IMG/VR virus record: IMGVR_UViG_3300020578_000060
Location: 1 to 64,000 of that record
Source: a virus
Length of the DNA stretch: 64,000 nucleotides
Reading direction: 5' to 3' (one strand)
Below the pieces are notes generated by a model. It did not search any database. It worked only from the letters and a program-made list of their open reading frames with translations, and was not told the DNA's origin. The position numbers and the translations under genes are program-made. This document shows positions 1 to 64,000 of the stretch, piece by piece (within the stretch, counting starts at the first letter, position 1; every line of letters starts with the position of its first letter).

Positions 1-2
1 GG

Positions 3-710
3 CTTATGGGTTGGGTTCCGACCGCTGGTTTTGATCCCGTCTTTTGGACTCATCACTCTCAGATTGACAGAATTTGGCAACAATGGACAAATTCACCTAA
101 TGGTAAGATGGTAACAATTGAAGAACTCAAGGAGATTGAATGGCCGTACACCTTTTTTGACGAAAACGGAAAAAAGATCACCTATACTCCAGAACAGGTG
201 ATGGAAATCATTTATTCAATGGACTATGATTTTGACGACACTAAGGTTAAATCAAAACCGACTCCTCAAGTTATGAAATCTTTTCCTGAAACAGTCATTG
301 CCTCAACATCTATACCGACTAGAGTAAACAATCAAATAACCGATGTGGTAACTCAGATTCACTTGACAGGTAATCACCAAGCAAAGGTAAAGCTTGTACT
401 AACCGTTTCTTACACAAAATTACCTCATGGAACCTATGAGGTGTACGTGAACAATAAAAAAGAATTTAGTCCAGCAGACGCGGAGTTTGCAGGCTTTATG
501 AACTTCTTTGGAACGGACCATAAGATGTCAGGAAAAAGTTGTGCTAAAGGTTGTTGTACTCAGTTAACTAGTAAAGGTCGATCGACATTTATATTTGAAT
601 ATGAAATTCCTTATTCAAAGATTAATAAGATTCAAATCTATAAACATAATGGAAGACACACAGGAGATCTAATCATTGAAAAAATAGAAATAAAGAAAAA
701 TAAATTATGA
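3..710 (+). CDS. Tyrosinase / polyphenol oxidase, C-terminal part (5' end outside window)
   Basis: The frame is open from the window edge, so the N-terminal half with the CuA site is missing. What remains holds the CuB signature DPVFWTHHSQIDRIW (about residues 9-23), in which the second His of the HH pair is a copper ligand in type-3 copper enzymes. A C-terminal beta domain follows, with an FFG motif (about residue 168) and a Cys cluster (CAKGCC), resembling the C-terminal domain of polyphenol oxidases. The family oxidises phenols to quinones; the substrate here is unknown. The first 1.3 kb is visibly richer in G and C than most of the window, which could mean recent gain or strong expression. 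The stop overlaps a following ATG (ATGA). The family call is firm; its role in a phage is not known. Confidence 0.85.
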   Translation, partial: LMGWVPTAGFDPVFWTHHSQIDRIWQQWTNSPNGKMVTIEELKEIEWPYTFFDENGKKITYTPEQVMEIIYSMDYDFDDTKVKSKPTPQVMKSFPETVIASTSIPTRVNNQITDVVTQIHLTGNHQAKVKLVLTVSYTKLPHGTYEVYVNNKKEFSPADAEFAGFMNFFGTDHKMSGKSCAKGCCTQLTSKGRSTFIFEYEIPYSKINKIQIYKHNGRHTGDLIIEKIEIKKNKL

Positions 711-778
711 AAAGATTATTTAAATACCTTACTTGGTTAGAACAAGAACAAATTAAAACAATGATTCATAGCGGTTGA
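707..778 (+). CDS. Possible micro-ORF (23 aa)
   Basis: An ATGA overlap with the tyrosinase stop opens a 23-codon frame that begins MKRLFKYLTWLEQEQ and ends at TGA. It is basic and amphipathic at its start. The coupling position is the only support for translation, and no family is recognised. Confidence 0.25.
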   Translation: MKRLFKYLTWLEQEQIKTMIHSG

Positions 779-791
779 GGCTTTTATTAAT

Positions 792-875
792 ATGAAACGA
801 TTTATACAAAAACTACTGCTATGGTGGATTTTTAAAAAACCAAAAAAACAAGACAAATCCATATGGGATATATAA
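792..875 (+). CDS. Possible micro-ORF, basic amphipathic peptide (27 aa)
   Basis: This 27-codon frame starts MKRFIQKLLLWWIFKK and continues with a lysine-rich stretch (PKKQDK). The hydrophobic core LLLWWIF between basic ends could sit on a membrane. It shares a MKR(L/F)..K(L)xxW-like start with the micro-ORF just upstream, which may indicate duplication. Function is unknown and translation is unproven. Confidence 0.3.
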   Translation: MKRFIQKLLLWWIFKKPKKQDKSIWDI

Positions 876-884
876 ACAACATTA

Positions 885-935
885 ATGAAAAAACCAGACA
901 ACGTTGCTGATAACCCAAACTTACGCAAGTTTTAA
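885..935 (+). CDS. Possible micro-ORF or gene remnant (16 aa)
   Basis: This very short frame reads MKKPDNVADNPNLRKF. The KPDNV..NP start is loosely like the beginning of small DUF2452-type proteins, so it could be a remnant. The likeness is by eye only. The remaining bases up to the acetyltransferase at 971 show nothing else. Confidence 0.15.
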   Translation: MKKPDNVADNPNLRKF

Positions 936-970
936 GTACAATTAAGATAATAAATGGTTAAAAGTTTAAA

Positions 971-1300
971 ATGGAAGATATAAAAATAGTACACCTCAAG
1001 AGTAATGCACAACGACTAGAGACGTGGATCGCAATGATTAACGGTGAGATTGTTGGACATATCTACATGGAGCGAGAAGAAACTCATCGAATAAAATTTT
1101 TAGATGCTTGGGTGCATGAGGATCACCGTAGAAGAGGTATTTTTAGAATGTTATGGGATACTCGATGGGGCTACGTTCAACAGAAGTTTAAAGGTTACTT
1201 GGTGTATGCATGGTGCAAACCTGCAAGTTTACCTTTATTGATTGAAAAAGGTTTTGATTCAGGAGAAACTTGTACCTATGTTGAAAAAATTGTAGAATGA
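971..1300 (+). CDS. GNAT-family N-acetyltransferase
   Basis: This 109-residue protein has the GNAT order: a beta strand and turn (WIAMINGEIVGHIYM), a strand LDAWVHEDH, and then the acetyl-CoA loop RRRGIFRMLW (about residues 53-62), which matches the Q/RxxGxG/A motif in loosened form. Its length is short for the family but complete. GNAT enzymes transfer an acetyl group from acetyl-CoA to an amine; the substrate cannot be read from sequence. Its TGA overlaps an ATG (ATGA at 1297). Base composition resembles the tyrosinase gene rather than the AT-rich genes downstream. Confidence 0.8.
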   Translation: MEDIKIVHLKSNAQRLETWIAMINGEIVGHIYMEREETHRIKFLDAWVHEDHRRRGIFRMLWDTRWGYVQQKFKGYLVYAWCKPASLPLLIEKGFDSGETCTYVEKIVE

Positions 1301-1315
1301 AAAAAATTATAGAAA

Positions 1316-1381
1316 ATGAAAAATTACAAAAAAATACTCGCCATTTTTCTAATCGTTGCACTAATAATATGGGTTTTTTAA
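1316..1381 (+). CDS. Small membrane peptide, possibly the N-terminus of a frameshifted gene
   Basis: A 21-codon frame reads MKNYKKILAIFLIVALIIWVF and forms a textbook N-terminal membrane helix with basic residues in front. It ends at TAA directly after a run of six T (1374-1379). One step back (-1) at that run would join it to the membrane protein frame that ends at 1566, giving one protein of about 84 residues. It is therefore either a separate micropeptide or the true N-terminus of that gene. Confidence 0.4.
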   Translation: MKNYKKILAIFLIVALIIWVF

Positions 1382-1566
1382 AATATACATTATTGTGGGT
1401 TAGTCAAAATTTATCTATACCATTTTGGATGGTTGGTCATGTCCATTTAACAATGAATGTATATGAAGACATATATGAGATATTGGCATCATTCGGTATG
1501 AATATAATTGTAGGTATTGGATTTTGGGTTAGTTGGGGGGATTATAAAAAAGAAAATAATAAATAA
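1369..1566 (+). CDS. Small two-helix membrane protein, unknown
   Basis: From the ATG at 1369 the product is 65 residues, with hydrophobic stretches FLKYTLLWVSQNLSIPFW and MNIIVGIGFWVSW and a charged tail. An in-frame ATG at 1297 overlaps the acetyltransferase stop, which would favour coupling. However, the added 24 residues (Arg, His, Cys, Asn rich) look like an out-of-frame reading of the hydrophobic peptide at 1316-1381. A joined product through the T6 run is the third possibility. Small size and two helices would suit a holin-like or other membrane effector, but this is only inference. Confidence 0.5.
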   Translation: MGFLKYTLLWVSQNLSIPFWMVGHVHLTMNVYEDIYEILASFGMNIIVGIGFWVSWGDYKKENNK

Positions 1567-1569
1567 AAT

Positions 1570-1761
1570 ATGGAAACAAGTTATCAGATTAAAAAAATTA
1601 TGAACATGAATGGAAAAAATTTTCATGTTATTTTGTTAAATAGTCAAGGTGAGGTATTTGAAACTCATCGTATAGAAGAGGCAACAAAATTATGTGAAAT
1701 TTTAAACACTAACACAGACAGTGGGTGGAGATATGAAATTATTGCGATAAACAAAATATAG
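1570..1761 (+). CDS. Small protein of unknown function (63 aa)
   Basis: This is a compact mixed alpha/beta protein, starting METSYQIKKIMNMNGKNFHV, that appears cytoplasmic, with no signal or membrane segment. It follows the membrane protein by three bases and so is probably co-transcribed. A hairpin lies directly after its stop. I do not recognise the family. Confidence 0.6.
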   Translation: METSYQIKKIMNMNGKNFHVILLNSQGEVFETHRIEEATKLCEILNTNTDSGWRYEIIAINKI

Positions 1762-1774
1762 AAACGGGCGTTTC
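1761..1774. repeat. Hairpin and left half of an 11-base inverted repeat
   Basis: The sequence GAAACGGGCGTTTC can fold as GAAAC/GTTTC with a GGGC loop. Its first 11 bases (1761-1771) are the exact reverse complement of 2185-2195, in the terminator after the next gene, so the two sites bracket the gene at 1810-2175. It could act as a weak terminator or pair at long range with the downstream hairpin. Confidence 0.6.
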
Positions 1775-1809
1775 ATTAATAACAAAATAAATAATAAAAA
1801 CTTAAAATT

Positions 1810-2175
1810 ATGGAAACAATTTCATTCGCTTTAGGTGTGGCATCAGTATTAGTTGTGCTATTAAGTGCAGTTACTATATGGTTAACATTTAGGGTTAAAA
1901 AAATTACAACAGAACAAAATAATCTACATATTTTAATAAATAATGTAGAACAATATTTAGGTAAAAAATTCGATGACTGTGATCGTCATAGTTACGAAAA
2001 TTTTAGAGAATTAAATAGTATCATAAATTCTAAAAATGATGAATTAGTTCACACCATTTTAAATCAATTTAATGAATCAAAAAGTTATACTGATTCACGT
2101 ATAGATAAATTGATTGATGTCTATTTTGAACACAATTCAAATAGGAGTAAAACAAAACAAATAATTAACGGATAA
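1810..2175 (+). CDS. Membrane-anchored coiled-coil protein, unknown
   Basis: The 121-residue product has one N-terminal membrane helix (about residues 5-27, FALGVASVLVVLLSAVTIWL). A long charged helical region with heptad-like spacing follows and would lie in the cytoplasm or periplasm. Architectures of this type occur in phage spanin-like or tail-associated proteins and in host membrane effectors, but no family is recognised. The gene is bracketed by complementary hairpin sequences at 1761 and 2185, and the second is a clear terminator. Confidence 0.6.
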   Translation: METISFALGVASVLVVLLSAVTIWLTFRVKKITTEQNNLHILINNVEQYLGKKFDDCDRHSYENFRELNSIINSKNDELVHTILNQFNESKSYTDSRIDKLIDVYFEHNSNRSKTKQIING

Positions 2176-2204
2176 AATAAGAACACGCCCGTTTCTTATT
2201 TTTT
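2174..2204 (+). terminator. Rho-independent terminator
   Basis: The perfect stem AAATAAGAA / TTCTTATTT (2175-2183 with 2193-2201) encloses the loop CACGCCCGT and is followed by T residues. It ends the accessory block before the nucleotidyltransferase gene. The loop region carries the right half of the inverted repeat with 1761-1771. Confidence 0.75.
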
Positions 2205-2225
2205 AGATATTTATCCTTAAAGAAT

Positions 2226-2233
2226 ATATTTAT
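2226..2233 (+). promoter_or_regulatory. Candidate late promoter octamer ATATTTAT
   Basis: The octamer ends 12 bases before the ATG at 2246. A second copy lies at 2207-2214. It is one of at least 18 such sites in the window; see findings. Confidence 0.5.
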
Positions 2234-2245
2234 TTAAAAAATCTT

Positions 2246-3043
2246 ATGGATATTAAAAAAATTACCGAACAAGAAGTCAATGACTTAATTCAAAAAGAAA
2301 AAATTGACTTATCTTCTTTTGAAATTAGGAGCACTTTAAACCCTAAAATTTTTGATGGTGATCAACATATGTATGAAGAAATACGTAGAAGATTACTTAT
2401 GATTGCCGATGACTTTTTTGAAACCTTAAAAGTAGAATGGGTAGACATACAAGATATAATTTTAACTGGTAGTTTATCAAATTATAATTGGTCTAAATTT
2501 TCAGATGTAGATTTACACATTCTATTAGATTTTGAGGATGTGGATGATAACATAGAATTAGTTAAAGAATACTTTACATCTAAGAAAAATTTATGGAATG
2601 AAAATCATGATATCACCATTAAAGGTTATGATGTAGAATTATATGTTCAAGAAACCAAAGAACCACATGTTTCTAGTGGAGTTTATTCTGTATTATGGGA
2701 TGGTTGGGTAGTAAAACCAGATGCAACTAAAAAAGAAATCGATTCCAAAAAAGTAGAACAAAAAGTAAATTCAATAGTAGACACAATAGAAGAAATTTAT
2801 TTTATGTATAAATCAGGAGAATATGATAAAACTATTAGAATGGTAAAAAATCTGAAAGATAAAATTAAAAAAATGAGACAGACAGGTTTAGATAGAGAAG
2901 GTGAGTATTCTTTTGAAAATATCGCATTTAAAGTTTTACGTAGAACAATGTACTTAGATAAATTAAGTGAGATAGAAACTAAGGCATATGATAAGTCTTT
3001 AACTTTAGATGAGTCTTTGTTGAATAATAAATTTAAATTATAA
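2246..3043 (+). CDS. Pol-beta-type nucleotidyltransferase fold protein
   Basis: The 265-residue protein carries the superfamily signature GSLSNYNWSKFSDVDLHI (about residues 75-92): a glycine-serine turn followed by two Asp in SDVD. A later acidic strand, YDVELYV (about residues 129-135), could supply the third carboxylate. The C-terminal half is helical and charged. Such enzymes transfer a nucleotide from NTP to a protein, RNA or small molecule; the target here is unknown. The gene heads the block of virion-type genes and has its own late-type promoter octamer, so the product may be a virion or late protein. The fold call is firm; the activity is unproven. Confidence 0.75.
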   Translation: MDIKKITEQEVNDLIQKEKIDLSSFEIRSTLNPKIFDGDQHMYEEIRRRLLMIADDFFETLKVEWVDIQDIILTGSLSNYNWSKFSDVDLHILLDFEDVDDNIELVKEYFTSKKNLWNENHDITIKGYDVELYVQETKEPHVSSGVYSVLWDGWVVKPDATKKEIDSKKVEQKVNSIVDTIEEIYFMYKSGEYDKTIRMVKNLKDKIKKMRQTGLDREGEYSFENIAFKVLRRTMYLDKLSEIETKAYDKSLTLDESLLNNKFKL

Positions 3044-3062
3044 TTTTTTTACTAAAAACGTA

Positions 3063-3070
3063 ATATTTAT
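3063..3070 (+). promoter_or_regulatory. Candidate late promoter octamer ATATTTAT
   Basis: The octamer ends 14 bases before the ATG at 3085, in an AT-only stretch between two genes. Confidence 0.5.
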
Positions 3071-3084
3071 TTATAAATAATAAT

Positions 3085-3405
3085 ATGGGAACAACTTATT
3101 TAACTGGTACGTATTCTGTAATTCATACAAACATTACGGCAGATTTCGATAATTATGTATATAGTGCTGTTTATTTTAATAGTGGAGGGACTTATACTAT
3201 AAATGGTGCATCAGTAACAGGTGTTGCGGGTAAAACATTAGATAATATTATTGATGATGTCACTACTACTCTATCTGCTGGATTTCTTCTTTTAGGTAAC
3301 CCTAAACCATTAGGAGTCTTACCTACAGGTTTAATAACTGCAACGGGCGGAACAGAGCAATATCAATTTGTAAATATAGTAACAGGGTTACCAACTAACG
3401 GATAA
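3085..3405 (+). CDS. Small beta-rich protein, probably virion-associated
   Basis: The 106-residue product is rich in Thr, Gly, Tyr and Val, has no membrane segment, and resembles a small decoration or structural protein in composition. It has its own late-type octamer and sits ahead of the head gene block. I do not recognise a named family, and the role is inferred from composition and position. Confidence 0.6.
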   Translation: MGTTYLTGTYSVIHTNITADFDNYVYSAVYFNSGGTYTINGASVTGVAGKTLDNIIDDVTTTLSAGFLLLGNPKPLGVLPTGLITATGGTEQYQFVNIVTGLPTNG

Positions 3406-3422
3406 AAAATAAAATAAAATAT

Positions 3423-5204
3423 ATGAAAAAATATGTAAATCCTAAAACATTAAAAGGTCAAGACAAATTAAATAGAATGTTAGATCTTATGGGTAAAATG
3501 AATACTCTAAATGAGAGTAAATCATTTTCAGAATTAGAATTAATTAAAAGAGGTCCTAATGGGATAGTTTATGGTATAGTTAGAGAAAACCATGACTATT
3601 TTATTAAAACATCTAATAAAAGATCGGGAAAATTTTTAGCCGAAAATTTTAATTACATTGGAGGTCTTCAAAATAAATTAGATGAAAGATACCATTCTTA
3701 TGCAGAGGCGTTAAAACATTTAAATATTAAATTCGATATGTTAAATGAATCATATGGTATCAGAAAAAACACTAACATATTTGAATCGGATGGTAGGGCA
3801 ATTGCTGGTGGTGCAGGATTTGGTTTTGTATTAGAAGATGAAGATGAGACAAAATCAAAAGAAGAAATAATTTCTGATGAAGAGAAAAAAGTGTTAAAGG
3901 TTGATGCACCAAAAAGCGACTCCGATAACGAGATACCTGTCGAAGATGAGGTTTCTGATGATCCAGAAGTAGATATGGGTGGAGATATTGCAGATGTAGA
4001 TTTTGGTGATGAGGACACTGAAGAAAATACGGAAGAAGGTGATGATTTAGATAGTGAAGGGAAAGATGAATCCACTAAAAAAATACAGAAATTAACTGGT
4101 AAAATAGGGCAATTATTAAGAGATAAAGAAGAAGTAGATCCTGAATTAGAAAAATACGTAATAAATTCTATTATATCTGCACTACATTTAGATGAAATGG
4201 ATGAAAGTGATAAAGAGGATATAATATCTAAAATAGAAGGAGAAGAAGAGGGAGAAGAATCTGAAGATTTAGATACTGAAACAGATACGGATACGGATAC
4301 GGATACTGAATCAGGTGATGAAGATGTAGAATTTGACACAGAAGAGGAAAAACCAACAGGTGATAATACTGGTGAAGAAATTTCTGAATCTGATGAAAAA
4401 ACAAAAAAACCTTTAGAAATTACTCCAGATATGATAGCTATGTTATTGAAAGATGGGGAATGTACTTGTTCAGGACACAAATTAATCTACAAAGAAAAAG
4501 GTTCTAAAAAAGATACTAATGAAAGTAGGACATTTTCTAAGAAAAAAATTATGGAATCTTTTTTAAGAAACCAAACAAAAAAATCTCTTAAAAAGGTTTT
4601 AAGTGAAAATAGATCAATATGTAATGAATGTGGTGGACTAATGAGAGAAGGTATGTGTATGGAATGTGGGCTTAATGAAAGTCAGATGATGTACGAAAAA
4701 CTAAAAGGTAACCAAAAAAAATTAGACGTTGCTAAACCATACGGTAAATTAACCTCAAAAGATTTTGAACAACTTAGAAGAGGTAAAAGATCTGAAGGTA
4801 GAAGAGATAGAAGAAGAGGTTTAATGGGTGAAGATGATATGACTATGATGGACGCAGTTCAAACAGGGCAAGGTTATTTACCAACAGGAGATTTAGATAG
4901 AGATTTTGATGGTATCCCTAATAGGTTAGATATGGATAACAATTCAGATGGTAGGTTAGACTTTTCAGATAATTCTAATAGATACGGTAATCAAAGAGGT
5001 AACGATGACTTTATTGAATTAGATGTAGATTTTTTAAGAAGTAATGCACCAGTTAAACAACCAGGAATCGATAAGCCAATAACTAAACCTGATGAGGATA
5101 ACAAATGGAAAAAAATTAAAAGACCACAAGTTGATCCTAGACCTAAGGCATTAGATAATGAAAAAATTAAACCTTCATTCAGAAGAAGAGGTATGTTTAG
5201 ATAA
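3423..5204 (+). CDS. Large acidic virion-type protein with zinc ribbon and calcium-loop motifs
   Basis: The 593-residue protein is built in parts. The N-terminal region ends in the cleavage-like motif TLNES (residues 28-32), and a folded domain follows (about residues 36-115). A very acidic linker then includes DTDTDTDTD, encoded by repeats of GATACG. Next come a Cys motif CTCSGHKL and a zinc-ribbon-like CNECGG...CMECG pair, then a DRDFDGIPNRLDMDNNSDG stretch that resembles thrombospondin type-3 calcium loops. The C-terminus is basic (SFRRRGMFR). Several further LxE sites (MLNES, VLSEN, GLNES) suggest processing by the prohead protease. Acidic composition and position suggest an internal head or prohead-core role. 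The stop overlaps the next start (TAATG). Confidence 0.65.
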   Translation: MKKYVNPKTLKGQDKLNRMLDLMGKMNTLNESKSFSELELIKRGPNGIVYGIVRENHDYFIKTSNKRSGKFLAENFNYIGGLQNKLDERYHSYAEALKHLNIKFDMLNESYGIRKNTNIFESDGRAIAGGAGFGFVLEDEDETKSKEEIISDEEKKVLKVDAPKSDSDNEIPVEDEVSDDPEVDMGGDIADVDFGDEDTEENTEEGDDLDSEGKDESTKKIQKLTGKIGQLLRDKEEVDPELEKYVINSIISALHLDEMDESDKEDIISKIEGEEEGEESEDLDTETDTDTDTDTESGDEDVEFDTEEEKPTGDNTGEEISESDEKTKKPLEITPDMIAMLLKDGECTCSGHKLIYKEKGSKKDTNESRTFSKKKIMESFLRNQTKKSLKKVLSENRSICNECGGLMREGMCMECGLNESQMMYEKLKGNQKKLDVAKPYGKLTSKDFEQLRRGKRSEGRRDRRRGLMGEDDMTMMDAVQTGQGYLPTGDLDRDFDGIPNRLDMDNNSDGRLDFSDNSNRYGNQRGNDDFIELDVDFLRSNAPVKQPGIDKPITKPDEDNKWKKIKRPQVDPRPKALDNEKIKPSFRRRGMFR

Positions 5205-5602
5205 TGTATTTAGTTTATATAAATAAAATAGGTCAAAACTGGAAGGGGAACTACATTTATGAGTTCCTCTTTTCTAATGCTTTAGAAGATATAGATGGGG
5301 ATGGATGGGATTCTTATCCGTCATCAGGAAATCCTGAACCACCAAAAAATAAATTTATTAAAAAATCAGGTAATTTAACCACAACATTAAAATTAGATTT
5401 AGTGCAGGAATCAGATTCTTTCGCAATGTGGGATGCGGTTGACGGTATAATTGCATTAGGGTGGGAAAATATGGAGGGATATGATGAATATCCTGAAAAA
5501 AGATTATTTTTTACCTTTGGCGAACCTATCAACTCTGTTGAGGATAAACTTTACGAAAAAGATTTAATTATTAAATACGAAAAAGAAATAATAAATATTT
5601 AA
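5204..5602 (+). CDS. Conserved-looking phage protein, unknown (132 aa)
   Basis: This is a compact globular protein rich in aromatic and acidic residues (WKGNYIYEFLF, DIDGDGWDSYP). It is coupled to the acidic protein upstream through a TAATG overlap and lies in the head gene block. No membrane segment or catalytic motif is seen. The DIDGDGWDSYP stretch has the spacing of a calcium loop but could be chance. Confidence 0.6.
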   Translation: MYLVYINKIGQNWKGNYIYEFLFSNALEDIDGDGWDSYPSSGNPEPPKNKFIKKSGNLTTTLKLDLVQESDSFAMWDAVDGIIALGWENMEGYDEYPEKRLFFTFGEPINSVEDKLYEKDLIIKYEKEIINI

Positions 5603-5612
5603 ATTATTTAAA

Positions 5613-6071
5613 ATGAAAAATAAAATTAGACTTTACGAATCCGAAATTAAAAGAGCAATTAGGCGTAAATTAATGGAAAGATATATAGACGAAGTTGAGC
5701 AGATGGATGTTTATAAAAAAGATGAAATTGACTTATCTACTGTAAAACCAGGAACTTACGGACTAAAAGATGAAAAGGGTAATATTAAATCAATAACTGT
5801 TAATGAAGAAGATAGTGATGATGAATATTACGGTACTTTTGATGATGTTTATAAAGTAGATAAAAGTAATGTGTCAGGAGATTTTAATTATGATGAATAT
5901 GATGAAGAACAATATAGTGATTTTGATTCATTTAGAGGAAGTAAATATGGTATAAATTCTAAAAATAAATGGGATTTTAATTCACCTAATGAAGAACAAG
6001 GTAGATCTTTATTTAATAAATACTTAGAAAAATATGATAATAAACCTTTTAGTGTTAGAAGAAAAAAATGA
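5613..6071 (+). CDS. Acidic internal-virion-type protein with N-terminal LxE motif
   Basis: The 152-residue protein starts MKNKIRLYESEIKRAIRRK. The basic/hydrophobic start ending in LYES resembles the capsid-targeting and cleavage signal of T4 internal proteins. The middle is acidic and Tyr-rich and probably disordered (DEYDEEQYSDFDSF). It ends with an ATGA overlap to the next gene. The function call is by analogy only. Confidence 0.55.
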   Translation: MKNKIRLYESEIKRAIRRKLMERYIDEVEQMDVYKKDEIDLSTVKPGTYGLKDEKGNIKSITVNEEDSDDEYYGTFDDVYKVDKSNVSGDFNYDEYDEEQYSDFDSFRGSKYGINSKNKWDFNSPNEEQGRSLFNKYLEKYDNKPFSVRRKK

Positions 6072-6754
6072 AAAAAATAGATATTCTAAATGAAGTGTAT
6101 ACTGAAAAACAAAGACGTTGGGCTTGTTCACAAATGAATGCACCTAAATCTGAAAGGGAAATATCTAAAACTAATGCTACTGAAATGTGTAAAGACGTAA
6201 AACATTCTAAAAAAAAGGGTAAAAATGTTAAACCTAAAATGAAAAAAAAAGATTTAGTAGAATATATTAACAGTAAAATGAAAAATATGTTATTGGAACA
6301 ACCTAATGACGAAGTTTTTATTATTACTGAAATACCTTCCTTAGATAAAAGAGAAATATTTAGATTTTTTGAACAATTAAGACAAAGTGGGGTTATTAAT
6401 ATGTTTGGGTCATCCCCAATATTAAACTGGACTAAAGAAGATTTACATAGATGGTTATATGGTATGAGTAAAGATCCAGAATCATTAGAATCAGAAATAG
6501 AGGATTTAGAATATGATAATGAAGAAGGTGAAAATGATGGTGATATAGAAATGTTACAAAGTCAATTAGAAAACATCAACTATTTATTAGAAAATAAAAA
6601 TAAAATTAGAGATATTTTAATAAGGGCGGCATTGACTAGGTTAGAAAATAGGGGTGAAGAAGATCCTGAATTACCAAAAGTTCAAAGAGTTTTTGAACAA
6701 TTGGCGGGAGAATGTTTTAAAATGTGGACAACGGCATTATACGGAAATAGATAA
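6068..6754 (+). CDS. Internal-virion-type protein, unknown
   Basis: The 228-residue protein begins MKKIDILNEVYTEKQRRWA, placing an ILNE motif at residues 6-9. The N-terminal segment holds two Cys (WACSQM, EMCKDV) and a lysine-rich patch. The C-terminal half is helical and acidic. It is translationally coupled to the preceding gene and precedes another LxE-starting gene. No enzyme motif was seen. Confidence 0.55.
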   Translation: MKKIDILNEVYTEKQRRWACSQMNAPKSEREISKTNATEMCKDVKHSKKKGKNVKPKMKKKDLVEYINSKMKNMLLEQPNDEVFIITEIPSLDKREIFRFFEQLRQSGVINMFGSSPILNWTKEDLHRWLYGMSKDPESLESEIEDLEYDNEEGENDGDIEMLQSQLENINYLLENKNKIRDILIRAALTRLENRGEEDPELPKVQRVFEQLAGECFKMWTTALYGNR

Positions 6755-6766
6755 AATAAATATATT

Positions 6767-8191
6767 ATGAAAAGAAAAAATATTATTAACGAAGTAACTA
6801 AAAGAGTTCTTTCAGAAAAGGTTAGAATTAAAAGAATAAGTGAAGCGGTAGAATATGATCCAGAACATCCAGAAAGAATGCATCCAGGATTAGAAGGTAA
6901 ATTAAGAAGTGGTGAACATATTTTTGGTAGAAGTAAATCATTACCTGTAGGTTCAGACACACAAAATTATTCTGAAAAATTAGCTGGACAAAGATTTAAG
7001 GAAATAGTTAACAAAGTTAAAAGATATCATGGGATTAGAAATATAACACCTAATATGATGCAAATGATGTTTCAAATAATGGGTGAAATAAGTCAAATAG
7101 AAACTAGACATAAAGAAGCGTTAGAAAGATTGGCAGTAGATATCGTTTCAGAAGAATTTGATTTACCAGAACAAATGTTGGAGGCTACTTTAAGTCCTCC
7201 AGGATCACCATTAAGTCATAGAGAAGAAGAGGAAGAAGACGATGATGATGATTCACCGCAACCTAATATACCTAAACAACCTAAAAGTGCTGAAAGAATG
7301 GAAGAATTAGAGTTAGAGGTGGATAAAAGAAGAGTAATAAATTCATTAATGCAAGGGGCATCTAAAAAAGGTCATTATATATTTCATATGGTAGCAGATG
7401 AATTAGACGCAATAGATCCAAGATTAATGGGACTTTACGGTAAATTAATGTCATTGGCAGATTTCCAATATTGGGTAATTCCTGATACTATGATGACTGG
7501 TCAAGTTGGTGGTGTTGAAAAAATAGAATGGAGAAAGGCTGAGAAACCTGAAAATAAAGATGAAGAGGAAGATATGGAAGACATTAACTTAGAAGAAGGT
7601 GATGATATGCCTGTTGTAGTTGCAAAAGCTTGGATATTCCCTCTTTTAGTTCACGAATTAATTAAAGGGGCTTTAGAATTGGCGGCATTGAATTGGGCTG
7701 ACGGTCATTTAGATTTTGATGAACAAAAAGAAGTTATTGAAAAGGCTGATACAGATGAAGGTGAAATATGGGGAATGAGATTAGGTCCAGGTATGTGGGA
7801 AAAATTCTTAGATTGTATTGGTACAGAAAATTATGACATAAAACAATGGTTATTCAGAGAATTAACTAAATTACCAGCAAAACAATTTCACGAATTTATG
7901 AAAGAAATTTTAAGTGGCAGTCAAAAATGTGGTGAAGTAGTAGATACTCTAAAAAGATTACATCAAGAAGATAGTGGTGATAGTTTAACTGATATGTTTA
8001 ATGACACAGGATATGATGATATGGATGATATATTAAGTCATTTAGGGCAAGAACCTGAAACCGAAGAAGAAGATGATGATACAGAAGTAGATTATTCTAA
8101 AATGTCTAAAAGAGAGATTGAGGAATTAATTAATCAGGCATTAGATTCAGGAGATTTTGATTTAGTAGAAAAACTACATAAATTTATGTAA
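6767..8191 (+). CDS. Large acidic virion-type protein, unknown
   Basis: The 474-residue protein starts MKRKNIINEVTKRVLSEKV, with two LxE-type sites (INE, LSE) in the first 17 residues. An acidic run EEEEEDDDDD (about residues 151-160) separates an N-terminal helical domain from a C-terminal domain with hydrophobic segments (WIFPLLVHELIKGALELAAL) that look like buried helices rather than membrane anchors. The last 60 residues are again acidic and helical. It lies in the head block and is followed by a strong terminator. Role inferred: internal or head-associated structural protein. Confidence 0.6.
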   Translation: MKRKNIINEVTKRVLSEKVRIKRISEAVEYDPEHPERMHPGLEGKLRSGEHIFGRSKSLPVGSDTQNYSEKLAGQRFKEIVNKVKRYHGIRNITPNMMQMMFQIMGEISQIETRHKEALERLAVDIVSEEFDLPEQMLEATLSPPGSPLSHREEEEEDDDDDSPQPNIPKQPKSAERMEELELEVDKRRVINSLMQGASKKGHYIFHMVADELDAIDPRLMGLYGKLMSLADFQYWVIPDTMMTGQVGGVEKIEWRKAEKPENKDEEEDMEDINLEEGDDMPVVVAKAWIFPLLVHELIKGALELAALNWADGHLDFDEQKEVIEKADTDEGEIWGMRLGPGMWEKFLDCIGTENYDIKQWLFRELTKLPAKQFHEFMKEILSGSQKCGEVVDTLKRLHQEDSGDSLTDMFNDTGYDDMDDILSHLGQEPETEEEDDDTEVDYSKMSKREIEELINQALDSGDFDLVEKLHKFM

Positions 8192-8208
8192 AAAAATATA
8201 TAAAAAAG

Positions 8209-8239
8209 TTAATCCCACTTAATGTGGGATTTTTTTTTG
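8209..8239 (+). terminator. Rho-independent terminator
   Basis: The stem AATCCCAC / GTGGGATT (8211-8218 with 8224-8231) has the loop TTAAT and is followed by a run of T. It closes the 3085-8191 block. Confidence 0.9.
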
Positions 8240-8246
8240 TACGATA

Positions 8247-8254
8247 ATATTTAT
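8247..8254 (+). promoter_or_regulatory. Candidate late promoter octamer ATATTTAT
   Basis: The octamer ends only 6 bases before the ATG at 8261, between the terminator and the next gene. This spacing would give a nearly leaderless transcript. Confidence 0.5.
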
Positions 8255-8260
8255 TACTAT

Positions 8261-9301
8261 ATGAGAAATATTATAAAAAAAATATTAAGAGAAAATACTA
8301 ACCCACCTAAGAGGATTTTAAGGTATATACATAGTATTTTTTCACATTATGAAGGAAATGTTGATGATATTAGGGAAGATTTGAAAGAAAATTTTAATTT
8401 AACAAATACTGAAGCATATACAATAATATTTGAGTATTATATGAGTGAAGGTGTTGACCCAACTACTGAAATAGGTTTTGAAGATATAACATATTATGTT
8501 TTTGCGGATGATTTAATGTCAATTTTAAAAAATAGTGGGTGGTTAGATACATATCTTAAAGATCCAAATTCGTTCCCTATCGCATTTAGAGATATAGAAG
8601 TAGTGGGTGAAAGATTTATTGCCATATTAGATGAATGGTCAGATTTTAGTTGTTTATTCGATGACACCAATTTAGCAGATAGAGTTTTAAATCCTGATTG
8701 GGCAGAATTGTATGGTTGGTTTGATGTTGATTTCTCAAACGATGTAAAAGACAATTTAGATGAAAAATCAATAAAACATATTCAAAATTATATTAAAGAA
8801 GAAGGTTTAATAGGTAAAGAACTAGAAAATAATCAGTATAATATCTCATTTGAGGGGGAGGAAACTTCAGTATTGACAGAAGAAATGGTTAGTGATGTAG
8901 ATACTTTGTTAGAATTAATAGATGAGGATGAATTATTTTATGATTTAAGGAATGAATTAGAAAATGCATATAGATGGGCATATGAGGCGGCAGGTGAATC
9001 TGAAATCTTTGATATTTTACGTGATCACATAACTTCTTTAATTGGTGATAAACCTAAATGGGATGATAAAAATAAATTACGTGTAGATGTAACTGATATT
9101 TTTTATGACTTTTTAGTGAGATATCTATCATGTAAAGGTGAAATGCCTGGAACACAAGAGAATTATTTTGTAACTGGAGTAATGTGTGAAACATTAAATT
9201 GTGAAGATGATGAAATTGTGACACCAGATATGGGTTATTTCTATCCTGATAGTACACTAGTTGCGGAAAATATGAATGAAAATATAATAAGTAATTTATG
9301 A
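8261..9301 (+). CDS. Internal-virion-type protein with paralogous N-terminal domain
   Basis: The start is the ATG at 8261 (MRNIIKKILRENTN). An in-frame ATG at 8222 lies inside the terminator stem and would translate its T run, so it is rejected. The 346-residue product opens with an ILRE motif. Residues about 18-60 (RILRYIHSIF ... ENFNLTNTEAYTIIF) resemble the N-terminal region of the protein at 20092 (RILEMLHKKY ... EDFNLDYETAYSLA). The rest is acidic and helical with no catalytic motif. It is coupled to the next gene by ATGA. Confidence 0.6.
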   Translation: MRNIIKKILRENTNPPKRILRYIHSIFSHYEGNVDDIREDLKENFNLTNTEAYTIIFEYYMSEGVDPTTEIGFEDITYYVFADDLMSILKNSGWLDTYLKDPNSFPIAFRDIEVVGERFIAILDEWSDFSCLFDDTNLADRVLNPDWAELYGWFDVDFSNDVKDNLDEKSIKHIQNYIKEEGLIGKELENNQYNISFEGEETSVLTEEMVSDVDTLLELIDEDELFYDLRNELENAYRWAYEAAGESEIFDILRDHITSLIGDKPKWDDKNKLRVDVTDIFYDFLVRYLSCKGEMPGTQENYFVTGVMCETLNCEDDEIVTPDMGYFYPDSTLVAENMNENIISNL

Positions 9302-10152
9302 AAATAATTATATCCGAAAATCAATATAAAAGACTATTATCTGAAACTTATGAAGATGAAATAGAAGAATTTAAAAAAGTTTCAGATGATTGGACTAACC
9401 CCTCTGTCTTTTTAGATGTTTTTTATAGAATTTTTCATTTTAATGATGACAAAAATCCTAATAGTGTTTTAAATGTTGTACAAAATGATACAGAACTTTA
9501 TAATATTTTTTTAGAAAAATTTAAATCAGGTTATTTCTATAACACTTATTTGAGGGATTATGAATTATTTTACCCAATGTTTGATTATATTATTGAAAAT
9601 TACTCAATGTCTTTAGTTAGAAATAAGGAAGATGTTTTAAATAATTTTTATAAACTACTTAATTTAAAATTAAAATTACCATATTCCTATCGTAATAATT
9701 TTTTAGTTGAATTATTAGAATCCTCATTAGATAGAGTAATACCTATAATGTTTAATAAATATACTGTTAAAGATGCTATAAGAAAATTATCTATTATTAC
9801 GGATAAATTACACTTAGGAAAAAAAAGAACCTTTGAAAAAGTTAAAAGATATGCGGAAGAAAACGGGTTATTATTAATCCCAAAAAATAAAGGATTTACT
9901 TTTAATAAAAGAGAAGATTCTATGGTTAGAGATGTGATTAATTATTTAAAAGATACATCAGAAAAAATAAAAACAAAAAAAGGATTTTTAAAATATATAG
10001 GTTCACCGTTAGGTGGTGGTCAACATGCTACATTTTGGAGTGCATTAAATATGGCAGGTATTATACAAAAAATAGGGTCAGGTAACAATGTTACTTATAC
10101 ATTTGGTCCTAATTATGATGAATGGGAAAATGGTAATTTAATTGCTTTTTAA
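9298..10152 (+). CDS. Internal-virion-type protein, unknown, possible winged-helix end
   Basis: The 284-residue protein starts MKIIISENQYKRLLSETYE, with two (I/L)xE sites (ISE, LSE) in its first 16 residues. The body is Tyr, Phe and Asn rich and helical. The last 60 residues (about 225-284) read like a small winged-helix unit, with NMAGIIQKIGSGNNVTYTFG as the wing. That reading is by eye and tentative. It directly precedes the terminase gene. Confidence 0.55.
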   Translation: MKIIISENQYKRLLSETYEDEIEEFKKVSDDWTNPSVFLDVFYRIFHFNDDKNPNSVLNVVQNDTELYNIFLEKFKSGYFYNTYLRDYELFYPMFDYIIENYSMSLVRNKEDVLNNFYKLLNLKLKLPYSYRNNFLVELLESSLDRVIPIMFNKYTVKDAIRKLSIITDKLHLGKKRTFEKVKRYAEENGLLLIPKNKGFTFNKREDSMVRDVINYLKDTSEKIKTKKGFLKYIGSPLGGGQHATFWSALNMAGIIQKIGSGNNVTYTFGPNYDEWENGNLIAF

Positions 10153-10161
10153 TCTATAACC

Positions 10162-10169
10162 ATATTTAT
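10162..10169 (+). promoter_or_regulatory. Candidate late promoter octamer ATATTTAT
   Basis: The octamer ends 12 bases before the terminase start at 10182. Confidence 0.5.
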
Positions 10170-10181
10170 ATATAAAATGTT

Positions 10182-11972
10182 ATGGAAAGAGCGGAACAAT
10201 TAAAAGTATATGCTCGTAGTTTAGGTGACCCAATTTACGCAATAGAAACTTTTTTAAAAACATTCGATTTGACGCAAAGTGGTAATGTACCATTTAAATT
10301 ATTTTACAAACAAAAAGAAATAATTAAATCGTATGAGAAGTATAATCGTAATTTAGTTACTAAACCTCGACAGGCAGGTGTATCTACTACTACTGCCGCA
10401 TATATTACAGTTAAGACTGCATTTGGTGATCCTGATAACCCACATAAAGTATTGATATTAGCCAATAAACAAACATTAGCGCAAGAATTCCTTAAAAAAG
10501 TTAAAGACTTTTTAGACCAAATACCTTATTGGGTTTGGGGGTTAGATGAAAGTGAAGATTATTTAGAAATTAACTCAAAAGGGCATATAAAATTAAAATC
10601 AAATGGTTGTGAAATTAGAGCACTTGCAACTTCTAAAGATGCGTTAAGGGGTTTTACCCCTACATTTTTAGTTATGGATGAGGCAGCGTTTATCGATAAC
10701 GGTTCAGAAGTTTTTGGCGCTGCTTTAGCTTCATTAGGTACAGGTGGTAAAATATCACTTATATCAACACCTAACGGTATGGATCCACTTTATTATAAAA
10801 CATATGATGGTGCTAAGAAAAAGGACAATAACTTCAACATTGTTGAGATGAAGTGGTATCAAGATGTTAGATATAATAGAAATCTATATTGGAAAAGAGG
10901 TGAAGATGAAATTATTAAATGTAATACGTTGGATAGAACTAAATTAAGGTGGGAATATATGGATAAAATATATGAAACTGATGAATCTACTATAGAGTAT
11001 TACGAAGTAATGATTAAAGAGGGTTGGAAACCTTTATCCCCTTGGTATGAAGAAATGGCGGCAGATATGGGTGACTCAAAAAAAATCGCGCAAGAACTTG
11101 ATGTTTCATTTATTGGTTCAGCGGGTAATGTAATGGATAATGAATATATTTCTTATCACGAAGAAAATTATGTTAAGGATCCAGAATTTGCTGCGGAAGT
11201 AGAAAAATCTATGTGGATATGGAAAAAACCTGAAGTAGGGCACAAATACATAATGGGTGTCGATGTTAGTAGAGGTGATGGTAAAGATAGTTCCACAATA
11301 GTAATTTTAGATTTTGAAAATTTAGAACAGGTTGCAGAATTTCAGTTTAAATTGCCTCCCGATATGTTAGCAGAGATAGTTTATAAATATGGTAATATGT
11401 ATAACGCATATACTATCATAGATATTACTGGTGGTATGGGAGTGCCAACAGTTTTAAAACTAATGGAAATGGATTATAAGTATTTACATTATGATGATCC
11501 TAAAAGTAGAAAACTTAGTGAGAAATACTCTAAAACAAAATTTAAAGAGGGAGATAAAATTCCTGGATTTAATGTGGGTAACACGCGTCTACATATGGTT
11601 TCTGAATTAGAGGAACATATTAGAGAAAATAAAACCATAATAAGATCACAAAGAATGATATCTGAATTGAGGACTTTTGTTTATAAAAATGGTAGACCCG
11701 ATCATATGGAGGGATATCACGATGATATAATTATGGCATTTGCTATGTGTATTTTTGTGGTCCAAACATCTTTTAAAAAGTTAGAACAGGTTGAGAAACA
11801 AACAAAGGCTATGTTAGAAAGTTGGGTTAATGTATCGAATAATAATCCGACAAAACCACTAACTAATACTAATTATGTAAATCCATTTTATAGTAATACC
11901 CCAACATACCATCCAAAACAAAATAATGATACTAACGATAACGGTGAATATAACTGGTTATTCGGATTATAA
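10182..11972 (+). CDS. Terminase large subunit (T4 gp17-like)
   Basis: This 596-residue DNA packaging motor cuts concatemeric DNA and pumps it into the prohead through the portal. The ATPase domain has the Walker A-like loop KPRQAGVSTT (residues 61-70) and Walker B FLVMDEAAF (Asp166, Glu167). The RNase H-type nuclease domain has GVDVSRGDGKDSST (Asp near 361) and the late acidic motif YHDDIIMAFA (about 515-524). Length and order fit gp17. It is followed by the portal gene, as in T4-like phages. A small-subunit gene was not identified. Confidence 0.95.
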   Translation: MERAEQLKVYARSLGDPIYAIETFLKTFDLTQSGNVPFKLFYKQKEIIKSYEKYNRNLVTKPRQAGVSTTTAAYITVKTAFGDPDNPHKVLILANKQTLAQEFLKKVKDFLDQIPYWVWGLDESEDYLEINSKGHIKLKSNGCEIRALATSKDALRGFTPTFLVMDEAAFIDNGSEVFGAALASLGTGGKISLISTPNGMDPLYYKTYDGAKKKDNNFNIVEMKWYQDVRYNRNLYWKRGEDEIIKCNTLDRTKLRWEYMDKIYETDESTIEYYEVMIKEGWKPLSPWYEEMAADMGDSKKIAQELDVSFIGSAGNVMDNEYISYHEENYVKDPEFAAEVEKSMWIWKKPEVGHKYIMGVDVSRGDGKDSSTIVILDFENLEQVAEFQFKLPPDMLAEIVYKYGNMYNAYTIIDITGGMGVPTVLKLMEMDYKYLHYDDPKSRKLSEKYSKTKFKEGDKIPGFNVGNTRLHMVSELEEHIRENKTIIRSQRMISELRTFVYKNGRPDHMEGYHDDIIMAFAMCIFVVQTSFKKLEQVEKQTKAMLESWVNVSNNNPTKPLTNTNYVNPFYSNTPTYHPKQNNDTNDNGEYNWLFGL

Positions 11973-11991
11973 TAACATTTATTTTTTTTAG

Positions 11992-11999
11992 ATATTTAT
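11992..11999 (+). promoter_or_regulatory. Candidate late promoter octamer ATATTTAT
   Basis: The octamer ends 26 bases before the portal start at 12026 and is preceded by AG (AGATATTTATT). Confidence 0.5.
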
Positions 12000-12025
12000 T
12001 ATAATAGTAATAAAAAAATTATATA

Positions 12026-13924
12026 ATGGCAAGAAAAACAATATTCCAACAGTTAAGTGATTTATTTGGACCAGAAATTAAAAAACAAGAAAATAAGTCT
12101 AGATATTCTATTAACGATAAAGAACTATTAAAAACTAAATCAAAAGAGGAGTATGAGGTAGAGAAATTAAAAAGGCAACAAGATGCTTATCTATCTAATA
12201 TGTGGCAGAAAGTTGATAATGAGATATACCAACACTCTGTTTATTATGAAACAACTAGATTGGCATCATATGCTGATTTTGAGGGTATGGAGTTTTTCCC
12301 AGAAATATCGGCAGCTTTAGATATTATGATGGAAGAATCAACTACTTTAAATTCAGAAAATAAAATGATTAGTATTTTTTCTGAAAGTAAAAGAGTTAGA
12401 AGAATTTTAGAAGACTTATTTTTTAATAGATTAGATATTCATACATCGTTACCGATGTGGACAAGAAATACATGTAAATATGGGGATAATTTTTTATTTT
12501 TAAATATAGATAGTGAAGATGGTATTTTAGGGGTTAAACAATTACCTAATATAGAAATTGCTAGAAAAGAAAACGAAGGTTTTGGTGAAAATTCTATGAA
12601 CGCAGAAACCGATAAATATAATCCAGTAAAATTTGTATGGGGTCAAAGAGATATCGAATTTAATGCTTGGCAAGTTGCCCATTTTAGATTATTAGGTGAT
12701 GACAGAAGATTACCTTATGGGACTTCTATGTTAGAAAAGGCTAGAAGAATATGGAAACAATTATTATTGTCAGAAGATGCAATGTTAATATATAGAGTAA
12801 CTAGGGCACCTGAAAGAAGAATATTTAAAATCTATGTTGGTAATATTGATGAGCAGGATGTTCCTGCGTATGTTAATAAAATTGCTAACAATTTTAAAAG
12901 AAGTGCGGTTATTGATCAAAAAACTGGACAGATAGACAGTAGATATAATCAAATGGCTCAAGATCAGGATTACTTTATACCAGTTAGAGATCCAAATGCA
13001 CCTAGCCCAATAGATACTTTAGCGGGTGCAACTAATTTATCTGAAATTGCAGATATACAATATTTACAAAAAAAATTATTTACCGCACTTAGAGTCCCTA
13101 AACCTTTTTTAGGTTTTGAGGAAGTTAATGGTGATGGTAAAAATTTGGCACTACAAGATATTAGATTTGCTAGAACAATTAATAGGATACAACAATCAAT
13201 GTTACAAGAATTAAATAAAATTGCGATAATACATTTATATATTTTAGGTTTAGAGGATGAATTAGAAAATTTTTCTTTAACATTGAATAATCCATCTACA
13301 CAAGCCGAAATGTTAAAAATAGAACAAACACAGTTAAAAGTAACTTTATATAAAGATTGTGTTGTAGATGCGGGTAATGGATTTGGTGCAATGTCTATGA
13401 CTAGAGCTAAAAAAGAAATATTAGGTATGTCAGAAGAAGAAATTAGGAATGATTTAGAACAACAAAGATTAGAAAAGGCAGCTGCAGCAGAAATGGAACA
13501 AACTGCTGAAGTTATTAAAAAGACAGGTTTATTCGACAGAGTGGATAGACTTTATGGTGATTTTGATGCATTAGTATCTGGTGCAGGAGAAGCTGAGGCA
13601 GGTGCTGGTGGAGATACAGGTGGAGATGTGGGTGGAGATGTGGGTGCAGGTGCAGAACCAGCAGCGGAACCAGCAGCGGAACCAGCAGGTGCATCACCAA
13701 CGGAAGAGTCGATTAATAAAAAAGATAATTTATTATTAGAGGAAAAAAGAAAACTTTATACTGAAAAAGTTAAAAAATATCAAGGAATCTATCTTAAAAG
13801 ATTGTCTGAAAGTTTAGAAAAAAATGAAAATATCTATAATTTAGAGGATGTTGAGAAGAGTGCAAATAAACTTAATTCTAAAATTAATGAGATTACAAAT
13901 CAAATTAACGATATGATTAATTAA
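12026..13924 (+). CDS. Portal vertex protein (T4 gp20-like)
   Basis: This 632-residue protein forms the dodecameric portal ring through which DNA enters and leaves. The family look is clear in FPEISAALDIMMEES, YGTSMLEKARRIWKQL and APERRIFKIYVGN (about residues 90-285), with a conserved region near LRVPKPFLGFEE. The C-terminus carries a low-complexity Gly/Ala/Glu/Pro stretch (about 530-557), encoded by short tandem DNA repeats. Its final 60 residues are helical and lysine-rich. It lies between the terminase and the protease/scaffold/capsid genes. Confidence 0.93.
   Translation: MARKTIFQQLSDLFGPEIKKQENKSRYSINDKELLKTKSKEEYEVEKLKRQQDAYLSNMWQKVDNEIYQHSVYYETTRLASYADFEGMEFFPEISAALDIMMEESTTLNSENKMISIFSESKRVRRILEDLFFNRLDIHTSLPMWTRNTCKYGDNFLFLNIDSEDGILGVKQLPNIEIARKENEGFGENSMNAETDKYNPVKFVWGQRDIEFNAWQVAHFRLLGDDRRLPYGTSMLEKARRIWKQLLLSEDAMLIYRVTRAPERRIFKIYVGNIDEQDVPAYVNKIANNFKRSAVIDQKTGQIDSRYNQMAQDQDYFIPVRDPNAPSPIDTLAGATNLSEIADIQYLQKKLFTALRVPKPFLGFEEVNGDGKNLALQDIRFARTINRIQQSMLQELNKIAIIHLYILGLEDELENFSLTLNNPSTQAEMLKIEQTQLKVTLYKDCVVDAGNGFGAMSMTRAKKEILGMSEEEIRNDLEQQRLEKAAAAEMEQTAEVIKKTGLFDRVDRLYGDFDALVSGAGEAEAGAGGDTGGDVGGDVGAGAEPAAEPAAEPAGASPTEESINKKDNLLLEEKRKLYTEKVKKYQGIYLKRLSESLEKNENIYNLEDVEKSANKLNSKINEITNQINDMIN
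13595..13693. repeat. Short tandem repeats in the portal gene (GGT/GCA type and GCAGCGGAACCA)
   Basis: Repeats of GGTGGAGATGTG-like and GCAGCGGAACCA units encode Gly/Asp and Ala/Glu/Pro runs. This is slippage-prone DNA that encodes a flexible linker rather than part of the portal core. Confidence 0.6.
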
Positions 13925-13942
13925 TTTTTTTTATTTTAATCA

Positions 13943-13950
13943 ATATTTAT
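13943..13950 (+). promoter_or_regulatory. Candidate late promoter octamer ATATTTAT
   Basis: The octamer ends 14 bases before the ATG at 13965. Confidence 0.5.
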
Positions 13951-13964
13951 TAATAAAAACACTT

Positions 13965-14732
13965 ATGGAAAATTTTGGAAATATAAAAGACACCTTCAAA
14001 AAAATTATTTTAGAATCTGTAGTAAAAAAAGATGAAAACGGTAAAAAATTGTTTACAACCTTTTTAAAAAATTTAAAAGAAAATATTACTTTAAAAAATC
14101 AATTTTTAATTTATAAAAATTTAGAATCTAAAAAATTTAACGATAAATTAGAGGCTAAAGAATATATTAAAGAGAACATTAATTTATTAAAGAAAATTAA
14201 TAAAAAAGAAATAGAAAAAAGTAATTTAGATTTGTTAAAATTATTAAAAGGTAAAGAAATAGTTAAAGAAAATAATGAATTCTATGAAAATATTATTTAT
14301 CTATCTATCACAAAAAAAAATCCTTCTAATATAGATAAAATTAACGAAACTATAAATAAATTAATTAATCATATGACATCTATAAAAAAAAATGACGATA
14401 AAATAGATGTAATAGATGTACCACCTAGTATATTAACAAAATTATTAGTAAATAAATTTAATGAAAAATATAAAGATATTAATGAATCAGATAAAAAATT
14501 AATTAAAACAATATTAAATGATAAAAGTAATAAACTTACAACTTTTAAAAATGTTATAAGAGAATGTATTGATTCTGTAGATAAAAAATTAACTGAAAAT
14601 GTTGATTTAGAACTTAAAAATAAATTACTTAAAGTAAAAGATAAATTATTAAATACAAAATACGAAAAAGATAATTTTTTAAATGATGTTATTAAATTAT
14701 ATAATTTAAAAGAAACAATTGACAACGAATAA
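13965..14732 (+). CDS. Lysine/asparagine-rich helical protein, probably internal head protein
   Basis: The 255-residue protein is almost entirely helical and very rich in Lys, Asn, Leu and Ile. It opens with MENFGNIKDTFKKIILES, placing an ILES cleavage-like motif at residues 15-18. It sits between the portal gene and the endonuclease/protease genes, and a strong terminator follows. Basic helical proteins with a cleavable leader fit the T4 internal-protein pattern, but no family is recognised. Confidence 0.55.
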   Translation: MENFGNIKDTFKKIILESVVKKDENGKKLFTTFLKNLKENITLKNQFLIYKNLESKKFNDKLEAKEYIKENINLLKKINKKEIEKSNLDLLKLLKGKEIVKENNEFYENIIYLSITKKNPSNIDKINETINKLINHMTSIKKNDDKIDVIDVPPSILTKLLVNKFNEKYKDINESDKKLIKTILNDKSNKLTTFKNVIRECIDSVDKKLTENVDLELKNKLLKVKDKLLNTKYEKDNFLNDVIKLYNLKETIDNE

Positions 14733-14734
14733 AA

Positions 14735-14762
14735 TTAACCCTCTGATAGAGGGTTTTTTTTT
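14735..14762 (+). terminator. Rho-independent terminator
   Basis: The stem AACCCTC / GAGGGTT (14737-14743 with 14749-14755) has the loop TGATA and a following T run. Confidence 0.9.
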
Positions 14763-14840
14763 AACATAATTTGACATTTTTATTTTTTTTCACTATTTTT
14801 TATTAAATCTTTAAATAACATAGTATGAATAAAAGAATTA

Positions 14841-15278
14841 ATGAAATTAGGAAAAGAAATCAAATTAGATTTATTAAACAACTACAAAACTAAAATAGGG
14901 ACAGTAAATAATAAAGAATCAAAAAGTTTATATTTAAACTTTACTGCGTGGGGGGAAATATATGAAGACAATAAAGGACAAAACTATGATACTTTTTTAA
15001 GTGGTGTCAGAAAAAAAATAAAACAAAACTTAAATAATAATCTCGATAAAAATTTATTTTATAATGATAAGTATATCGTAGATTTAGACATGAGGAGTTC
15101 GGGTTTCGACATTAGTAAAAGAAGTTTTATGTCATGTGAAATAACACTATTCCAAAAAAAGAATTTACCTATTAATCAACCAATAATTATAGAAAACACA
15201 AAAAATATTATTTATGACATCATAAATAATTGTTTTGAGAATAATAATATATTTAAATTCCATAAGTCTAAAAAATAA
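14841..15278 (+). CDS. Protein of unknown function (145 aa)
   Basis: This is a soluble alpha/beta protein, starting MKLGKEIKLDLLNNYKTKIG, with no membrane segment and no motif that I recognise. It stands alone between a terminator (14735-14762) and the promoter-like octamer of the homing endonuclease gene, so it has its own expression unit. An overlapping 22-codon frame starting at 14825 was judged spurious. Confidence 0.6.
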   Translation: MKLGKEIKLDLLNNYKTKIGTVNNKESKSLYLNFTAWGEIYEDNKGQNYDTFLSGVRKKIKQNLNNNLDKNLFYNDKYIVDLDMRSSGFDISKRSFMSCEITLFQKKNLPINQPIIIENTKNIIYDIINNCFENNNIFKFHKSKK

Positions 15279-15296
15279 TCTTTTTAATATAATGAT

Positions 15297-15304
15297 ATAT
15301 TTAT
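15297..15304 (+). promoter_or_regulatory. Candidate late promoter octamer ATATTTAT
   Basis: The octamer ends 20 bases before the endonuclease start at 15325. It may also serve the protease gene, whose start lies inside the endonuclease gene. Confidence 0.5.
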
Positions 15305-15324
15305 TATAAAACTATATCATTATT

Positions 15325-16017
15325 ATGGAAATATTGGGTGTTAGTAATATAACTTATTTATATACATTAAATGATCCTACTACGGGTGAGGTTAGGTATG
15401 TAGGTAAATCAGATACACCATATAAAAGGTTTACACAACACCTATCAAAATCAAAAAAAAACAACACATATAAAAATAACTGGATATCATCATTAATAAA
15501 TGAAGGCAAAAAACCTATTTTACAAATAATAGATGTTGTAGAAACTTCACAATGGGGTTTTTGGGAAAGTTATTGGATATCATTATTTAAAACGTGGGGG
15601 TTTAAATTAACCAACCTAACAAATGGTGGTGACGGGGGTAATTTCGGTACAGAAGTTAATAAAAAAATATCAGAAAAATTAAAAGGAAGGGTTTATAGTG
15701 AAGAAACTATTAAACGAATGAGGTTAGGTGCACAAAAACGCAGATTAACAAAAGAAGGTCGTAAACGACTGTCTAAACATAGAATGGGTGAAAAAAATTC
15801 TATGTACGGTAAAAAACAATCAAAACATTGTATTGAATTAAAATACAAACCCATCATACAAATGGATGGAGATAATAATATAATAAAATCTTGGGTTAGT
15901 ATGAAATCTGTCACAGACGAACTAGGTATAAATAGGAATGGTTTAAGAATGGTTTGTAATGGTGATAGAAAAAGCGCAGGAGGATTTAAATGGAAATGGA
16001 AAAATGAACAAGTTTGA
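15325..16017 (+). CDS. GIY-YIG homing endonuclease (I-TevI/Seg-like)
   Basis: The 230-residue protein has an N-terminal GIY-YIG nuclease domain in the form YLYTL ... VRYVGKSDTPYKRFTQHL (residues 9-40), with Arg32 after the second half-motif and Glu75 (WESYWISLF) as candidate catalytic residues. A NUMOD3-like DNA-binding segment (YSEETIKRMRLGAQ), a GxxNSMYGKK repeat and a C-terminal NUMOD1-like helix-turn-helix (IIKSWVSMKSVTDELGINR) follow. Such enzymes cut allelic or neighbouring sites lacking the gene and so spread. It is free-standing, inserted just before the prohead protease, and its last 14 bases overlap the protease start. Confidence 0.9.
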   Translation: MEILGVSNITYLYTLNDPTTGEVRYVGKSDTPYKRFTQHLSKSKKNNTYKNNWISSLINEGKKPILQIIDVVETSQWGFWESYWISLFKTWGFKLTNLTNGGDGGNFGTEVNKKISEKLKGRVYSEETIKRMRLGAQKRRLTKEGRKRLSKHRMGEKNSMYGKKQSKHCIELKYKPIIQMDGDNNIIKSWVSMKSVTDELGINRNGLRMVCNGDRKSAGGFKWKWKNEQV

Positions 16018-16702
16018 AATAAATAAAAATAATGTCCCTAATAAAAAGTCAATATTAATTGAATATGACGCAGGATACATCTCACCAAAAGATAACAGAC
16101 ATTTTGTAAACGAAGTAAGTAAACTAACTCAAGGTCAACCTATAATAGAAGAACCTTTAATTGTTTACGCGGTGATGCAAAAATACGGTGTTCAAAATAG
16201 AAATGAAAGAGTATATCCCGAAGCCATATTAAGAAGAGAAGCCGAAAATTATCTAAAATTAATTCAAGAAAAAAGAGCGCTGGGTGAAGCAGACCATCCA
16301 GAATCATCTATCGTTGCCGTAAGTAGAATTTCTCATAACGTAGTAGATCTATGGTGGGAAGGTAATGTATTAATGGGTAAATTAGAAATTATTATGTCAC
16401 CTGGTTTTGTTAATCAAGGAATTATTTCATGTGAAGGTGATAGAGTGGCAAATTATTTAAGGAAAGGGTTAAAGATAGGTGTTTCATCTAGAGGTGTGGG
16501 TTCATTAGAAAAAGAGAATGGGAAGAATGTAGTTCAAGATGATTACGAATTGGTATGTTGGGACATTGTAACTTCTCCATCCACACCAGGGTCATGGATT
16601 TATAATGAAGAACCTTCTAGGGAGCAGCAAATGTCTGAATCGAAAATCAAAAAAAATAGTGATAATTTAAAAGATAGTTTAAATAATTTTTTATTGGATT
16701 AA
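16004..16702 (+). CDS. Prohead core protease (T4 gp21-like)
   Basis: This serine protease matures the prohead by cutting scaffold, capsid and internal proteins after (I/L)xE in T4. I chose the ATG at 16004 (MNKFEINKNN); the ATG at 15959 would only add residues overlapping the endonuclease tail. The 232-residue product shows the gp21 pattern: NRNERVYPEAIL, the His motif ALGEADHPES (His about residue 101), WWEGNVLMGKLEI, and the Ser motif IGVSSRGVGSL (about 160-170). It lies directly before the scaffold and capsid genes, as in T4. Confidence 0.93.
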   Translation: MNKFEINKNNVPNKKSILIEYDAGYISPKDNRHFVNEVSKLTQGQPIIEEPLIVYAVMQKYGVQNRNERVYPEAILRREAENYLKLIQEKRALGEADHPESSIVAVSRISHNVVDLWWEGNVLMGKLEIIMSPGFVNQGIISCEGDRVANYLRKGLKIGVSSRGVGSLEKENGKNVVQDDYELVCWDIVTSPSTPGSWIYNEEPSREQQMSESKIKKNSDNLKDSLNNFLLD

Positions 16703-16732
16703 TAAAAAAATAAATTTTTTTAAAAAACTAGC

Positions 16733-16740
16733 ATATTTAT
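16733..16740 (+). promoter_or_regulatory. Candidate late promoter octamer ATATTTAT
   Basis: The octamer lies 61 bases before the scaffold start, which gives the longest leader of the set. The leader contains the 13-base dyad CGTATAATATACG (16748-16760). Confidence 0.45.
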
Positions 16741-16747
16741 AATATAA

Positions 16748-16760
16748 CGTATAATATACG
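16748..16760. promoter_or_regulatory. 13-base dyad CGTATAATATACG in the scaffold/capsid leader
   Basis: CGTATA and TATACG are reverse complements around a single central A. In this AT-rich leader it could be a protein-binding site or chance; no function is assigned. Confidence 0.25.
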
Positions 16761-16801
16761 GATTAATAATAATTAATAATAAAAACTTAAAAAAAAGTAA
16801 A

Positions 16802-18214
16802 ATGGCTGAAAAAAAGAAATCGATCATCGAAGAGGCTTTGCTAGAAGCTAAGTCCTTAGAGGATGCCTTAAAAGCCAACACAAAAGAAATGCTTTCGGCA
16901 CACTTGTCGAGAGAAATTGAGGGTATCGTTGAGTCATCTTTAAAAGAGGAAGATGAAGAAGAAATAGACGATACTGATTTAGAAGGATCCAATGATGATG
17001 AAGAAGAAGTTGAGTTAGACCTTGACGATGAAGAAGAAGATGATGAAGAAGAAGTTGAGTTTGATTTTGATGACGAAAAACCTTCAACCCCTTCAGAAGA
17101 ACCAGTTGATTTAGATTTAGATGTAGATTTAGATTTAGATGCAGGTGAAGAAACTGAAACAGATGATGATAATTTGGTTGATCCAGATTTTAATATGTCT
17201 ACTGGTGACGAAGAAGAAGTTTTAGACTTAACAGGTGCCTCTGACGAAGAAGTTATTCATGTGTTTAAAAACAAAATGGGTGACAATGATGAAGTAGAGG
17301 TAGTAAAAGATTCAAGTGGAATTCATTTAAAGGATAATGAAACTGGTGTAGAGTATTACATTAAGGAATCTATGGAAGATAGATTTGGTTTAGAAGAGGA
17401 AGAATATTGCTCAGAATGTGGTTCAGGGTCTATGTATGAAGATGAAGATTCAGAAAAAGAAACTGTATATGAAATTCATTTAGACGAAGACTCTCCAATG
17501 TATGACATGTTTTCTGGTGGAGATGAGCCTGAAGTGGGGGGAATGTATGATGAAGAAGACGAAACATGGTGGGATACACCTGAAGGTATAGAATTAGGTA
17601 ACAGACCTATATCTGATTTTGGTCACATTTTAAACAAAGACGTTGAGGAAGGTGCTTACATTGATGAGGAAGAGGAGCGAATAGAAGAAGATAAATTACA
17701 AAGACATAGAAGATCTGGTGGTAAACAAAGATATCACGGAGCTAGATTTGCGGCTAGAGAATCTAGAAATGTAAAAAAACCTTTAATTACTAAAAAACCA
17801 AATACTAACACAGTTTCCAATTCAAAAATAATGAAAGAATACAAAGAGCTTAAAACTAAAAATGAAGAATATAAAAAGGCTCTTAATATATTCAAAGACA
17901 AACTTAATGAAGTTGCTTTATTTAATACCAATTTAGCTTATGTGAATAGATTGTTTACAGAACATTCTACAACTAAAAAAGAAAAAATGAATATTTTGAA
18001 AAGATTTGATAATGCTGAAACTATTAAAGAATCAAAAAATATTTATAAAACTATAAAGTCTGAGTTGGATAATAAGAAACCAATTAACGAGTCAATAGAA
18101 ATTAAAGTTAATAAAACAGTAAAATCTTATAATAGTAATAATTTAAACGAATCAACTGCTTATGTTGATCCACAGATTACGGCTATTAAAGATTTAATGA
18201 GAAGAATCTCATAA
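16802..18214 (+). CDS. Prohead scaffold / core protein (gp22 position)
   Basis: The 470-residue protein sits between the protease and the capsid gene, where T4 encodes the core scaffold. Its first half is extremely acidic (EEEVELDLDDEEEDDEEEVE and DLDLDVDLDLD runs), with a Cys pair CSECG near residue 204. The C-terminal third is a basic coiled coil (about residues 335-440). It contains many LxE or similar sites (LLEAK, YIKES, PINES, NLNES) suited to destruction by the protease. Early codons are less AT-biased than in neighbouring genes, as in the capsid gene. The role is assigned from position and composition. Confidence 0.8.
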   Translation: MAEKKKSIIEEALLEAKSLEDALKANTKEMLSAHLSREIEGIVESSLKEEDEEEIDDTDLEGSNDDEEEVELDLDDEEEDDEEEVEFDFDDEKPSTPSEEPVDLDLDVDLDLDAGEETETDDDNLVDPDFNMSTGDEEEVLDLTGASDEEVIHVFKNKMGDNDEVEVVKDSSGIHLKDNETGVEYYIKESMEDRFGLEEEEYCSECGSGSMYEDEDSEKETVYEIHLDEDSPMYDMFSGGDEPEVGGMYDEEDETWWDTPEGIELGNRPISDFGHILNKDVEEGAYIDEEEERIEEDKLQRHRRSGGKQRYHGARFAARESRNVKKPLITKKPNTNTVSNSKIMKEYKELKTKNEEYKKALNIFKDKLNEVALFNTNLAYVNRLFTEHSTTKKEKMNILKRFDNAETIKESKNIYKTIKSELDNKKPINESIEIKVNKTVKSYNSNNLNESTAYVDPQITAIKDLMRRIS

Positions 18215-18252
18215 AAATAATAAAATAACAAAATAAAACAAAAAAAATTAAA

Positions 18253-20007
18253 ATGGGACATTTGTTAAATTCAGGTGAAGTCGGAAATATCGGACTTGAG
18301 CACCTAAAGCAAATTAGATCTAAAACTATTTCTAAATGGAATTCATTAGGATTCTTAGATGGTTTAAAAGGTCATATTAAAGAGAACATCGCACAGTTGT
18401 ATGAAAACCAAGCGTCTGCTCTATTGAACGAATCAACTGACGCTGGTTCTTCTGGATCATTCGAAACAGTTGTTTTCCCAATTGTAAGAAGAGTATTCTC
18501 TAAATTATTGGCTAACGATATCGTATCGGTACAAGCGATGAACATGCCAATTGGTAAATTATTCTATTTCGTACCAAAAACATCTAACGGTTCATTCGAT
18601 TTGAACGGTAACTCAACTAATGGTTCTTTACCTCAGTGTGTTATTTCTGGTTGTGGTGTTACTGTAACTGAATTCAGAAAGAAAAATCTTTATGATTTAT
18701 TCTACAATGACGGATTATTTGATGCTTCTAAAGGAACTAGAACAGTTTATAATGGTGGATTAAATCCAGTTATTTTAAATTCTGATGGTGAGAAAGTTGA
18801 AACTCCTTTTATTGATCAACCATTAGCGGCTGATGGTTCATTTAGAACACTTAAAGCTTGTGTTACTGGTTTTACTACAACAAATGCGGGTAGATTAACA
18901 GGACCAGATGGTAATGAAATGGATACTGAGTCTTTCTTAGCTTCATTAACAGTTACTTCTGATTTTGCTATAGAAGATTCAGATGGTAAAACAATTATCG
19001 CTGCTGGTGGTGTCGTTCCTTTCAGATTAGTATCTCAAAAATATGGTAGAGGTATTGTAGATTATAGTGATATTTGTTCACCTGACGGATGTTTATTAAT
19101 CGAATTAGATTTAACTCATCCAGCTTGTATCAGTTGTGATTCTGCTAACTTTGATGGCTATGTAGGTGCGTCAAGTGATTCAGAAGTGTCCGTAAAGGCG
19201 TTTTCTGGTTTATCAGTATCTTGGGCACAATATGCAACATTAGAGTTCGCTACAGAAATGGGTGAAGTATCTTTTGAATTAGACGAAGTAGTTGTTTCTG
19301 TTACAGAAAGAAAACTAAGAGCTACTTGGTCACCAGAATTGGCACAAGACGTTAGTGCATTCCATAACATCGATGCTGAAGCAGAACTTACGGCTTTATT
19401 ATCTGAGCAGGTTGCTGCTGAGATCGATAGAGAGATCTTAAGAGATTTAAGAAAAGGTGCGGCTTGGCAATTGAGATGGGATTATAACGGATGGAAAAGA
19501 GCTAATAGCGGTGGTGGATTCAACGCATACACTCAAAAAGAGTGGAATCAAACGTTGATTACTAAAGTTAATCAAATCTCTGCTCAAATCCATAAGTCAA
19601 CTTTGAGAGGTGGAGCTAACTTTATCGTTGTTTCTTCTGAGGTATCAGCAATTTTCGATGATTTAGAATACTTCCACGTATCAAACGCTTCTCCAGAGCA
19701 AGATCAATACAATATGGGTATTGAGAAAATTGGTTCATTAGGTGGTAGATATACTGTGTATAGAGACCCTTACGCACCAGCTAACTCAATAATCATAGGT
19801 CATAAAGGAAAATCATTGTTAGACACAGGTTACATTTACGCTCCGTATGTACCTCTACAATTGACTCCAACATTACAAAATCCATTCAACTTTGCACCTA
19901 CTAAGGGTATCATGACTAGATACGCTAAGAAAATGGTGAACAACAGATTCTACGGAACTGTTACTGTTGACGGAGTTGTAACTTTTGACATAAACGAATT
20001 AAGATAA
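18253..20007 (+). CDS. Major capsid protein (T4 gp23-like)
   Basis: This 584-residue protein builds the head lattice. The N-terminal region QLYENQASALLNESTDAG has the gp23 pattern, with a likely protease site after LNE (Glu60), close to the T4 position (Glu65). VVFPIVRRVFSKLLANDIVS (about 75-94) and the MNMPIGKLFYFVP strand follow. The C-terminal region (YVPLQLTPTLQNPFNFAPTK) is also gp23-like. Codons end in C more often than elsewhere in the window, consistent with very high expression. It is co-transcribed with the scaffold gene and followed by a strong terminator. Confidence 0.96.
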   Translation: MGHLLNSGEVGNIGLEHLKQIRSKTISKWNSLGFLDGLKGHIKENIAQLYENQASALLNESTDAGSSGSFETVVFPIVRRVFSKLLANDIVSVQAMNMPIGKLFYFVPKTSNGSFDLNGNSTNGSLPQCVISGCGVTVTEFRKKNLYDLFYNDGLFDASKGTRTVYNGGLNPVILNSDGEKVETPFIDQPLAADGSFRTLKACVTGFTTTNAGRLTGPDGNEMDTESFLASLTVTSDFAIEDSDGKTIIAAGGVVPFRLVSQKYGRGIVDYSDICSPDGCLLIELDLTHPACISCDSANFDGYVGASSDSEVSVKAFSGLSVSWAQYATLEFATEMGEVSFELDEVVVSVTERKLRATWSPELAQDVSAFHNIDAEAELTALLSEQVAAEIDREILRDLRKGAAWQLRWDYNGWKRANSGGGFNAYTQKEWNQTLITKVNQISAQIHKSTLRGGANFIVVSSEVSAIFDDLEYFHVSNASPEQDQYNMGIEKIGSLGGRYTVYRDPYAPANSIIIGHKGKSLLDTGYIYAPYVPLQLTPTLQNPFNFAPTKGIMTRYAKKMVNNRFYGTVTVDGVVTFDINELR

Positions 20008-20028
20008 TCTTAATTTAAAATAAAGGTT

Positions 20029-20058
20029 AAAAAGGGTAGAAATTTCTACCCTTTTTTA
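20029..20058 (+). terminator. Strong terminator after the capsid gene
   Basis: The palindrome AAAGGGTAGAAATTTCTACCCTTT (20031-20054) forms a long stem followed by T residues. It separates the head genes from the next unit. Confidence 0.92.
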
Positions 20059-20067
20059 TTTTTTAAA

Positions 20068-20075
20068 ATATTTAT
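20068..20075 (+). promoter_or_regulatory. Candidate late promoter octamer ATATTTAT
   Basis: The octamer ends 16 bases before the ATG at 20092. A TATATTTG element (20080-20087) follows but has no partner TTTG at the proper distance. Confidence 0.45.
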
Positions 20076-20091
20076 TATTATATTTGTGTTT

Positions 20092-20934
20092 ATGAGAATT
20101 AAAAAAAAATATGTTCTATTAGAATCTAGGTTAATAGATGTAACATCAGAATTTACGCCACAAGAAAAAAGGATTTTAGAAATGTTACATAAAAAATATG
20201 GTGATAATCCATCGGAATATAATATGTGGTATGTTGCAGTAGATTTAATAGAAGATTTTAATTTAGATTATGAAACTGCCTATTCTTTGGCTAGAACATA
20301 TAGTTGGTCATGGAAAGAATTATTTGGACCATCCGAGTCATTACGTAAAACTGTACCTTTATATGAATTATTATTTGATAATTTAAATAAATTAACAGAC
20401 GAATATTCAAAAATACACGAAAACGAATTTAATGTAAGATTGAGGTTTGATGGGGATGTAGGTTTGGGATCTATAGAAAATAGAAATATAGATTTAAATG
20501 ATACATATCATGGGTTTAATATGTATATATCTGTACCAGCCTATTTTGTAGACAGACCTAATGGGCATAGATATTACTTTACACCTGATGAAAATAATTA
20601 TAGGACACTTTCTGTAAATGTAAATTTTAGTGTAATTAATTTAGACGGAGAAAATACCAAAATAAAAAGTTTTACTTATGGTGATGAATCAGCAGAAAGT
20701 TTAAATAAAGAAGAATTTAAAGTTACAGTAACATATAAAGACATTAATAATTATTCAAAGGACACTGAATTGTTAACTAAATTATTAGAATTTAAAGTAC
20801 CGTATCCTAAACCATTAACTAAAGAAAGTGCGTTTAAGACATTTGATTTAATATTAAAAGATGTTATTGATTATATGTCTAATACAACATTTGATTTACC
20901 AAAAGGTGCTGAACCTATTGTTTTAGAAAATTAG
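20092..20934 (+). CDS. Internal-virion-type protein, paralogue of the 8261 gene at its N-terminus
   Basis: The ATG at 20092 (MRIKKKYVLLESRLID) is preferred over a GTG six bases earlier. The 280-residue product carries the LLES motif at residues 9-12. Residues about 20-65 (RILEMLHKKY ... DLIEDFNLDYETAYSLARTY) resemble residues 18-60 of the protein at 8261. The C-terminal part is beta-rich with no motif known to me. Its stop overlaps the stop of the convergent gene on the other strand, with no terminator between them. Confidence 0.6.
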   Translation: MRIKKKYVLLESRLIDVTSEFTPQEKRILEMLHKKYGDNPSEYNMWYVAVDLIEDFNLDYETAYSLARTYSWSWKELFGPSESLRKTVPLYELLFDNLNKLTDEYSKIHENEFNVRLRFDGDVGLGSIENRNIDLNDTYHGFNMYISVPAYFVDRPNGHRYYFTPDENNYRTLSVNVNFSVINLDGENTKIKSFTYGDESAESLNKEEFKVTVTYKDINNYSKDTELLTKLLEFKVPYPKPLTKESAFKTFDLILKDVIDYMSNTTFDLPKGAEPIVLEN

Positions 20935-22337
20935 TGTGAATATTCTACTTGACTAACAATATTGAATTTTAGGATGTTTGTATAGGTTTTTACTAATTGG
21001 CTAGATGTGAGTTTAATATCTATAAAATATTCATTAGGTATCATCCAAGAAGTATCTAAAATAAAATAATTTTTTAAGTATGCTCTATTCACATCTGTCC
21101 AGTCTATTACGTTTACTTCGGTTGGACCTTCTTTAACCCATAATCTATATTGTAACCCATCAATAACACTTGATTCATTTACAGTATAAGGTAATCTTGC
21201 ATTTACAAAGACTTTTCTTTTATCACCCCTTTTAATTTTTTCGTCTCTTAAAATACCACTTAAATTAACAACATACTCAATAGGTAAAGACTCATTATCG
21301 CCAAACCTATAATATTCAGTATCATCTTTAACTTCGAATTCTAATGTAACATCTGGACGAACATTACCATTTATCACAATATCTGACCAAACATCTGTAA
21401 ATAATCCACATTGGGTGTTAGTAATCGGTATAGTTAGTTCTATATAATAAATACCTTTATCTGCTTGTTTTACTTGACTACTAGAAAATGATGCAATTAT
21501 CGATCCATTTGCGTCATTAATTATGACACTAGGTTTATTATCTAAATTAGTAGGTTCTCCACCTAAATTAATGTAAAAATATAATCTATTAAGTTTACCC
21601 TTATAAAAGTTTTTTCTATCGTCTCTAATAGTATTATTGTAAACAGTTTCTACAAAAGGTTCATAATAAGTTTGTGTATGTCTAGTAAAAAACCCTACAT
21701 ATTGTGCAGGTATAATTTCTTTTAACTCTAAATCCCTCTCAAATGCCAAACCGTATCCATAATTATTTGTTACACCAGTTATTAAATTATTTATTTCATT
21801 AGTTATATCCATTTCAATATTTTCGTTACCTTTATCAAAATGTTGTGTTGTAACAGTAATCGCGGAAGGTGATCCTGAATAAACTCCTGGTTCTGACCAA
21901 TTGTTAACAGTTGTTGCGTTTAACCAATTACTAGCGGATTCAACAAAAGTAATATCGCCCCCATAATCTATATAACGGATTTGTTGGTAATCGTATCCAC
22001 AACCCTCATCCCAAAATTGATTTATTTTAAATAAAACCAAATCAAATGATGAAGTTCTTTGTTTACCATCTAATAATTTTTGTGCTTGCAAATCCCTATC
22101 AAAAAATGAACTATTTGTCATTCTTAATGTATGTGTTACTGATGACAAATCACCTAATTCACCATGATTATATTTTTGTTGTAAATCTGTGATATCAAAA
22201 TATAATAAATGTCTTGTGTAATCGGGTTGAGTTTCTTTACCACCATAATATAATTCTGCGATAGGGTTTCTACCTGTATTAATTTGGGTACCAAAAATAA
22301 TTGTATTATTTTTATCTATATAAGTTCTGTATACCAT
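20931..22337 (-). CDS. Virion/baseplate-type beta-rich protein, DNRLRE-like N-terminus
   Basis: The 468-residue protein begins with YRTYIDKNNTIIFG ... RNPIAELYYGG, then RHLLYFDI. This pattern resembles the DNRLRE domain of cell-surface and phage proteins. The remainder is Asn, Tyr and Thr rich beta structure, with two possible Ig-like segments in its C-terminal half. It lies last in a minus-strand block with a spike/hub-like gene, so a baseplate or fibre role is likely. Confidence 0.6.
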   Translation of the reverse strand: MVYRTYIDKNNTIIFGTQINTGRNPIAELYYGGKETQPDYTRHLLYFDITDLQQKYNHGELGDLSSVTHTLRMTNSSFFDRDLQAQKLLDGKQRTSSFDLVLFKINQFWDEGCGYDYQQIRYIDYGGDITFVESASNWLNATTVNNWSEPGVYSGSPSAITVTTQHFDKGNENIEMDITNEINNLITGVTNNYGYGLAFERDLELKEIIPAQYVGFFTRHTQTYYEPFVETVYNNTIRDDRKNFYKGKLNRLYFYINLGGEPTNLDNKPSVIINDANGSIIASFSSSQVKQADKGIYYIELTIPITNTQCGLFTDVWSDIVINGNVRPDVTLEFEVKDDTEYYRFGDNESLPIEYVVNLSGILRDEKIKRGDKRKVFVNARLPYTVNESSVIDGLQYRLWVKEGPTEVNVIDWTDVNRAYLKNYFILDTSWMIPNEYFIDIKLTSSQLVKTYTNILKFNIVSQVEYSH

Positions 22338-22349
22338 TTCTTTTTATAA

Positions 22350-22357
22350 ATAAATAT
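22350..22357 (-). promoter_or_regulatory. Candidate late promoter octamer ATATTTAT (minus strand)
   Basis: The octamer ends 12 bases before the start at 22337 and reads AGATATTTATT in the sense direction, the same form as before the portal gene. Confidence 0.5.
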
Positions 22358-22358
22358 C

Positions 22359-23663
22359 TTAATTACTATTAATATTCTTATTTAAAATTTTATTTAAATC
22401 AAAACTTAAAACATTTGTTGTTACCGTACTAGGATCGGCAGTTAAACCGTGATAGGGGTGCACGTGTAATTGTACATATTTTTTTACTAAATCTAAAAAT
22501 TCAACTAAAACATCTCCATATACTAATGGGTGAGCACCATTATTAATTTTTATTTGTTCATCATCAGTTATTAAATTTTTTGGGTCGGTTAGATTAAATG
22601 TATGCTCTCCGTCATGACTTATTAAATTAATTTTATTACCAACTATATTAATTACACTGGTTTTTTCACTTTTGTTTGATTCTAATTTTACTTCTTTTAT
22701 TTTTTTCCTTACTTCTATTGGTTCACTAGTAAATTTTGCAATTCCATCACTACCTTTATAAAGGTTAATTAAATCATTAGATTTTGATTTAATTAGCCAT
22801 CTACTACCTTTATTTGAATCTATAAACGATTTTGCAGACAATAATGCTTCCTGTCGTGAATTAACACCCAAAAAACCTGATTCATTTTCAAACGTTAATT
22901 TTACATTGCCTGTATTGGCATCAGTTATAGTGATAAATAATTCCGTTCTATTAATATCTGTTTGCGTATATGAATCTTCTGGTAAATCACCAGATAATAT
23001 TATACCATTGTTTGTGATTGTATTTATAATTACAGTTATAATACTATCAGGTTGTTGATCAACAAATGATACTAATTCCCTATCGACTAAAGTTCTTTTT
23101 AATTTTTCACCACCAAATTTTATCTGAACATAACCTAAAGTTTTATTATTAAATTTGTTAGGGGATCCATCTATATTTTTACCAGCTCTAAGCCATATTT
23201 GTCTATCTTTTTGTATAATATCTGTATTATATCTACCTTGTAATACAATATCTTCATCTTCACCATAAGCGCCTTCCTCTAAATTAGGGTCTTTTAATTT
23301 TGTATACCCATCGGGTAGTATTGAAAGTGCGGAATTGTAAGTCTCTTCAGATAATTTAGTTGGTTGGGTTATTAGAGGACCAATCCAAAATCTTTTATTT
23401 TTAAATGAAGCGGTTGGCGAGGAGTCATTATACTCATACTGAAACACGAATACACATTCACCAGCTTTTGGTAAAGTTACTAAATACTTTGGTAGTAGTG
23501 GTACACAATCTATTAGATTTTTATCACTTTCAGTATCATCAACACCTGTAATTCTAACTTTAATTCTTCCAGATTTAGTAGTATCTACATTAGAAATTAC
23601 TTCACCAACCCTTATTATTGGGATCATGCCAGTGTTAGTACTATCACTATAATAATTATTCAT
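22359..23663 (-). CDS. Baseplate hub/spike protein with OB-fold (gp5-like N-terminus)
   Basis: The start is the ATG at 23663 (MNNYYSDSTN), which overlaps the preceding stop as TGATG; a TTG one codon earlier is not needed. The 434-residue protein has an N-terminal OB-fold pattern, RVGEVISNVDTTKSGRIKVR, as in gp5/VgrG-type spike proteins. Alternating short strands and a late QLHVHPYHG motif follow, whose His residues could bind metal. No lysozyme domain was recognised. It sits among putative tail genes. The fold call is moderate. Confidence 0.7.
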   Translation of the reverse strand: MNNYYSDSTNTGMIPIIRVGEVISNVDTTKSGRIKVRITGVDDTESDKNLIDCVPLLPKYLVTLPKAGECVFVFQYEYNDSSPTASFKNKRFWIGPLITQPTKLSEETYNSALSILPDGYTKLKDPNLEEGAYGEDEDIVLQGRYNTDIIQKDRQIWLRAGKNIDGSPNKFNNKTLGYVQIKFGGEKLKRTLVDRELVSFVDQQPDSIITVIINTITNNGIILSGDLPEDSYTQTDINRTELFITITDANTGNVKLTFENESGFLGVNSRQEALLSAKSFIDSNKGSRWLIKSKSNDLINLYKGSDGIAKFTSEPIEVRKKIKEVKLESNKSEKTSVINIVGNKINLISHDGEHTFNLTDPKNLITDDEQIKINNGAHPLVYGDVLVEFLDLVKKYVQLHVHPYHGLTADPSTVTTNVLSFDLNKILNKNINSN

Positions 23664-23854
23664 CAATCTTCTCCTTTATATCTTTTTACTAAAACTTTAT
23701 TACCGTAATAATAATCTTTTTCTACGGACTCTAATTTTTCGGATAACTTAATCATTCTATCCTTTAATGCTGTTTGTTCATGTAATAATTCCTCTAATCT
23801 CATTTTGATAGAAGAGTTACTCATATTTTGCCAATCAATTATAATATTTTCCAT
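23663..23854 (-). CDS. Small coiled-coil protein
   Basis: The product has 63 residues from the ATG at 23854 (MENIIIDWQN). The TTG four codons earlier would overlap the upstream gene and is not needed. It is a single long amphipathic helix (RLEELLHEQTALKDRMIKL). It lies between spike-like and membrane-segment genes and may be a tail chaperone or a structural adaptor; neither can be shown. Confidence 0.6.
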   Translation of the reverse strand: MENIIIDWQNMSNSSIKMRLEELLHEQTALKDRMIKLSEKLESVEKDYYYGNKVLVKRYKGED

Positions 23855-23855
23855 A

Positions 23856-24305
23856 TTATCTAACAATACCTTCTACTTTTGCTATTTGTGTAGTTGCACC
23901 CTGTACTACTATCGGACCACCAGCATTACCACCAGTTGCAGTAACAGGTACACCTGGTGCAACTGTACCTTCTACTTTCATTTTAGTCAATAAAGCATTA
24001 ACAATTTCTTCAATACGTATAACTTCCATTTTCAAGTCAACGTTTTCTGCACCACTAGGTAAAGGAGTTATATTAATACCGATTTCCTTTTTCCTTTCGA
24101 TAATTCTAGAAGCAATATCAATAGAACTTAACCCTTCTCTAAACTTAACCCCAATTAATATCTCCTCCTTAGAAATTGGTGGTAATTTTTTAGGGGTTTT
24201 GAACGCTTTTTTTAATAACAATGCTATGGTTACTAACGCACCAGCAATACCTATATTTTTATATATATCATTTCTATTATCTTTACATCCTTCACTTGTT
24301 GCCAT
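23856..24305 (-). CDS. Tail-block protein with one hydrophobic helix
   Basis: The 149-residue protein has one membrane-like helix near its N-terminus (IGIAGALVTIALLL, about residues 18-31). A charged helical region and a Gly/Val/Thr-rich C-terminus (VAPGVPVTATGGNAGG) follow. The combination suggests insertion into the host membrane during infection or packing in the tail. No family is recognised. Confidence 0.55.
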   Translation of the reverse strand: MATSEGCKDNRNDIYKNIGIAGALVTIALLLKKAFKTPKKLPPISKEEILIGVKFREGLSSIDIASRIIERKKEIGINITPLPSGAENVDLKMEVIRIEEIVNALLTKMKVEGTVAPGVPVTATGGNAGGPIVVQGATTQIAKVEGIVR

Positions 24306-24307
24306 AA

Positions 24308-26014
24308 TTACTCACAAAATCTTCCTTTATTATTAAATAAATTAAGATTGCTTAATGAATCTAAATTTATTTTATCAGAAAAACCTCTAGCCTTATCTAC
24401 CGTATTTTCTGCCTTACCTAATAATCCTTCCACCGCATTTATTGTATCGTTTACAAATGGTGGCAATAAACTTCTCTTCGTCTTTAAAAAATTCTCATTA
24501 ATTTCTTTTATTTTTTTCCTAATCGCACATAAAACGATTTGTTTAAGTGCTTTTAATATCATAGGTAATAAAAATTCATAAATTATTTTTCTTAATAAAT
24601 CACTTAGTATTTTACTTAAAATACATTCAAACGCTTTTAATATTTCTTTTATTTTTGTTTTTTTTATGGGTTGGGCGTTAACTAAAAAATAAAATAAATT
24701 TAACATTACTAAATTTTTGGGTGTTAAAGCAATTTTAGTTAATGCCACTTGTAAGGCACTTATAAAATTTGCCAAAAATTCTCCACTAGCACTATCTATA
24801 TCTAAATTTTTAACCCCATCAGTAGATTCTTTAATTAAATCATCTAAAGATTTTGTGTATACTTGAATTTTTTCTTGTAAAGTACTAGTTGCCACAATAT
24901 TAGCATCAATTTCTTTAAGAGTCTCAAAAGATATACTACTAGTTTGTTTTGCACAACACTTTTTAAATTGTTTTACGCCTAATTTTTTTTCTTTAACTGT
25001 TTCTTTGATATTTGCAATTTGTGCGGGTGTAAATGTATAAAAACTCTCATCAAAGACTACTTCAGGATTTCCAATACCCTTATCTAAATAATCCTCAATA
25101 GATTTTTCAGTTTCAACAACCTTATTTAAACATTCGTCAGGTAAATCTACTTTATTAGTTAGTGAACCATAGATGATATCTATAATATTTGGTACAACTT
25201 TATCTACATTAAAAAGAGGATTTTGACTATTAAAATAATCCACTAAAAATGTAATCATAGTTTTATTTTGGTAGGTTTCATTAACTATCCTTATATTAAA
25301 AACTCTAGGTCTTTGTTCTATGTTTTGATAATCCGTTGTACCGTCTGTTTCAATAAACGCACTACTATCATTTTCAAAATATCTAAATTCTGCAATTTGT
25401 TTTCCAGATGTAGGATCTAACCAAATAACAGGATTTCCGTTTTCTTGAATAACTTTCCACAGAAAAGCGTTTAAATCGTCTGTTTCCGTTCCATCATAAA
25501 ATAATTTACCTACACTACTATTTGGATCAACTGCAAATAAACAAGTTAAATCTAACTTATTAAGTTCAATGTTCATACCTATACCAGGTGTTCCTGAATT
25601 AGGTATGGGTACACCATTATTATCATATAAAATTGTAGATGGATCGGTTACAAATAACCAATTGGGTATATTAGGGTTTATTTTACAGGCGTAACAACAT
25701 TTAATAGTATCTATCATTGTTAATGATAAATTTTCGGATAAAGGTTGTAATTGCTCAACTAACCAACTAATTAATTGCATCCTCATCTCATCAATATTAA
25801 TTCCTGAAACAGTTGCTAAAATATCATTTAATAAATCAACTACTCTTTGACTAATATCTAAATCTGCAACATCAGGAATAGAAGTGGGTAATGATAAATT
25901 GGGTAAGTTGTTACATATAGTTTGATTAAGAGATATTAATTCTAATATTTGTCTCTTAATATCACCTATAACATCTTTAGTTTCACAAACAACATTTTTA
26001 AATTTTATATCCAT
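24308..26014 (-). CDS. Large tail-block structural protein, unknown
   Basis: The 568-residue protein has helical ends and a beta-rich middle. It has an unusual number of Cys for a cytoplasmic phage protein (KCCYACK, KKCCAKQ) and a strongly hydrophobic helical segment (about residues 435-490) next to a basic stretch. It could be a baseplate or tail-tube-initiating protein by position, three genes ahead of the spike-like gene. I do not recognise the family. Confidence 0.55.
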   Translation of the reverse strand: MDIKFKNVVCETKDVIGDIKRQILELISLNQTICNNLPNLSLPTSIPDVADLDISQRVVDLLNDILATVSGINIDEMRMQLISWLVEQLQPLSENLSLTMIDTIKCCYACKINPNIPNWLFVTDPSTILYDNNGVPIPNSGTPGIGMNIELNKLDLTCLFAVDPNSSVGKLFYDGTETDDLNAFLWKVIQENGNPVIWLDPTSGKQIAEFRYFENDSSAFIETDGTTDYQNIEQRPRVFNIRIVNETYQNKTMITFLVDYFNSQNPLFNVDKVVPNIIDIIYGSLTNKVDLPDECLNKVVETEKSIEDYLDKGIGNPEVVFDESFYTFTPAQIANIKETVKEKKLGVKQFKKCCAKQTSSISFETLKEIDANIVATSTLQEKIQVYTKSLDDLIKESTDGVKNLDIDSASGEFLANFISALQVALTKIALTPKNLVMLNLFYFLVNAQPIKKTKIKEILKAFECILSKILSDLLRKIIYEFLLPMILKALKQIVLCAIRKKIKEINENFLKTKRSLLPPFVNDTINAVEGLLGKAENTVDKARGFSDKINLDSLSNLNLFNNKGRFCE

Positions 26015-26015
26015 T

Positions 26016-26402
26016 TTAATCTATATCGTATTCAGTATTTTTATTGTTACCCTTTTCCTTAAACAATTCTCTAAGAATATTCTTATCTTCTTCAGTTATA
26101 CCGTTACCACCACTATTAACTTCACCATCACCATCAGATTTATTACCTAGTATTTGTGATTGTAATTTAGCTAACGCAATTTTCTTATCAATAGTAGTTT
26201 CTAAAATTTTAAGTGTTTCATTATTAACTTTACCTATTTGATATTCATCATTGATGTCTTCTATATTAACCCTAACTTTTCTTTCATTCAATTCCCTACG
26301 AGCACTATTCATTATAGTACTACAATCATTATAGATTTCCTGCATTAATTCTTGTAAACTATTTTTATCTAAATTGATTTTAGTTTTCTTAGGTCTACTC
26401 AT
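26016..26402 (-). CDS. Small helical phage protein, unknown
   Basis: This 128-residue, charged, mostly helical protein has a Gly/Asp/Asn linker (GNKSDGDGEVNSGGNG). It is the first gene of the minus-strand tail block, preceded by a late-type octamer and one base away from the large structural gene. Possible roles are terminase- or tail-assembly adaptor. No motif is decisive. Confidence 0.55.
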   Translation of the reverse strand: MSRPKKTKINLDKNSLQELMQEIYNDCSTIMNSARRELNERKVRVNIEDINDEYQIGKVNNETLKILETTIDKKIALAKLQSQILGNKSDGDGEVNSGGNGITEEDKNILRELFKEKGNNKNTEYDID

Positions 26403-26417
26403 AATATTTCTTTTACT

Positions 26418-26425
26418 ATAAATAT
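26418..26425 (-). promoter_or_regulatory. Candidate late promoter octamer ATATTTAT (minus strand)
   Basis: The octamer ends 15 bases before the start at 26402 and reads AGATATTTATA in the sense direction. It would drive the 26402-to-22359 tail block. Confidence 0.5.
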
Positions 26426-26439
26426 CTTATAATAAAAAT

Positions 26440-27174
26440 TTACAAGAAATCATCTTCTAATTTATCATTTTTTAAAAAAACATATATTTTTTTAAATCTT
26501 CTCATCCCCAATCTAATGTCTTTGGTTGATAAATCAGATATTTCTCTTATATAAGATAAAATTAAATTTTTATTATATTTATTACCACTTTCTACCTGTT
26601 CAAAAATAGTCTCCCAATTATCTAGTATGGTTGTGAGTGCAGAACCAACTTTATGTTCTATTTCAGATAATTTATTATATTTCATTTCACCCTTTATACT
26701 GGCAGAAATCTCATCTATAAATGTATCTAATTGTAACTTATCATCATCGATTGTATACGATAAATCCTCCATAGTTTCCACAGTTCTATAAACATCTTCG
26801 TAGGAAACATCAGATTTTAATTTTTTATCATCTTTTATTAATTGTCCTAAAAGATAATGTTTACATATCGTTCCAAAATAAGAATATGCTTTTTTATTTT
26901 TATCGGGTTTAAAATTATGCATTTTAGTAATTAAAAAAGATAAAGTATCGGAATGTACATCCTCATACTCATATTCTTTTCTATATAATTTATACCTTCT
27001 TATGATGGACTCAACCATCTTGTTTACTGGGCCTTTTAGATGCTCATTGTAAATTTTATTTCTTTCACTATACGATTCACTTGTTAAAAAATTAACTACT
27101 GCTTCTTCCTGTTCAGGACCAAAATATAAATTTTTTGTTCTCTTACGACCCCTTTTTTTGGGTTCTTCTGTCAT
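26440..27174 (-). CDS. Late sigma-like factor (T4 gp55-like)
   Basis: The 244-residue protein contains a sigma-70 region 2 pattern: NEHLKGPVNKMVESIIRRYK, then DVHSDTLSFLITKMHNFKP, then KAYSYFGTICKHYLLGQLIK (about residues 43-118). The basic N-terminus (KKRGRKRTK) may contact DNA. Region 4 is not obvious, as in gp55, which works with the sliding clamp and coactivator. It is the natural candidate for reading the ATATTTAT sites before the structural genes in this window. Confidence 0.8.
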   Translation of the reverse strand: MTEEPKKRGRKRTKNLYFGPEQEEAVVNFLTSESYSERNKIYNEHLKGPVNKMVESIIRRYKLYRKEYEYEDVHSDTLSFLITKMHNFKPDKNKKAYSYFGTICKHYLLGQLIKDDKKLKSDVSYEDVYRTVETMEDLSYTIDDDKLQLDTFIDEISASIKGEMKYNKLSEIEHKVGSALTTILDNWETIFEQVESGNKYNKNLILSYIREISDLSTKDIRLGMRRFKKIYVFLKNDKLEDDFL

Positions 27175-27182
27175 AAAAAAAT

Positions 27183-27959
27183 TTATACTTCATATGTTAT
27201 TTCCCTATCTTCTGTGAAAAAATATTCTTTTTTGGCTTTATTAACCCAAAATTTACTTTCTAAAACATCAATACTATTTTTATACTCTACAAAAAGTGAT
27301 CCCTCTCTATTATTTGTATGTTTATAACCTAATCTAGGAATTACCATAACAGGTACAGAAAAATACGTCATTCTTAATAAGAATTCATAAGTGAAAGTCA
27401 ATTTTATATTACTTTTTAAACCACCGTGTTCTTCATAAACTTCTTTTTTAACAACCATACCATCAAAATTAAAGTTCTGAACTCTTTGTAATACATTATT
27501 ATCTAAATAACCACTAACTTCTGTAAAATCTTTTGCCCAAACACTTTCATTTGTAAATGAAATAAATTTACCATTCTCATCAGTCTCATATATGATAGGT
27601 AAAAATACACCTACATCAGAATGATGTTTTGCATATTCTTTAGCGTTTTTAATCCATATAGGTGATAACTCATCATCATACTCTACAAAAGTAAAATAAG
27701 TTGATGTAGATTCTTTAACACCATAATTAATTTGTGATTGGAATCCATAGTCATTTGTTTCGTTTTCTAAAATTTTAACTAATGAACTAATCTCACCAAA
27801 ATTGTAATTATTAAGATAATCTTTTAATTCGTTATCGTTAGATGTTACGAATATAACTTCATTTGGTTTTTCTTTTTGATTCATAATACTTAAAATACAT
27901 GAATCTAAATATGTTTTTTCTAATTTATGTACTGGTACTATTACTGAAATACTACTCAT
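27183..27959 (-). CDS. Family 2 glycosyltransferase (GT-A fold)
   Basis: The 258-residue protein starts SISVIVPVHKLEKTYLDSCI, the standard GT2 nucleotide-binding start. It has the acidic metal-binding segment FVEYDDELSP (about residues 94-103) and a conserved aromatic/acidic C-terminal region. It transfers a sugar from a nucleotide-sugar; donor and acceptor are unknown. It lies nine bases downstream of the sigma-like gene's start side and outside the main sugar cluster, so it may modify a phage product. Confidence 0.85.
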   Translation of the reverse strand: MSSISVIVPVHKLEKTYLDSCILSIMNQKEKPNEVIFVTSNDNELKDYLNNYNFGEISSLVKILENETNDYGFQSQINYGVKESTSTYFTFVEYDDELSPIWIKNAKEYAKHHSDVGVFLPIIYETDENGKFISFTNESVWAKDFTEVSGYLDNNVLQRVQNFNFDGMVVKKEVYEEHGGLKSNIKLTFTYEFLLRMTYFSVPVMVIPRLGYKHTNNREGSLFVEYKNSIDVLESKFWVNKAKKEYFFTEDREITYEV

Positions 27960-27982
27960 ATTTTTTTATTTAATTATTGTTA

Positions 27983-28120
27983 TTATCTTCCTTGCCCTTT
28001 ATACTTTTTCTTATAATATTTACTAGTTTTAAGTTTACTAGTTTTAGTTTTTGAGTGGACACCTTTTCTTTTTTTTCTATTACTTACATTGTAATAGGTT
28101 GATGATTGAATTTTTGTCAT
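27983..28120 (-). CDS. Small, very basic conserved phage-type protein (45 aa)
   Basis: The frame runs from an ATG at 28120 to a TAA and reads MTKIQSSTYYNVSNRKKR at its start, with KTKTSKLKTSKYYKKKY and an ending KGQGR. About half of its residues are Lys, Arg or Thr/Ser. Small proteins with a KTSK..KNYKKxYxGQGR-like ending are familiar to me from other large phages. This is recall, not a search. A nucleic-acid-binding role is likely from charge. Confidence 0.7.
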   Translation of the reverse strand: MTKIQSSTYYNVSNRKKRKGVHSKTKTSKLKTSKYYKKKYKGQGR

Positions 28121-28144
28121 AATAATATATTTTTTTATAAATTG

Positions 28145-29263
28145 TTATACTTCTGATTGGGAAGTATTTGAAATTTGTTCGTAAGACGTTTCTAATTCTA
28201 CAACCCTTCTTTTAAAAATTTTATCATATACTTCGGATAATATATTATTTGATCCTTCCTCAGTATACTTACTTTCCCATTCAACCATACCTGTCATAAT
28301 ATTTTGAGGTAAGGCATCTTCTAAATACAAACCAACCATTGTTGCAATAATATCAGGTATCGCATTTAAATTTGCCGTCCATATACCATTATCGTTTAAA
28401 TTAAGATTTCCATTTGCATCCAATGTACCCATCCACTCAGGTACCATTCTAGGGATTTTACCAATTACAGGTGTTTTTACTTTCATTGACTCTAAAGGAA
28501 ATGTCCCAAAACTTGAAAGTTCGTCGACCCAAACACTTAAAAATGATTTAGATAATTCTTTAGCAAACATTTTTCTAGGTAAACCAGATAAATCTCTAAA
28601 CGTTATAAATCTATAATGTGGATATTTTTGATAAAATATTTTTACAATTTTTAATAATTCTCTTTTATCTCTTGCTACCATTGAAACCGTAGGTATTTTA
28701 GGTGTTCCATCACTTTCAAAATAAGAAGGTATACCGATAGGGATGACATCAGTTGTCAATCCTCTAAACATAGAATTTGCGTATTTACTTAAATTTTCAT
28801 TTGTAGTGATTACATCTCTAATACCAAATTGTTCCCAACCTTCACCAATCTCTAACATTTCAAAAATATATTCATAGGATTGGAGTAATACCACTCTTTT
28901 ACAAGGGAAATTAACAGTCTGTTTCATTATACTAGCAAACGCTTCTGGAATTATAACAAAATCAGAAGCACTTACCTGAAGTTTTTGTGATTCTATCGAT
29001 ACGTGAGGTAAATTCGCATATTCTTCACCCAACCATTCTGCAATACCAATACCATTTTCATCTTCACGTAATTTATAATCATTTTTATCATGTAAAATTT
29101 GGGCATTATAACCTAATTCTCTTAATTTTTTTACATGTTCGTAAATTGTTGCTACACCAGCAGTAGGATTACCTTTTGTGTCTATAGTAAAAAAATAAAT
29201 ACCAAAATCTTTATTATTTATCTTTTCAATAGACTCTTTAATTTTCTCTAATTGTTCACTCAT
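28145..29263 (-). CDS. GT-B fold glycosyltransferase
   Basis: The 372-residue protein has the two-domain GT-B look. An N-terminal domain contains TAGVATIYEHVKKLRELGYN, and the linker VIPIGIPSYF leads to a C-terminal donor-binding domain with SSFGTFPLESMKVKTPVIG (about residues 242-260), where the Glu of the FPLE segment matches the EX7E-like donor site. It is grouped with other glycosyltransferases and the sigma factor. The acceptor is unknown. Confidence 0.8.
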   Translation of the reverse strand: MSEQLEKIKESIEKINNKDFGIYFFTIDTKGNPTAGVATIYEHVKKLRELGYNAQILHDKNDYKLREDENGIGIAEWLGEEYANLPHVSIESQKLQVSASDFVIIPEAFASIMKQTVNFPCKRVVLLQSYEYIFEMLEIGEGWEQFGIRDVITTNENLSKYANSMFRGLTTDVIPIGIPSYFESDGTPKIPTVSMVARDKRELLKIVKIFYQKYPHYRFITFRDLSGLPRKMFAKELSKSFLSVWVDELSSFGTFPLESMKVKTPVIGKIPRMVPEWMGTLDANGNLNLNDNGIWTANLNAIPDIIATMVGLYLEDALPQNIMTGMVEWESKYTEEGSNNILSEVYDKIFKRRVVELETSYEQISNTSQSEV

Positions 29264-29284
29264 AATAGTTTATTTTTATTGTTA

Positions 29285-29620
29285 TTATAATTCTTTTATA
29301 ATACCTTTCATCAAAAGAGTATTATAAGCAATTTTAAATGGTATAGTAGTTTTATTTAATGCTACTGAACCCATTTTATCATCGATTTCTTCATTGTAAC
29401 TTAAAATAGTCGCAATCATTTCTCTATATAATTCATATTTAGTAATATCTATCTGTATTGCAGATTCTTCCATAGAATCTTGACGCATTTCATCACTAAT
29501 TTTTTCTAAAATATCTTCTTGATTTATTTTAGTTTCTATTTTTACTACATCAGAAACCCTATCAATATCAAAGTATAGTTCTTTTCCGCCAATTTGTAGA
29601 AGTAAGTTATCAGTTTCCAT
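29285..29620 (-). CDS. Phage protein of unknown function (111 aa)
   Basis: This small acidic alpha/beta protein (METDNLLLQIGGKELYFDID) ends in a helix-rich part. Its size and composition would suit a tail-assembly chaperone, but no frameshift signal or tape-measure neighbour is visible. It is followed by a glycosyltransferase gene on the same strand. Confidence 0.55.
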   Translation of the reverse strand: METDNLLLQIGGKELYFDIDRVSDVVKIETKINQEDILEKISDEMRQDSMEESAIQIDITKYELYREMIATILSYNEEIDDKMGSVALNKTTIPFKIAYNTLLMKGIIKEL

Positions 29621-29665
29621 ATATTTTTTTCTATTATTTTATACTTTTTTTTAGATAAGTAAACA

Positions 29666-30274
29666 TTAAATATCTTCAAAATCTATTGTCTGAGTATTTA
29701 ATATTTTTTCCAATAATTTTTTATCATCTAAAATCTCTTTTAAATCTATAACAGTATAATCAGATTGACAATTTTTGTTATAATGATTTATAACTTTTAC
29801 AGATATTCTTCCACTAGGTTTATTATCTAATATTTCTGGATCTGCAGTTATTAGGACATCAACATAATCCCAAACTTTTTCATATTCTCTAACAAAAATT
29901 ATATTATTAATTTTTGCAGATAATTTAGATAAGAAGAATAATGTAGCAGGTTTACTATTATTTAATTCCTTACTTAAAACAATAGGATTGTGTCCCATAT
30001 CTTCTATTAAATTATGTAATTGGTTTAGATGTTCTACCGAATTTAATTTTGTTTCACCTGCATGTCCAAATATCTCTAAAGATGAATCAACATATAAAAA
30101 TTTATTTAACTCTTGTGTTCCTCCAGTAAAATTAAAATGATCCAATAAATTTGAGGTGTCTATATCTCTTTTGGTTTCTTTTTCAGATTCTACATTATAA
30201 TATTTATCATAAACAGATTCAAACTTAGTGATGAAATCTCTTATAACCCCATTAATTGTTATCCCTATTCTCAT
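29666..30274 (-). CDS. HAD-like protein lacking the usual nucleophile, unknown
   Basis: The 202-residue protein starts MRIGITINGVIRDFITKF, which resembles the first motif of HAD phosphatases but has Asn where the nucleophilic Asp is expected. A later LSKLSAKINNIIFVREYEKVWDYVDVLI region looks like a small Rossmann-like part. Either the likeness is accidental or this is a binding protein that has lost catalysis. The start overlaps the small gene upstream by 23 bases. Confidence 0.45.
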   Translation of the reverse strand: MRIGITINGVIRDFITKFESVYDKYYNVESEKETKRDIDTSNLLDHFNFTGGTQELNKFLYVDSSLEIFGHAGETKLNSVEHLNQLHNLIEDMGHNPIVLSKELNNSKPATLFFLSKLSAKINNIIFVREYEKVWDYVDVLITADPEILDNKPSGRISVKVINHYNKNCQSDYTVIDLKEILDDKKLLEKILNTQTIDFEDI

Positions 30275-30419
30275 ATTTCTGAACTTTATATATTTTTAAT
30301 AAATCTTTTATTTTTAAATCTTTTAATAGTGAAAAGAATTCTATTGCCAATTCTAAACTTTTTTGATTTGTAACTTGTACGATTTCACCATCTTTTGTTA
30401 CTAAATTAAACTTTTCCAT
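30252..30419 (-). CDS. Small protein of unknown function (55 aa)
   Basis: A complete frame runs from an ATG at 30419 to a TAA at 30254-30252 and starts MEKFNLVTKDGEIVQVTNQK, followed by an amphipathic helix (LAIEFFSLLKDLKIKDLLKI). It fills the gap after the SET-domain gene and overlaps the next start by 23 bases. Regular hydrophobic spacing suggests it is genuinely translated. Confidence 0.6.
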   Translation of the reverse strand: MEKFNLVTKDGEIVQVTNQKSLELAIEFFSLLKDLKIKDLLKIYKVQKYENRDNN

Positions 30420-30420
30420 T

Positions 30421-30798
30421 TTATTTTACAGTTTTTACCACACTTTTATATCCTTCACCATAATTTATACAAATTTCTTCACCTTTCTTAATATCCCTTA
30501 AAGTGAAAAATGTGAATACATTTTTTTCCTCATCAACTATCCAGTCAGCATTATTATTTTTAGAATGATTGTATATTGACCCATATCCCCAAACAACCAC
30601 TGAATTTTTTGCATTAATTTTTGGGTATGCGAATACATATTCTTGTAATTTTTTATTTATATCAAAAAATTTTTGTTCTAAAATAGTAAAATGACAATTT
30701 TCTATTATTTCACCAGATTTTATATTTTCTTTTGCAAATACACCCATACCATGTATAGGTGATTCTCTAACTTCAATCTTACTATTAATAAAAACCAT
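30421..30798 (-). CDS. SET-domain protein (putative protein-lysine methyltransferase)
   Basis: The 125-residue protein is a minimal SET domain. Its parts are SPIHGMGVFAKENIKSGEII (residues 13-32), the methyl-donor motif YNHSKNNNADW (about 75-85, matching NHSxxPN with Asn for Pro), TLRDIKKGEEICINYG (about 98-113) with the catalytic Tyr, and a short tail. SET enzymes methylate protein lysine using S-adenosylmethionine. The target, host or phage, is unknown. It sits one base from the PhoH gene. Confidence 0.88.
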   Translation of the reverse strand: MVFINSKIEVRESPIHGMGVFAKENIKSGEIIENCHFTILEQKFFDINKKLQEYVFAYPKINAKNSVVVWGYGSIYNHSKNNNADWIVDEEKNVFTFFTLRDIKKGEEICINYGEGYKSVVKTVK

Positions 30799-31554
30799 TT
30801 ACAATTCTAAAGATTCAAAAATTTCTTCTATTATTTTTATAATTGGGTTTCTAACAACATCTTTAGGATTTCTCAATTCCACACATCCAAAACCTTTAAC
30901 ATCTTTAAACTTTTCGATTACAACCTCTAAAGAACTATCTTTTTTATTTCTCAAGTCTTTTTGTTTAACATCTCCCATAATGACCATTTTGGAGTTATCT
31001 CCGATTCTAGTCATTAGTGTTCTAATATTTTCTAAAGTAATATTTTGTGCCTCATCCACTAATATGATGGAGTTATCGATACTGCGACCTCTGGCAAAAG
31101 CTATTGGTACAATTTCTATAACACCTAACTCAATTAATTTTTCCATTCTACTTTTACCAATAAGTTTTCTAATATTATCAGTAAATGACTCCATGATGGG
31201 TGCCATCTTTTCTTTTAGATCTCCAGGTAAATGCCCAATTTCTTCATTTTTCAGTGGAGTTATAGATTTTACTAGGACAATTCTTTTATATTTTTCGTGA
31301 GCTGTAACTAATTTTAATGCCTCAGCACACGATAAGAATGTTTTTCCTGATCCAGGTAACCCACTACAAATTGTAATCTCATTGTGTCTTATGGAATCTA
31401 CTAATTTTCTTTGGTTTTCGGTCTTACACTTTACGTTTATACTTATTGTATTAAAAAGTTTTTCTTCTTCTATATTGTTTCTATTAAGAAACGCTTCCAT
31501 TTCCTGGATTTCTTCTTCGGAAAGTTGTTTATTTTTTCTTCTGCTTCTGCTCAT
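30799..31554 (-). CDS. phoH: PhoH-like ATPase
   Basis: The 251-residue protein has Walker A SGLPGSGKTFLSCAEA (about residues 63-78), Walker B SIILVDEAQN (about 162-171) and the GDVKQKD sensor region, in the order of the PhoH/RNA-helicase-like family. PhoH-type genes are frequent in marine phages and are linked to RNA metabolism or phosphate stress; the exact role is unsettled. A short basic N-terminus (SRSRRKNKQ) precedes the domain. Confidence 0.9.
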   Translation of the reverse strand: MSRSRRKNKQLSEEEIQEMEAFLNRNNIEEEKLFNTISINVKCKTENQRKLVDSIRHNEITICSGLPGSGKTFLSCAEALKLVTAHEKYKRIVLVKSITPLKNEEIGHLPGDLKEKMAPIMESFTDNIRKLIGKSRMEKLIELGVIEIVPIAFARGRSIDNSIILVDEAQNITLENIRTLMTRIGDNSKMVIMGDVKQKDLRNKKDSSLEVVIEKFKDVKGFGCVELRNPKDVVRNPIIKIIEEIFESLEL

Positions 31555-31594
31555 AAATTAAGTTTAATTGTTTTTTTATAAATGTGAATACTAT

Positions 31595-32257
31595 TTATGC
31601 TACCCATATGTAAGTAGGTGTGTTAGCATAATTAATGGCATCGCATGTATACCCATATTTACCCAAAAAGAATTTTAGGTCATTAAATTCATTATTATTT
31701 TTTACTTCTGTAATTATTATAGGTTTGTTATTCTCGATAATTTTAGTAGCTTTAGTTAGTGCTTTTAGCTCATACCCCTCGATGTCCATTTTAATAACAG
31801 CAATATCATTTAAATCACCTATTAAATTATCTAATGTAGTACATTTAGTATCACCATTATTAATTTCTGATATGTGAGTAGATCCAGCATTTATATTAGA
31901 AACTAAGGACATACTAACAAATCCGTCAAAATCAGATATTGCGCAGTTATAAGTCACAAATTTATTATTATCTAAATTACGTAGTAAATTATTGTGTAAT
32001 ACGTTAAATATATTTTTTTCCGCTTCTATGGCTATAACTTTAGTTACTGGACAGAATAAACCAAAAAATAAAGAATGATTACCTACGTTAGCACCCAAGT
32101 CGATATATACCCCAGATTTTTCAAAAGATTTTATCTTGTTTAATAATTTTAGTTCGTAAAAACTACCCTTACTAAAATAATTTATATGCATTATATCCTG
32201 TTCACTTAAAACATCTATAGATACATTTTTATTATCATATTTTAAAATTGCTGACAT
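31595..32257 (-). CDS. FkbM-family methyltransferase
   Basis: The 220-residue protein has the S-adenosylmethionine site GVYIDLGANVGNHSLFF (about residues 49-65), the acidic loop VIAIEAEKN, and the FkbM end motif VIKMDIEGYELKAL (about 153-166). FkbM proteins O-methylate sugars or small molecules. As the last gene of the sugar cluster it probably methylates the glycan being built. Confidence 0.88.
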   Translation of the reverse strand: MSAILKYDNKNVSIDVLSEQDIMHINYFSKGSFYELKLLNKIKSFEKSGVYIDLGANVGNHSLFFGLFCPVTKVIAIEAEKNIFNVLHNNLLRNLDNNKFVTYNCAISDFDGFVSMSLVSNINAGSTHISEINNGDTKCTTLDNLIGDLNDIAVIKMDIEGYELKALTKATKIIENNKPIIITEVKNNNEFNDLKFFLGKYGYTCDAINYANTPTYIWVA

Positions 32258-32260
32258 AAC

Positions 32261-33277
32261 TTAATACATTTTATATTTTATATCCGATTTATTGTATATT
32301 TCCTCTATTAGTTTTATAACATTTAATGTTTCTGTTATATTAAAAACACTTAAATTTTTATAAACTTCTGGGTGATTTGGGCACGATCCCTGATAAGAGC
32401 CGTATGAGTTAGGATCTTTAGGGTAATTAAAATCCTTCAATAAGTTTTCATAGTGCAATGTTGCACCATGACTCAAGAAATTTGCTGATTCTATCACATT
32501 AAGAGCTTTACCACCTATTTTGATATAGCCATTTGAACCCAATAGTGAGATTGAACTTTCGATATTGTGCGGTTCTGCGGCAATTGTAGACTCTATCGTA
32601 CCACCAAAATTACCGTAATCTACTAGTGAATAAACAGTATCTTCAATCACACCGCCCTTATGTTTAGTAGTGTATACCTTAGTTCCGATAATATTTTTAG
32701 GTGATCCTATCAAATACTGTAATATGTCTAAATAATGAATCCCAGTTTCATACAAGATGCCACCACCTACTTTAGGTTCACCACGCCACCCAGAAAAATA
32801 CTCTAATGGTCTTTGCCACCTTTGCGCAAAACTAAAGCCCCTTATTTCACCTAATAATTTATTATCTAATATTTTTTTTGTTAGATGCACTGTAGGATTT
32901 AATCTAACTTGTAAAACACAATAAGCAGTTTTATTATTTTTTTTAGCATATTTTTCTATCTCAATAACGTCACTAATATTGAATGCTACTGGTTTTTCTA
33001 TTAATACATCACATTTTTTTTCTAATGCGTATATAGCTTGCTCTTTATGTAGGGAGTTTGGGGTTGCAATAACTACAAAATTTATATCTTCATAAGAAAT
33101 CATATCTTTAAATGATGTGTAGCTAGGTACGTTGTACCTCTCCCCTAAACTTTTTACCAAGGTCTCTTGTATATCACAAACACTTACTAGTGTAAATTCA
33201 TCCGAATTATTTTCAATGGCTTCCATATGTCTAGGAAATATTCCACCACACCCAATTATACCTACTCTATATTTCAT
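32261..33277 (-). CDS. Gfo/Idh/MocA-type sugar dehydrogenase (WbpB/WlbA-like)
   Basis: The 338-residue enzyme has the NAD site VGIIGCGGIFPRHMEAI (residues 5-21), the EKPVAFNISD motif with the key Lys, and a C-terminal sheet domain with WRGEPKVGGGILYETGIHYLD (about 165-185), the typical GGG..ETG.H.LD signature. It oxidises a nucleotide sugar. The neighbouring WbpD-like acetyltransferase suggests UDP-N-acetylglucosaminuronic acid 3-oxidation as in WbpB/WlbA. The matching aminotransferase (WbpE-like) was not found in this window. Confidence 0.88.
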   Translation of the reverse strand: MKYRVGIIGCGGIFPRHMEAIENNSDEFTLVSVCDIQETLVKSLGERYNVPSYTSFKDMISYEDINFVVIATPNSLHKEQAIYALEKKCDVLIEKPVAFNISDVIEIEKYAKKNNKTAYCVLQVRLNPTVHLTKKILDNKLLGEIRGFSFAQRWQRPLEYFSGWRGEPKVGGGILYETGIHYLDILQYLIGSPKNIIGTKVYTTKHKGGVIEDTVYSLVDYGNFGGTIESTIAAEPHNIESSISLLGSNGYIKIGGKALNVIESANFLSHGATLHYENLLKDFNYPKDPNSYGSYQGSCPNHPEVYKNLSVFNITETLNVIKLIEEIYNKSDIKYKMY

Positions 33278-33837
33278 TTTTTATACTTAAAAAATACTTG
33301 GTTATTAAAGGAAGTCTCGTCCCAGTGTAATATTTTTAAATTATTACTAGTTAATATGTTTTTATAATCCCTAGTCCAGCAATGATTAGATGATTTAGTT
33401 AAACCTTTTTCATACCAGGTTACTATAATAACCTCCTTACCTATTCTAGATAATTCATTAATCAACACCTCAATTTCATTATCTGGGGAATGTAATAACA
33501 CCTCAAATGCACATACTAGATCAAATTCATCGTCGTCGAAATTAGTTTTAATGTTTCCAGACTTATCAATAGTGTAAGTATCTATAGGTAAATTAATTAA
33601 ATTACAATTATCTTTTAGTTTTGAACTATACATAGATGATATGTCATAAAAATTTATAGACTTTTGACTACCGTATAATTCCAACATCCTACCAGTGCCT
33701 GGCCCATACTCTAGTATTTTTATCCCTGGCTCAATATGAGGGTTTACTATTTCTATATGGTGATTAGTTATCGAGCGACAAAAATTGTTATTTTTATCGA
33801 TCCTCTCATTCCAGTATTTAATTTTATCGTAATTCAT
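33274..33837 (-). CDS. Class I SAM-dependent methyltransferase
   Basis: The 187-residue protein has the glycine-rich site IKILEYGPGTGRMLEL (about residues 39-54) and the post-motif FDLVCAFEVLLHSPDN. The C-terminal part is short. It overlaps the dehydrogenase start by four bases (ATGA). It may methylate a sugar in the cluster's product; the target is not known. Confidence 0.85.
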   Translation of the reverse strand: MNYDKIKYWNERIDKNNNFCRSITNHHIEIVNPHIEPGIKILEYGPGTGRMLELYGSQKSINFYDISSMYSSKLKDNCNLINLPIDTYTIDKSGNIKTNFDDDEFDLVCAFEVLLHSPDNEIEVLINELSRIGKEVIIVTWYEKGLTKSSNHCWTRDYKNILTSNNLKILHWDETSFNNQVFFKYKK

Positions 33838-33838
33838 A

Positions 33839-34303
33839 TTATATTATTTTTGCTGGATTACCAAATGCTTTAACGGCATCAGGTATATTTTTAGTTACTA
33901 CGCTTCCTGCACCAATTAATGAGTTTTCTCCAATTGTGACACCACAAACTATAGTACTGTTAGCACCTATAGAGCACCCGTTTTTGAAGAGTGTCTTTCT
34001 AAATCTATCATTATTTTTCCAGTCACCACCTACTTGAGGTAAAAAATCATTAGTGGTTACTGTGTTTGGCCCTAAAAACACATTATCTTCTATAGTTACA
34101 CCTTCATATATCAAACTATGATTTTGTATCTTACAATTGTTACCTATGACTACATTTGGACCTATGTGTACACCCTCACCTATTACACAATTATTACCTA
34201 TGGTAACATTATCAGATATATGAGAAAATGCCCATATTTTAGTATTGTCACCCACGACAACACCTTTATCTACTATTGTAGTTTCATGAATAAAATATTT
34301 CAT
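33839..34303 (-). CDS. Left-handed beta-helix acetyltransferase (WbpD/WlbB-like)
   Basis: The 154-residue protein is made of hexapeptide repeats ([45 protein letters not shown]) with the loop [20 protein letters not shown], as in enzymes that acetylate the 3-amino group of UDP-2-acetamido-3-amino-glucuronic acid. It pairs with the dehydrogenase two genes downstream. Pathway assignment is by likeness and neighbourhood. Confidence 0.85.
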
Positions 34304-35043
34304 AAATCTTTTTTTAATTCTTTAGCTGGGTTACCAACCATAATTTTATTATCCTCAACGTCTCTAATTACAACAGCACCCATACCTATTAAAACACCAT
34401 CCCCTATTTTAATTCCGTTCTTTATCGAGGTGGATGGCGATATCCAACAATCAGACCCAATCTTAGCGCTTCCACCAATCATACTCTGCGCTATAATTAA
34501 AGTATTGTCACCTATTTCAACATTATGTGCTATATGTACTAAATTATCTATCTTTACTCCGTTACCTATTATAGTATTACTTAGTGCGCCCCTGTCAATA
34601 CAAACATTATTACCTATTTCCACATCATCACCTATAATTACATTACCAAAATGTGGGAATTTTAACCATTTACCATCATTATCTTTTATGTAACCAAAGC
34701 CGTCGTTACCTATAGAACAATTTTGCCCCATTATAAAATTTTTACCAGTTTTTATTTTACATTTTTCTGGTTTAAAAAAATTATTAATACATTTAACAAA
34801 ATAATATTTAGGATCATCCGTTATGATTATTAATTTGTTATTAACGTTTTTTTTAATAGGTGTAAATACAATTGAGGCTGAATTATCGAACCATTCTCCA
34901 TTAATAAATGTTATGTTTTTGTGAGTAGACTCTTTAGCGTTCCATGGGCCAGTTATTTCACCGTTAATATCCAAATCATCCGATAAAATGAAATCTAAAT
35001 TATTTGTTTTAATCCAATCTAATATTTGTATTATTTTAATCAT
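34300..35043 (-). CDS. LpxD-like left-handed beta-helix acyltransferase
   Basis: The 247-residue protein has an N-terminal alpha/beta domain. The helix that follows carries the LpxD-type signature: [20 protein letters not shown], then [16 protein letters not shown] and [13 protein letters not shown], with the likely catalytic His in [13 protein letters not shown]. LpxD acylates UDP-glucosamine in lipid A synthesis. Here, in a sugar cluster, the enzyme may N-acylate a different amino sugar. It overlaps the next gene by four bases. Confidence 0.85.
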
Positions 35044-35046
35044 AAA

Positions 35047-35676
35047 TTAATAGTTTTCTAGTGGGGTAATTTTATACCACCATATAGGGTGCGTATTCAT
35101 TATTATTTTATCACTTTTATTTACCCATTCATTTAGATCCCCCTCTCTCCATCTAGCACCAGAATCAGAAATATATTTAAAATCGTTTAACAAATATGCC
35201 TCATAATCTACATTAATTAATTTTATATTTTCATTGTCTATTATATAACCGCATCTACTAGGTTCGTGCGTTGATATTCCAGATACTTTTATTTTGAAGG
35301 TAGCCTCGAATAGTTCTATTAGTGTATTAATATATTTAATGTAATCTAAATTCATAAATTTATAATAATCTGGCTCAATGTGTAAACCGATCTCATGACC
35401 ATTCTCTATTAAATTAATAATAATTTTAGAATTGTCAATAGAAAAGGGGTTATAGTTTTTACTATTTAATCTTATGAAGTAGGTCGATTTTACCCCTAAG
35501 TCATCTTCTATACTAGAAAAATTTATTGTGTTTTGTAAACTAAAATCCACATCATGTCTAATAAGTATATGCTTATTAAAATTTAAATTATGATCTCTCA
35601 TAGGTGTTATATGATAACCATTTATAATGGAATTATGTAACATATCTCTATAATACTTTAATGTAAAATTACTCAT
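35047..35676 (-). CDS. Polysaccharide deacetylase-like (NodB fold) protein
   Basis: The 209-residue protein has the deacetylase start HILIRHDVDFSLQNT (Asp-Val-Asp in place of the usual TFDD), a second motif ENGHEIGLHIEP (His pair for metal) and a late TH(P)IWW segment (NTHPIWWYK). These are the elements of the carbohydrate esterase 4-like fold. It may remove an acetyl group from a sugar during glycan synthesis. Confidence 0.75.
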   Translation of the reverse strand: MSNFTLKYYRDMLHNSIINGYHITPMRDHNLNFNKHILIRHDVDFSLQNTINFSSIEDDLGVKSTYFIRLNSKNYNPFSIDNSKIIINLIENGHEIGLHIEPDYYKFMNLDYIKYINTLIELFEATFKIKVSGISTHEPSRCGYIIDNENIKLINVDYEAYLLNDFKYISDSGARWREGDLNEWVNKSDKIIMNTHPIWWYKITPLENY

Positions 35677-36661
35677 CGTTTAATATTTTTTCCTCAATAT
35701 ATTTTATAACGGATTTACCGTTATAACATTCTAGTAAATAATTTAAGTTAGACTCGCAAATACCGATCAATTTATTCTTGTCATAGCCCATGACTTCTTC
35801 TATTGTATTTTTTAGTGTAATTTCCGTAATACCCAGGTTAATTATGGGGCATTGTGTTTTAGACCCGTACCTATCAATACCGTCTTTTGCATTATTGATG
35901 CCGCACATGGTGACGTTACCACAAATTAATGATTCTATCGCAGCAACTCCGAATGATGATTCTATATTAAACTGATCTATATAGAATAATGATCTATTTT
36001 TTTGTTCCATAATAAAATTATGTGGTTTTCCAGTGTACATTTCATATTTAATGTCATTCCTATTCAATGAGTCTATTGTAGTTTTAATTATATTAGAACC
36101 CTTCCTTTCTGTGTTAGACGGACAGTGCATAAAAATCCTATTACCACTATTTATTTTATTCATCATATTATCCATGTATTGGTTTGGATCATGGTTAAAA
36201 CTCATAAAAGGTAGTAGTGTAATATCTTTTTTATTTTTATTAGATAACCTATATAAATCAATTGCGTAAATAATTCTGTGTAATTTATTATTTAATGGGT
36301 TATTGTTAAACTGAACATAATTTTTTCTATAATTAGATCCTGGGTGCCAAGCACTTATTTTTTTACCCTCAATGTTAATTCCTAATTTTCTAATAATATT
36401 ATTTAATGTATCATAATTACCCTTACCCATCTCTTCACTAAAAATTATATATTTAGATTCATTTACCCATTTTTTAGATAATTCTATATAATTAGCGCTA
36501 GTTAAATCATAATCGTGTTTTAATTGGTAATTAAATGGGTGTGGCATTAAACAAATTACTTTAGATTCATATTTTTCAGAGTAGTCATTGATTACTTTAG
36601 AATATTCGGTCAGGACATTTGCATAATCGCAATATGCCAAAAAAGCTATTTTTTCTTTCAT
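35669..36661 (-). CDS. GT-B type glycosyltransferase, divergent
   Basis: The 330-residue protein has two Rossmann-like halves. The C-terminal half holds FMHCPSNTERKGSNIIKT, the usual phosphate-contact opening, and IESSFGVAAIESLICGNVTM (about residues 233-252), a donor-site segment with the conserved Glu. Its N-terminal acceptor half is not family specific. It overlaps the deacetylase gene by eight bases and the upstream GT2 gene by four. Confidence 0.7.
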   Translation of the reverse strand: MKEKIAFLAYCDYANVLTEYSKVINDYSEKYESKVICLMPHPFNYQLKHDYDLTSANYIELSKKWVNESKYIIFSEEMGKGNYDTLNNIIRKLGINIEGKKISAWHPGSNYRKNYVQFNNNPLNNKLHRIIYAIDLYRLSNKNKKDITLLPFMSFNHDPNQYMDNMMNKINSGNRIFMHCPSNTERKGSNIIKTTIDSLNRNDIKYEMYTGKPHNFIMEQKNRSLFYIDQFNIESSFGVAAIESLICGNVTMCGINNAKDGIDRYGSKTQCPIINLGITEITLKNTIEEVMGYDKNKLIGICESNLNYLLECYNGKSVIKYIEEKILNDE

Positions 36662-37341
36662 ATAGTTTTTTCTATTATTAATTTTTTCACCTTTCTTAAT
36701 TGTGGGTGCATTTTAGAATCCGTATGTCCTAGGTGATTTATAAATATATTTTTAGGTTTATGTATTTTAAAATTAAATGCGTTTATTTTTTGTGATAGCT
36801 GTTCCCATACACCACTACCTGCATTCTTACCAGTAGGCTTTATTGGGTCAATGGTGAAATTAATTTTATCAAAAAATATTTTGTCAAATAAACCATCCCC
36901 ATCCATCCAATAAGTTAAATTCCATCTTTTAATTTTACTTATATGTGCGTATGTAGTACATACTATTTGCGAGTCTATTGTTTTAGCGGAATTATGTTCA
37001 TCCACTAATAGATCTATGAAGTGATCACATGTATCAAAATCATCTGGTATGGTTAATAAATAATCAAAATCGTATTTTTTAACTTCTACTAATAACTCAT
37101 TTATAGTTTGCCAATATTTATCTTTACCTTTATTATGGTTTGACCTTAAAAAGGTTACATCTTTAAACTCTTGACCTATGGATAAATACCTATTATCTGA
37201 AGAATAATTATCATTAACTATAATTTTAGTACTTATTTTTTTATCTTGTTTTATAATTTTATTGAGTAAGTTACATAACATATCGTACCTATTGTACGAT
37301 GCTATGATAATTATCAGATTGTATTTCTCTTTTTGTAACAT
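36658..37341 (-). CDS. Family 2-like glycosyltransferase (GT-A fold)
   Basis: The 227-residue protein starts NLIIIIASYNRYDMLCNLLN, then IVNDNYSSDN, and has a DxD-like PDDFDTCDHF (about residues 99-108). A late basic tail follows. The first 53 bases of the gene overlap the end of the upstream gene. It is one of the cluster's sugar transferases with unknown specificity. Confidence 0.8.
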   Translation of the reverse strand: MLQKEKYNLIIIIASYNRYDMLCNLLNKIIKQDKKISTKIIVNDNYSSDNRYLSIGQEFKDVTFLRSNHNKGKDKYWQTINELLVEVKKYDFDYLLTIPDDFDTCDHFIDLLVDEHNSAKTIDSQIVCTTYAHISKIKRWNLTYWMDGDGLFDKIFFDKINFTIDPIKPTGKNAGSGVWEQLSQKINAFNFKIHKPKNIFINHLGHTDSKMHPQLRKVKKLIIEKTI

Positions 37342-38227
37342 AATCTATAATATTTTTAGCCCAGCTTTTGGGTAAATAATTTTGTACTTTATTGTACCCA
37401 GAAAGCCTAATTTTATTTCTTATATCTTCATTTTTTAAATAAAACTCTATTTTATTTTTTAGTTCTTCCTCACTATTAAAAATTATTATATCTTCCCCAG
37501 GTATAAATGTATTTTCCATGTCTTTCCATGACGTAGTCATTAAAAATCCGCCAGATGCTAATATCTTGAAAATTCTTACTGAAACTCCGCTACCATCAGT
37601 TGGTGAAAAGTTTAAATTTATTTTACTTTGGTTAACTATTTTATTATGATCCAAACCATAAACCCCATTGTAATGTTTAAAACTACTAAATGAATTTTTT
37701 AGAAAATTTATATACTTGACCCTATCCCCATGTATGGCTGATGAGTCTGCCGACCCAATAAATGATATATCATCTAACCATTTATCTTCTAAATCATGAT
37801 CTAAAAAATTCATTAAATCATCTGGACATTGTTGTATGAATATACAATTTTTATTAAATTTTTCAGCATGAGGTACTACACCCTCTACACCACAAATAAA
37901 ATAATTACATCTTTTTATTTTTTCTATTAATTCCCCATCAAAATTATTCATTGCATCCATATACCATAAGGCAGTTTTAGAAATTTTATTACATTCATCA
38001 ATAACTCTGTAACTCATATTATTACATTTACTAAAAATAACTAAATCAGGTTTATATTTTTTTGCAACATCAATTAAATCAGAATCTCTGTTGTAGACAT
38101 TATTAAATTCTATTAATTTTTTTCTATAATCATATTCTAAAACTTCACAACCATTTTCTTTAAATCCCCTTGATTGAGACACATTGGTAGAGTTATGTGT
38201 AAATACTGCCACAAATAATATTTTCAT
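37289..38227 (-). CDS. GT-B glycosyltransferase (DUF3880 / Glyco_trans_1_2 type)
   Basis: The 312-residue protein has KILFVAVFTHNSTNVSQSRG and KPDLVIFSKCNN in its N-terminal half. Its C-terminal half carries the NFSPTDGSGVSVRIFKILASG stretch and the EEELKNKIEFYLKNEDIRNK tail typical of CgeB-like spore or surface-sugar transferases. The long 53-base overlap with the next gene suggests the C-terminus has extended into it. Confidence 0.8.
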   Translation of the reverse strand: MKILFVAVFTHNSTNVSQSRGFKENGCEVLEYDYRKKLIEFNNVYNRDSDLIDVAKKYKPDLVIFSKCNNMSYRVIDECNKISKTALWYMDAMNNFDGELIEKIKRCNYFICGVEGVVPHAEKFNKNCIFIQQCPDDLMNFLDHDLEDKWLDDISFIGSADSSAIHGDRVKYINFLKNSFSSFKHYNGVYGLDHNKIVNQSKINLNFSPTDGSGVSVRIFKILASGGFLMTTSWKDMENTFIPGEDIIIFNSEEELKNKIEFYLKNEDIRNKIRLSGYNKVQNYLPKSWAKNIIDYVTKREIQSDNYHSIVQ

Positions 38228-39019
38228 TTATAAATTTTTTAAAATCAATTCCTTTATTTCACTATGTTTTGGGGACCAATCACCGCCAGAATAAAATACC
38301 ACTTCACTATTAAATGGGTTCCAATCTCTTTCATACCGAATTCTATTATATTCGGTACTCCAAACCAAGTGCTTAAGTCCACATAAGCTAGCCAAATGCA
38401 TAGGGCCGCTGCTGGGTCCTATAATTAGTTTAGTATTATTAAAAATACCAACTAATTCTTTTAAATTTATACCCCTTAAATTTTCAGTACCACTAATATA
38501 AAATGATTCATCATTACCCACACAACCAATTTTTAAATTACTAGGTAGTGAATTATATAATTTTTCCCATTCTGACCTACCCCAATTTCTCTCAGAACCA
38601 GTAGATTTATTTCTACAATGGAACAGGACATCAAATGTGTTATCTGATTTGTAATTATATTTAAAAAATTCTTGTTCTGTAAAAAATAATTTTTTACTGT
38701 CAATTACACCATTATGTGTATACCTCATCCCAATATCAAATATTCCATTTAAGTATTTAGTATGGGGAATAGAATTAATTATATGGTCAAAATTTTTGGC
38801 GCCTTGGCAATTCCAAGCATCAGTTTTAAAGCTGCCTGGATCAAATTCAATGTATTCATCACAAAAATCTTCATATAAATACTTATTACCTGGTCTACCT
38901 ATGATAATTACCTTATCATATTGTCTAGATAGTTTTCTTACATATCCTTGCCAGCAAAATAATTCCCAACCAAATTCGCCTATCCAAGGTCCAGCCAATA
39001 AAATATTATCATTCTTCAT
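38228..39019 (-). CDS. Family 9-like (heptosyltransferase-type) glycosyltransferase
   Basis: The 263-residue protein starts ILLAGPWIGEFGWELFCWQG, with the Glu/Gly-rich acceptor loop. It has the donor-site motif IIGPSSGPMHLASLCG (about residues 200-215), typical of heptosyltransferase-like GT9 enzymes. The gene lies one base from its neighbour in the sugar cluster. The transferred sugar is unknown. Confidence 0.8.
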   Translation of the reverse strand: MKNDNILLAGPWIGEFGWELFCWQGYVRKLSRQYDKVIIIGRPGNKYLYEDFCDEYIEFDPGSFKTDAWNCQGAKNFDHIINSIPHTKYLNGIFDIGMRYTHNGVIDSKKLFFTEQEFFKYNYKSDNTFDVLFHCRNKSTGSERNWGRSEWEKLYNSLPSNLKIGCVGNDESFYISGTENLRGINLKELVGIFNNTKLIIGPSSGPMHLASLCGLKHLVWSTEYNRIRYERDWNPFNSEVVFYSGGDWSPKHSEIKELILKNL

Positions 39020-40658
39020 TATGGGTGTCTATATATATTTCTTTATATTTTTCTATAATCTGCCCGTTATCGAATATGGACATATCTTCTGGTACTTCAC
39101 TAAAAGTTTTACTTAAGTAGTTTCCGTGTTTATCTACCACATAAATCCATCCAGGCTTACCACATAAAAATCCCTCTATCGTAGTTCTACCTAAAAATAT
39201 ACCAGCAGTTTCGTCACATTTATTTACAAAGTCTTCTATTTTATCTGTGGGTGGGAAATACTTAACGTGATCATAAATATTAGAATATTCTTGAGCATAC
39301 CCCATGGTATCTTTACCCACAAGCCATAACTCCTCTGAATTATCTATTAGATCCTCTATGGAACTTTTCCTTAAATAATCCATTGTACCTACAAATAAAG
39401 TTACTTTTTTATCGGTTCCCTTATCTAATTTTTTTTCAGTAAACCTACTTTTATCAAATAGGTTATATATAACCTCAACTTTGGATTCGTCAACATTAAA
39501 ATTATTTACGATATAATCTTTGATCGACGACCTAATTGCTATGTATTTTTTTATTTTAGTATCTACAACTGGATTCTCTAGATCAATTACTTCAGATCTA
39601 ACAATATTTACAAAATTATTATTTGGGTATAGTTGCAATAATCTTTGAGTTACTGGTGTATGATTAGAATGTATTACATCAAACTTCATGTCTTTTATGA
39701 AATAAAGCATGTTTGGCTGACTTACTTTAAAACCTTCTGGTGTATTAATACCCCATTTACCATCACCTACTTTATACCCAGGGGGTTCATTTAGATCAAA
39801 TACTTTGATATTATATTTTTCGGATTCTCTTTTAAATGTAGGTCCAATTTGGGATACTACATATACTTCACAACCATTTTTAGCTAAACCTTTAGCTAAT
39901 TCCATGGTAGATATTTCTGATCCAGTTAAACCTTGAAAATTTAAACACCCTATAAGAACTCTTAATTTTCTATTTTTAAACTCATCCCTAACCTTTTGTG
40001 GTAGTCGATCTTTATATTTTTCAACAAATTGTAATCTATTATTTTCCCATTCTTGGTTTGTTTGACCAATAGACATGTGGTTTATTCTTATATTAGTTAC
40101 CACACCTACTTTAACTTTAGATAAGAAATTACTAAAGCAGAAATCTACATCATAAAAATGAAACCCTTTAACATCTTCATTGAATGGGTTTTCATTATTA
40201 TTAATTCTATTTTTATGTATAGAAAAAAATAATCCGTCTACATTAATTACCTCTTCAATACCGTCATTTAAATCTACACTATATTCAGAAAGCCAGCTTT
40301 TATTATTGTGGGTATGTTTTACTTTACCATACATGGCTTTTGGTTTTTCCCACCATTTACCAGAGATTGGCATATATTTACTACCAGCTACACCTAATAT
40401 ACCATATTCATTATTTTTATCAAAATGCTTTTTAATTTTATTACCCCATTGTTTAGTTTCTATCAATATATCATCATGACAAAATACTACAATATCGTTT
40501 TTTGCTAGTTTATATCCCCTATTATAAGATTTAGTCAGGGATTCTCCGTTATTTATGATTTCAATAACTTCTATGTTCTTCTGTAACCCAGATGTTTTTA
40601 TAATGTGTTCTTTATGTTTTGGGTTTGTTTCTCTAGTACAGTAAACTACACTAATCAT
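39009..40658 (-). CDS. Two-domain glycosyltransferase (GT-A/GT2 fused to GT-B/GT4)
   Basis: The 549-residue protein joins an N-terminal GT2-like domain (ISVVYCTRETNP, FCHDDILI as the DxD-like site, DVDFCFSNFL; about residues 1-220) to a GT-B domain. The latter has LNFQGLTGSEISTMELAKGL as acceptor loop, VIYNLFDKSRF linker, and TLFVGTMDYLRKSSIEDLID with EGFLCGKPGWIYV as donor site. Two transferases in one chain could add two sugars in order. It is the first gene of the cluster and overlaps the end of the small upstream frame. Confidence 0.85.
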   Translation of the reverse strand: MISVVYCTRETNPKHKEHIIKTSGLQKNIEVIEIINNGESLTKSYNRGYKLAKNDIVVFCHDDILIETKQWGNKIKKHFDKNNEYGILGVAGSKYMPISGKWWEKPKAMYGKVKHTHNNKSWLSEYSVDLNDGIEEVINVDGLFFSIHKNRINNNENPFNEDVKGFHFYDVDFCFSNFLSKVKVGVVTNIRINHMSIGQTNQEWENNRLQFVEKYKDRLPQKVRDEFKNRKLRVLIGCLNFQGLTGSEISTMELAKGLAKNGCEVYVVSQIGPTFKRESEKYNIKVFDLNEPPGYKVGDGKWGINTPEGFKVSQPNMLYFIKDMKFDVIHSNHTPVTQRLLQLYPNNNFVNIVRSEVIDLENPVVDTKIKKYIAIRSSIKDYIVNNFNVDESKVEVIYNLFDKSRFTEKKLDKGTDKKVTLFVGTMDYLRKSSIEDLIDNSEELWLVGKDTMGYAQEYSNIYDHVKYFPPTDKIEDFVNKCDETAGIFLGRTTIEGFLCGKPGWIYVVDKHGNYLSKTFSEVPEDMSIFDNGQIIEKYKEIYIDTHNEE

Positions 40659-40791
40659 TATCTTTCTCTATATTTACATATTCCCTAACGGCCTTACCTA
40701 ATTCGGCATCATCAACGTATTCGTCTACTAGTAATTCTATAATTTTCATTCTTATAGATTCTCGCTTTTCGTTAGCTATAGCATTTTCCAA
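40651..40791 (-). CDS. Small helical protein; in-frame TAG separates it from an upstream ATG
   Basis: The frame reads MENAIANEKRESIRMKIIEL from a TTG at 40791, continuing VDEYVDDAELGKAVREYVN to a TAG that overlaps the next gene's ATG. The same frame continues upstream as ATG-GGT-AAT-GAA-GTA (40815-40801) but is cut by TAG at 40800-40798. It may use the TTG, a later ATG, or be a broken or read-through gene. Regular helix spacing supports coding. Function is unknown. Confidence 0.5.
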   Translation of the reverse strand: MENAIANEKRESIRMKIIELLVDEYVDDAELGKAVREYVNIEKDND

Positions 40792-40835
40792 ATCAGTCTA
40801 TACTTCATTACCCATTAGTAAAAAATTATTTAATG

Positions 40836-41411
40836 TTATTTAACCCCAGTAGATCCAAATCCACCGTCCCCTCTATTAGTCTCAGATAAATTATTCACCC
40901 TAACTAATTCACTAATACCTTGACCTACTACATTCATTAATACACCCTGAGCGATTCTTTCGCCAGGTTGTATTGTATAATCCTCATTACTTAGATTAAC
41001 TACAATAACCCCAACGTCACCTCTATAACCTTCATCTACTGTTCCTGGTGTATTTAAAACCGATATACCATACTTTAATGCCATACCACTTCTGGGTCTA
41101 ACTTGTAATTCAGTATTAGGAGATAACTCAAATTTTAGTCCTGTCGGAATTAATTTTCTTTCAAGAGGTTTAAGTGTTATAGGTTCAGTTATAAATGCCC
41201 TTAAATCAAATCCACTGTCCCCAACTTTAGCATATTCAGGATCAGGATTATTAGAATTGTTAGTAAATTTTGTTTTTATTTTAAAATCATTAAAGTCTAA
41301 ATTAAGTAAATTCTGTCCTTCTACAGATTCTATATGTGACATTAATGATTGCAATTCTTCTAATTGCCTTAACTCTTGTTCAAAAGAAGAATCTAAATCG
41401 TTTATTTCCAT
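40836..41411 (-). CDS. dut: dUTP diphosphatase (dUTPase)
   Basis: This 191-residue trimeric-type dUTPase hydrolyses dUTP to dUMP, keeping uracil out of phage DNA. All five motifs are present in order: GDSGFDLRA, RPRSGMALK, TPGTVDEGYRGDVGV, GERIAQ and RGDGGFGSTG. The N-terminal 45 residues are an acidic helical extension beyond the usual core. It lies in a nucleotide/early-type block between the sugar cluster and an HD-like gene. Confidence 0.96.
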   Translation of the reverse strand: MEINDLDSSFEQELRQLEELQSLMSHIESVEGQNLLNLDFNDFKIKTKFTNNSNNPDPEYAKVGDSGFDLRAFITEPITLKPLERKLIPTGLKFELSPNTELQVRPRSGMALKYGISVLNTPGTVDEGYRGDVGVIVVNLSNEDYTIQPGERIAQGVLMNVVGQGISELVRVNNLSETNRGDGGFGSTGVK

Positions 41412-41974
41412 TATTTATTTTTTTTACATTCGATTATTGATAATTCATTAGCCTGCCTTAATAAAGTAGATAAAGTTGATCCATACCATTTTGATTGTTT
41501 ATCTTCTTCAGATTTGTCGAAATTAATTATTGATTGATATTCTTCTTCTGTTAAAGATACATTATGTGTTAATGCGTAATATGCGGATCTTTCTCCTACT
41601 CTCATTGAGATTAAATCTTCATTAAAATCATACATTTTACCAGTATTTTTTCTGTGCCATTCAGATTCACAAAATTTAAATAAATATGTTTTACCTATTT
41701 GGTGTAGAAAACAAACCTTAATAATAGATTTTTTATCTACTCTTAAATTTTCTGGTAAACTGTCATTTAATACAACTGCATATTTTGTGACCTTTAAAAT
41801 GTGATCAATTAATCCACCAGGAAAGGCATTATACATACTTTCCATGTTAGACGCAGGTGCAGTAAATAAATCTTCACCCAAAAAATTTAATAAAGACTCA
41901 CTAAATATTTCATTAGTTTTAGAAGTTTTTTCAAACTTTTCTCTGTTTTTAATAATTTTTTCTTTTAGTTCCAT
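41411..41974 (-). CDS. HD-domain-like protein with HQ in place of HD
   Basis: The 187-residue protein has the HD-fold pattern GGLIDHILKVTKYAV (first His), then VCFLHQIGKTYLF where the metal-binding Asp of LHDIGK is Gln, then RSAYYALTH. HD enzymes hydrolyse phosphoesters or nucleotides, but the Gln substitution may weaken or remove metal binding, so catalysis is uncertain. It overlaps the dUTPase start by one base, suggesting a nucleotide-related role. Confidence 0.7.
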   Translation of the reverse strand: MELKEKIIKNREKFEKTSKTNEIFSESLLNFLGEDLFTAPASNMESMYNAFPGGLIDHILKVTKYAVVLNDSLPENLRVDKKSIIKVCFLHQIGKTYLFKFCESEWHRKNTGKMYDFNEDLISMRVGERSAYYALTHNVSLTEEEYQSIINFDKSEEDKQSKWYGSTLSTLLRQANELSIIECKKNK

Positions 41975-42000
41975 AAAATTTTTATATAAGGATAGTGATT

Positions 42001-43257
42001 TTATTTTACTAAATCAACCCCCAAACTTCTTTTTTCTAAAACTAATTTACTGTAAAGTTCTCTTCTTTGTTGACAAACGGTTTTCATATCATACCTACCA
42101 TTTACAGTATTGTATAAATTCTCCCCAATCTTAGAAATTAATTTAGGATTTTCAACTAACCTTTTTAAATGATTATACCATAATTTATGATTTTTTGCGG
42201 AAGATATTAAAAATCCATTACCATTTTTGTTGATAGTTCCTCCTTTTTCATAAGACTCAATAATATCTATTTGATATGGTCCAAAGTCTTGTGCAATAAT
42301 TACTTTTTTATGGAAACCTGCCTCAATCACTTTAAGTTGTGATTTTACTTTATTAAAATTACTTTCTTTTAATGGGGCTAAAGATATGTCAAATAAATTA
42401 TAATTTGAGGCGTATGAAGTAATTGGTTTTGTCCACACCCTCCTATAAGGTTCATTTATGACATTTGGGTATTCTTTATTTTCAAATGTCAATAAAAAAT
42501 CTCTATATTCATCACTTACTATTTTATAATCATCTGTAAATATTTTTTCATACTGATACCATACTGATTCTTTTGGTTTAATAGGTCTTTGTTTTTGTTC
42601 GCCAGTATTTCTATCAATTGTGGTAAAGGTACCTCTTAAATCATACCCACATAATACAAACTGTACCTTATCTATTAATCCATCACTTTTAAATTTATTT
42701 ACTAAACCTTTTAAAATTTCTAAATCTTTTAAATGTGAAGAACCACCTAACCAACCTATTCTTATTCTGTCACTTTTTTCTGAATTATTTTGATATTGTT
42801 TTTCTAAGGTATCAATAGCGTTTGGAATTACAAATACGTTTTTATTGTATTTACTTATTTCATCCGCAAATACTTTTGTTGTAGTTGTTATATTTTTAGA
42901 TACTTTTAAATTATTAAGAATTTTTTTATCTAATTCATGTTTTTTAATAATTTCCCAAGCTGGGTGATCAGGACCAGGTGACCAATGATCATCTATATCC
43001 ATAATAGTTGCAATACCTAAATTATCGCACCTATCTAATAAATTCTTTAAATTATTATAATCCCCTAACGTTCTGTGGTAGTGAATTAAATCATATTTTT
43101 TTAAATATTCATCATTATTTAATTCAGGTTCGTAATCAATGTCCACATGAAATTCATTAGGGAAATATTCTTCTAATTTAATGTGTGGAATTGTAGATCT
43201 ATAATATGAAACTCCTGTTCTGTCACTTGGGACAACTAATACTTTAATTTTACTCAT
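42001..43257 (-). CDS. GT-B (GT4-like) glycosyltransferase
   Basis: The 418-residue protein has VVPSDRTGVSYYRSTIPHI, the DIDDHWSPGPDHPAW acidic loop, the linker VFVIPNAIDTLEKQ and the donor-domain start RIGWLGGSSHLKDLEILKGL. The late FDISLAPLKESNFNKVKSQL segment supplies the conserved Glu and Lys. Enzymes of this form (with MDIDDHW) occur near phage structural or surface-sugar genes. It is separate from the ten-gene cluster. Confidence 0.82.
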   Translation of the reverse strand: MSKIKVLVVPSDRTGVSYYRSTIPHIKLEEYFPNEFHVDIDYEPELNNDEYLKKYDLIHYHRTLGDYNNLKNLLDRCDNLGIATIMDIDDHWSPGPDHPAWEIIKKHELDKKILNNLKVSKNITTTTKVFADEISKYNKNVFVIPNAIDTLEKQYQNNSEKSDRIRIGWLGGSSHLKDLEILKGLVNKFKSDGLIDKVQFVLCGYDLRGTFTTIDRNTGEQKQRPIKPKESVWYQYEKIFTDDYKIVSDEYRDFLLTFENKEYPNVINEPYRRVWTKPITSYASNYNLFDISLAPLKESNFNKVKSQLKVIEAGFHKKVIIAQDFGPYQIDIIESYEKGGTINKNGNGFLISSAKNHKLWYNHLKRLVENPKLISKIGENLYNTVNGRYDMKTVCQQRRELYSKLVLEKRSLGVDLVK

Positions 43258-43314
43258 AATAAATTTTTTATTTAATAATAAGTAAAAAATATATTTTTAT
43301 AAATAGTAAAAAAA

Positions 43315-43346
43315 TTTGGCAGTTTAAAATCTTTTATATATATTTG
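43315..43346 (+). promoter_or_regulatory. Bacteroidota-type vegetative promoter for the lipoprotein gene
   Basis: TTTG at 43315-43318, 20 bases, then TATATTTG at 43339-43346 matches the host-type consensus TTTG-N19/20-TAnnTTTG. It gives a short leader before the ATG at 43367. It points to transcription by the unmodified host polymerase, that is, early in infection or constitutively. Confidence 0.75.
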
Positions 43347-43366
43347 TTCATATAAAATCAAAAACT

Positions 43367-43588
43367 ATGAAAAATTTAATTTTTAAAACACTATTTTTTA
43401 TTAGTGTAATCACATTTACATCTTGTGCTAGTCAAAAAACCGTTAAATTAGGTAATGGTAAATATGTTACTGAACGAGAATATAAAAAAAGAATAAAAAG
43501 GGCACATAGAGAGACTATGAGAGAAATGTCTAAAGAAGATAGAAAAATTTTAAAAGGTGTTAAAATAACACTTGAGACTTATGATTAG
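43367..43588 (+). CDS. Small lipoprotein
   Basis: The 73-residue product has a clear lipoprotein signal: basic MKN, a hydrophobic core (LIFKTLFFISVITF) and the lipobox TSCA with Cys at residue 20. The mature part is short and strongly basic (REYKKRIKRAHRETMREM). It would be exported and lipidated in the host. Small phage lipoproteins can block superinfection by masking a receptor (T5 Llp type) or act as outer spanins. Its own host-type promoter favours early expression and exclusion, but this is inference. Confidence 0.8.
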   Translation: MKNLIFKTLFFISVITFTSCASQKTVKLGNGKYVTEREYKKRIKRAHRETMREMSKEDRKILKGVKITLETYD

Positions 43589-43596
43589 TAATTTTT

Positions 43597-45675
43597 CTAT
43601 ACTAATACTAGATGATCTTTTTTAGTTGTAATAAAACCTAAACTAGTTAAAAGACTGGCAATTGTAGAAGATGGAATAGTTTCACTTGTACTTGTATGTA
43701 ATTTTACATATATACTATTTTCCACAAAAATACCTTTTTCATAACGTCTCCAAACTGATATACCCCAAAAATATAATTTTTTTCCTTTGACATTACCTAA
43801 TAAAACTGTACCACTAAATTTTTCATTTTTATAAGTATTATATTTACCTAAATACGCATCAAGTTTTTTAGCATTTGGGAATAAAGTTGAACCTAAATTT
43901 TCTTCTTTAGTAGATAATTTAAAAGTAATTAAATTTGATCCATCACTTAAATTTTTAACAGAAGTTTTTGACATTAATTTGGTTATATTATTAAGGTCGA
44001 TAGTATCTATTTCTGGCCCATTTATATTTTTTACAAAATCTATAAAATCTTTTGGTGTAAAATTTATTTTATTTGGTTTTTCGTTAGGAACTAATTTAAA
44101 TGGTGTTAAATCAGTATCTCCTAAAATTTTTGGGTCGGATGTCATAGTATGGGGTGCGTATAATCTTTTAAAACTGAATTTATCAGGTAGATTATCTTTA
44201 CTTACTCTTATGACATCATTTGCAGTTAATTCTAAATTAGAAGATTCGCAATTATCTAAAAGATAATTTCTCATTTTTTCAGTGATATGTTTTGTTGCCG
44301 CAGGATATTGTTTAGATTCAGAACCAAAATTATAAAATACATTCATTTCAGCACCTTCACAAAAAGTATCATTTTTATATTTAACCTTTAAACCTTTCCA
44401 TAAACAGTATCCACCGTATATTTTTGGTTCATTACATTTACCTTTATAAATTTCAGGTTCCTGACCCGCTTCATATCTTGAGTAATGGTAAAGGGGTAAG
44501 TATTTTTTATACATATTTTCACTCACATCTGTTGCCGAAGATGAAGGTTTAAAAACTGCGGTTTTTGTTGCAATATCGTATACTAACCATCCTTTTTGTA
44601 GTCCAGCAGGTGGATTCATTAATTGAGCATCTTTTTGTGCCGCCTTTTTTTCTGATCCTTTTTCTATGATGTTACCGCAAGCATCTAATTTCATAACTTT
44701 TATCTCACTATAATCATTTTCTTCACTTATAGAAGGTGTACAGGCATGATAAATAACCGTTTGTGAATTACCTCTTTTAATTCTAATTTCAGGTGTACTA
44801 GAGTGACATCTACCTGTGGAATTGGCACACGTAAAAGAAATTAAAATATTTCCATCTGATGTTGATGAAGTCGCATCAATGATTTGAACTGCTTGTTGTG
44901 GAGTAATAGTAAAAGAACTAATTCTAGATCCACCATCATTTGCGTTATTTAAATTGGCTAGACCTATTACAACACCGTTCAATAATACATTAAATTTAGC
45001 ATCATCACATACATGACCACCTCTACACGGCCAACTAGGATCTTCATTTCTGTTATATATAACATCTATTGTTAATCCTTCTAAACATGCGGTAGGCGGA
45101 ACAAACTTAACCAATACCTTAATGTATTGTTCATTTTTAAATTTTTGATCATCAGCTTTATCCCCATCATCTGGTTTCCAAGGTGTAGGACCAATTTTTA
45201 TTAATGGTTCTTGAAATGTGGGTATTTCACTTAATGTCCCATCTTTAACTAATTTAGTGAAAAAATTTGTTAAATATTTTGTAATAGTTTCAGCACGTTT
45301 TCTTGACAACCATTCAGGTGCAACTTTTTTAGGGGGGTCAACTTCACCGTTATAATTAGGTACTTGAGACTCACTAGCTTCAACCTGAACTATTAAAACT
45401 TTAGATGAGCTTGTTATTTTACCACCACGTTTTTTTATTTCTTCTGATTTTTCTTTTATCCAGTCAACTGCACTTTGTAAATCGCTATCAAAGGTTTTTG
45501 GTAGTAATTTCCACATACCAGAATCAAAATTCTTACTTAATGGTACTTCTATAGTATTACCATCATCTTCTTTTAATAATTCATATTCATATATTTTAGT
45601 TTTATAATCGTCAGTTTTATAAACCATTAAAGATTTCATTCTTTTTAACTCTTCAAAAAGATTAGAATTCTTCAT
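43597..45675 (-). CDS. Large virion-type protein with OmpA-like N-terminal region
   Basis: The 692-residue protein starts MKNSNLFEELKRMKSLMVY. Residues about 65-205 (LQSAVDWIKEKSEEI, KVLIVQVEASESQVPN, WLSRKRAETITKYLTNFF, EQYIKVLVKF) follow the strand-helix-strand order of OmpA C-terminal (peptidoglycan-binding) domains, including the SRKRAE.. helix. The middle is beta-rich with Cys pairs, and the end is an alpha/beta domain. It could be a virion protein that contacts the cell wall. The OmpA link is moderate. Confidence 0.55.
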   Translation of the reverse strand: MKNSNLFEELKRMKSLMVYKTDDYKTKIYEYELLKEDDGNTIEVPLSKNFDSGMWKLLPKTFDSDLQSAVDWIKEKSEEIKKRGGKITSSSKVLIVQVEASESQVPNYNGEVDPPKKVAPEWLSRKRAETITKYLTNFFTKLVKDGTLSEIPTFQEPLIKIGPTPWKPDDGDKADDQKFKNEQYIKVLVKFVPPTACLEGLTIDVIYNRNEDPSWPCRGGHVCDDAKFNVLLNGVVIGLANLNNANDGGSRISSFTITPQQAVQIIDATSSTSDGNILISFTCANSTGRCHSSTPEIRIKRGNSQTVIYHACTPSISEENDYSEIKVMKLDACGNIIEKGSEKKAAQKDAQLMNPPAGLQKGWLVYDIATKTAVFKPSSSATDVSENMYKKYLPLYHYSRYEAGQEPEIYKGKCNEPKIYGGYCLWKGLKVKYKNDTFCEGAEMNVFYNFGSESKQYPAATKHITEKMRNYLLDNCESSNLELTANDVIRVSKDNLPDKFSFKRLYAPHTMTSDPKILGDTDLTPFKLVPNEKPNKINFTPKDFIDFVKNINGPEIDTIDLNNITKLMSKTSVKNLSDGSNLITFKLSTKEENLGSTLFPNAKKLDAYLGKYNTYKNEKFSGTVLLGNVKGKKLYFWGISVWRRYEKGIFVENSIYVKLHTSTSETIPSSTIASLLTSLGFITTKKDHLVLV

Positions 45676-45692
45676 AAAATATATTTTTTTAA

Positions 45693-45700
45693 ATAAATAT
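45693..45700 (-). promoter_or_regulatory. Candidate late promoter octamer ATATTTAT (minus strand)
   Basis: The octamer ends 17 bases before the start at 45675. Confidence 0.45.
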
Positions 45701-45777
45701 AAAAAAATGTTAAAAAATTAAATGGTATTATTTTTTTTATTACCTTTACATTATAAATCAAAATAAATCAAATACCT

Positions 45778-46350
45778 ATGGAAAAGTTAACGGTTGAGCA
45801 GAATGTGAAAGAGTATAAGGGTAATAATAATTTTATCCTTTCTTTACAAAATGGACTTAATAAATATGGTTCATTAACAACAAAACAAATAGAGGCGGCA
45901 TCAAATTTCTTCTCTAAATTTATTAAACAAGAAAAAAAGGAATCTTCTGAAAAAGAAATTAATGTCAATCTTAAAGTTAGTAAATTCATCGCAAAAAGAA
46001 TTGCTAAAGAAAACAATTTAGAATTTAATCCATTTTTGGTTACAATCTCTAAAGTTTTAAAGGAGACTCAAAAAGCTTATCAAGTTGTTGGTAGAATGAA
46101 TACGTCAGATGTTTCATCTTGTAGATGTTGTGGTAAAGATTTGACTGATTGGAGATCTCAAGCAACTGGTGTGGGTCCAGTTTGTTCTAAGGCACTTAAT
46201 ATACCATATGTAAAAAATAAAGAAGATGTAGAAGTATTTAAAAAAATGCTTAAACTTAAAATAGAAGAAATAGGTGATTTAACTTTTTGGATACCTAAGT
46301 CTCAAATACAAGAAGGTTTAGATGATTTAAAAGAACAAATATCTAAATAA
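45778..46350 (+). CDS. Zinc-finger protein of unknown function
   Basis: The 190-residue protein has a helical N-terminal half and a four-Cys motif CRCCGKDLTDWRSQATGVGP followed by VCSK (about residues 116-139), a CxxC...GxGPxC form known from small DUF6011-like nucleic-acid-associated proteins. The end is helical. It is a single-gene unit bounded by a terminator, on the opposite strand to its neighbours. Confidence 0.7.
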   Translation: MEKLTVEQNVKEYKGNNNFILSLQNGLNKYGSLTTKQIEAASNFFSKFIKQEKKESSEKEINVNLKVSKFIAKRIAKENNLEFNPFLVTISKVLKETQKAYQVVGRMNTSDVSSCRCCGKDLTDWRSQATGVGPVCSKALNIPYVKNKEDVEVFKKMLKLKIEEIGDLTFWIPKSQIQEGLDDLKEQISK

Positions 46351-46351
46351 T

Positions 46352-46377
46352 AAAAAACCCTCATTTGAGGGTTTTTT
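46352..46377. terminator. Bidirectional terminator between convergent genes
   Basis: The stem AAAAAACCCTC / GAGGGTTTTTT (46352-46362 with 46367-46377) has the loop ATTT. A T run follows in both directions, so it can end the zinc-finger gene and the convergent minus-strand block. Confidence 0.92.
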
Positions 46378-46933
46378 ATTTTCTTTTAGGTAGTGGTTTA
46401 AGTTTTCCTGAAAAGGTTGTCCCACCTACTTTAATTTGTATATCTTCAGTCATTAAAGATTTATCAAAATACTCTTCAATTACTGATCTTACTAAATCTT
46501 CCATTTCTTCTCTAACAATTTTTCTAATAGTATTTTCATTAATACTACTATTTTTATTAGAATTGATAGTTTCTTTAATAACAGGTTTTTTATTGTTTGT
46601 AGATTCTAATAAATCGGAAACATCATCTAACTCAAATGTGTGGAATGGTGTCTCAGGAATTTCAATTGGGTTATCAATCATTGCCTTTTTAATGACATCT
46701 GGCATTTTTGATTTATCTAAATTTCTATATCTACCATTAACAGGTGCAACTGAATTACTTGAATTCCTATGGTTATTAATAAAATTTTCTGTTAAATTAG
46801 GTATTTCTTTTTCTTCACTACCATAATTAGTAGTTTGATTACTATTAGAAGTAGAACCATAATTTTGCTCAGTAACTTGCATAACTGCTTTTGATCTACT
46901 TAAAATTTCTTTTAATCTATTTGCATTACTCAT
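46376..46933 (-). CDS. Disordered phage protein with C-terminal helix, unknown
   Basis: The 185-residue protein has an Asn/Ser/Thr-rich central part and a helical end (TIRKIVREEMEDLVRSVIEEY). It then has a short IQIKVGGTTFSGKLKPLPKR strand-turn-strand tail. The tail appears after a cleavage-like LMTE. It is the last gene of a five-gene minus-strand set of virion-type proteins. No enzyme motif is seen. Confidence 0.55.
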   Translation of the reverse strand: MSNANRLKEILSRSKAVMQVTEQNYGSTSNSNQTTNYGSEEKEIPNLTENFINNHRNSSNSVAPVNGRYRNLDKSKMPDVIKKAMIDNPIEIPETPFHTFELDDVSDLLESTNNKKPVIKETINSNKNSSINENTIRKIVREEMEDLVRSVIEEYFDKSLMTEDIQIKVGGTTFSGKLKPLPKRK

Positions 46934-46934
46934 A

Positions 46935-47303
46935 TTAGTCGAATTTTAATATCTTATATATCTGTATCATATCTTTATCACCACTAGGATTGAATAAAGA
47001 TCTAGGTTCATAAAATTTACCACCTAACATTTCTAAATTATTCATCCTATCAATTCTAAAAGTTTTCCAACCAGGTTGAATCGTTTTAGTATCTCCACCT
47101 ATTTGGTAAACTCTAACCATATCGTTACCCGCTTTTGATACCCCATAACAATATATTTCAATCCATCTTTTATTCTTACCTTCAGGATCTTCTCCATCAT
47201 CATAATATACAGATGCCAAACGTTTACCATCCATTATTTTCATAATAGAGTTTCTGTTTGCTACCTCAAGTATAAGTCCTTCAGCTAAATTGTAAAGTTT
47301 CAT
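46935..47303 (-). CDS. WYL-like small beta protein
   Basis: The 122-residue protein starts MKLYNLAEGLILEVANRNS (LILE near the start). It has RWIEIYCYGVSKAGNDMVRVYQIGG and GWKTFRIDRMNNLEMLGGKF, the strand pattern of WYL-type ligand-binding domains (a usual ARxxRxFRLDRI-like phrase). It may bind a ligand or nucleic acid. The fold call is by eye. Confidence 0.55.
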   Translation of the reverse strand: MKLYNLAEGLILEVANRNSIMKIMDGKRLASVYYDDGEDPEGKNKRWIEIYCYGVSKAGNDMVRVYQIGGDTKTIQPGWKTFRIDRMNNLEMLGGKFYEPRSLFNPSGDKDMIQIYKILKFD

Positions 47304-47311
47304 TTTAAATT

Positions 47312-47632
47312 TTATTGATTATTATTTAAAATGTAGTTTGGAAAATAAGGTTTACTTGGACCATATCCGTTAGGTCCTGTTGTACTACCATATTTTGATT
47401 CATTTCTAGCTATCATATCTTGTCTAGCTGCAATATCTACCGAACCACCGCCAGTTGAACTGTTTAAAGCGTCAGCATTTGAGGAGGTACCTTTACCTTT
47501 TTCATCACCATTTGAAAGTGCATTTGGGTGTGTAGGTCCGTATCTTTTTCCATCACTATTTAGATAAACGTTTTTAATAACGTTATCAACTCTAAATTGA
47601 TCTCCTAATTCCATTAATTTAGTCTTTCCCAT
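47312..47632 (-). CDS. Small disordered phage protein, unknown
   Basis: The 106-residue product is rich in Gly, Asn, Ser and Pro (GKGTSSNADALNSSTGGG, YGPSKPYFPNY) and has a charged N-terminus. Its composition is that of a flexible virion component. It is packed tightly in the 46376-48843 set. Confidence 0.5.
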   Translation of the reverse strand: MGKTKLMELGDQFRVDNVIKNVYLNSDGKRYGPTHPNALSNGDEKGKGTSSNADALNSSTGGGSVDIAARQDMIARNESKYGSTTGPNGYGPSKPYFPNYILNNNQ

Positions 47633-47636
47633 AATT

Positions 47637-48185
47637 TTAAATTTTAGATTCGTATATTATTAATTTTTGCATTCTTAAAATCTCTTCGTAAACAGGTTTA
47701 CCTCTCCATACTTGTCCACTAATATCTTTACTTAGTTTTGGTATTTTCATTTTTAAAGAATGTTTATTAATTTTAGTATTATCTTTTTCATGTTGTTTGA
47801 TAAATTGGTTTGATAAACCTGTTTCACTTTTTATTTTTTTAGGTCCTTTTAGCGCCAAAGTTTCTTTATTTAAAGTAGAATCAACCCAATTATGCATTGT
47901 TTTACCACCATTAAGTCTATATTCAATGTCTTTGTGATCACCATCATAATTATCAAACCAGTTTTTTATTCTTTTCATTTGTTTGTATTCTATTTTTTTA
48001 TTTTCTAGAATACCTTTTGCCCTTTTATAACCTTCAGTAGGTTTATTATTGTTAATATCTTCTTTTTTAAGTGTTTCATAAGTTTTTACTGCATTACTAA
48101 CCGCATTAATTACATAATTAGGGCAGTTATAATACTTACCATGTAATTTACTATTACCACCTTTATTTTTATTTCTCTTCGCCAT
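47637..48185 (-). CDS. Basic phage protein, unknown
   Basis: I chose the ATG at 48185 (MAKRNKNKGGNSKLHGKYY); a TTG at 48203 would only add six residues from the overlap with the upstream gene. The 182-residue product is very basic, with CPNYVINAVSNAVKTYETL and KRIKNWFDNYDGDHKDIEYR. It ends EEILRMQKLIIYESKI. The charge suggests DNA contact, perhaps inside the head. Confidence 0.55.
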   Translation of the reverse strand: MAKRNKNKGGNSKLHGKYYNCPNYVINAVSNAVKTYETLKKEDINNNKPTEGYKRAKGILENKKIEYKQMKRIKNWFDNYDGDHKDIEYRLNGGKTMHNWVDSTLNKETLALKGPKKIKSETGLSNQFIKQHEKDNTKINKHSLKMKIPKLSKDISGQVWRGKPVYEEILRMQKLIIYESKI

Positions 48186-48843
48186 ATTTAATTTTATCTC
48201 CAATAATTTCCCTATGTTCTTCTGATATACTATAAATATCTAAATTATCGACAAGATGGTTTAAAAGAATAGTTAGTTCGTCACCAACTATATTTTCTTT
48301 ATGTATTAAATCTAATAAACTATTTATTTTCCTTATTACTATTGGTTTTTCATGAATATCTTTTAATTCACTTATATCAGGAATAGTTATTCTATCCATC
48401 ATTACTTCAGTTTCTCTCATTTTTTTTACAAAATCTTTAGAATCGTCTTTTTTTTTTCTAATAATTTCGTCCACCAAAGATTTCATAGAATCTTCCTCTT
48501 CATTTATTTCATGTTCCATATATGTATTGTAATTTTTAGGTGGAGTAACATCTAATTTTTCAAAAAAATCATTAGTATCTATATCTAAAATTTCTTCTTC
48601 TTCATTAACAACATATGAATAATTTACCCCATAATAAGGTCCACCGTAAATAAAATATGCCTCAGGTCCTTGAGTTGAACTTCTTACGTAGTCGTCAGTA
48701 GTCTTTTTAGATTTGATGGTATTTCTACTTTGTTTATAATTATTAGTTCTACTAATTAATGCACCATTAGTTCCTATTAATTCATCTAATCTTTTTTCTG
48801 TTAAATAATTTTTTATTTCGGACTTTTTAAATCTTTTACCCAT
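48169..48843 (-). CDS. Virion-type helical protein, unknown
   Basis: The 224-residue protein starts MGKRFKKSEIKNYLTEKRL, with an LTE cleavage-like site near residue 16. It has an aromatic/Gly patch (YFIYGGPYYGVNYSYVV) and a long acidic and basic helical rest. It is first in the minus-strand set and is driven by a late-type octamer. The overlap with the next gene is 17 bases. Confidence 0.55.
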   Translation of the reverse strand: MGKRFKKSEIKNYLTEKRLDELIGTNGALISRTNNYKQSRNTIKSKKTTDDYVRSSTQGPEAYFIYGGPYYGVNYSYVVNEEEEILDIDTNDFFEKLDVTPPKNYNTYMEHEINEEEDSMKSLVDEIIRKKKDDSKDFVKKMRETEVMMDRITIPDISELKDIHEKPIVIRKINSLLDLIHKENIVGDELTILLNHLVDNLDIYSISEEHREIIGDKIKYGEEK

Positions 48844-48859
48844 AATAAAGTTTTTTTAT

Positions 48860-48867
48860 ATAAATAT
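48860..48867 (-). promoter_or_regulatory. Candidate late promoter octamer ATATTTAT (minus strand)
   Basis: The octamer ends 16 bases before the start at 48843. It is back to back with the plus-strand site at 48881. Confidence 0.5.
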
Positions 48868-48880
48868 ATCAGAAATCTAA

Positions 48881-48888
48881 ATATTTAT
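48881..48888 (+). promoter_or_regulatory. Candidate late promoter octamer ATATTTAT
   Basis: The octamer ends 14 bases before the fibre gene start at 48903. Confidence 0.5.
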
Positions 48889-48902
48889 TTTAAAATAAAG
48901 TT

Positions 48903-50990
48903 ATGCCGATAAATAAATTTACTACATTATTAGATCTTTCAAGACAATCAAAAATAATAACAGGTGAAACCGCCACTTTTGACGGTAAAATTCAGGCAGG
49001 AATTCCTTTTAGTGGATACCCAACTGGAGTTAATGTCGCCACAAAAGTTTCTTTAGGAATTGTGTCTAATCAGAACGCAGTTTTAAGTGGTAATACAGGT
49101 ACAACTGTTTTTGACGTTGCCAATCCATTATCACCTAACTATAATCCATCATTTGATCCGTTTAGTGGATCAACTTGGTCAAATCCTTTATTTAGTGTTT
49201 ATACTTCTGGTTTAACATTACCAATAACCCCATTAAGTGCGGAAACACAAACAGTAGGTCCTTTTTGGACTTTAACGCAAACTGGATATACTGGTGATTA
49301 TATAATAGGTACACAATACACTGGGTATTCAATTACATATAGTTTTAATAATATAGTATCATCAGGTGGTATAATAAGTGGAATTACAAACGCAATACAA
49401 GAAAATTTTTCTGCGGGAACTTTAGACTATAAAGGACCTTTAGATTATATTTCGTCAAAAGAAAATATTACCGTAGACGGAAGATTAATTACGAATAAAA
49501 TAACTATTACTGATGGCGCAAGTTCTGCAACAACAAATTATATCCTAACTCAAATAGATGATACAGGTAAGGGTAGTTGGTCAGATTTATCATCAGTCAT
49601 TACAGGTATTTGTTTTAATACGTTAAACGTAGCTAACCTTAAAGGATGTTCACCTATAACTGGTCTTAAAGGTGAACCTATAACTGTTTGGGATAGTGTT
49701 CAGTCTACTGGTTCATCTGCCACAGGTATAACATCATTTGCATTTGGTAATGAGGTAATCGCATCAGGATATTACTCACACGCTGAAGGTAATAAAACAA
49801 CGGCATCAGGAAATAAATCACACGCTGAAGGAAATCTAACATTGGCAATTGGGTTAGTCTCTCACGCTGAAGGATCAAAAACATCTGCGGTTGGAGATGC
49901 TTCTCACGCTGAAGGTAGTGAAACAATTGCATCAGGAGATGCTTCTCACGCTGAAGGTAGTGAAACAATTGCATCAGGAGATGCTTCTCACGCTGAAGGT
50001 AGTGAAACAACGGCATCAGGAGATTATTCTCACGCTGAAGGTACATCCACAATCGCATCTGGACAATCTTCTCACTCTGAAGGTCAATTAACAACGGCAT
50101 CAGGAAACTATTCACATGCAGAAGGAATAATTACTTCCGCTTCAGGACTTGGATCTCATTCTGAAGGTGTAAATACTTTGGCATCAGGAAATCAATCACA
50201 TGCAGAAGGTGGTGGTACAATTTCTCAAGGTGCTAATTCACATGCTGAAGGTGGGTCAACAAGATCAGTGGGTACTGGATCACATGCTGAAGGATTAAGT
50301 ACTTCTGCCATTACAAGTTATTCACATTCAGAAGGATATGGTACAATTACTTACGAACCATACCAACATGTTTCAGGTAGATGGAATAACACAACAAACG
50401 CAAATCAATACTTTATAATAGGTAGAGGTACATCAAATGCTGCTAGGGCAAACGCTTTTAGAGTAGATTCGGCAGGTAATGTTTATGGGGCAGGTGCCAC
50501 ATATAACTCAGGTGCCGATTACGCAGAATATTTTGAATCGTTATCTGGTGATTCATTACCTTTTGGAACTGTTGTGGAATTAGAAGATGATAAAATAAAA
50601 GTTTGTGTTGACGCAAATAATGCGATAGGTGTAATTTCATCTAATCCCACACTTATAGGAAATAATGAAGATGGTACCGCAGATGAATGGGTAGGAAAAT
50701 ATGAAAAAGATGAATGGGGAAGATATGTAATGGAAGATTATTCATATGAAATACCTGATTATATAAATGAAAGTGGTGATACTATTTATAAAACAATAAC
50801 AGAACAACGTCCAAAAATTAGTAATAATTTTGATCCTAATTTAACATACACACCTAGATCACAAAGACCAGAATGGAATGTTGTAGGTTTAGTAGGTCAA
50901 GTTAGGATATTAAAAAATCAACAAATACCTAGTAGGTGGATAAAAATGAAAGATATTAATACAGATATCGCCTTATATTTAATTAGATGA
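48903..50990 (+). CDS. Tail fibre with YadA-type head repeats and Peptidase_G2-like self-cleaving domain
   Basis: The 695-residue protein has an N-terminal attachment part (about 1-270). About 14 repeats of SHAEGxxTxASGxx follow (about 290-480), the trimeric YadA head repeat that forms a beta-roll. The C-terminal part starts FIIGRGTSNAARANAFRVDS and contains GNVYGAGATYNSGADYAEYF, the pattern of Peptidase_G2, an intramolecular chaperone domain that cleaves itself after trimer assembly. The product is likely a trimeric receptor-binding fibre. It is coupled to the next fibre gene by ATGA. Confidence 0.85.
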   Translation: MPINKFTTLLDLSRQSKIITGETATFDGKIQAGIPFSGYPTGVNVATKVSLGIVSNQNAVLSGNTGTTVFDVANPLSPNYNPSFDPFSGSTWSNPLFSVYTSGLTLPITPLSAETQTVGPFWTLTQTGYTGDYIIGTQYTGYSITYSFNNIVSSGGIISGITNAIQENFSAGTLDYKGPLDYISSKENITVDGRLITNKITITDGASSATTNYILTQIDDTGKGSWSDLSSVITGICFNTLNVANLKGCSPITGLKGEPITVWDSVQSTGSSATGITSFAFGNEVIASGYYSHAEGNKTTASGNKSHAEGNLTLAIGLVSHAEGSKTSAVGDASHAEGSETIASGDASHAEGSETIASGDASHAEGSETTASGDYSHAEGTSTIASGQSSHSEGQLTTASGNYSHAEGIITSASGLGSHSEGVNTLASGNQSHAEGGGTISQGANSHAEGGSTRSVGTGSHAEGLSTSAITSYSHSEGYGTITYEPYQHVSGRWNNTTNANQYFIIGRGTSNAARANAFRVDSAGNVYGAGATYNSGADYAEYFESLSGDSLPFGTVVELEDDKIKVCVDANNAIGVISSNPTLIGNNEDGTADEWVGKYEKDEWGRYVMEDYSYEIPDYINESGDTIYKTITEQRPKISNNFDPNLTYTPRSQRPEWNVVGLVGQVRILKNQQIPSRWIKMKDINTDIALYLIR
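49770..50340. repeat. Tandem DNA repeat, about 42-base unit, in the tail fibre gene
   Basis: Units of the form TCTCACGCTGAAGGTAGTGA followed by AACAATTGCATCAGGAGATGCT recur. Neighbouring copies at about 49900-50020 are almost identical, while outer copies differ. Recent copies suggest ongoing expansion or loss by recombination, which would change fibre length. Confidence 0.85.
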
Positions 50991-52705
50991 GTAATATATA
51001 CCAACATAATTTTGACAATTGTTTAAAGATGAGACTTAGTAATAGTGATTACTGGGACTTATTTTTATGTTATGATTGTACAGACGAACAAGACAATGAT
51101 TTAATTTTAGATGAATGTATCCTAATAGATATGGATATAAATAATGATGCATCATATTCTGGCGATACCATTTATAGTTTAACTACTTGGACAGGTGCGA
51201 CAATAAATGGTAGTGGTGTTACTTTATACGATATAGGATTAACAGGTATTGACAATGGTTTTATAACTTATGATTGTAACGCACCTACAAGTGGACAAAC
51301 ATTTTTATCGGCATTTACAGGATCTACACTATTTTTAAGTTCGGCAGATACTAGATTTTCTATGACTAGAGTTACTGGTTGCACTTATGAATACCCAATA
51401 GATGTTATTACTGATTTAAATGGTAGGTATTCAGATCTTTGTGGTGGATTTTATCAAGGATTTTTTAAATTATCGGATAAAACATATTTTGATGAGATAA
51501 CTGATAACAAATTTACTTGGCCTTTAGATTGGTTTAGGTGTCCTACAATATGTACTGGAACAACTATAACTGATTGTTGTAGTAGTGGTGCAAGTCATGG
51601 ATGTGGTATTGACCCTAATAAGGCATATGAATGTTATTTAAAATTAAAACCTGTTCCGTATAACTATCAAATATTACCCGATAGATTAGGTGGGTTACCT
51701 TGTTTGGATGGTTGGACGGCAACATTTTGGTTAAATAAAAAATCTACTAGTTGTAGTGGGAACACATTAAATAATTTTTATCCCAATAATAAAGGATTTT
51801 TCTTTTATATGGGTACTAGATCAGAAAATAAATTTTGGAATCAATTTAGTGGTGAAACAGGATATACAACATCATCAGGTTATCCTTTACCCCCACCAGT
51901 TGAATCAGTTGAAGTGTTGAATAATAATCCATTTTTAGTGTATCAACCACAAGGGTGTTGTTGTTTTACTGGTATTACTACTGAAATAATTAGTGAAAAA
52001 GATAGAAACGCTGATATTGTATACAATGCATTAGGATTTAGAATTACGGATGATGGTAGTGTTGGATTCAGAACTGTGATATCTACTGGTGTGTGTTCGG
52101 CAGTAACGGCAACTACGATAGTGGATTGTCACGAACAATGTGGGTGTGGATGTACTGGTACAACAACTGCAACAACTGTAACAACTGAATATATTACAGG
52201 TGCAAGTATTTACGAATGTTATAGTTTAAGTGGAATAGTTACTACAGATAGATGGACACACGTGGCGGTAAGATTCAAACCCTATGAACAATATATTGGT
52301 TGTATTTTAGAGACATTACCTAGAAGAAAAGGTCAATTAACTGTTTATATAGATGGTTATTTAAAATGGACTTTAGAAGATTTTGACGAATTTTTATTTA
52401 GAGAATTAAATGAACACAGAGAAAAACAACAAGGAGTTCCTTTTAATTATAGTTGGGGTGGTGGGACACAAGGATTGATAGAATCTAATACTGTTAATGG
52501 TCCTGATGTTCGAGATGAAAATTTATTTTTACAAGAAAATTTCGCAGGTACTTTTGAAGGTAAGGTATCGACATTTAAATTATATGGTTGTGGATTAGAT
52601 GTTACTACCATTAGAGAAGAATATAATCAAACTAGTGGAACATTTTACCCAACATGTGTTAATAATTATGTTGAGTGTGATTATATCGATGGTTATTTCG
52701 AATAA
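50987..52705 (+). CDS. Cys-rich tail-fibre/lectin-like protein (LamG-type region)
   Basis: The 572-residue protein has a Thr/Gly-rich N-terminal part and many Cys (TDCCSSGASHGCG, GCCCFTG, HEQCGCGCTG). Its C-terminal region contains DRWTHVAVRFKPYEQYIGC and KGQLTVYIDGYLKWTLEDF, the strand pattern of concanavalin A-like/LamG folds that bind sugars. It is coupled to the upstream fibre gene and probably forms part of the adsorption apparatus. The Cys number is unusual for a phage fibre and suggests disulfides or metal sites. Confidence 0.7.
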   Translation: MSNIYQHNFDNCLKMRLSNSDYWDLFLCYDCTDEQDNDLILDECILIDMDINNDASYSGDTIYSLTTWTGATINGSGVTLYDIGLTGIDNGFITYDCNAPTSGQTFLSAFTGSTLFLSSADTRFSMTRVTGCTYEYPIDVITDLNGRYSDLCGGFYQGFFKLSDKTYFDEITDNKFTWPLDWFRCPTICTGTTITDCCSSGASHGCGIDPNKAYECYLKLKPVPYNYQILPDRLGGLPCLDGWTATFWLNKKSTSCSGNTLNNFYPNNKGFFFYMGTRSENKFWNQFSGETGYTTSSGYPLPPPVESVEVLNNNPFLVYQPQGCCCFTGITTEIISEKDRNADIVYNALGFRITDDGSVGFRTVISTGVCSAVTATTIVDCHEQCGCGCTGTTTATTVTTEYITGASIYECYSLSGIVTTDRWTHVAVRFKPYEQYIGCILETLPRRKGQLTVYIDGYLKWTLEDFDEFLFRELNEHREKQQGVPFNYSWGGGTQGLIESNTVNGPDVRDENLFLQENFAGTFEGKVSTFKLYGCGLDVTTIREEYNQTSGTFYPTCVNNYVECDYIDGYFE

Positions 52706-52719
52706 TAAAAAAATATATG

Positions 52720-52727
52720 ATATTTAT
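52720..52727 (+). promoter_or_regulatory. Candidate late promoter octamer ATATTTAT
   Basis: The octamer ends 13 bases before the fibre gene at 52741. Confidence 0.5.
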
Positions 52728-52740
52728 AAAATAAAAAATT

Positions 52741-53850
52741 ATGGGATTAATTACTAGATTTTATGGTCCAAATGATAAAGGTTCAAAATTAACCATTAAA
52801 GAAATGGATGATAATTTATATTATCTACAAAGTTTTGGTGTTAGTGGCGTAACATATCAAAATAATGTATTGACACTAATAAACCCAACTGGAGGAACTA
52901 ATACTACCATTATTAATGATTTTTACACCACTGCTGCAACATATAATAATGGTATCATTTATTTTGATAGAAATGATCAATTATCTGCCTATACAGTAAA
53001 TATCAGTTCTTTAACAGGTAATACTAATACATCACTTACCGTTGGGTCAACCCAAATATCAAATGGGGGAAATGGTAGGATTTTATTTCAAAGCGGTACA
53101 AGTTTACAACAAGATAATTCATTATTTTGGGACAATACAAATAAGAGATTAGGTGTTGGGACAACAACCCCAACAGAAAAACTTGATGTAGGTGGTAAAA
53201 CAAAAACAACAAATTTACAAGTAACATCTGGTGCAAACAATGGATATGTTTTAACATCAGATATAAGTGGTAATGCCACTTGGCAATCTGTACCTCATTT
53301 TACTGGAGGAACGGTTAATGGATCTACAATATTCACAAATGGTTTAAGTGCAAATACAATATCAGCAACAACATATCAGAATTTACCAATAGACCCCGAT
53401 ACGTATTTAACTGGTGGGACATATTCAAATGGAGTTGCGACATTTACAAACAATACGGGAGGTACTTTTAATGTTAGTGGTTTTTATACTGGAGGTACAC
53501 CATCTGTTAATTATACAATATATAAAGTTTTACTTACCTATAGCTTAGGATCATTTAGTGTTACACAACTTGAAAATACTATTGGTGACGGTTCTAACCT
53601 AAGCCCTAATGATATTGAATGGAGTAACCCTTACAATGCAACACTACACGCAACTAAACTTTTTGGATTCACTAACCCTAAAATTTCAATTGAACCTACC
53701 TCATTTGGTGGTGGTACTGCACTTTATATGGTAACAGGAATTGTACAAACTAATAGTGTTATAGAATTTATAATTACAAAATATGATGGTGACACAAGCT
53801 CAACACCATACTTTGGCGATTTACCTATCGAAATAAGAATCTATAATTAA
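52741..53850 (+). CDS. Tail fibre protein
   Basis: The 369-residue protein has an N-terminal adapter-like part (GPNDKGSKLTIKEMDDNLYY) and a repeated beta region. This includes LFWDNTNKRLGVGTTTPTEK and LDVGGKTKTTNLQVTSGANN, the phrase found in many phage and bacterial fibre shafts. The C-terminal 110 residues form a separate beta domain that may be the tip. It is followed after nine bases by a small Ig-like gene. Confidence 0.8.
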   Translation: MGLITRFYGPNDKGSKLTIKEMDDNLYYLQSFGVSGVTYQNNVLTLINPTGGTNTTIINDFYTTAATYNNGIIYFDRNDQLSAYTVNISSLTGNTNTSLTVGSTQISNGGNGRILFQSGTSLQQDNSLFWDNTNKRLGVGTTTPTEKLDVGGKTKTTNLQVTSGANNGYVLTSDISGNATWQSVPHFTGGTVNGSTIFTNGLSANTISATTYQNLPIDPDTYLTGGTYSNGVATFTNNTGGTFNVSGFYTGGTPSVNYTIYKVLLTYSLGSFSVTQLENTIGDGSNLSPNDIEWSNPYNATLHATKLFGFTNPKISIEPTSFGGGTALYMVTGIVQTNSVIEFIITKYDGDTSSTPYFGDLPIEIRIYN

Positions 53851-53859
53851 AAAATAAAA

Positions 53860-54228
53860 ATGGAATTTTTTATCAACAAAAATAGTACGTTACCTAAACT
53901 AAAAATGGAATTAGTTAATGATGGTAGAAATGATTTTCGTAAATTTTATGAAAAAATACAAAATGCTACAATTACATTTACTATGTATGACGTAGAAACC
54001 AAAGTTAAAAGAATATCTTGTTCACAATCTGAAATAGAAATGGTAGTATCGAATGATTGTGAAAATACTATAACACCTACTTATTATATTACATACCAAT
54101 TTACGGAAATTCAAACGAGTAAATCTGGTAGATATAACGGTTATTTTACCATTAATTTTTTAGATGGTACAGGAACATTAATTGCACCAATTAGAGACGA
54201 GTTATATATTAATGTCTTAGATAATTGA
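53860..54228 (+). CDS. Small Ig-like virion-type protein
   Basis: The 122-residue protein is beta-rich (ATITFTMYDVETKVKRISCS, YYITYQFTEIQTSKSGRYNG, LIAPIRDELYINVLDN). The pattern is that of phage Ig-like domains from tail or baseplate proteins. It lies directly after the fibre genes. Confidence 0.6.
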   Translation: MEFFINKNSTLPKLKMELVNDGRNDFRKFYEKIQNATITFTMYDVETKVKRISCSQSEIEMVVSNDCENTITPTYYITYQFTEIQTSKSGRYNGYFTINFLDGTGTLIAPIRDELYINVLDN

Positions 54229-54255
54229 TTAATTAAAAATAATTTATTATATTTG
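54225..54255 (+). promoter_or_regulatory. Bacteroidota-type promoter for the DNA polymerase gene
   Basis: TTG (54225-54227) and TATATTTG (54248-54255) are separated by 20 bases, close to the consensus. An AAGGA sequence lies about six bases before the ATG at 54280 and is one of the few Shine-Dalgarno-like sites in the window. Together they fit early expression by the host polymerase. Confidence 0.65.
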
Positions 54256-54279
54256 TCCTAAATTATTAAAAGGATAGTT

Positions 54280-57200
54280 ATGCCTGCATCAGTAGAAGAC
54301 ATCAAAGAATATTTAGAGGGTTATGATGAACAAAAGTATATAGTGGGGGTTGAATCTTCTTACTATGAAAATAAAGTATATCTAATCATACACGATCCAG
54401 AAAAGGGTAAACGTATAGAAAAACATAAATTCACACCATTTTTATGGATGAAGAGTTTAGATATAAATAAGTTATACGGTGGAGATAGAAAAGAAATTAA
54501 GAATAAAATTAAGGAATATAAAATTAAATTCATACCGTTATCAATAGAAGACGAAAATGGGGAAACAGTTTCTCGTTTAGAAAATGGTTATAAATTTTTA
54601 GTTAGAACAAAAGGTTCTTATGGGGATTTATTAAATTTCTTTAATAAAGGTAATATGGATGTTTATGCCGATGAAAATAGAGGTAATTTTCTAACTATAA
54701 GTCCTACTGAACAATTTTTAATACAAACAGGTAAAAGATTATTTAAGGGTATGGACGAATATAATGATGTCCATAGACTTTCTTTTGACTTAGAGACAAC
54801 AGGTTTAGATCCTAAAGTTAGTAGAATTTTTCAAATAGGTATGAAAGATAATATTGATTTTCAACACGTTATTTCTATCGATGGTGATGACGAAGAAACT
54901 TTACGTAGAAGAGAATCTGAAGCTATTATAACCTTTTTTAAAGTAATTAATTATTTGAAACCCGCAATCATAGCTGGATATAACTCCGAAAACTTTGACT
55001 GGTATTTTATAACTGAAAGGTGTAAAATATTAGGTTTAGATATTACTAAAATTGCCAAAACATTAGGTAATGTATCATTTTATAGAAAAACTCAAACACT
55101 GAAAATGGGTCCAGAAATGGAAGATTATGAACAAACTCATATGTGGGGTTATAATATAATGGATGTGTATCACGCAGTAAGAAGGGCTCAGGCAATTAAT
55201 TCATCAATTAAAGAGGCAGGACTAAAGTATATTACAAAATATTCTAAGGTAGCTAAACCTAATCGAGTTTATATACAAGGAGATAAGATTAGTAAAATTT
55301 ATGAGGATAAAGAAAATGAATATTGGTTTGATGATAGTAGGGGTGAATGGGGGAAAATTAAAGATGATGAAATTCATGAAAATACTATTAAAGTTAAAGG
55401 TTCTTACATAGTAGAAAGATACTTAATCGATGACTTATGGGAAACAGAAAAAGTAGACAATATTTTTAATCAGGCAACTTTTTTATTATCTAAAGTGTTA
55501 CCAACATCATTTATGAGGGCATCGACTATGGGTACTGCAGCAACTTGGAAACTTCTTATGCTGGGTTGGTATTATAGAAGTGGCATTGCCATACCACATA
55601 CTATGCCGTCAAAAGGTTTCATAGGTGGATTATCTAGATTATTAGAAGTAGGTTTTAGTGAGAATGTAGTTAAGTTTGACTTTGCTTCTCTTTACCCATC
55701 AATACAATTAACTCATAATGTTTTTACTGATTGTGATGTAATGGGCGCAATGAGAGGTTTATTACAGTATAACTATGATTACCGTAATCTTTATAAGGAA
55801 TTGAAAAAGAAATACTCTTCAGAAGGTGATTCCGAAAAATCTGCGTATTATGATAAAAAACAATTACCCTTAAAAATTTTAAATAATGGTATGTTTGGAT
55901 CTATTTCAGCACCAAATGTTTATCCGTGGGGTGATTCAGATATGGGTGAAAAAATTACATGTACAGGTAGACAATATCTAAGACATATGATTAGATTCTT
56001 TTCACATAAAGGTTTTAAACCATTAGTAGGTGATTCGGTTACTTACGACACACCAATTTATATTAGATATAAATCAGATAACAATTACATAGATATCTTA
56101 CCTATATGTGATTTATTTAATGAAAGTTCTGAATTTTTAGATATTGAAAAATTAAGAGACTTTGAAGGGAAAGAGTTTGAGGTTTTAACTCGTAATGGAT
56201 GGAAAGAAATAAAATATGTATATCGTCACGAAACAAATAAAACTATTCATAGGATAAGTACTAAAGATAGACTAATAAATGTTACCGAGGATCATTCGTT
56301 ATTCCAAAACGGTGTTGAAGTGAAACCATCTTCATTAAAAAGAAGTGATAAAATTGATATCTATGATTTACCAGTAAATAATGATTTAATTACTGTTATA
56401 AATGAGGAAATGGCGTTTTTATATGGTTTTTTCTTAGGTGATGGGTCATCTATATGTTCGAGTAGAAAACAAAAATATATTTCACGTAAAACTGGTGTGA
56501 TAAAATATAATAAAGGTAAAAGAAGTGATTGGAAAATTTCTAATTCAAGAATAGAATTATTAGAAAAACTACAAAAAATTCTTAATAATGAATTTTCCGT
56601 AAAAGGGGTAATAAAGAACCATATTAAATCTTCAGGTGTATATAATTTGGTGGTTTATAATAGTAAATTTTCTAAAACTTTTTGTGACAACTTTTATACT
56701 TCATATAGAGAAAAGAAAATTCCTAAAATTATATTAAATTCTACAAAAGAAATTAAAATGGCATTTATTAATGGTGTTTTTTCTTCTGATGGTTACGGGG
56801 ATTCAATAGAAACATGTTCAGATATAGGTATGAAATCACAAGTTGCAATGTCAGGAATTTCATTAATTTTAAAAGAATTAGGTATTGATTATAAAATTAA
56901 AACCAGAAAAGATAGACAAAATTTTATAAATTTTAACCTAAAAAATAGTAATCGTAACAATTCATCATTTACCAATAAAACTAAAAAGAAAAGTGACGAA
57001 GTTTGGAAAAATGAAGTAATCGAAAATAAAGATAAAAATAAATATGTTTACGACATATCAACAGAAGATGGTACTTTTGTATGTGGTATAGGTGGAATTA
57101 TTGCACATAATACCGATGGATTTAACTTTTCTGTACCTAAAGATGTAGATAGATTTGTTTATACATCTAATGGTAATCACCATTTTAATGAATTAGGTAA

Positions 57201-58182
57201 AACATATAAAGGTATGTCTGCAGTAGTTGCAGAATATAATGATAAATATATGAAAGGTGTAATGGGATTAGATGTAGATGAGATATGTTCGTCAACCATT
57301 AATTTATCTAGAAAAAATTATGCAGATTTAATCGATGGTAAAGTTAAATTAGTCGGTAACTCTATTAAATCTAAAAAAATGCCAGTTTATATTTCAGAAT
57401 TCATAGATAAAGGAATTAAATTATTATTAGATGGAGATGGTTTAGGTTTTGTAAATGAATATTATGAAACAATAGAAATGATTTATAATCAAGAAATTCC
57501 ACTATCTAAAATTGCTAATAAGGCTAGAGTTAGAATTTCGTTAGACGCATATAAAAAGAAGATGAAAACTACTAATAAATCAGGTGGTTCTATGGCTAGA
57601 CAGGCACATATGGAATTAATTATGAAGGAGGGTTTGAATGTTAATTTAGGTGATACAATTTATTATGTCAATACAGGAACAAAAAAATCACACGGGGATG
57701 TTCAAACAAAGGCACATAGTAAATTTACAAAAAAGGAAACTGAATTATATTACATTAATAATGGTAAGTTACCTGATCCATCTAAAATAGAAATTACTGT
57801 AAATTGTAATTATATACCTAACGAATTAATAGAAAATGATCCTAATGCAACTGGCGAATACAATATAGATAGGTACTTAGATGCATTTAATAAAAGGGTT
57901 AAACCATTATTAGTTTGTTTTGATCCATCAGTGAGAGATGAAATTTTAATAACTTCCCCATTAGAAAGAAAATACTTTACCGCACAAGAATTAACATTAA
58001 CTTCTGGAAAACCATTCAATGATAGTGATCAGGATAAGTTAGAAGATTTATTAACTATTACTGATGAGGAATTAGAATTCTGGAATAGAATAGGTATCTC
58101 ACCTACTTATATGTTTGAGGATTACGGTATAGAAGATGAATTCTCATATGACGTAAAGACCCAAAGGCCGATAAGTCAATGA
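54280..58182 (+). CDS. Family B DNA polymerase (T4 gp43-like) with an intein
   Basis: The 1300-residue chain replicates the phage genome after splicing. The exonuclease motifs are FDLETTGLDP (ExoI, about residue 169) and IAGYNSENFDWYF (ExoII, about 230). Polymerase motif A is DFASLYPSIQLTHN (about 467-480). Motif B is KKQLPLKILNNGMFGSISAP (about 526-545). Motif C is split: VGD comes before the intein and TDGF after it, giving GDTDGF when joined. The mature length is about 941 residues, close to gp43 (898). It has its own host-type promoter and a convergent 3' overlap with the neck-like gene. Confidence 0.95.
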   Translation: MPASVEDIKEYLEGYDEQKYIVGVESSYYENKVYLIIHDPEKGKRIEKHKFTPFLWMKSLDINKLYGGDRKEIKNKIKEYKIKFIPLSIEDENGETVSRLENGYKFLVRTKGSYGDLLNFFNKGNMDVYADENRGNFLTISPTEQFLIQTGKRLFKGMDEYNDVHRLSFDLETTGLDPKVSRIFQIGMKDNIDFQHVISIDGDDEETLRRRESEAIITFFKVINYLKPAIIAGYNSENFDWYFITERCKILGLDITKIAKTLGNVSFYRKTQTLKMGPEMEDYEQTHMWGYNIMDVYHAVRRAQAINSSIKEAGLKYITKYSKVAKPNRVYIQGDKISKIYEDKENEYWFDDSRGEWGKIKDDEIHENTIKVKGSYIVERYLIDDLWETEKVDNIFNQATFLLSKVLPTSFMRASTMGTAATWKLLMLGWYYRSGIAIPHTMPSKGFIGGLSRLLEVGFSENVVKFDFASLYPSIQLTHNVFTDCDVMGAMRGLLQYNYDYRNLYKELKKKYSSEGDSEKSAYYDKKQLPLKILNNGMFGSISAPNVYPWGDSDMGEKITCTGRQYLRHMIRFFSHKGFKPLVGDSVTYDTPIYIRYKSDNNYIDILPICDLFNESSEFLDIEKLRDFEGKEFEVLTRNGWKEIKYVYRHETNKTIHRISTKDRLINVTEDHSLFQNGVEVKPSSLKRSDKIDIYDLPVNNDLITVINEEMAFLYGFFLGDGSSICSSRKQKYISRKTGVIKYNKGKRSDWKISNSRIELLEKLQKILNNEFSVKGVIKNHIKSSGVYNLVVYNSKFSKTFCDNFYTSYREKKIPKIILNSTKEIKMAFINGVFSSDGYGDSIETCSDIGMKSQVAMSGISLILKELGIDYKIKTRKDRQNFINFNLKNSNRNNSSFTNKTKKKSDEVWKNEVIENKDKNKYVYDISTEDGTFVCGIGGIIAHNTDGFNFSVPKDVDRFVYTSNGNHHFNELGKTYKGMSAVVAEYNDKYMKGVMGLDVDEICSSTINLSRKNYADLIDGKVKLVGNSIKSKKMPVYISEFIDKGIKLLLDGDGLGFVNEYYETIEMIYNQEIPLSKIANKARVRISLDAYKKKMKTTNKSGGSMARQAHMELIMKEGLNVNLGDTIYYVNTGTKKSHGDVQTKAHSKFTKKETELYYINNGKLPDPSKIEITVNCNYIPNELIENDPNATGEYNIDRYLDAFNKRVKPLLVCFDPSVRDEILITSPLERKYFTAQELTLTSGKPFNDSDQDKLEDLLTITDEELEFWNRIGISPTYMFEDYGIEDEFSYDVKTQRPISQ
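56035..57111 (+). mobile_element. Intein in DNA polymerase motif C
   Basis: The element is 359 residues long. It starts with Ser (SVTYDTPIYIRY, block A), has VTEDHSLFQNG (block B, TxxH), two LAGLIDADG-type motifs (FLYGFFLGDGSS and AFINGVFSSDGYGDS), and ends VYDISTEDGTF ... IIAHN with Thr as the first extein residue. All parts for splicing and homing are visible. The insertion splits the catalytic GD/TD, so the enzyme is inactive until spliced. Confidence 0.93.
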
Positions 58183-59286
58183 TTTATTAAGATTTTCTGC
58201 CTCTAACGCTTTATTCTCTAATTGTTTTACATTAGAAAGTTTTTCTAATCTTAAATCTAATTGTTCTAATAATTTTAATTGTTCTTCTTTACCTTCATTT
58301 AGAAGACTATCAAAATCCATAGTCAATTCGGCTTCAGGTACTTTTAATGCCCCACCAAACTTACCTCTTACTCTACCTAAAGCTTCTTTGAATAATGCAG
58401 TCAAATATCTCCTAACCCATATTCTTGTAGGTTCATTTAAATCAGAATACCTTATTTTAGATAGAGGTACATCATTAGGTAATTTAATTATGTCAGGATT
58501 TTCTTCTAAACATTTGTCTCTATCGTCTCCAGCATCATAATAGTGATACCAAACCTTAGTTCCTGCCAACCCTACTTGTCCGCCTACTAAACCACCACCA
58601 GCAAATGAAAGTCTACTACCTGGTATCGGCATAAGATGTAATAATCTAGTCCCATCTGGACCCGCAGTAACTTTGTAAGATAATTCACTCCTCAATAATT
58701 TAGATTTTAAACTAAAATCACTGGATCTAAGCAATACATCAAATGCGGGTGCAACATAGAATCCACCATTACCTAATCCACCACCTTGCCCCCAACCAGC
58801 AAAAGGGACTTGTCCGAATCCACCACCAAATCCATAATCACCAAATCCCGCAAATGAATAAAGTGCGTGATCAGTTGAGTTTGGGGTTAACCATAATATT
58901 TCATTAATTTCTCTTCCAGCTGGTATCTGATATACTTGTTGATTTTTTATTATTGTTACGTAATCTTTTTTAAGTTCCCAAGGACCTCTTTGTTGTAAAC
59001 CAACTTGCTTAGAATAGGCATAAGAAAAAGTGCTTTCAAAGTCTAAAGATCTAGTCGTTAATGCAAATGCAATATCAATTTTATCAGCATCTTTACCTAA
59101 TACAGATGACCATTGGTTTTCTATTAACCAATCTTGAACTCGTTGAGCATAATCCTCAATTGCAGTTTCCAATAGAGAATTCATTTGATCCCAATCCAAT
59201 TCAATTTTACGAATAGGTGCACCTAATCTATGTTTTATTTGTGTGAACAATTCGTTTTTTAAATTATCATTTAATGAATTTGGCAT
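58144..59286 (-). CDS. Neck/head-completion-type structural protein
   Basis: The start is the ATG at 59286 (MPNSLNDNLKNELF); a TTG two codons earlier is not needed. The 380-residue protein has HRLGAPIRKIELDWDQMNSL followed by an AIEDYAQRV helix, a pattern seen in phage connector or neck-type virion proteins. It also has a Gly-rich region (GFGGGFGQVPFAGWGQGGG, about 148-166). Its 3' end overlaps the DNA polymerase 3' end by 39 bases on the opposite strand. The role is inferred. Confidence 0.65.
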   Translation of the reverse strand: MPNSLNDNLKNELFTQIKHRLGAPIRKIELDWDQMNSLLETAIEDYAQRVQDWLIENQWSSVLGKDADKIDIAFALTTRSLDFESTFSYAYSKQVGLQQRGPWELKKDYVTIIKNQQVYQIPAGREINEILWLTPNSTDHALYSFAGFGDYGFGGGFGQVPFAGWGQGGGLGNGGFYVAPAFDVLLRSSDFSLKSKLLRSELSYKVTAGPDGTRLLHLMPIPGSRLSFAGGGLVGGQVGLAGTKVWYHYYDAGDDRDKCLEENPDIIKLPNDVPLSKIRYSDLNEPTRIWVRRYLTALFKEALGRVRGKFGGALKVPEAELTMDFDSLLNEGKEEQLKLLEQLDLRLEKLSNVKQLENKALEAENLNKSLTYRPLGLYVI

Positions 59287-59303
59287 ATTCAATATATTTA
59301 TTT

Positions 59304-59311
59304 ATAAATAT
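59304..59311 (-). promoter_or_regulatory. Candidate late promoter octamer ATATTTAT (minus strand)
   Basis: The octamer ends 17 bases before the start at 59286. It is three bases from the plus-strand copy at 59315, making ATAAATATCTAATATTTAT. Confidence 0.55.
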
Positions 59312-59314
59312 CTA

Positions 59315-59322
59315 ATATTTAT
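59315..59322 (+). promoter_or_regulatory. Candidate late promoter octamer ATATTTAT
   Basis: The octamer ends 21 bases before the ATG at 59344. Confidence 0.5.
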
Positions 59323-59343
59323 TAAATGTAAAAACTAAAAAGT

Positions 59344-59715
59344 ATGAAAGAAGAATTAATTTTAAAATTTGTTGGGATGCAACAACAATTTAGAATATTA
59401 CATTGGCAAACAAAATCATATGCAAAACATAATGCATATGGATCAATATATGAATCATTGGATAGTTTTATTGATGAGTTTATCGAAATTTACATGGGTA
59501 AATACGGTAGAGTATCTTTTAATAGTGGTGAAGGTAATATTATTTTAAAAAATACTGATTCATTAGATTTAAATTCCTTTATTAAGGAAAATATTTCTTG
59601 GTTAAAAAGTTTAAATCAAAAACTTAATGAAGAAAATGATAGTGATTTATTAAATATCAGAGATGAAGTAATGGGTTCATTAAATAAATTAAGATATTTA
59701 TTAACACTAAAATAA
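59344..59715 (+). CDS. Ferritin-like small phage protein (DUF5856-like)
   Basis: The 123-residue protein starts KFVGMQQQFRILHWQTKSYA, then a helix with HNAYGSIYESLDSFIDEFIE, the pattern of the ferritin-like (Dps-like) family of phage proteins. Two further helices follow. Carboxylates for a di-iron site are partly present (HW, E, D/E), so iron binding is possible but not shown. Its stop overlaps the next start (TAATG). Confidence 0.75.
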   Translation: MKEELILKFVGMQQQFRILHWQTKSYAKHNAYGSIYESLDSFIDEFIEIYMGKYGRVSFNSGEGNIILKNTDSLDLNSFIKENISWLKSLNQKLNEENDSDLLNIRDEVMGSLNKLRYLLTLK

Positions 59716-60089
59716 TGAAATTTAAATATTTTTTAAAAGAGTCTTATGAAAATGAATTGGGTGATCCCCTAGATGGTAGAAAAAATGCTTGTTTTTCTTC
59801 ACTATATAAAGCTCAACAGATATTGGTAGATGCCCTTAGATTAATAGAAAATGCATATCAAGAATGTGATGACGAAAAATTAAGGGAGGAGATTATTGAA
59901 TTTAAAAAAGATTTAATGCATGATTATGGTCATAATGGTACAAATGGATTTGGGCATGACGAAGAAAATGACAAAAATGAAAATAATCTAATTAATAGGA
60001 TTGCAAAATTTATAGATGAACATACACCTAATTATTGGGACGGTAATATCCATCTGAATTCAAAAAAAAATGATGAAAATAGAAATTAA
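59715..60089 (+). CDS. Small phage protein with leader-like LKES motif
   Basis: The 124-residue protein starts MKFKYFLKESYENELGD. The layout M-K..FLKES is close to the T4 internal-protein leader MKTYQEFIAEA. The rest is helical with a His/Asn/Gly-rich turn (HDYGHNGTNGFGHDEEND). It is coupled to the ferritin-like gene. An internal virion location is inferred. Confidence 0.55.
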   Translation: MKFKYFLKESYENELGDPLDGRKNACFSSLYKAQQILVDALRLIENAYQECDDEKLREEIIEFKKDLMHDYGHNGTNGFGHDEENDKNENNLINRIAKFIDEHTPNYWDGNIHLNSKKNDENRN

Positions 60090-60355
60090 TCTTTAAGTAA
60101 TTGATTCTTTATTAGACTCACTGCCTCATCAATAGTGTTAAAAGATTTTTCAGGTACAAACGCAGTTCTATCCATTAAAATTGCTGGCAGATATTCATTG
60201 TTAACTTTTTTAGAAAAATTATTATATAATTCCTCATGTTCGTCAATATCAATATCAATATAATCTATATTATTTTCATTTAATTTACTTTTTAATTTTT
60301 CACAATGAGGGCATCCTTTCATTGAAAATACTTTTACTCTTACATCAGTTTCCAT
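60086..60355 (-). CDS. Glutaredoxin
   Basis: The 89-residue protein is a full glutaredoxin: strand VKVFSMKGCPHCEKLKSKL with active site CPHC (residues 15-18), then a cis-Pro region EYLPAILMD (about 54-62) and a C-terminal helix. It reduces disulfides, for example in ribonucleotide reductase, as T4 NrdC does. It overlaps the helicase gene by eleven bases, and its 3' end meets the convergent gene. Confidence 0.92.
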   Translation of the reverse strand: METDVRVKVFSMKGCPHCEKLKSKLNENNIDYIDIDIDEHEELYNNFSKKVNNEYLPAILMDRTAFVPEKSFNTIDEAVSLIKNQLLKD

Positions 60356-63239
60356 TTTCTATTTTATTTATGAATTCATTTATTATTTCATCTTCACCCA
60401 TTATAGTTCCGATAACTTTCTTTTTATTATTTAATATATTCCATATAATTGTATCTATGGTATCATCTATTAACATATAATAAATATTAACAGTTTCTTT
60501 TTGTCCTATCCTATACGCCCTATCTTCGGCTTGTTCATGATTACCTGGTACCCAATCCAAAGAATTCATAATAACAATTTCCGCTTTAGTTAAAGTTAAA
60601 CCAACACCTGCCGCCTTTATTTGCCCAATAAAAACCATACAACTATCATCTTTTTGAAATCTATCGACAGAATGTTGTTTTTGTTTATCAGTCATACCAC
60701 CTCTAACACAAACCGCCTTCTTACCAAAATATCTAACAAATTCATCCATTTCATCATTAAAGTTACAAAATATGATTACTTTTTTATTTAACTCTAACGC
60801 CTCTTCAGTTTTCTCAATAGTATATGGAACGGTTTCCATTGCAATAAAAGTTCTTAATAATGTGGTTTCCACTAAATCTTTTGCAGGATTACCTTTTTTA
60901 CCAGCTAATTTACGTTTATTTAAGTAATCATTCCATACATTTTCGTAACCACCAACATTCTGTAATTCTAAATAAACTGGAGTAATTAATTTTTCAGGTA
61001 AATCTAAAACCTCATCTTTTTTACGTCTAAGAATAGTTCTTTTAGTTTTAGTAGATAATTCATCTAAATTAGATGATCCTTTGGTAACCCAAACAAATTT
61101 ACCACCTTTCTTAAATCTAGATCCTGCACAATATGTTTTAGCATAATGAACCCAATTATTTGCAACTGGAGAATCAATTATAGATAGTAAGTTATAGTAA
61201 TCCATCGGTCTATTAGCGATAGGTGTACCAGTTAATAACCATACCCTAGAATTTTTAAACGTTTTTGATACATCTTTTATAATTTTACCCCTTATACTTT
61301 TATGATTTTTAATGTAATGCGCTTCATCTAAAATAATTAAATCAGGATTAAATTCTAATAATTCTTTACGAATTTCCCAATCTTCATAGTCTTTACCCCT
61401 CTCTTTTACCGTATGAAAATTTTTCAGTATATCATAATTGATGATTGTAAATCTAGAAGGATTCCAATAAGTCCCATTTATGATAGACACATCATCACAA
61501 AAGTTTTCAACCTCACGTTTCCAATTTATTTTAAGTGATGATGGGCAAATAATTAAAACTCTTTCAGAATCACTTTCTAATGCGGCAACTATAGACTGAT
61601 AGGTATTGTGAGTAACAATACCATGATCAGTTACATATAGGTGATCTTTAGCATCAACTTGAATACATACCGTTTCACCTTGTTTTTCTAATTGTATATT
61701 TGTAATATATCTACCTATCTTATATTTTTCAGAAGTTTTATATTCTTCAGACTTTCTTTTTAGTCTGAATGGATTCATCCCTTTTGGTAATTTAATGTTA
61801 AGTCTGTAATTTAATCTACCTTTTAATTTTTTTCCTTTATAAGTATAAGTAGGTATTCTACTTTTTTTTCTAACAATACCCCCAAGACTATGAACAATTT
61901 CTGCAACATCGTCTGCTAGTTTTTCGGATGATGTAGAAAATTCAGTACCAGTAAAATTACCTTTTTTTGATTTCATACAATGTCCATCCGTATCCATAAG
62001 ACCTTGTAATAAAGACAGTCTATCATCAATTGACGAATATTTATAGATGTCAGGTATGAATTTATTATATGATCTAGTTTGATTAATTTTAAGTTCTTTT
62101 AATGATTCTGATAAAAATATAGAACCACATCTTAAATTTTTTTGTGGTTTATTTTCTTTTATTGTTTGGTTTGAAAATAATTCATCAAAATCATCTTTAT
62201 GGACATCTACTTTAACTGATACATCTTTTATATGTCCATCACCCAAACAGATACCCAATAAATATGGATTAATCGGTAAAGTTTTGTCGACAGTAAATTC
62301 TATGGGTTTTACAATAGGTATTTGCCATTTATTCTGCCCATTTTTAGTTTTATAAAACGTATTGAATTTATAAGGTTTTTTTTCGTTACACCCTATACCA
62401 TTTTTTATTAAAACTAAATCTTCATCCAACATTTGTTCAACACTTAATGTATGGTATTTATTTTCTCTATTTTTAGAATTTTCTCCACTATTATTACTAC
62501 TTACAGTCCATAGATGATCTTTAGAAACTAATATAGAATAACCATCATTAAATGTTATTCTATATAAATCTTTCACCCCTTGTGGATATACTGCCTCAAC
62601 AATTGTAGGTTTACCATCAGAACCAATAACATAATCACCAGGTATTACATCCCCAATCCTTTTTTTACCATATGGAGTAAATACTTCAGAATCAACACTT
62701 TGACATTTACCTAATCCCATATCATCCGCCAAAATACATTTCTTATTGTTTATAAGAAATTTAATACCATCTTCCTGATGTTTAAATGCCTTCCATCCTC
62801 TCTTATCTAAATCAACATATTTTTCAAAATCAATATCAATATTAAGTTCTTCATAATGAATGTCATCTAAAAGTTGTGTTTTAGGAATCCACAATATTTT
62901 AAAATCTTCTTGTTTTTTATGTAATTTACAAAGAACGTGAATTGCTTTTTCGGATTCCGCCAATAATGTATCTATAAAAATTTTTTTAGGTGAAATTTTT
63001 AATTTATGTTCTTCTTTTAATTGTTCAGAGAAATACTCAGTCAATTCAATGACTTTATTTATTTCTTTTGGTTCAAAATAATAATAAGTTTTAATATAAT
63101 TAGATTGACTATTAGTTAAAAAATAATTCTTTTCAGTATCCATTTTTTTCTTCATAAATCTAATATAAGGGTTTTTACCCTCATAAGAAGACAATAAAGT
63201 ATCAGTATCTAAATTGTTTATGTCTTTAATATCTAACAT
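60345..63239 (-). CDS. SNF2/UvsW-like superfamily 2 helicase with an intein
   Basis: I chose the ATG at 63239 (MLDIKDINNL); a TTG six codons earlier overlaps a TATCTTTG promoter element. The 964-residue chain has Walker A ADDMGLGK, cut by the intein before Thr, then DEAH (LIILDEAHYIKN), LLTGTPIAN (motif III), and motif VI EQAEDRAYRIGQKETVNIYY. The mature length is about 597 residues. RIGQ and the motif forms indicate the SNF2 (SMARCAL1-like) family, likely acting at replication forks or in recombination like UvsW. Confidence 0.93.
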   Translation of the reverse strand: MLDIKDINNLDTDTLLSSYEGKNPYIRFMKKKMDTEKNYFLTNSQSNYIKTYYYFEPKEINKVIELTEYFSEQLKEEHKLKISPKKIFIDTLLAESEKAIHVLCKLHKKQEDFKILWIPKTQLLDDIHYEELNIDIDFEKYVDLDKRGWKAFKHQEDGIKFLINNKKCILADDMGLGKCQSVDSEVFTPYGKKRIGDVIPGDYVIGSDGKPTIVEAVYPQGVKDLYRITFNDGYSILVSKDHLWTVSSNNSGENSKNRENKYHTLSVEQMLDEDLVLIKNGIGCNEKKPYKFNTFYKTKNGQNKWQIPIVKPIEFTVDKTLPINPYLLGICLGDGHIKDVSVKVDVHKDDFDELFSNQTIKENKPQKNLRCGSIFLSESLKELKINQTRSYNKFIPDIYKYSSIDDRLSLLQGLMDTDGHCMKSKKGNFTGTEFSTSSEKLADDVAEIVHSLGGIVRKKSRIPTYTYKGKKLKGRLNYRLNIKLPKGMNPFRLKRKSEEYKTSEKYKIGRYITNIQLEKQGETVCIQVDAKDHLYVTDHGIVTHNTYQSIVAALESDSERVLIICPSSLKINWKREVENFCDDVSIINGTYWNPSRFTIINYDILKNFHTVKERGKDYEDWEIRKELLEFNPDLIILDEAHYIKNHKSIRGKIIKDVSKTFKNSRVWLLTGTPIANRPMDYYNLLSIIDSPVANNWVHYAKTYCAGSRFKKGGKFVWVTKGSSNLDELSTKTKRTILRRKKDEVLDLPEKLITPVYLELQNVGGYENVWNDYLNKRKLAGKKGNPAKDLVETTLLRTFIAMETVPYTIEKTEEALELNKKVIIFCNFNDEMDEFVRYFGKKAVCVRGGMTDKQKQHSVDRFQKDDSCMVFIGQIKAAGVGLTLTKAEIVIMNSLDWVPGNHEQAEDRAYRIGQKETVNIYYMLIDDTIDTIIWNILNNKKKVIGTIMGEDEIINEFINKIENGN
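61605..62705 (-). mobile_element. Intein in the helicase Walker A motif
   Basis: The element is 367 residues long. It starts with Cys (CQSVDSEVFTPYGKKRIGDV), has VSKDHLWTV as block B, two LAGLIDADG-type motifs (YLLGICLGDGHIKD and LLQGLMDTDGHCMKS), and ends DHGIVTHN with Thr following. It sits between Lys and Thr of GLGK/T, so ATP binding needs splicing. Confidence 0.93.
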
Positions 63240-63244
63240 ATTTT

Positions 63245-63252
63245 CAAAGATA
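63245..63252 (-). promoter_or_regulatory. TATCTTTG element before the helicase gene
   Basis: TATCTTTG fits the Bacteroidota -7 form TAnnTTTG. It ends five bases before the ATG at 63239, so transcription from it would start at about the start codon. No TTTG partner is obvious 20 bases upstream, which lowers confidence. Confidence 0.4.
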
Positions 63253-63274
63253 CACAATTTTTTCTTAAAAATAA

Positions 63275-63282
63275 ATATTTAT
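63275..63282 (+). promoter_or_regulatory. Candidate late promoter octamer ATATTTAT
   Basis: The octamer ends 20 bases before the ATG at 63303. It is part of the palindrome ATAAATATTTAT, so it can also be read toward the helicase gene. Confidence 0.5.
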
Positions 63283-63302
63283 CTATAAATAGATTTAATA
63301 AT

Positions 63303-63815
63303 ATGCGTAAAGTGCCAATAGAACGTTTAAACAAATTTTTTTCGCAAGATGATTTTGAATTAGAAATTGATTTTGGTAGGGAATGGTTAGAAGGTGATAT
63401 TAACATCAAAGTAATTCTTTATCGTGTTGATAGAACTGAAACGACTAATGATGATATTTATGGTGAGGCAGGTAAAAATGAAATAAGATTTAAACCTCCT
63501 ATAGAAATTCCTGTTAGTTTTAATTACGCAACACCAACAAATAAAAGTTATAATAGTGACGGTTCTTTAAGATTACTAGAAAGGGGTAATATTACTTTAG
63601 GTGTCTATCAAGATCAATTAAATGAATTAGGTGTAGATATAAGTTATGGTGATTACATTGCCTATCCAGAAACAGAAACAAAAATAAAATATTTTACAGT
63701 ATCAAATGACGGAAAAATATTTTCAGATAATGCCCATACAATAGGTGGGTATAAAGGATTTTATAGGACAATAACTTGTGTACCAACAGACTTAGACGAA
63801 TTTAACGGAATATAA
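63303..63815 (+). CDS. Virion structural protein (neck/baseplate-type)
   Basis: The 170-residue beta-rich protein (MRKVPIERLNKFFSQDDFEL) has a C-terminal half with GVDISYGDYIAYPETETKIK and GGYKGFYRTITCVPTD. This resembles small neck or head-tail joining proteins of marine T4-like phages, from memory rather than search. The stop overlaps the next start (TAATG). Confidence 0.6.
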   Translation: MRKVPIERLNKFFSQDDFELEIDFGREWLEGDINIKVILYRVDRTETTNDDIYGEAGKNEIRFKPPIEIPVSFNYATPTNKSYNSDGSLRLLERGNITLGVYQDQLNELGVDISYGDYIAYPETETKIKYFTVSNDGKIFSDNAHTIGGYKGFYRTITCVPTDLDEFNGI

Positions 63816-64000
63816 TGGGATTACCAAAAAATTATAGAAAATATGTAAATATAACTCCTCATAAACAAGGTTTTGAGCAGAGACAGAGTATATTGGATGA
63901 TATCGCTAATAAAGGGACATATTTACCCAAAGGTATTCTTCACGAGGATATGGATGGGGAAATCATTAACTATCTTAATAACGATATTGATTTAAGTTTG
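63815..64000 (+). CDS. Structural protein, N-terminal part (3' end outside window)
   Basis: The frame is open to the window edge, with 62 codons visible. It starts MGLPKNYRKYVNITPHKQGF and includes LDDIANKGTYLPKGILHEDM. It is coupled to the upstream structural gene by TAATG. The phrase YLPKGILHEDMD looks like a conserved virion protein, but the family name is not known to me. Confidence 0.65.
   Translation, partial: MGLPKNYRKYVNITPHKQGFEQRQSILDDIANKGTYLPKGILHEDMDGEIINYLNNDIDLSL

Follow-up and report, generated by a model that had tools for sequence, protein, structure and literature searches.

The octamer ATATTTAT as a putative late promoter element in a large group of T4-related phages

Introduction

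The late promoters of bacteriophage T4 carry the box TATAAATA and are read with the phage sigma gp55, together with gp33 and gp45. Variant late promoters of this type have been described as in silico consensus boxes in the gp55-encoding phages Aeh1, KVP40 and cyanophage S-PM2 (PMC2988020). Aeh1 departs from the T4 consensus at -13/-12 (a/gC for TA), so that an exact TATAAATA is not a strict criterion for T4-type late promoters (PMC2988020). According to a T4 review, a fused late sigma has not been found so far. The sigma-A promoter of Bacteroidota reads TTTG/TAHHTTTG (PMC6847099).

The Far-T4 phages occur widely in lakes and seas. Their original description (PMC4360716) listed none of the T4 core genes for transcription regulation and did not settle how their genes are transcribed, a gap that the octamer described here fills. 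The window analyzed was a stretch of 64,000 nucleotides (IMG/VR record IMGVR_UViG_3300020578_000060, positions 1 to 64,000). A previous sequence-only reading had proposed that an octamer in it was the phage late promoter.

Results

Distribution of the octamer in the window

An unbiased k-mer search of the DNA upstream of gene starts placed ATATTTAT first at k = 8 (p = 5e-17), with copies before 19 of 68 genes against 1.2 expected. In this genome of 71% AT, the whole window contains 42 copies on both strands, compared to 29.9 expected, a count reached in 2 of 100 shuffles. The excess is therefore positional: 23 copies fall in 3.2 kb of intergenic DNA (7.2 per kb) and 19 in 60.8 kb of coding DNA (0.31 per kb; p = 2e-19), and 21 of the 23 intergenic copies are followed within 61 nt by a start on the same strand. 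Sense copies were found in 20 of 66 regions of 45 nt upstream of genes, while dinucleotide shuffles of these regions gave a mean of 1.8 and a maximum of 8 (n = 1000). Among the 19 intragenic copies, 10 are antisense and 7 are sense without a nearby start. Eight antisense copies in upstream regions derive mostly from divergent promoter pairs.

All octamers listed in the sequence-only reading were present (Table 1), and a recount returned the same gaps to the starts, 6–26 nt and, for the gene at 16802, 61 nt. The list had overlooked copies at 2207, 48232(-), 59694 and 63271(-) and the second copy before 59344. The assertion that the octamer always reads in the sense direction was too strong: sense prevails, in 21 of 23 intergenic copies, with exceptions at 6756(-) and 45860(-).

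Table 1. Octamers and related features in the window.
Feature	Position	Strand	Context
Octamer, upstream copy	2207..2214	+	31 nt before 2246 gene
Putative late promoter octamer	2226..2233	+	12 nt before 2246; kept in G001, G005
Putative late promoter octamer	3063..3070	+	14 nt before 3085; kept in G001, G004, G005, G009
Octamer, short-gap class, possibly leaderless	8247..8254	+	6 nt before ATG 8261; kept in G001, G005
Putative late promoter octamer	10162..10169	+	Before terminase large subunit (10182-11972)
Putative late promoter octamer	11992..11999	+	Before portal protein (12026-13924); in 32/32 distinct relatives
Putative late promoter octamer	13943..13950	+	14 nt before 13965; kept in G001, G002, G004, G005, G009, G010
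Putative late promoter octamer	15297..15304	+	20 nt before homing endonuclease gene 15325 and head maturation protease 15959-16702
Octamer	16733..16740	+	61 nt before 16802, in the cluster that holds the major head protein (18253-20007)
Putative late promoter octamer	20068..20075	+	16 nt before ATG 20092
Putative late promoter octamer	22350..22357	-	12 nt before 22337 start; kept in G001-G005
Putative late promoter octamer	26418..26425	-	15 nt before small gene directly downstream of gp55-like gene
gp55-like sigma factor gene, 244 aa	26440..27174	-	Own start without octamer
Host-type (early-class) box TATATTTG with upstream TTTGG	43339..43346	+	Before 43367
Putative late promoter octamer	45693..45700	-	17 nt before 45675 start
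Octamer within gene 48169-48843	48232..48239	-	28 nt before 48203 start; kept in G001, G002, G003
Putative late promoter octamer	48860..48867	-	16 nt before 48843 start; divergent pair with 48881
Putative late promoter octamer	48881..48888	+	Before appendage-type protein 48903-50990
Putative late promoter octamer	52720..52727	+	13 nt before 52741
Host-type (early-class) box TATATTTG	54248..54255	+	Before DNA polymerase 54280
Second octamer copy	59294..59301	+	42 nt before 59344
Putative late promoter octamer	59304..59311	-	Before neck/head-tail adaptor gene (58144-59286)
Putative late promoter octamer	59315..59322	+	21 nt before 59344
Octamer within gene 59344-59715	59694..59701	+	13 nt before 59715; not kept in relatives
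Putative late promoter octamer	63271..63278	-	Before SNF2-type helicase gene (60345-63257)
Putative late promoter octamer	63275..63282	+	20 nt before 63303; overlaps minus-strand copy
Divergent promoter pairs with octamer	48860/48881, 59304/59294/59315, 63271/63275

Gene classes

The octamer marks packaging and structural genes, in agreement with the earlier description of a motif mostly preceding structural genes. The same partition was seen in Flavobacterium phage immuto, where TATTTATA stands before 8 of 21 structural and 0 of 35 metabolic genes (p = 1.4e-4). The major head protein gene (18253) and some other late genes have no octamer of their own and would therefore need read-through. Orthologs of the head maturation protease carry the octamer directly at their own gene.

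The same genomes contain a separate class of TATATTTG promoters of host type, and it is this box, rather than the octamer, that precedes the DNA polymerase gene. The late octamer and the host-type ATATTTGT are one base apart.

Promoter architecture

The box is strict. Within the spacing window, 117 exact copies of ATATTTAT were counted where 2.1 were expected, and its single-base variants stayed near background, except for ATATTTGT (22 against 0.8), which represents the host class. The core is TATTTATW, preceded by A or C. It differs from the T4 consensus TATAAATA itself, whose sense counts are far below those of the ATATTTAT-type box. Logos built from 233 distinct octamer sites showed no -35 element; the sole upstream feature was a T-rich block 13–17 nt before the octamer. 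Downstream, A reached 91% at two positions 6–7 nt past the octamer, a feature missing at control octamers. We considered the possibility that the T-rich block was a by-product of upstream terminators. However, it persists where it lies in coding DNA (T 63–72% at two positions, 33 sites) and is also present at host-type promoters, and is thus a general feature.

The gaps between octamer and start codon cluster at 4–5 and 12–20 nt with a dip at 9–11 nt, and are therefore compatible with a single predicted transcription start site. Shine-Dalgarno sites are almost missing.

Conservation in relatives and control phages

ATATTTAT was also the first-ranked 8-mer in five large relatives (G001–G005), where it precedes 45, 55, 22, 52 and 45 genes, respectively, compared to 1.2–2.8 expected. 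Window genes that bear the octamer kept it in 15/17, 12/14, 10/10, 8/10 and 7/8 cases, whereas octamer-free window genes had one in the relative in only 3/36, 2/26, 3/20, 1/24 and 2/14 cases, a gene-by-gene contrast with p values from 1.5e-8 to 1.5e-3. Upstream of the portal gene, the octamer was present in all 32 distinct sequences. The 8-mer search recovered TATAAATA in T4 as a method control and showed no enrichment of ATATTTAT in crAss001 or phi14:2, which are AT-rich Bacteroidota phages (66–71% AT) of a different kind. Phage Mel-JY01, which is recorded on a cyanobacterium, has both the octamer and a gp55 relative, and the motif is therefore separable from the host sigma.

The motif, its strictness, orientation and conservation, and the class of gene that it precedes are direct observations. 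They indicate that ATATTTAT marks late genes in a large group of T4-related phages, most of them uncultivated, and, with the intergenic density and the motif search, they support the late-promoter reading and make a promoter role for the octamer very likely.

The gp55-like protein

The gp55-like factor that the sequence-only reading placed at 26440-27174 is indeed encoded there. It matched phrog_234 (E = 1e-4) and Sigma70_r2 (E = 3e-4; 21 bits, under the Pfam cut-off of 24 bits), and gp55 in the PDB (7d7c) at E = 0.15, and profile-profile comparison (hhalign) with the T4 gp55 family gave a probability of 85% (E = 6e-6). Among 24 homologs, 11 were matched by phrog_234 (best 8.8e-6). The case for a gp55 with sigma region 2 is thus moderate, not strong. 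No other window protein that was scanned matched a sigma family, and nine of the 11 records searched have one such gene each. No gp55 match was found in G005, which has the octamer and is possibly a fragment. The operon containing the gp55-like gene is octamer-free, as expected if a late-gene factor must be made before the late genes.

The protein has about 60 residues more than T4 gp55. By eye, this C-terminal extension appeared to hold a sigma-4-like helix-turn-helix. However, Pfam returned nothing, and the hhalign score against region 4 (11.3; two of the three sequences were written from general knowledge) lay inside a shuffled null reaching 15.6, so no such domain is claimed. No match was found to the gp33 family among the proteins scanned, or to the gp45 clamp (PF02916) or the bacterial-type clamp (PF00712) in the window record and its relatives, which may be fragments and in which clamps may have diverged. 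The C-termini of the gp55-like proteins end in acidic and hydrophobic residues, which is only suggestive of a clamp-binding motif.

Discussion

The element described here resembles the T4 late promoter in several respects. It is an AT box of 8 bp that lies some 10 bp ahead of the (here predicted) start, lacks a conserved -35 element, precedes structural genes, and is accompanied by a gp55-type sigma encoded by the phage. The bases T-13, A-12, A-8 and T-7 are kept, while the central AA at -10/-9 is replaced by TT. The changed specificity suggested earlier thus holds and can be narrowed, since TATTTATA differs from TATAAATA in the two central bases only. TATTTATA is also the exact reverse complement of TATAAATA, because TAT..ATA is self-complementary; this alone accounts for the resemblance to an inverted T4 promoter, an idea we rejected, as the octamer reads in sense. 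Aeh1 also drifts from the T4 consensus, but at -13/-12, whereas here -10/-9 are altered throughout the lineage. In two alignments, T4 gp55 residues N13, H95 and T99, which contact A-9 and A-8, correspond to G, Y and G, while Y97 (A-12), F86 and R57 are kept. The H95 change is unlikely to determine specificity alone: cyanophage S-RIM8 gp55 has F at this position, which makes the replacement of T99 by G, Q or S the more lineage-specific of the two changes.

In the model that we favor, with a probability of about 0.77, ATATTTAT is a T4-type late promoter with central bases TT, read by the gp55-like sigma, a distant relative of T4 gp55. The octamer would serve as a -10-like element in place of the T4 late box; host RNA polymerase would exchange its own sigma for the gp55-like factor and open the DNA at the octamer without a -35 element, starting transcription 5–7 nt past it. 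Transcripts of the packaging, structural and late helicase genes would then be leaderless or have very short leaders, and would differ from those of T4 in this respect and in the near absence of Shine-Dalgarno sites. Other genes, including that for DNA polymerase, would use a host sigma-A box (TTGG-N19-TATATTTGT) as an early class, so that TATATTTAG genes start early and those with [AC]TATTTAT boxes start late. That the gp55-like protein reads the octamer is our inference, and promoter activity in vivo, its timing and the start site are likewise predictions from sequence.

Alternatively, the host sigma might itself recognize the octamer, as a variant form of the sigma-A -7 box (TAnnTTTG), perhaps with a modified RNA polymerase and with no need for a phage sigma. 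The resemblance is close: besides the single base that separates ATATTTAT from ATATTTGT, both classes have a T-rich stretch some 28 bp upstream of the start and fall into the same two gap classes, the octamer shares ATATTT, a similar start distance and a T-rich block near -28 with the sigma-A promoter, and AT-rich motifs at -18/-28 have been reported for Flavobacterium sigma-A promoters (PMC6847099). However, A occupies every octamer site where sigma-A requires G (-5), a leading T is neither required nor strongly preferred, and the -33 TTG/TTTG is lacking, while the host-type class has TTG at 98/95/61%. The two classes are also seldom found at one gene. The G-to-A change, the missing -33 TTG and the identical octamer in Mel-JY01 speak against host sigma-A as the sole reader, and we consider this account improbable.

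A late promoter with another reader (a different phage sigma, an ECF-like factor or a phage RNA polymerase), leaving the gp55-like protein another role, appears less probable still, although gp55 homology is moderate and Rhodothermus phage RM378 offers a precedent. In this analysis, RM378 was found to have a similar box, TTATTTAA, sharing the TATTTA core, the short distance to ATG and the occurrence at many genes, and differing in A instead of T at -7 and in its GC-richer genome. Its sigma belongs to another family, phrog_1740, and no gp55 homolog was detected, so RM378 is not a gp55 case and the box is not always paired with gp55. Against another reader in the present group stand the one gp55-like gene per record in most records, its uniqueness as a sigma-family match in the window, and its octamer-free operon. 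Finally, near start codons in a 71% AT genome, the octamer could be an AT-rich leader, a translation signal or an intergenic artefact. AT-richness alone is ruled out by the shuffled upstream regions and the two AT-rich control phages, and the octamer-ATG gap ranges from 4 to more than 40 nt, yet the T-block and the A's keep a fixed distance to the octamer and not to the ATG; we give this explanation very little credence.

Under the gp55 model, a wider reading can be sketched, which we hold to be rather doubtful as a whole: Far-T4 late transcription split from that of T4, the central bases and the gp55 pocket changed together, a G to A change in the -10 region and loss of the -33 element separate late from early genes, a considerable fraction of the mRNAs lacks a leader, the extra C-terminal domain replaces gp33 or sigma-4 as a fused late sigma, and a T4-type clamp is possibly absent. 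Early and late boxes that differ by one base would form an unusually simple candidate switch, and a late promoter legible from sequence would make late genes assignable in many uncultivated genomes. With two box bases and three T4 gp55 contact residues differing, the phages may provide a natural case of a promoter and its sigma changing together, which is directly testable with an isolate, Flavobacterium phage immuto.

Phage and Its Relatives

The window covers 64,000 of the 68,047 bases of the virus record, has an AT content of 71%, and encodes a T4-type terminase, portal, head protease and major head protein as well as a family-B DNA polymerase. By portal and gp55-like protein, the closest named phages are Flavobacterium phage immuto and Microcystis phage Mel-JY01; the portal is also related to that of Rhodothermus phage RM378. 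Because of these relatives, the scarcity of Shine-Dalgarno-like sites (5 of 72 window genes) and the Bacteroidota-type TATATTTG promoters present in this genome and its relatives, we take the phage to be Far-T4-like, probably with a Bacteroidota host.

Placement and Conservation of the Octamer

The octamer ATATTTAT, proposed from the sequence alone as a late promoter, was found at every position reported for it. An unbiased search of the 60 bases before 68 window genes also returned it as the top 8-mer, upstream of 19 genes compared to 1.16 expected (p = 5e-17), and its density was 23 times as high in intergenic as in coding DNA. The claim that it always reads in the sense direction held for 21 of the 23 intergenic copies, which lie at most 61 nt before a start, but not for two minus-strand copies (see table). 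Since the whole-window count is only mildly raised (42, with 30 expected), the signal lies in the placement.

ATATTTAT was likewise the top-ranked 8-mer before genes in all five large relatives, G001–G005, where it preceded 45, 55, 22, 52 and 45 genes, respectively (2.0, 2.75, 1.2, 2.5 and 2.5 expected). As a positive control, the 8-mer search ranked the late box TATAAATA first in T4, and the same upstream search found ATATTTAT at no gene of crAss001 and one gene of phi14:2, both AT-rich Bacteroidota phages of another kind. Compared gene by gene, octamer-bearing window genes retain the octamer in the relatives, and octamer-free genes mostly lack it there; upstream of the portal gene it was present in 32 of 32 distinct relatives. 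The sequence-only observation is thus confirmed and its reading as a late promoter supported, with ATATTTAT representing a lineage-wide, altered T4-type late promoter whose most likely reader is a divergent gp55. Outside of subscription journals, including that of the RM378 genome paper, we found no description of this promoter, and the Far-T4 paper leaves transcription of these phages open (PMC4360716).

Coordinates of features in the window
Feature	Position	Strand	Remark
Stray intergenic octamer	6756-6763	-	not close upstream of a same-strand gene
Stray intergenic octamer	45860-45867	-	184 nt upstream of the 45675 start
Host-type box	20079-20086	+	TTGG-N19-TATATTTGT class
Host-type box	43339-43346	+	before 43367
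Host-type box	54248-54255	+	before DNA polymerase
gp55-like gene	26440-27174	-	244 aa product
C-terminal extension of gp55-like protein	26440-26685	-	C-terminal third
Octamer-free operon	27183-43257	-
Homing endonuclease gene	15325-16017
DNA polymerase B	54280-58182
SNF2-type helicase	60345-63257		late octamer upstream

Comparison with the T4 Late Box and gp55

The late genes of immuto, a more distant relative, have an [AC]TATTTATA box, so that the core is TATTTAT and the leading A drifts. This box precedes the terminase, portal, sheath, tube, hub and tape measure genes, and TATTTATA is found upstream of 8 of 21 structural genes compared to 0 of 35 metabolic genes. TATTTATA differs from T4 TATAAATA only at positions 4 and 5. 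The T4 box is numbered -13 to -6, and A-12, A-9 and A-8 flip into gp55 pockets (PMC7892883); in this register, the Far-T4 box retains A-12 and A-8, and -10/-9 become TT.

The gp55-like protein matched phrog_234, a family of late sigma factors (E 1e-4), as did 11 of its 24 homologs (best 8.8e-6). It fell just below the cut-off for Pfam Sigma70_r2 (E 3e-4), and its match to T4 gp55 in the PDB (7d7c_F) was collinear, but weak (E 0.15). Profile-profile comparison of its family with T4 and eight T4-like gp55s gave 85% and E 6e-6. In both alignments, T4 Y97, F86 and R57 correspond to Y99, F88 and R60, whereas N13, H95 and T99, which form the A-9 and A-8 pockets, correspond to G19, Y97 and G101. An altered box thus coincides with an altered pocket in these alignments. 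Cyanophage gp55 is also altered at the H95 position, and we therefore name no single residue as the cause. In the window, no octamer precedes the start of the gp55-like gene or of any gene in the operon that it ends (27–43 kb), and the relatives have almost none at these genes; this is what would be expected of a factor produced ahead of the late genes. Profile searches (PF02916 and PF00712) of the window record and its relatives detected no clamp family, and gp33 was not found among the scanned proteins.

Far-T4 gp55 homologs share a conserved C-terminal extension with the motif TKDIRxxMRRFK, which T4 gp55 lacks. A resemblance to a sigma-4-like HTH, noted there by eye, failed profile tests.

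A related box, TTATTTAA(A), stands a short distance before 36 genes in RM378 and looks like its main promoter. RM378 has no detectable gp55 homolog, and its sigma factor (128329-128928) belongs to a PHROG family other than that of gp55; the core word alone is therefore no proof of gp55.

Anatomy of the Octamer Sites

A logo built on 233 distinct sites showed no -35 element, either overall or by gap class. A T-rich block lies 13–17 nt upstream of the octamer, and A's follow 6–7 nt past its end (91% in the main gap class). Control octamers elsewhere lack the downstream A's and largely lack the T-block. The box is strict: at a spacing of 12–18 nt, exact ATATTTAT occurred 117 times compared to 2.1 expected, and single-base variants were near background, except for ATATTTGT (22 compared to 0.8), which is part of the host-type box.

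The gaps between octamer and ATG fall into two groups, 4–5 and 12–20 nt, with a dip at 9–11 nt, and these two groups recur among the host-type promoters of the genomes concerned. In G001–G005, about one fifth of octamer sites and one third of TATATTTG sites lie 3–8, mostly 4–5, nt before the ATG. Several short gaps are identical across related genomes, and several of the sites are conserved (e.g., G001 13833, 21588 and 43948 and their G002 counterparts). In sigma-A numbering, the T of TAHHTTTG is -12 (PMC6847099), so that a gap of 4 after TATATTTG puts the ATG at +1. Judging from this spacing and by analogy with sigma-A, late genes with a short gap probably have no leader, and many leaderless mRNAs are predicted, compared to a reported 5.5% in Flavobacterium psychrophilum (PMC9723704).

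Mel-JY01 was recorded on a cyanobacterium and has frequent Shine-Dalgarno-like sites, yet it has the ATATTTAT box and a gp55 relative. Its octamer is mostly located ≈33–37 nt upstream of the ATG, leaving space for a ribosome site.

Host-Type and Other Promoters

Early and late classes were assigned by gene content. Octamer-free genes are enriched for TATATTTG(T), found at 20–21 genes in G002 compared to 1.8 expected, with TTGG ≈20 nt upstream of the TATATTTG boxes. This host-type class, TTGG-N19-TATATTTGT, also occurs in G002, G004 and G005 and is one base off the late octamer: ATATTT and T are common to both boxes, and the G of the early box is an A in the late one. In immuto, many small early-region genes, mainly at 62–76 kb, have in common a long promoter, TATATTTAGGTATCAATAATTAAAA, that is nearly identical from gene to gene; it differs from both the host -7 box and the late box and makes a third promoter type.

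Neighboring Genes and Insertions

A homing endonuclease gene, missing from the relatives compared, separates the head maturation protease from a late octamer. In the relatives, the octamer directly precedes the protease, and the insert thus appears to have captured the promoter of the protease. DNA polymerase B contains an intein-splicing domain and a LAGLIDADG domain, and the SNF2-type helicase has a LAGLIDADG insertion. With its late octamer, the helicase resembles uvsW, a late gene in T4. The octamer-free operon encodes glycosyltransferases, a MocA-type oxidoreductase, dUTPase and PhoH, and several of its genes are missing from the relatives compared.

Follow-up and report, generated by a model that had tools for sequence, protein, structure and literature searches.

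T4-like pelagimyophages and cyanomyophages carry hypervariable glycosyltransferase (GT) islands in their structural region, which are non-syntenic, vary between relatives and encode several GTs together with sugar-synthesis enzymes (PMC7029224). The locus analysed here, in a 64,000-nucleotide stretch of phage DNA (the window), is likewise a GT-rich island without synteny, set in the structural region of genomes that are syntenic elsewhere. It differs from the published islands, which average 34–45 kb and include tail-fibre and other genes, in being compact (3.4–8.6 kb across loci), in having sharp boundaries (one within an anchor GT, the other just before phoH), and in being enclosed by constant GTs on both sides, with an exchangeable second domain in the anchor. 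The pelagimyophage island is defined as running from VrlC to gp14 with tail-fibre genes inside it, whereas here the limits are the anchor GT and phoH. Jumbo cyanophages have comparable sugar or LPS clusters: that of P-SSM2, a phage of a different T4-like lineage, has about 15 genes, including Gmd/epimerase, GTs and methyltransferases, and is polymorphic between related phages (PMC7824862), but its neighbours are the metabolic genes hli, psbA and petE, whereas the present locus has constant GTs on either side and lies in the virion region. Since glycan islands of cyano- and pelagiphages are already known, the new part is the fixed, sharply bounded and exchangeable cassette.

Eukaryotic viruses offer further parallels. 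The chlorovirus PBCV-1 has largely soluble viral GTs, some of them multidomain, together with Gmd and GDP-fucose synthesis, and builds glycans with a constant core and variable parts, antigenic classes being known there (PMC5408694, PMC7826918); the present phages likewise encode soluble GTs and nucleotide-sugar enzymes. Megavirinae have clade-specific clusters of 6–33 sugar genes, frequently located at a single site flanked by conserved genes, for which exchange by recombination is suggested (PMC10117803); a shared boundary enzyme with a swapped domain, as in our anchor, is not known to be described for them. Chlorovirus GT genes are scattered and their capsid glycans have been demonstrated, and fibril glycosylation in the amoeba-infecting Megavirinae has been shown chemically, whereas the exchangeable cassette described here is known from its genes.

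The window belongs to a Far-T4-like phage, whose IMG/VR record is 68 kb long and has a sister contig of more than 250 kb; the group is a large set of uncultured, T4-related giant (jumbo) phages. It encodes a T4-type portal (Portal_T4, E = 1.5e-78), a major capsid protein with matches in 2,498 phage records, RM378 (36% identity) and T4-like phages among them, and a late sigma factor (E = 1e-4); the Far-T4 placement, drawn from these three matches, is approximate. A megablast search with the region found no match in 50,697 phage records, and neither the anchor nor the conserved 372-aa GT matched a named phage in tblastn. Shine–Dalgarno motifs are nearly missing (6% use in the window and 5% in the related contig L004; Cellulophaga phage 9%, RM378 24%, P-SSM2 26%, a pelagiphage 48%), which suggests a Bacteroidota host, the phylum to which published Far-T4 host predictions also point (PMC7198788). 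The sole match in genome collections is a 64-kb contig inside a Prochlorococcus single-cell genome. Because Shine–Dalgarno use and the published predictions favour Bacteroidota, we do not regard Prochlorococcus as the host; the contig may represent a virion that was co-sorted with the cell.

A fixed locus with exchangeable content

Every relative with enough sequence carries some cassette at the identical position, and none of the 36 loci whose upstream sequence reaches 7 kb or more (some of them duplicate contigs) has an empty site. The 30 distinct complete cassettes comprise 237 genes in 111 families. The sister contigs L003 and L004 are 96% identical across flanks of 7,051 and 10,777 bp, yet the approximately 2.8 kb between these flanks has zero similarity and cannot be aligned. 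Relatives at 86% core identity have no cassette gene in common with the window, and one at 56% core identity has 7 of 10. The locus is thus a fixed position at which hypervariable, exchangeable content is replaced wholesale.

The left boundary of the cassette falls within the bifunctional anchor GT (549 aa, 39009–40658, minus strand). This gene was described from sequence as a GT2–GT4 fusion, and it indeed combines Glyco_tranf_2_5 (E = 3e-32) with Glyco_transf_4 (E = 2e-11). The N-terminal, GT2-like domain is conserved among relatives. The second domain is exchangeable and occurs as three alternative types, that of the window being GT4; nucleotide similarity between the window and L003 stops at 40008. 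A dUTPase-like gene, assigned by eye (40836–41411, minus strand), is a common left neighbour, immediately preceding 38 of the 99 anchor ORFs examined. The right boundary is a non-sugar gene of the frame, encoding a PhoH-like ATPase (30799–31554, minus strand; Pfam E = 3e-61), and in L003/L004 the break lies about 24 bp ahead of its start codon.

Three further transferases had been noted outside the cluster, and all three are conserved frame genes on the minus strand: GT418 (42001–43257; PHROG glycosyltransferase, E = 1e-40; 86% in L003), GT372 (28145–29263) and the GT2 enzyme GT2_258 (27183–27959; Pfam E = 2e-16). GT2_258 is found in 80/80 loci, as is GT372 in the 80 loci kept from a scan that GT372 itself seeded. 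The profile match of GT372 to 8xsg (E = 4e-10) relates it distantly to the glucosyltransferase AmGGT; Agt, a homologue of AmGGT, is a cytoplasmic enzyme that extends glucose already attached to protein. The cassette sits in the structural-gene region. The fibre genes form a separate block about 8–10 kb away from it, and they too differ between L003 and L004.

Parts of the window's cassette are found apart in other phages. The GT9–CgeB gene pair occurs separately in L025, and a block of GT-B, hexapeptide, methyltransferase and WlbA genes occurs separately in L019 and L164; the left junction between anchor and GT9 gene is seen again in L025 and L117. Judged by these occurrences, the window's cassette is a mosaic. 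The sequence-only reading had allowed that an O-antigen segment was captured whole from a host, an origin that we reject because the cassette is a mosaic and because the conserved phage frame includes the boundary gene as well as the three GTs outside the cassette. The same reading would have given way to absence of the cluster from other isolates or to inactivating changes in its genes. The exact cassette is in fact absent from the nearest relatives, every relative with enough sequence having another at the same spot, and the cassette genes common to the window and other phages are intact and under purifying selection (dN/dS about 0.09–0.28).

Genes of the window's cassette

Between 31595 and 40658 lie eleven intact minus-strand ORFs, and neighbours mostly overlap or are separated by a few bases. 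The tight run had been recognised from sequence, but counted as ten genes, although the accompanying list also names eleven. About the functions named there, in a phage with a T4-like portal, PhoH and a late sigma factor, are upheld below.

Beside the anchor gene are those for a GT9-like enzyme (263 aa, 38228–39019) and a CgeB-like GT (Glyco_trans_1_2; 312 aa, 37289–38227; Pfam E = 8e-23), which are coupled in many phage contigs. When the GT9-like protein was used as the query of a profile search, the five top-scoring solved structures were all GT9 heptosyltransferases (E = 0.001–0.01); its structure model is confident (pLDDT 84.5), and it is 75% identical to its L025 counterpart. They are followed by a GT2 enzyme (227 aa, 36658–37341; Pfam E = 5e-6) and a putative GT-B-type protein (330 aa, 35669–36661). 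The latter gave no match in Pfam or PDB-sequence searches and is recurrent in phage sugar cassettes, with counterparts at 53% in L164 and 36% in L019.

A polysaccharide-deacetylase-like protein (209 aa, 35047–35676) carries RHDVD, HEIGLH and NTHP motifs, which are retained in L164 and agree with its earlier assignment, but its database matches to deacetylases are weak (E = 0.04–0.08). A scan seeded by this protein alone found no relatives, the L164 relative having come by another route. Two hexapeptide acyltransferases (Pfam E = 5e-31 and 2e-20) are encoded next. The LpxD-like N-acyltransferase (247 aa, 34300–35043; TIGR01853, E = 1e-54) deserves that name for residues 96–245, where the match lies, under the family cutoff. 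The sugar N-acetyltransferase (154 aa, 33839–34303) and the Gfo/Idh/MocA sugar dehydrogenase (338 aa, 32261–33277; Pfam E = 3e-27) are of the types first called WbpD-like and WbpB-like. They are better named WlbB-like and WlbA-like after their matches to 3mqg (E = 1e-36) and 3q2i (E = 4e-43), entries that we take to be WlbB and WlbA, respectively. The dehydrogenase is 76% identical to that of L019, whose aminotransferase is missing beside the window's WlbA/WlbB pair. Between the two genes lies one for a SAM-dependent methyltransferase (Methyltransf_23; 187 aa, 33274–33837; Pfam E = 1e-7; 59% in L019), and an FkbM-type methyltransferase (220 aa, 31595–32257; Pfam E = 1.6e-15) is the final gene of the variable cassette.

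The motif ATATTTAT is present in 19/63 upstream regions against 1.1 expected. As in L004 it extends beyond virion genes, we dropped an argument for late expression that was based on it. Terminator-like sites show no excess (7, against 5.4 in shuffles).

Candidate acceptors of the glycan

We favour cytosolic glycosylation of virion proteins by phage enzymes, with a virion protein as the candidate acceptor, and rank this above host-surface modification and above DNA glycosylation; on the evidence of the genes we hold it to be somewhat probable. The soluble frame GTs (42001, 28145 and 27183) and the first domain of the anchor (39009) would start and build an inner glycan on at least one phage structural protein in the host cytosol. 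The cassette between anchor and phoH would provide nucleotide sugars and an outer, decorated portion, which in the window probably contains acylated amino- or uronic-type and O-methylated sugars and in other cassettes may contain 6-deoxyhexoses and sulfated sugars. Exchange of the cassette would proceed by recombination within its conserved flanks, and near-identical phages would therefore bear different coats, which makes this a candidate 'serotype' locus. The benefit could be escape from whatever binds virions, or tuning of adsorption.

This reading draws on the fixed site with exchanged content, the combination of constant and variable GTs, the soluble pathway, the position in the structural region near variable fibre genes, the distant relationship of conserved GT372 to AmGGT, the homologue of Agt, and the precedent of chlorovirus capsid glycans (PMC5408694). 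The Actinobacillus cytoplasmic NGT/Agt system is similarly soluble and independent of a lipid carrier, as we propose here, but combines a GT41 enzyme with an Agt-type extender; we find an Agt-like relative, and no GT41-type protein N-glycosyltransferase in 12 records, the window's own included. The missing GT41 enzyme counts against a virion acceptor, as do the missing aminotransferase beside WlbA/WlbB and the behaviour of AmGGT itself, which does not accept glycopeptides and uses oligosaccharides instead. A true serotype locus in the full sense, in which a lipid-carrier-free cytosolic pathway coats the virion with a glycan whose inner part is constant and whose outer part is swapped, the two being joined by the bifunctional anchor, is plausible but falls short of probable.

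Alternatively, during infection the enzymes may act from the cytosolic side to alter LPS, O-antigen or capsule precursors of the host, and thereby keep rival phages from binding the cell or new virions from sticking to debris. Similar pelagi- and cyanophage islands are read in this way, as host O-chain modification, by their authors (PMC7029224, PMC7824862), and soluble GTs could also act on a host lipid-linked precursor. The locus resembles bacterial O-antigen loci in its conserved flanks and its exchangeable block of NDP-sugar synthesis, GTs and modifying enzymes. To this extent its description as an O-antigen segment stands, but it lacks the initiating phosphoglycosyl transferase as well as the flippase and polymerase or ABC exporter, encodes no multi-helix protein in its cassettes, and adjoins virion genes in a phage. 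Membrane segments are predicted in none of the window's cassette genes and in 0/363 and 1/736 cassette proteins of two overlapping sets (total 1,099), among which flippases, polymerases, initiating transferases and membrane-segment acyltransferases are absent; in the E. coli O16 cluster the same prediction picks out both flippase and polymerase. Flippase (PF01943, Polysacc_synt) and initiating-transferase (PF02397, Bac_transf) families are found in 0/12 relatives' records, with control genomes positive. Phage gtr-type seroconversion, with its GtrA flippase and membrane GtrB/GtrC, also differs from this cluster without membrane proteins. The carrier, flippase and polymerase could come from the host. 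However, the cassette is in the structural region, whereas the P-SSM2 cluster is located among metabolic genes, and it is present in all loci checked, although a superinfection trait might be optional. We consider host remodelling unlikely, if still a serious contender, and the sequence evidence leans towards a virion glycan.

T4-type phages glycosylate their DNA, and sugars on modified phage bases could block restriction, with cassettes varying because nucleases vary. A variable modification would fit such an arms race, and a distant GT418 relative lies in a four-GT cluster adjoining replication genes in Phapecoctavirus. In T4-type glucosylation a dCMP hydroxymethylase supplies the acceptor base. 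A thymidylate-synthase-family gene is present in 8/12 records (the four without it include fragmentary window relatives); one homologue, when profiled, was named thymidylate synthase, and all six read from relatives keep the LPFN Asn of the genuine enzyme, so that this family yielded no dCMP hydroxymethylase. To our knowledge, multi-sugar cassettes with O-methylation, acylation and sulfation go beyond known DNA glycans, and we regard this explanation as improbable. It is more improbable still that the product is a small sugar-containing molecule, free or secreted, as proposed in the form of a secondary-metabolite cluster for some jumbo cyanophages (PMC7824862), because conserved GTs with variable outer GTs suit a layered glycan and the cassettes showed no export genes. 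Least credible is an assembly artefact that fused unrelated sugar clusters onto phage flanks: all members are metagenome contigs and assemblers break or chimerise at hypervariable loci, but the site is constant in all relatives and is occupied in 30 distinct loci, which come from many metagenomes, several cassettes recur across metagenomes (for example L039/L044 and L056/L070), sub-blocks recur in order (L164, L025), the genes run in operon with short overlaps, and the anchor–GT9 junction is repeated.

Possible consequences for phage surface variation

If the acceptor is host LPS, the locus would still be a sharply bounded, testable example of phage-driven surface change. Receptor-binding proteins are the usual basis for typing phages. 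If the locus instead glycosylates virions, a whole surface glycan would be swappable through one locus in a genome that is nearly constant elsewhere, and otherwise near-identical phages would be glycan serotypes of each other. L003 and L004, which differ in the compared region mainly by the cassette and fibre-side genes, provide a natural experiment. The cassettes would also be a source of many uncharacterised soluble GTs and a lipid-free route to complex protein glycans. The virion sugar coat would then join the bacterial O-antigen as a fast-evolving trait, and this would affect adsorption, competition and the interactions with anything that binds or eats virions.

Conserved frame and exchanged cassette

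Close relatives were obtained by a PhoH scan, and those sharing the frame have the gene order GT418, HD187, dUTPase-like, anchor, cassette, PhoH, 202, 111, GT372, GT2_258 and sigma, with the genes at the cassette position varying (window GT418, 42001-43257; GT372, 28145-29263; GT2_258, 27183-27959; all minus strand). The flanks of the sister contigs L003 and L004 are 96.0% identical across 7,051 bp and 96.1% identical across 10,777 bp in nucleotide comparison, and the ~2.8 kb between them is unalignable. The right break lies ~24 bp before the start codon of phoH (window 30799-31554, minus strand). Similarity between the window and L003 stops at 40008, within the anchor gene, and restarts at 31608, just before phoH. 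Immediately after phoH the window encodes a SET-domain protein (30421-30798, minus strand; PF00856, E 3e-18), present in L003 and L004 and not in many relatives.

The 30 distinct complete cassettes are 3.4-8.6 kb long with 4-12 genes each; their 237 genes fall into 111 families, 65 of which have a single member. None of the window's cassette genes occurs in L003 or L004 (core 86%) or in the related contig L006 (core 78%), and two occur in L025 (core 80%); L164 (core 56%) has 7/10 of the window's cassette genes. This incongruence between frame and cassette indicates horizontal exchange or repeated replacement. Of 36 loci in which the sequence upstream of gene 202 spans 7 kb or more (duplicate contigs among them), none has an empty site. 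GT372, GT2_258 and the sigma gene occur together in 80/80 loci, and the 397 detected relatives of GT372 include none in named phages.

When the window is compared with four divergent members, residues 1 to ~220 of the 549-residue anchor (39009-40658, minus strand) show 55-63% identity, whereas the second part, among 67 distinct proteins, is of GT4 type in 53 and of GT2 type in 10, with a third type in the other 4. The locus therefore changes from constant to variable within a bifunctional enzyme, whose first transfer we infer to be constant and the following one variable.

Enzymes encoded by the cassettes

In the window, 31595-40658 comprises eleven intact genes including the anchor, all on the minus strand and most of them abutting or sharing a few bases with the next. 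Profile matches identify a Glyco_tranf_2_5 domain fused to a GT4 domain in the anchor, a GT2, a CgeB-like transferase, two left-handed β-helix acyltransferases, a Gfo/Idh/MocA dehydrogenase, an FkbM methyltransferase and a second methyltransferase. With a profile built from 14 relatives, the five best solved relatives of a 263-residue protein are GT9 heptosyltransferases. A 209-residue protein matches deacetylases weakly, and both it and its L164 relative keep the RHDVD, HEIGLH and NTHP motifs. The 330-residue putative 'GT-B' protein matches no Pfam family or PDB sequence and is also found in sugar cassettes of other phages. The sequence-only reading had labelled two products WbpB-like and WbpD-like; the dehydrogenase and acetyltransferase roles stand, but the Wbp names give way to closer matches, 3q2i/3q2k for the dehydrogenase and 3mqg for the small acetyltransferase, which we take to be WlbA and WlbB, respectively.

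L164 keeps the window's order of GT-B, deacetylase, LpxD-like, WlbB-like, methyltransferase and WlbA-like genes, plus one hexapeptide gene. This block is partly present in L019, a record without GT372, where a DegT aminotransferase sits between the WlbB-like and methyltransferase genes. The window and L164 have no aminotransferase at this position, which prevents a precise assignment of the sugar. L006 encodes GT2, GT11 and GT10-like transferases, an FkbM methyltransferase, a sulfotransferase, a DegT aminotransferase, an epimerase and a GDP-mannose-dehydratase-like enzyme (408 bits, below the 415 cutoff). In the first set of loci the two commonest cassette families are that of this Gmd-like enzyme (33 members) and an SDR epimerase family (29 members), whose genes often adjoin phoH. 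Compared with other phages, cassette genes show dN/dS of 0.09-0.28 with synonymous sites near saturation.

Soluble assembly and the candidate acceptor

A membrane segment is predicted in only one protein out of 363 + 736 cassette proteins (two partly overlapping locus sets); the same simple test finds five helices in the E. coli O16 polymerase and seven in the flippase. Initiating-transferase and flippase families were detected in 0/12 relatives' records, with control genomes positive. These results indicate that the glycan would be assembled by soluble enzymes and that its acceptor must be accessible from the cytosol: a phage protein, a host lipid-linked precursor or DNA.

We favour a phage protein, because the locus lies within the virion-gene region and was never missing, because it pairs constant with variable transferases, much as chlorovirus capsid glycans join a constant core to variable parts (PMC5408694, PMC7826918), and because one constant transferase is a distant relative of AmGGT/Agt, of which Agt elongates, in the cytoplasm, glucose already attached to protein. 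A host lipid-linked precursor ranks below this; published hypervariable GT islands of T4-like pelagimyophages and cyanomyophages (PMC7029224) and sugar clusters of jumbo cyanophages (PMC7824862) have been interpreted as host-surface modification. DNA is an unlikely acceptor, because all six thymidylate-synthase homologues examined are ordinary.

Megavirinae are known to carry glycan clusters at fixed positions, and these clusters vary from clade to clade (PMC10117803). Relative to the literature searched, the new features are this phage group, the sharply mapped limits of exchange, an anchor enzyme whose second domain is interchangeable, constant transferases on the flanks, the almost complete absence of membrane steps and the frame/cassette incongruence. 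Escherichia phage anhysbys (L114, Phapecoctavirus) has four adjoining GT genes beside replication genes (6738-9882), one a distant relative of GT418; such clusters in cultured E. coli phages offer a possible tractable model.

Carrier phage, host and variable genes

The window (bases 1-64000 of a 68,047-base IMG/VR virus record) encodes a T4-like portal protein, a capsid protein matching T4-like phages, Rhodothermus phage RM378 among them, and a late sigma factor. The 253,879-base contig of its close relative L004 ends inside the structural region, and the group are thus jumbo phages. A Shine-Dalgarno motif precedes 6% of start codons in the window's phage, 9% in a Cellulophaga phage and 24-48% in RM378, P-SSM2 and a pelagiphage. 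This rarity, with published Far-T4 host predictions (PMC7198788), suggests a Bacteroidota host. A 64-kb contig of the group (L100, QCKH01000009.1) is present in the single-cell genome of Prochlorococcus sp. AG-409-L21, reflecting either infection or a co-sorted virion.

The motif ATATTTAT lies within 60 bp upstream of 19/63 window genes (1.1 expected), and in L004 mostly 15-30 bp ahead of the start codon; it is probably a phage promoter element. The extreme contig edge encodes the C-terminal part of a tyrosinase-like protein, unusual for a phage (6-710, plus strand; PF00264, E 5e-9). By eye, a GIY-YIG-like homing-endonuclease gene (15325-16017, plus strand) is flanked by capsid-module genes. 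The family-B DNA polymerase (54280-58182, plus strand) has an intein with a LAGLIDADG endonuclease domain, and a helicase-like protein (60345-63257, minus strand) also appears by eye to bear an intein, the L004 copy being far shorter (597 residues).

A fibre-like protein (48903-50990, plus strand) combines SHAEG repeats with a Peptidase_G2 autoproteolytic domain (E 2e-35), and its repeat length varies among relatives (1714 residues in L004, 2030 in L003). In L003 and L004 a paralogue adjoins the counterpart of the window's 692-residue gene (43597-45675, minus strand; paralogue at 225860-227653 of the L004 contig); at 36% identity between these otherwise 96%-identical contigs, the paralogue adds another hypervariable gene to the vicinity of the glycan locus. 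Apart from the cassette, the large differences between L003 and L004 in the compared region are in the fibre genes, a 4-kb insertion included, and in this paralogue, and the rapidly changing parts of these phages may therefore all face outside.
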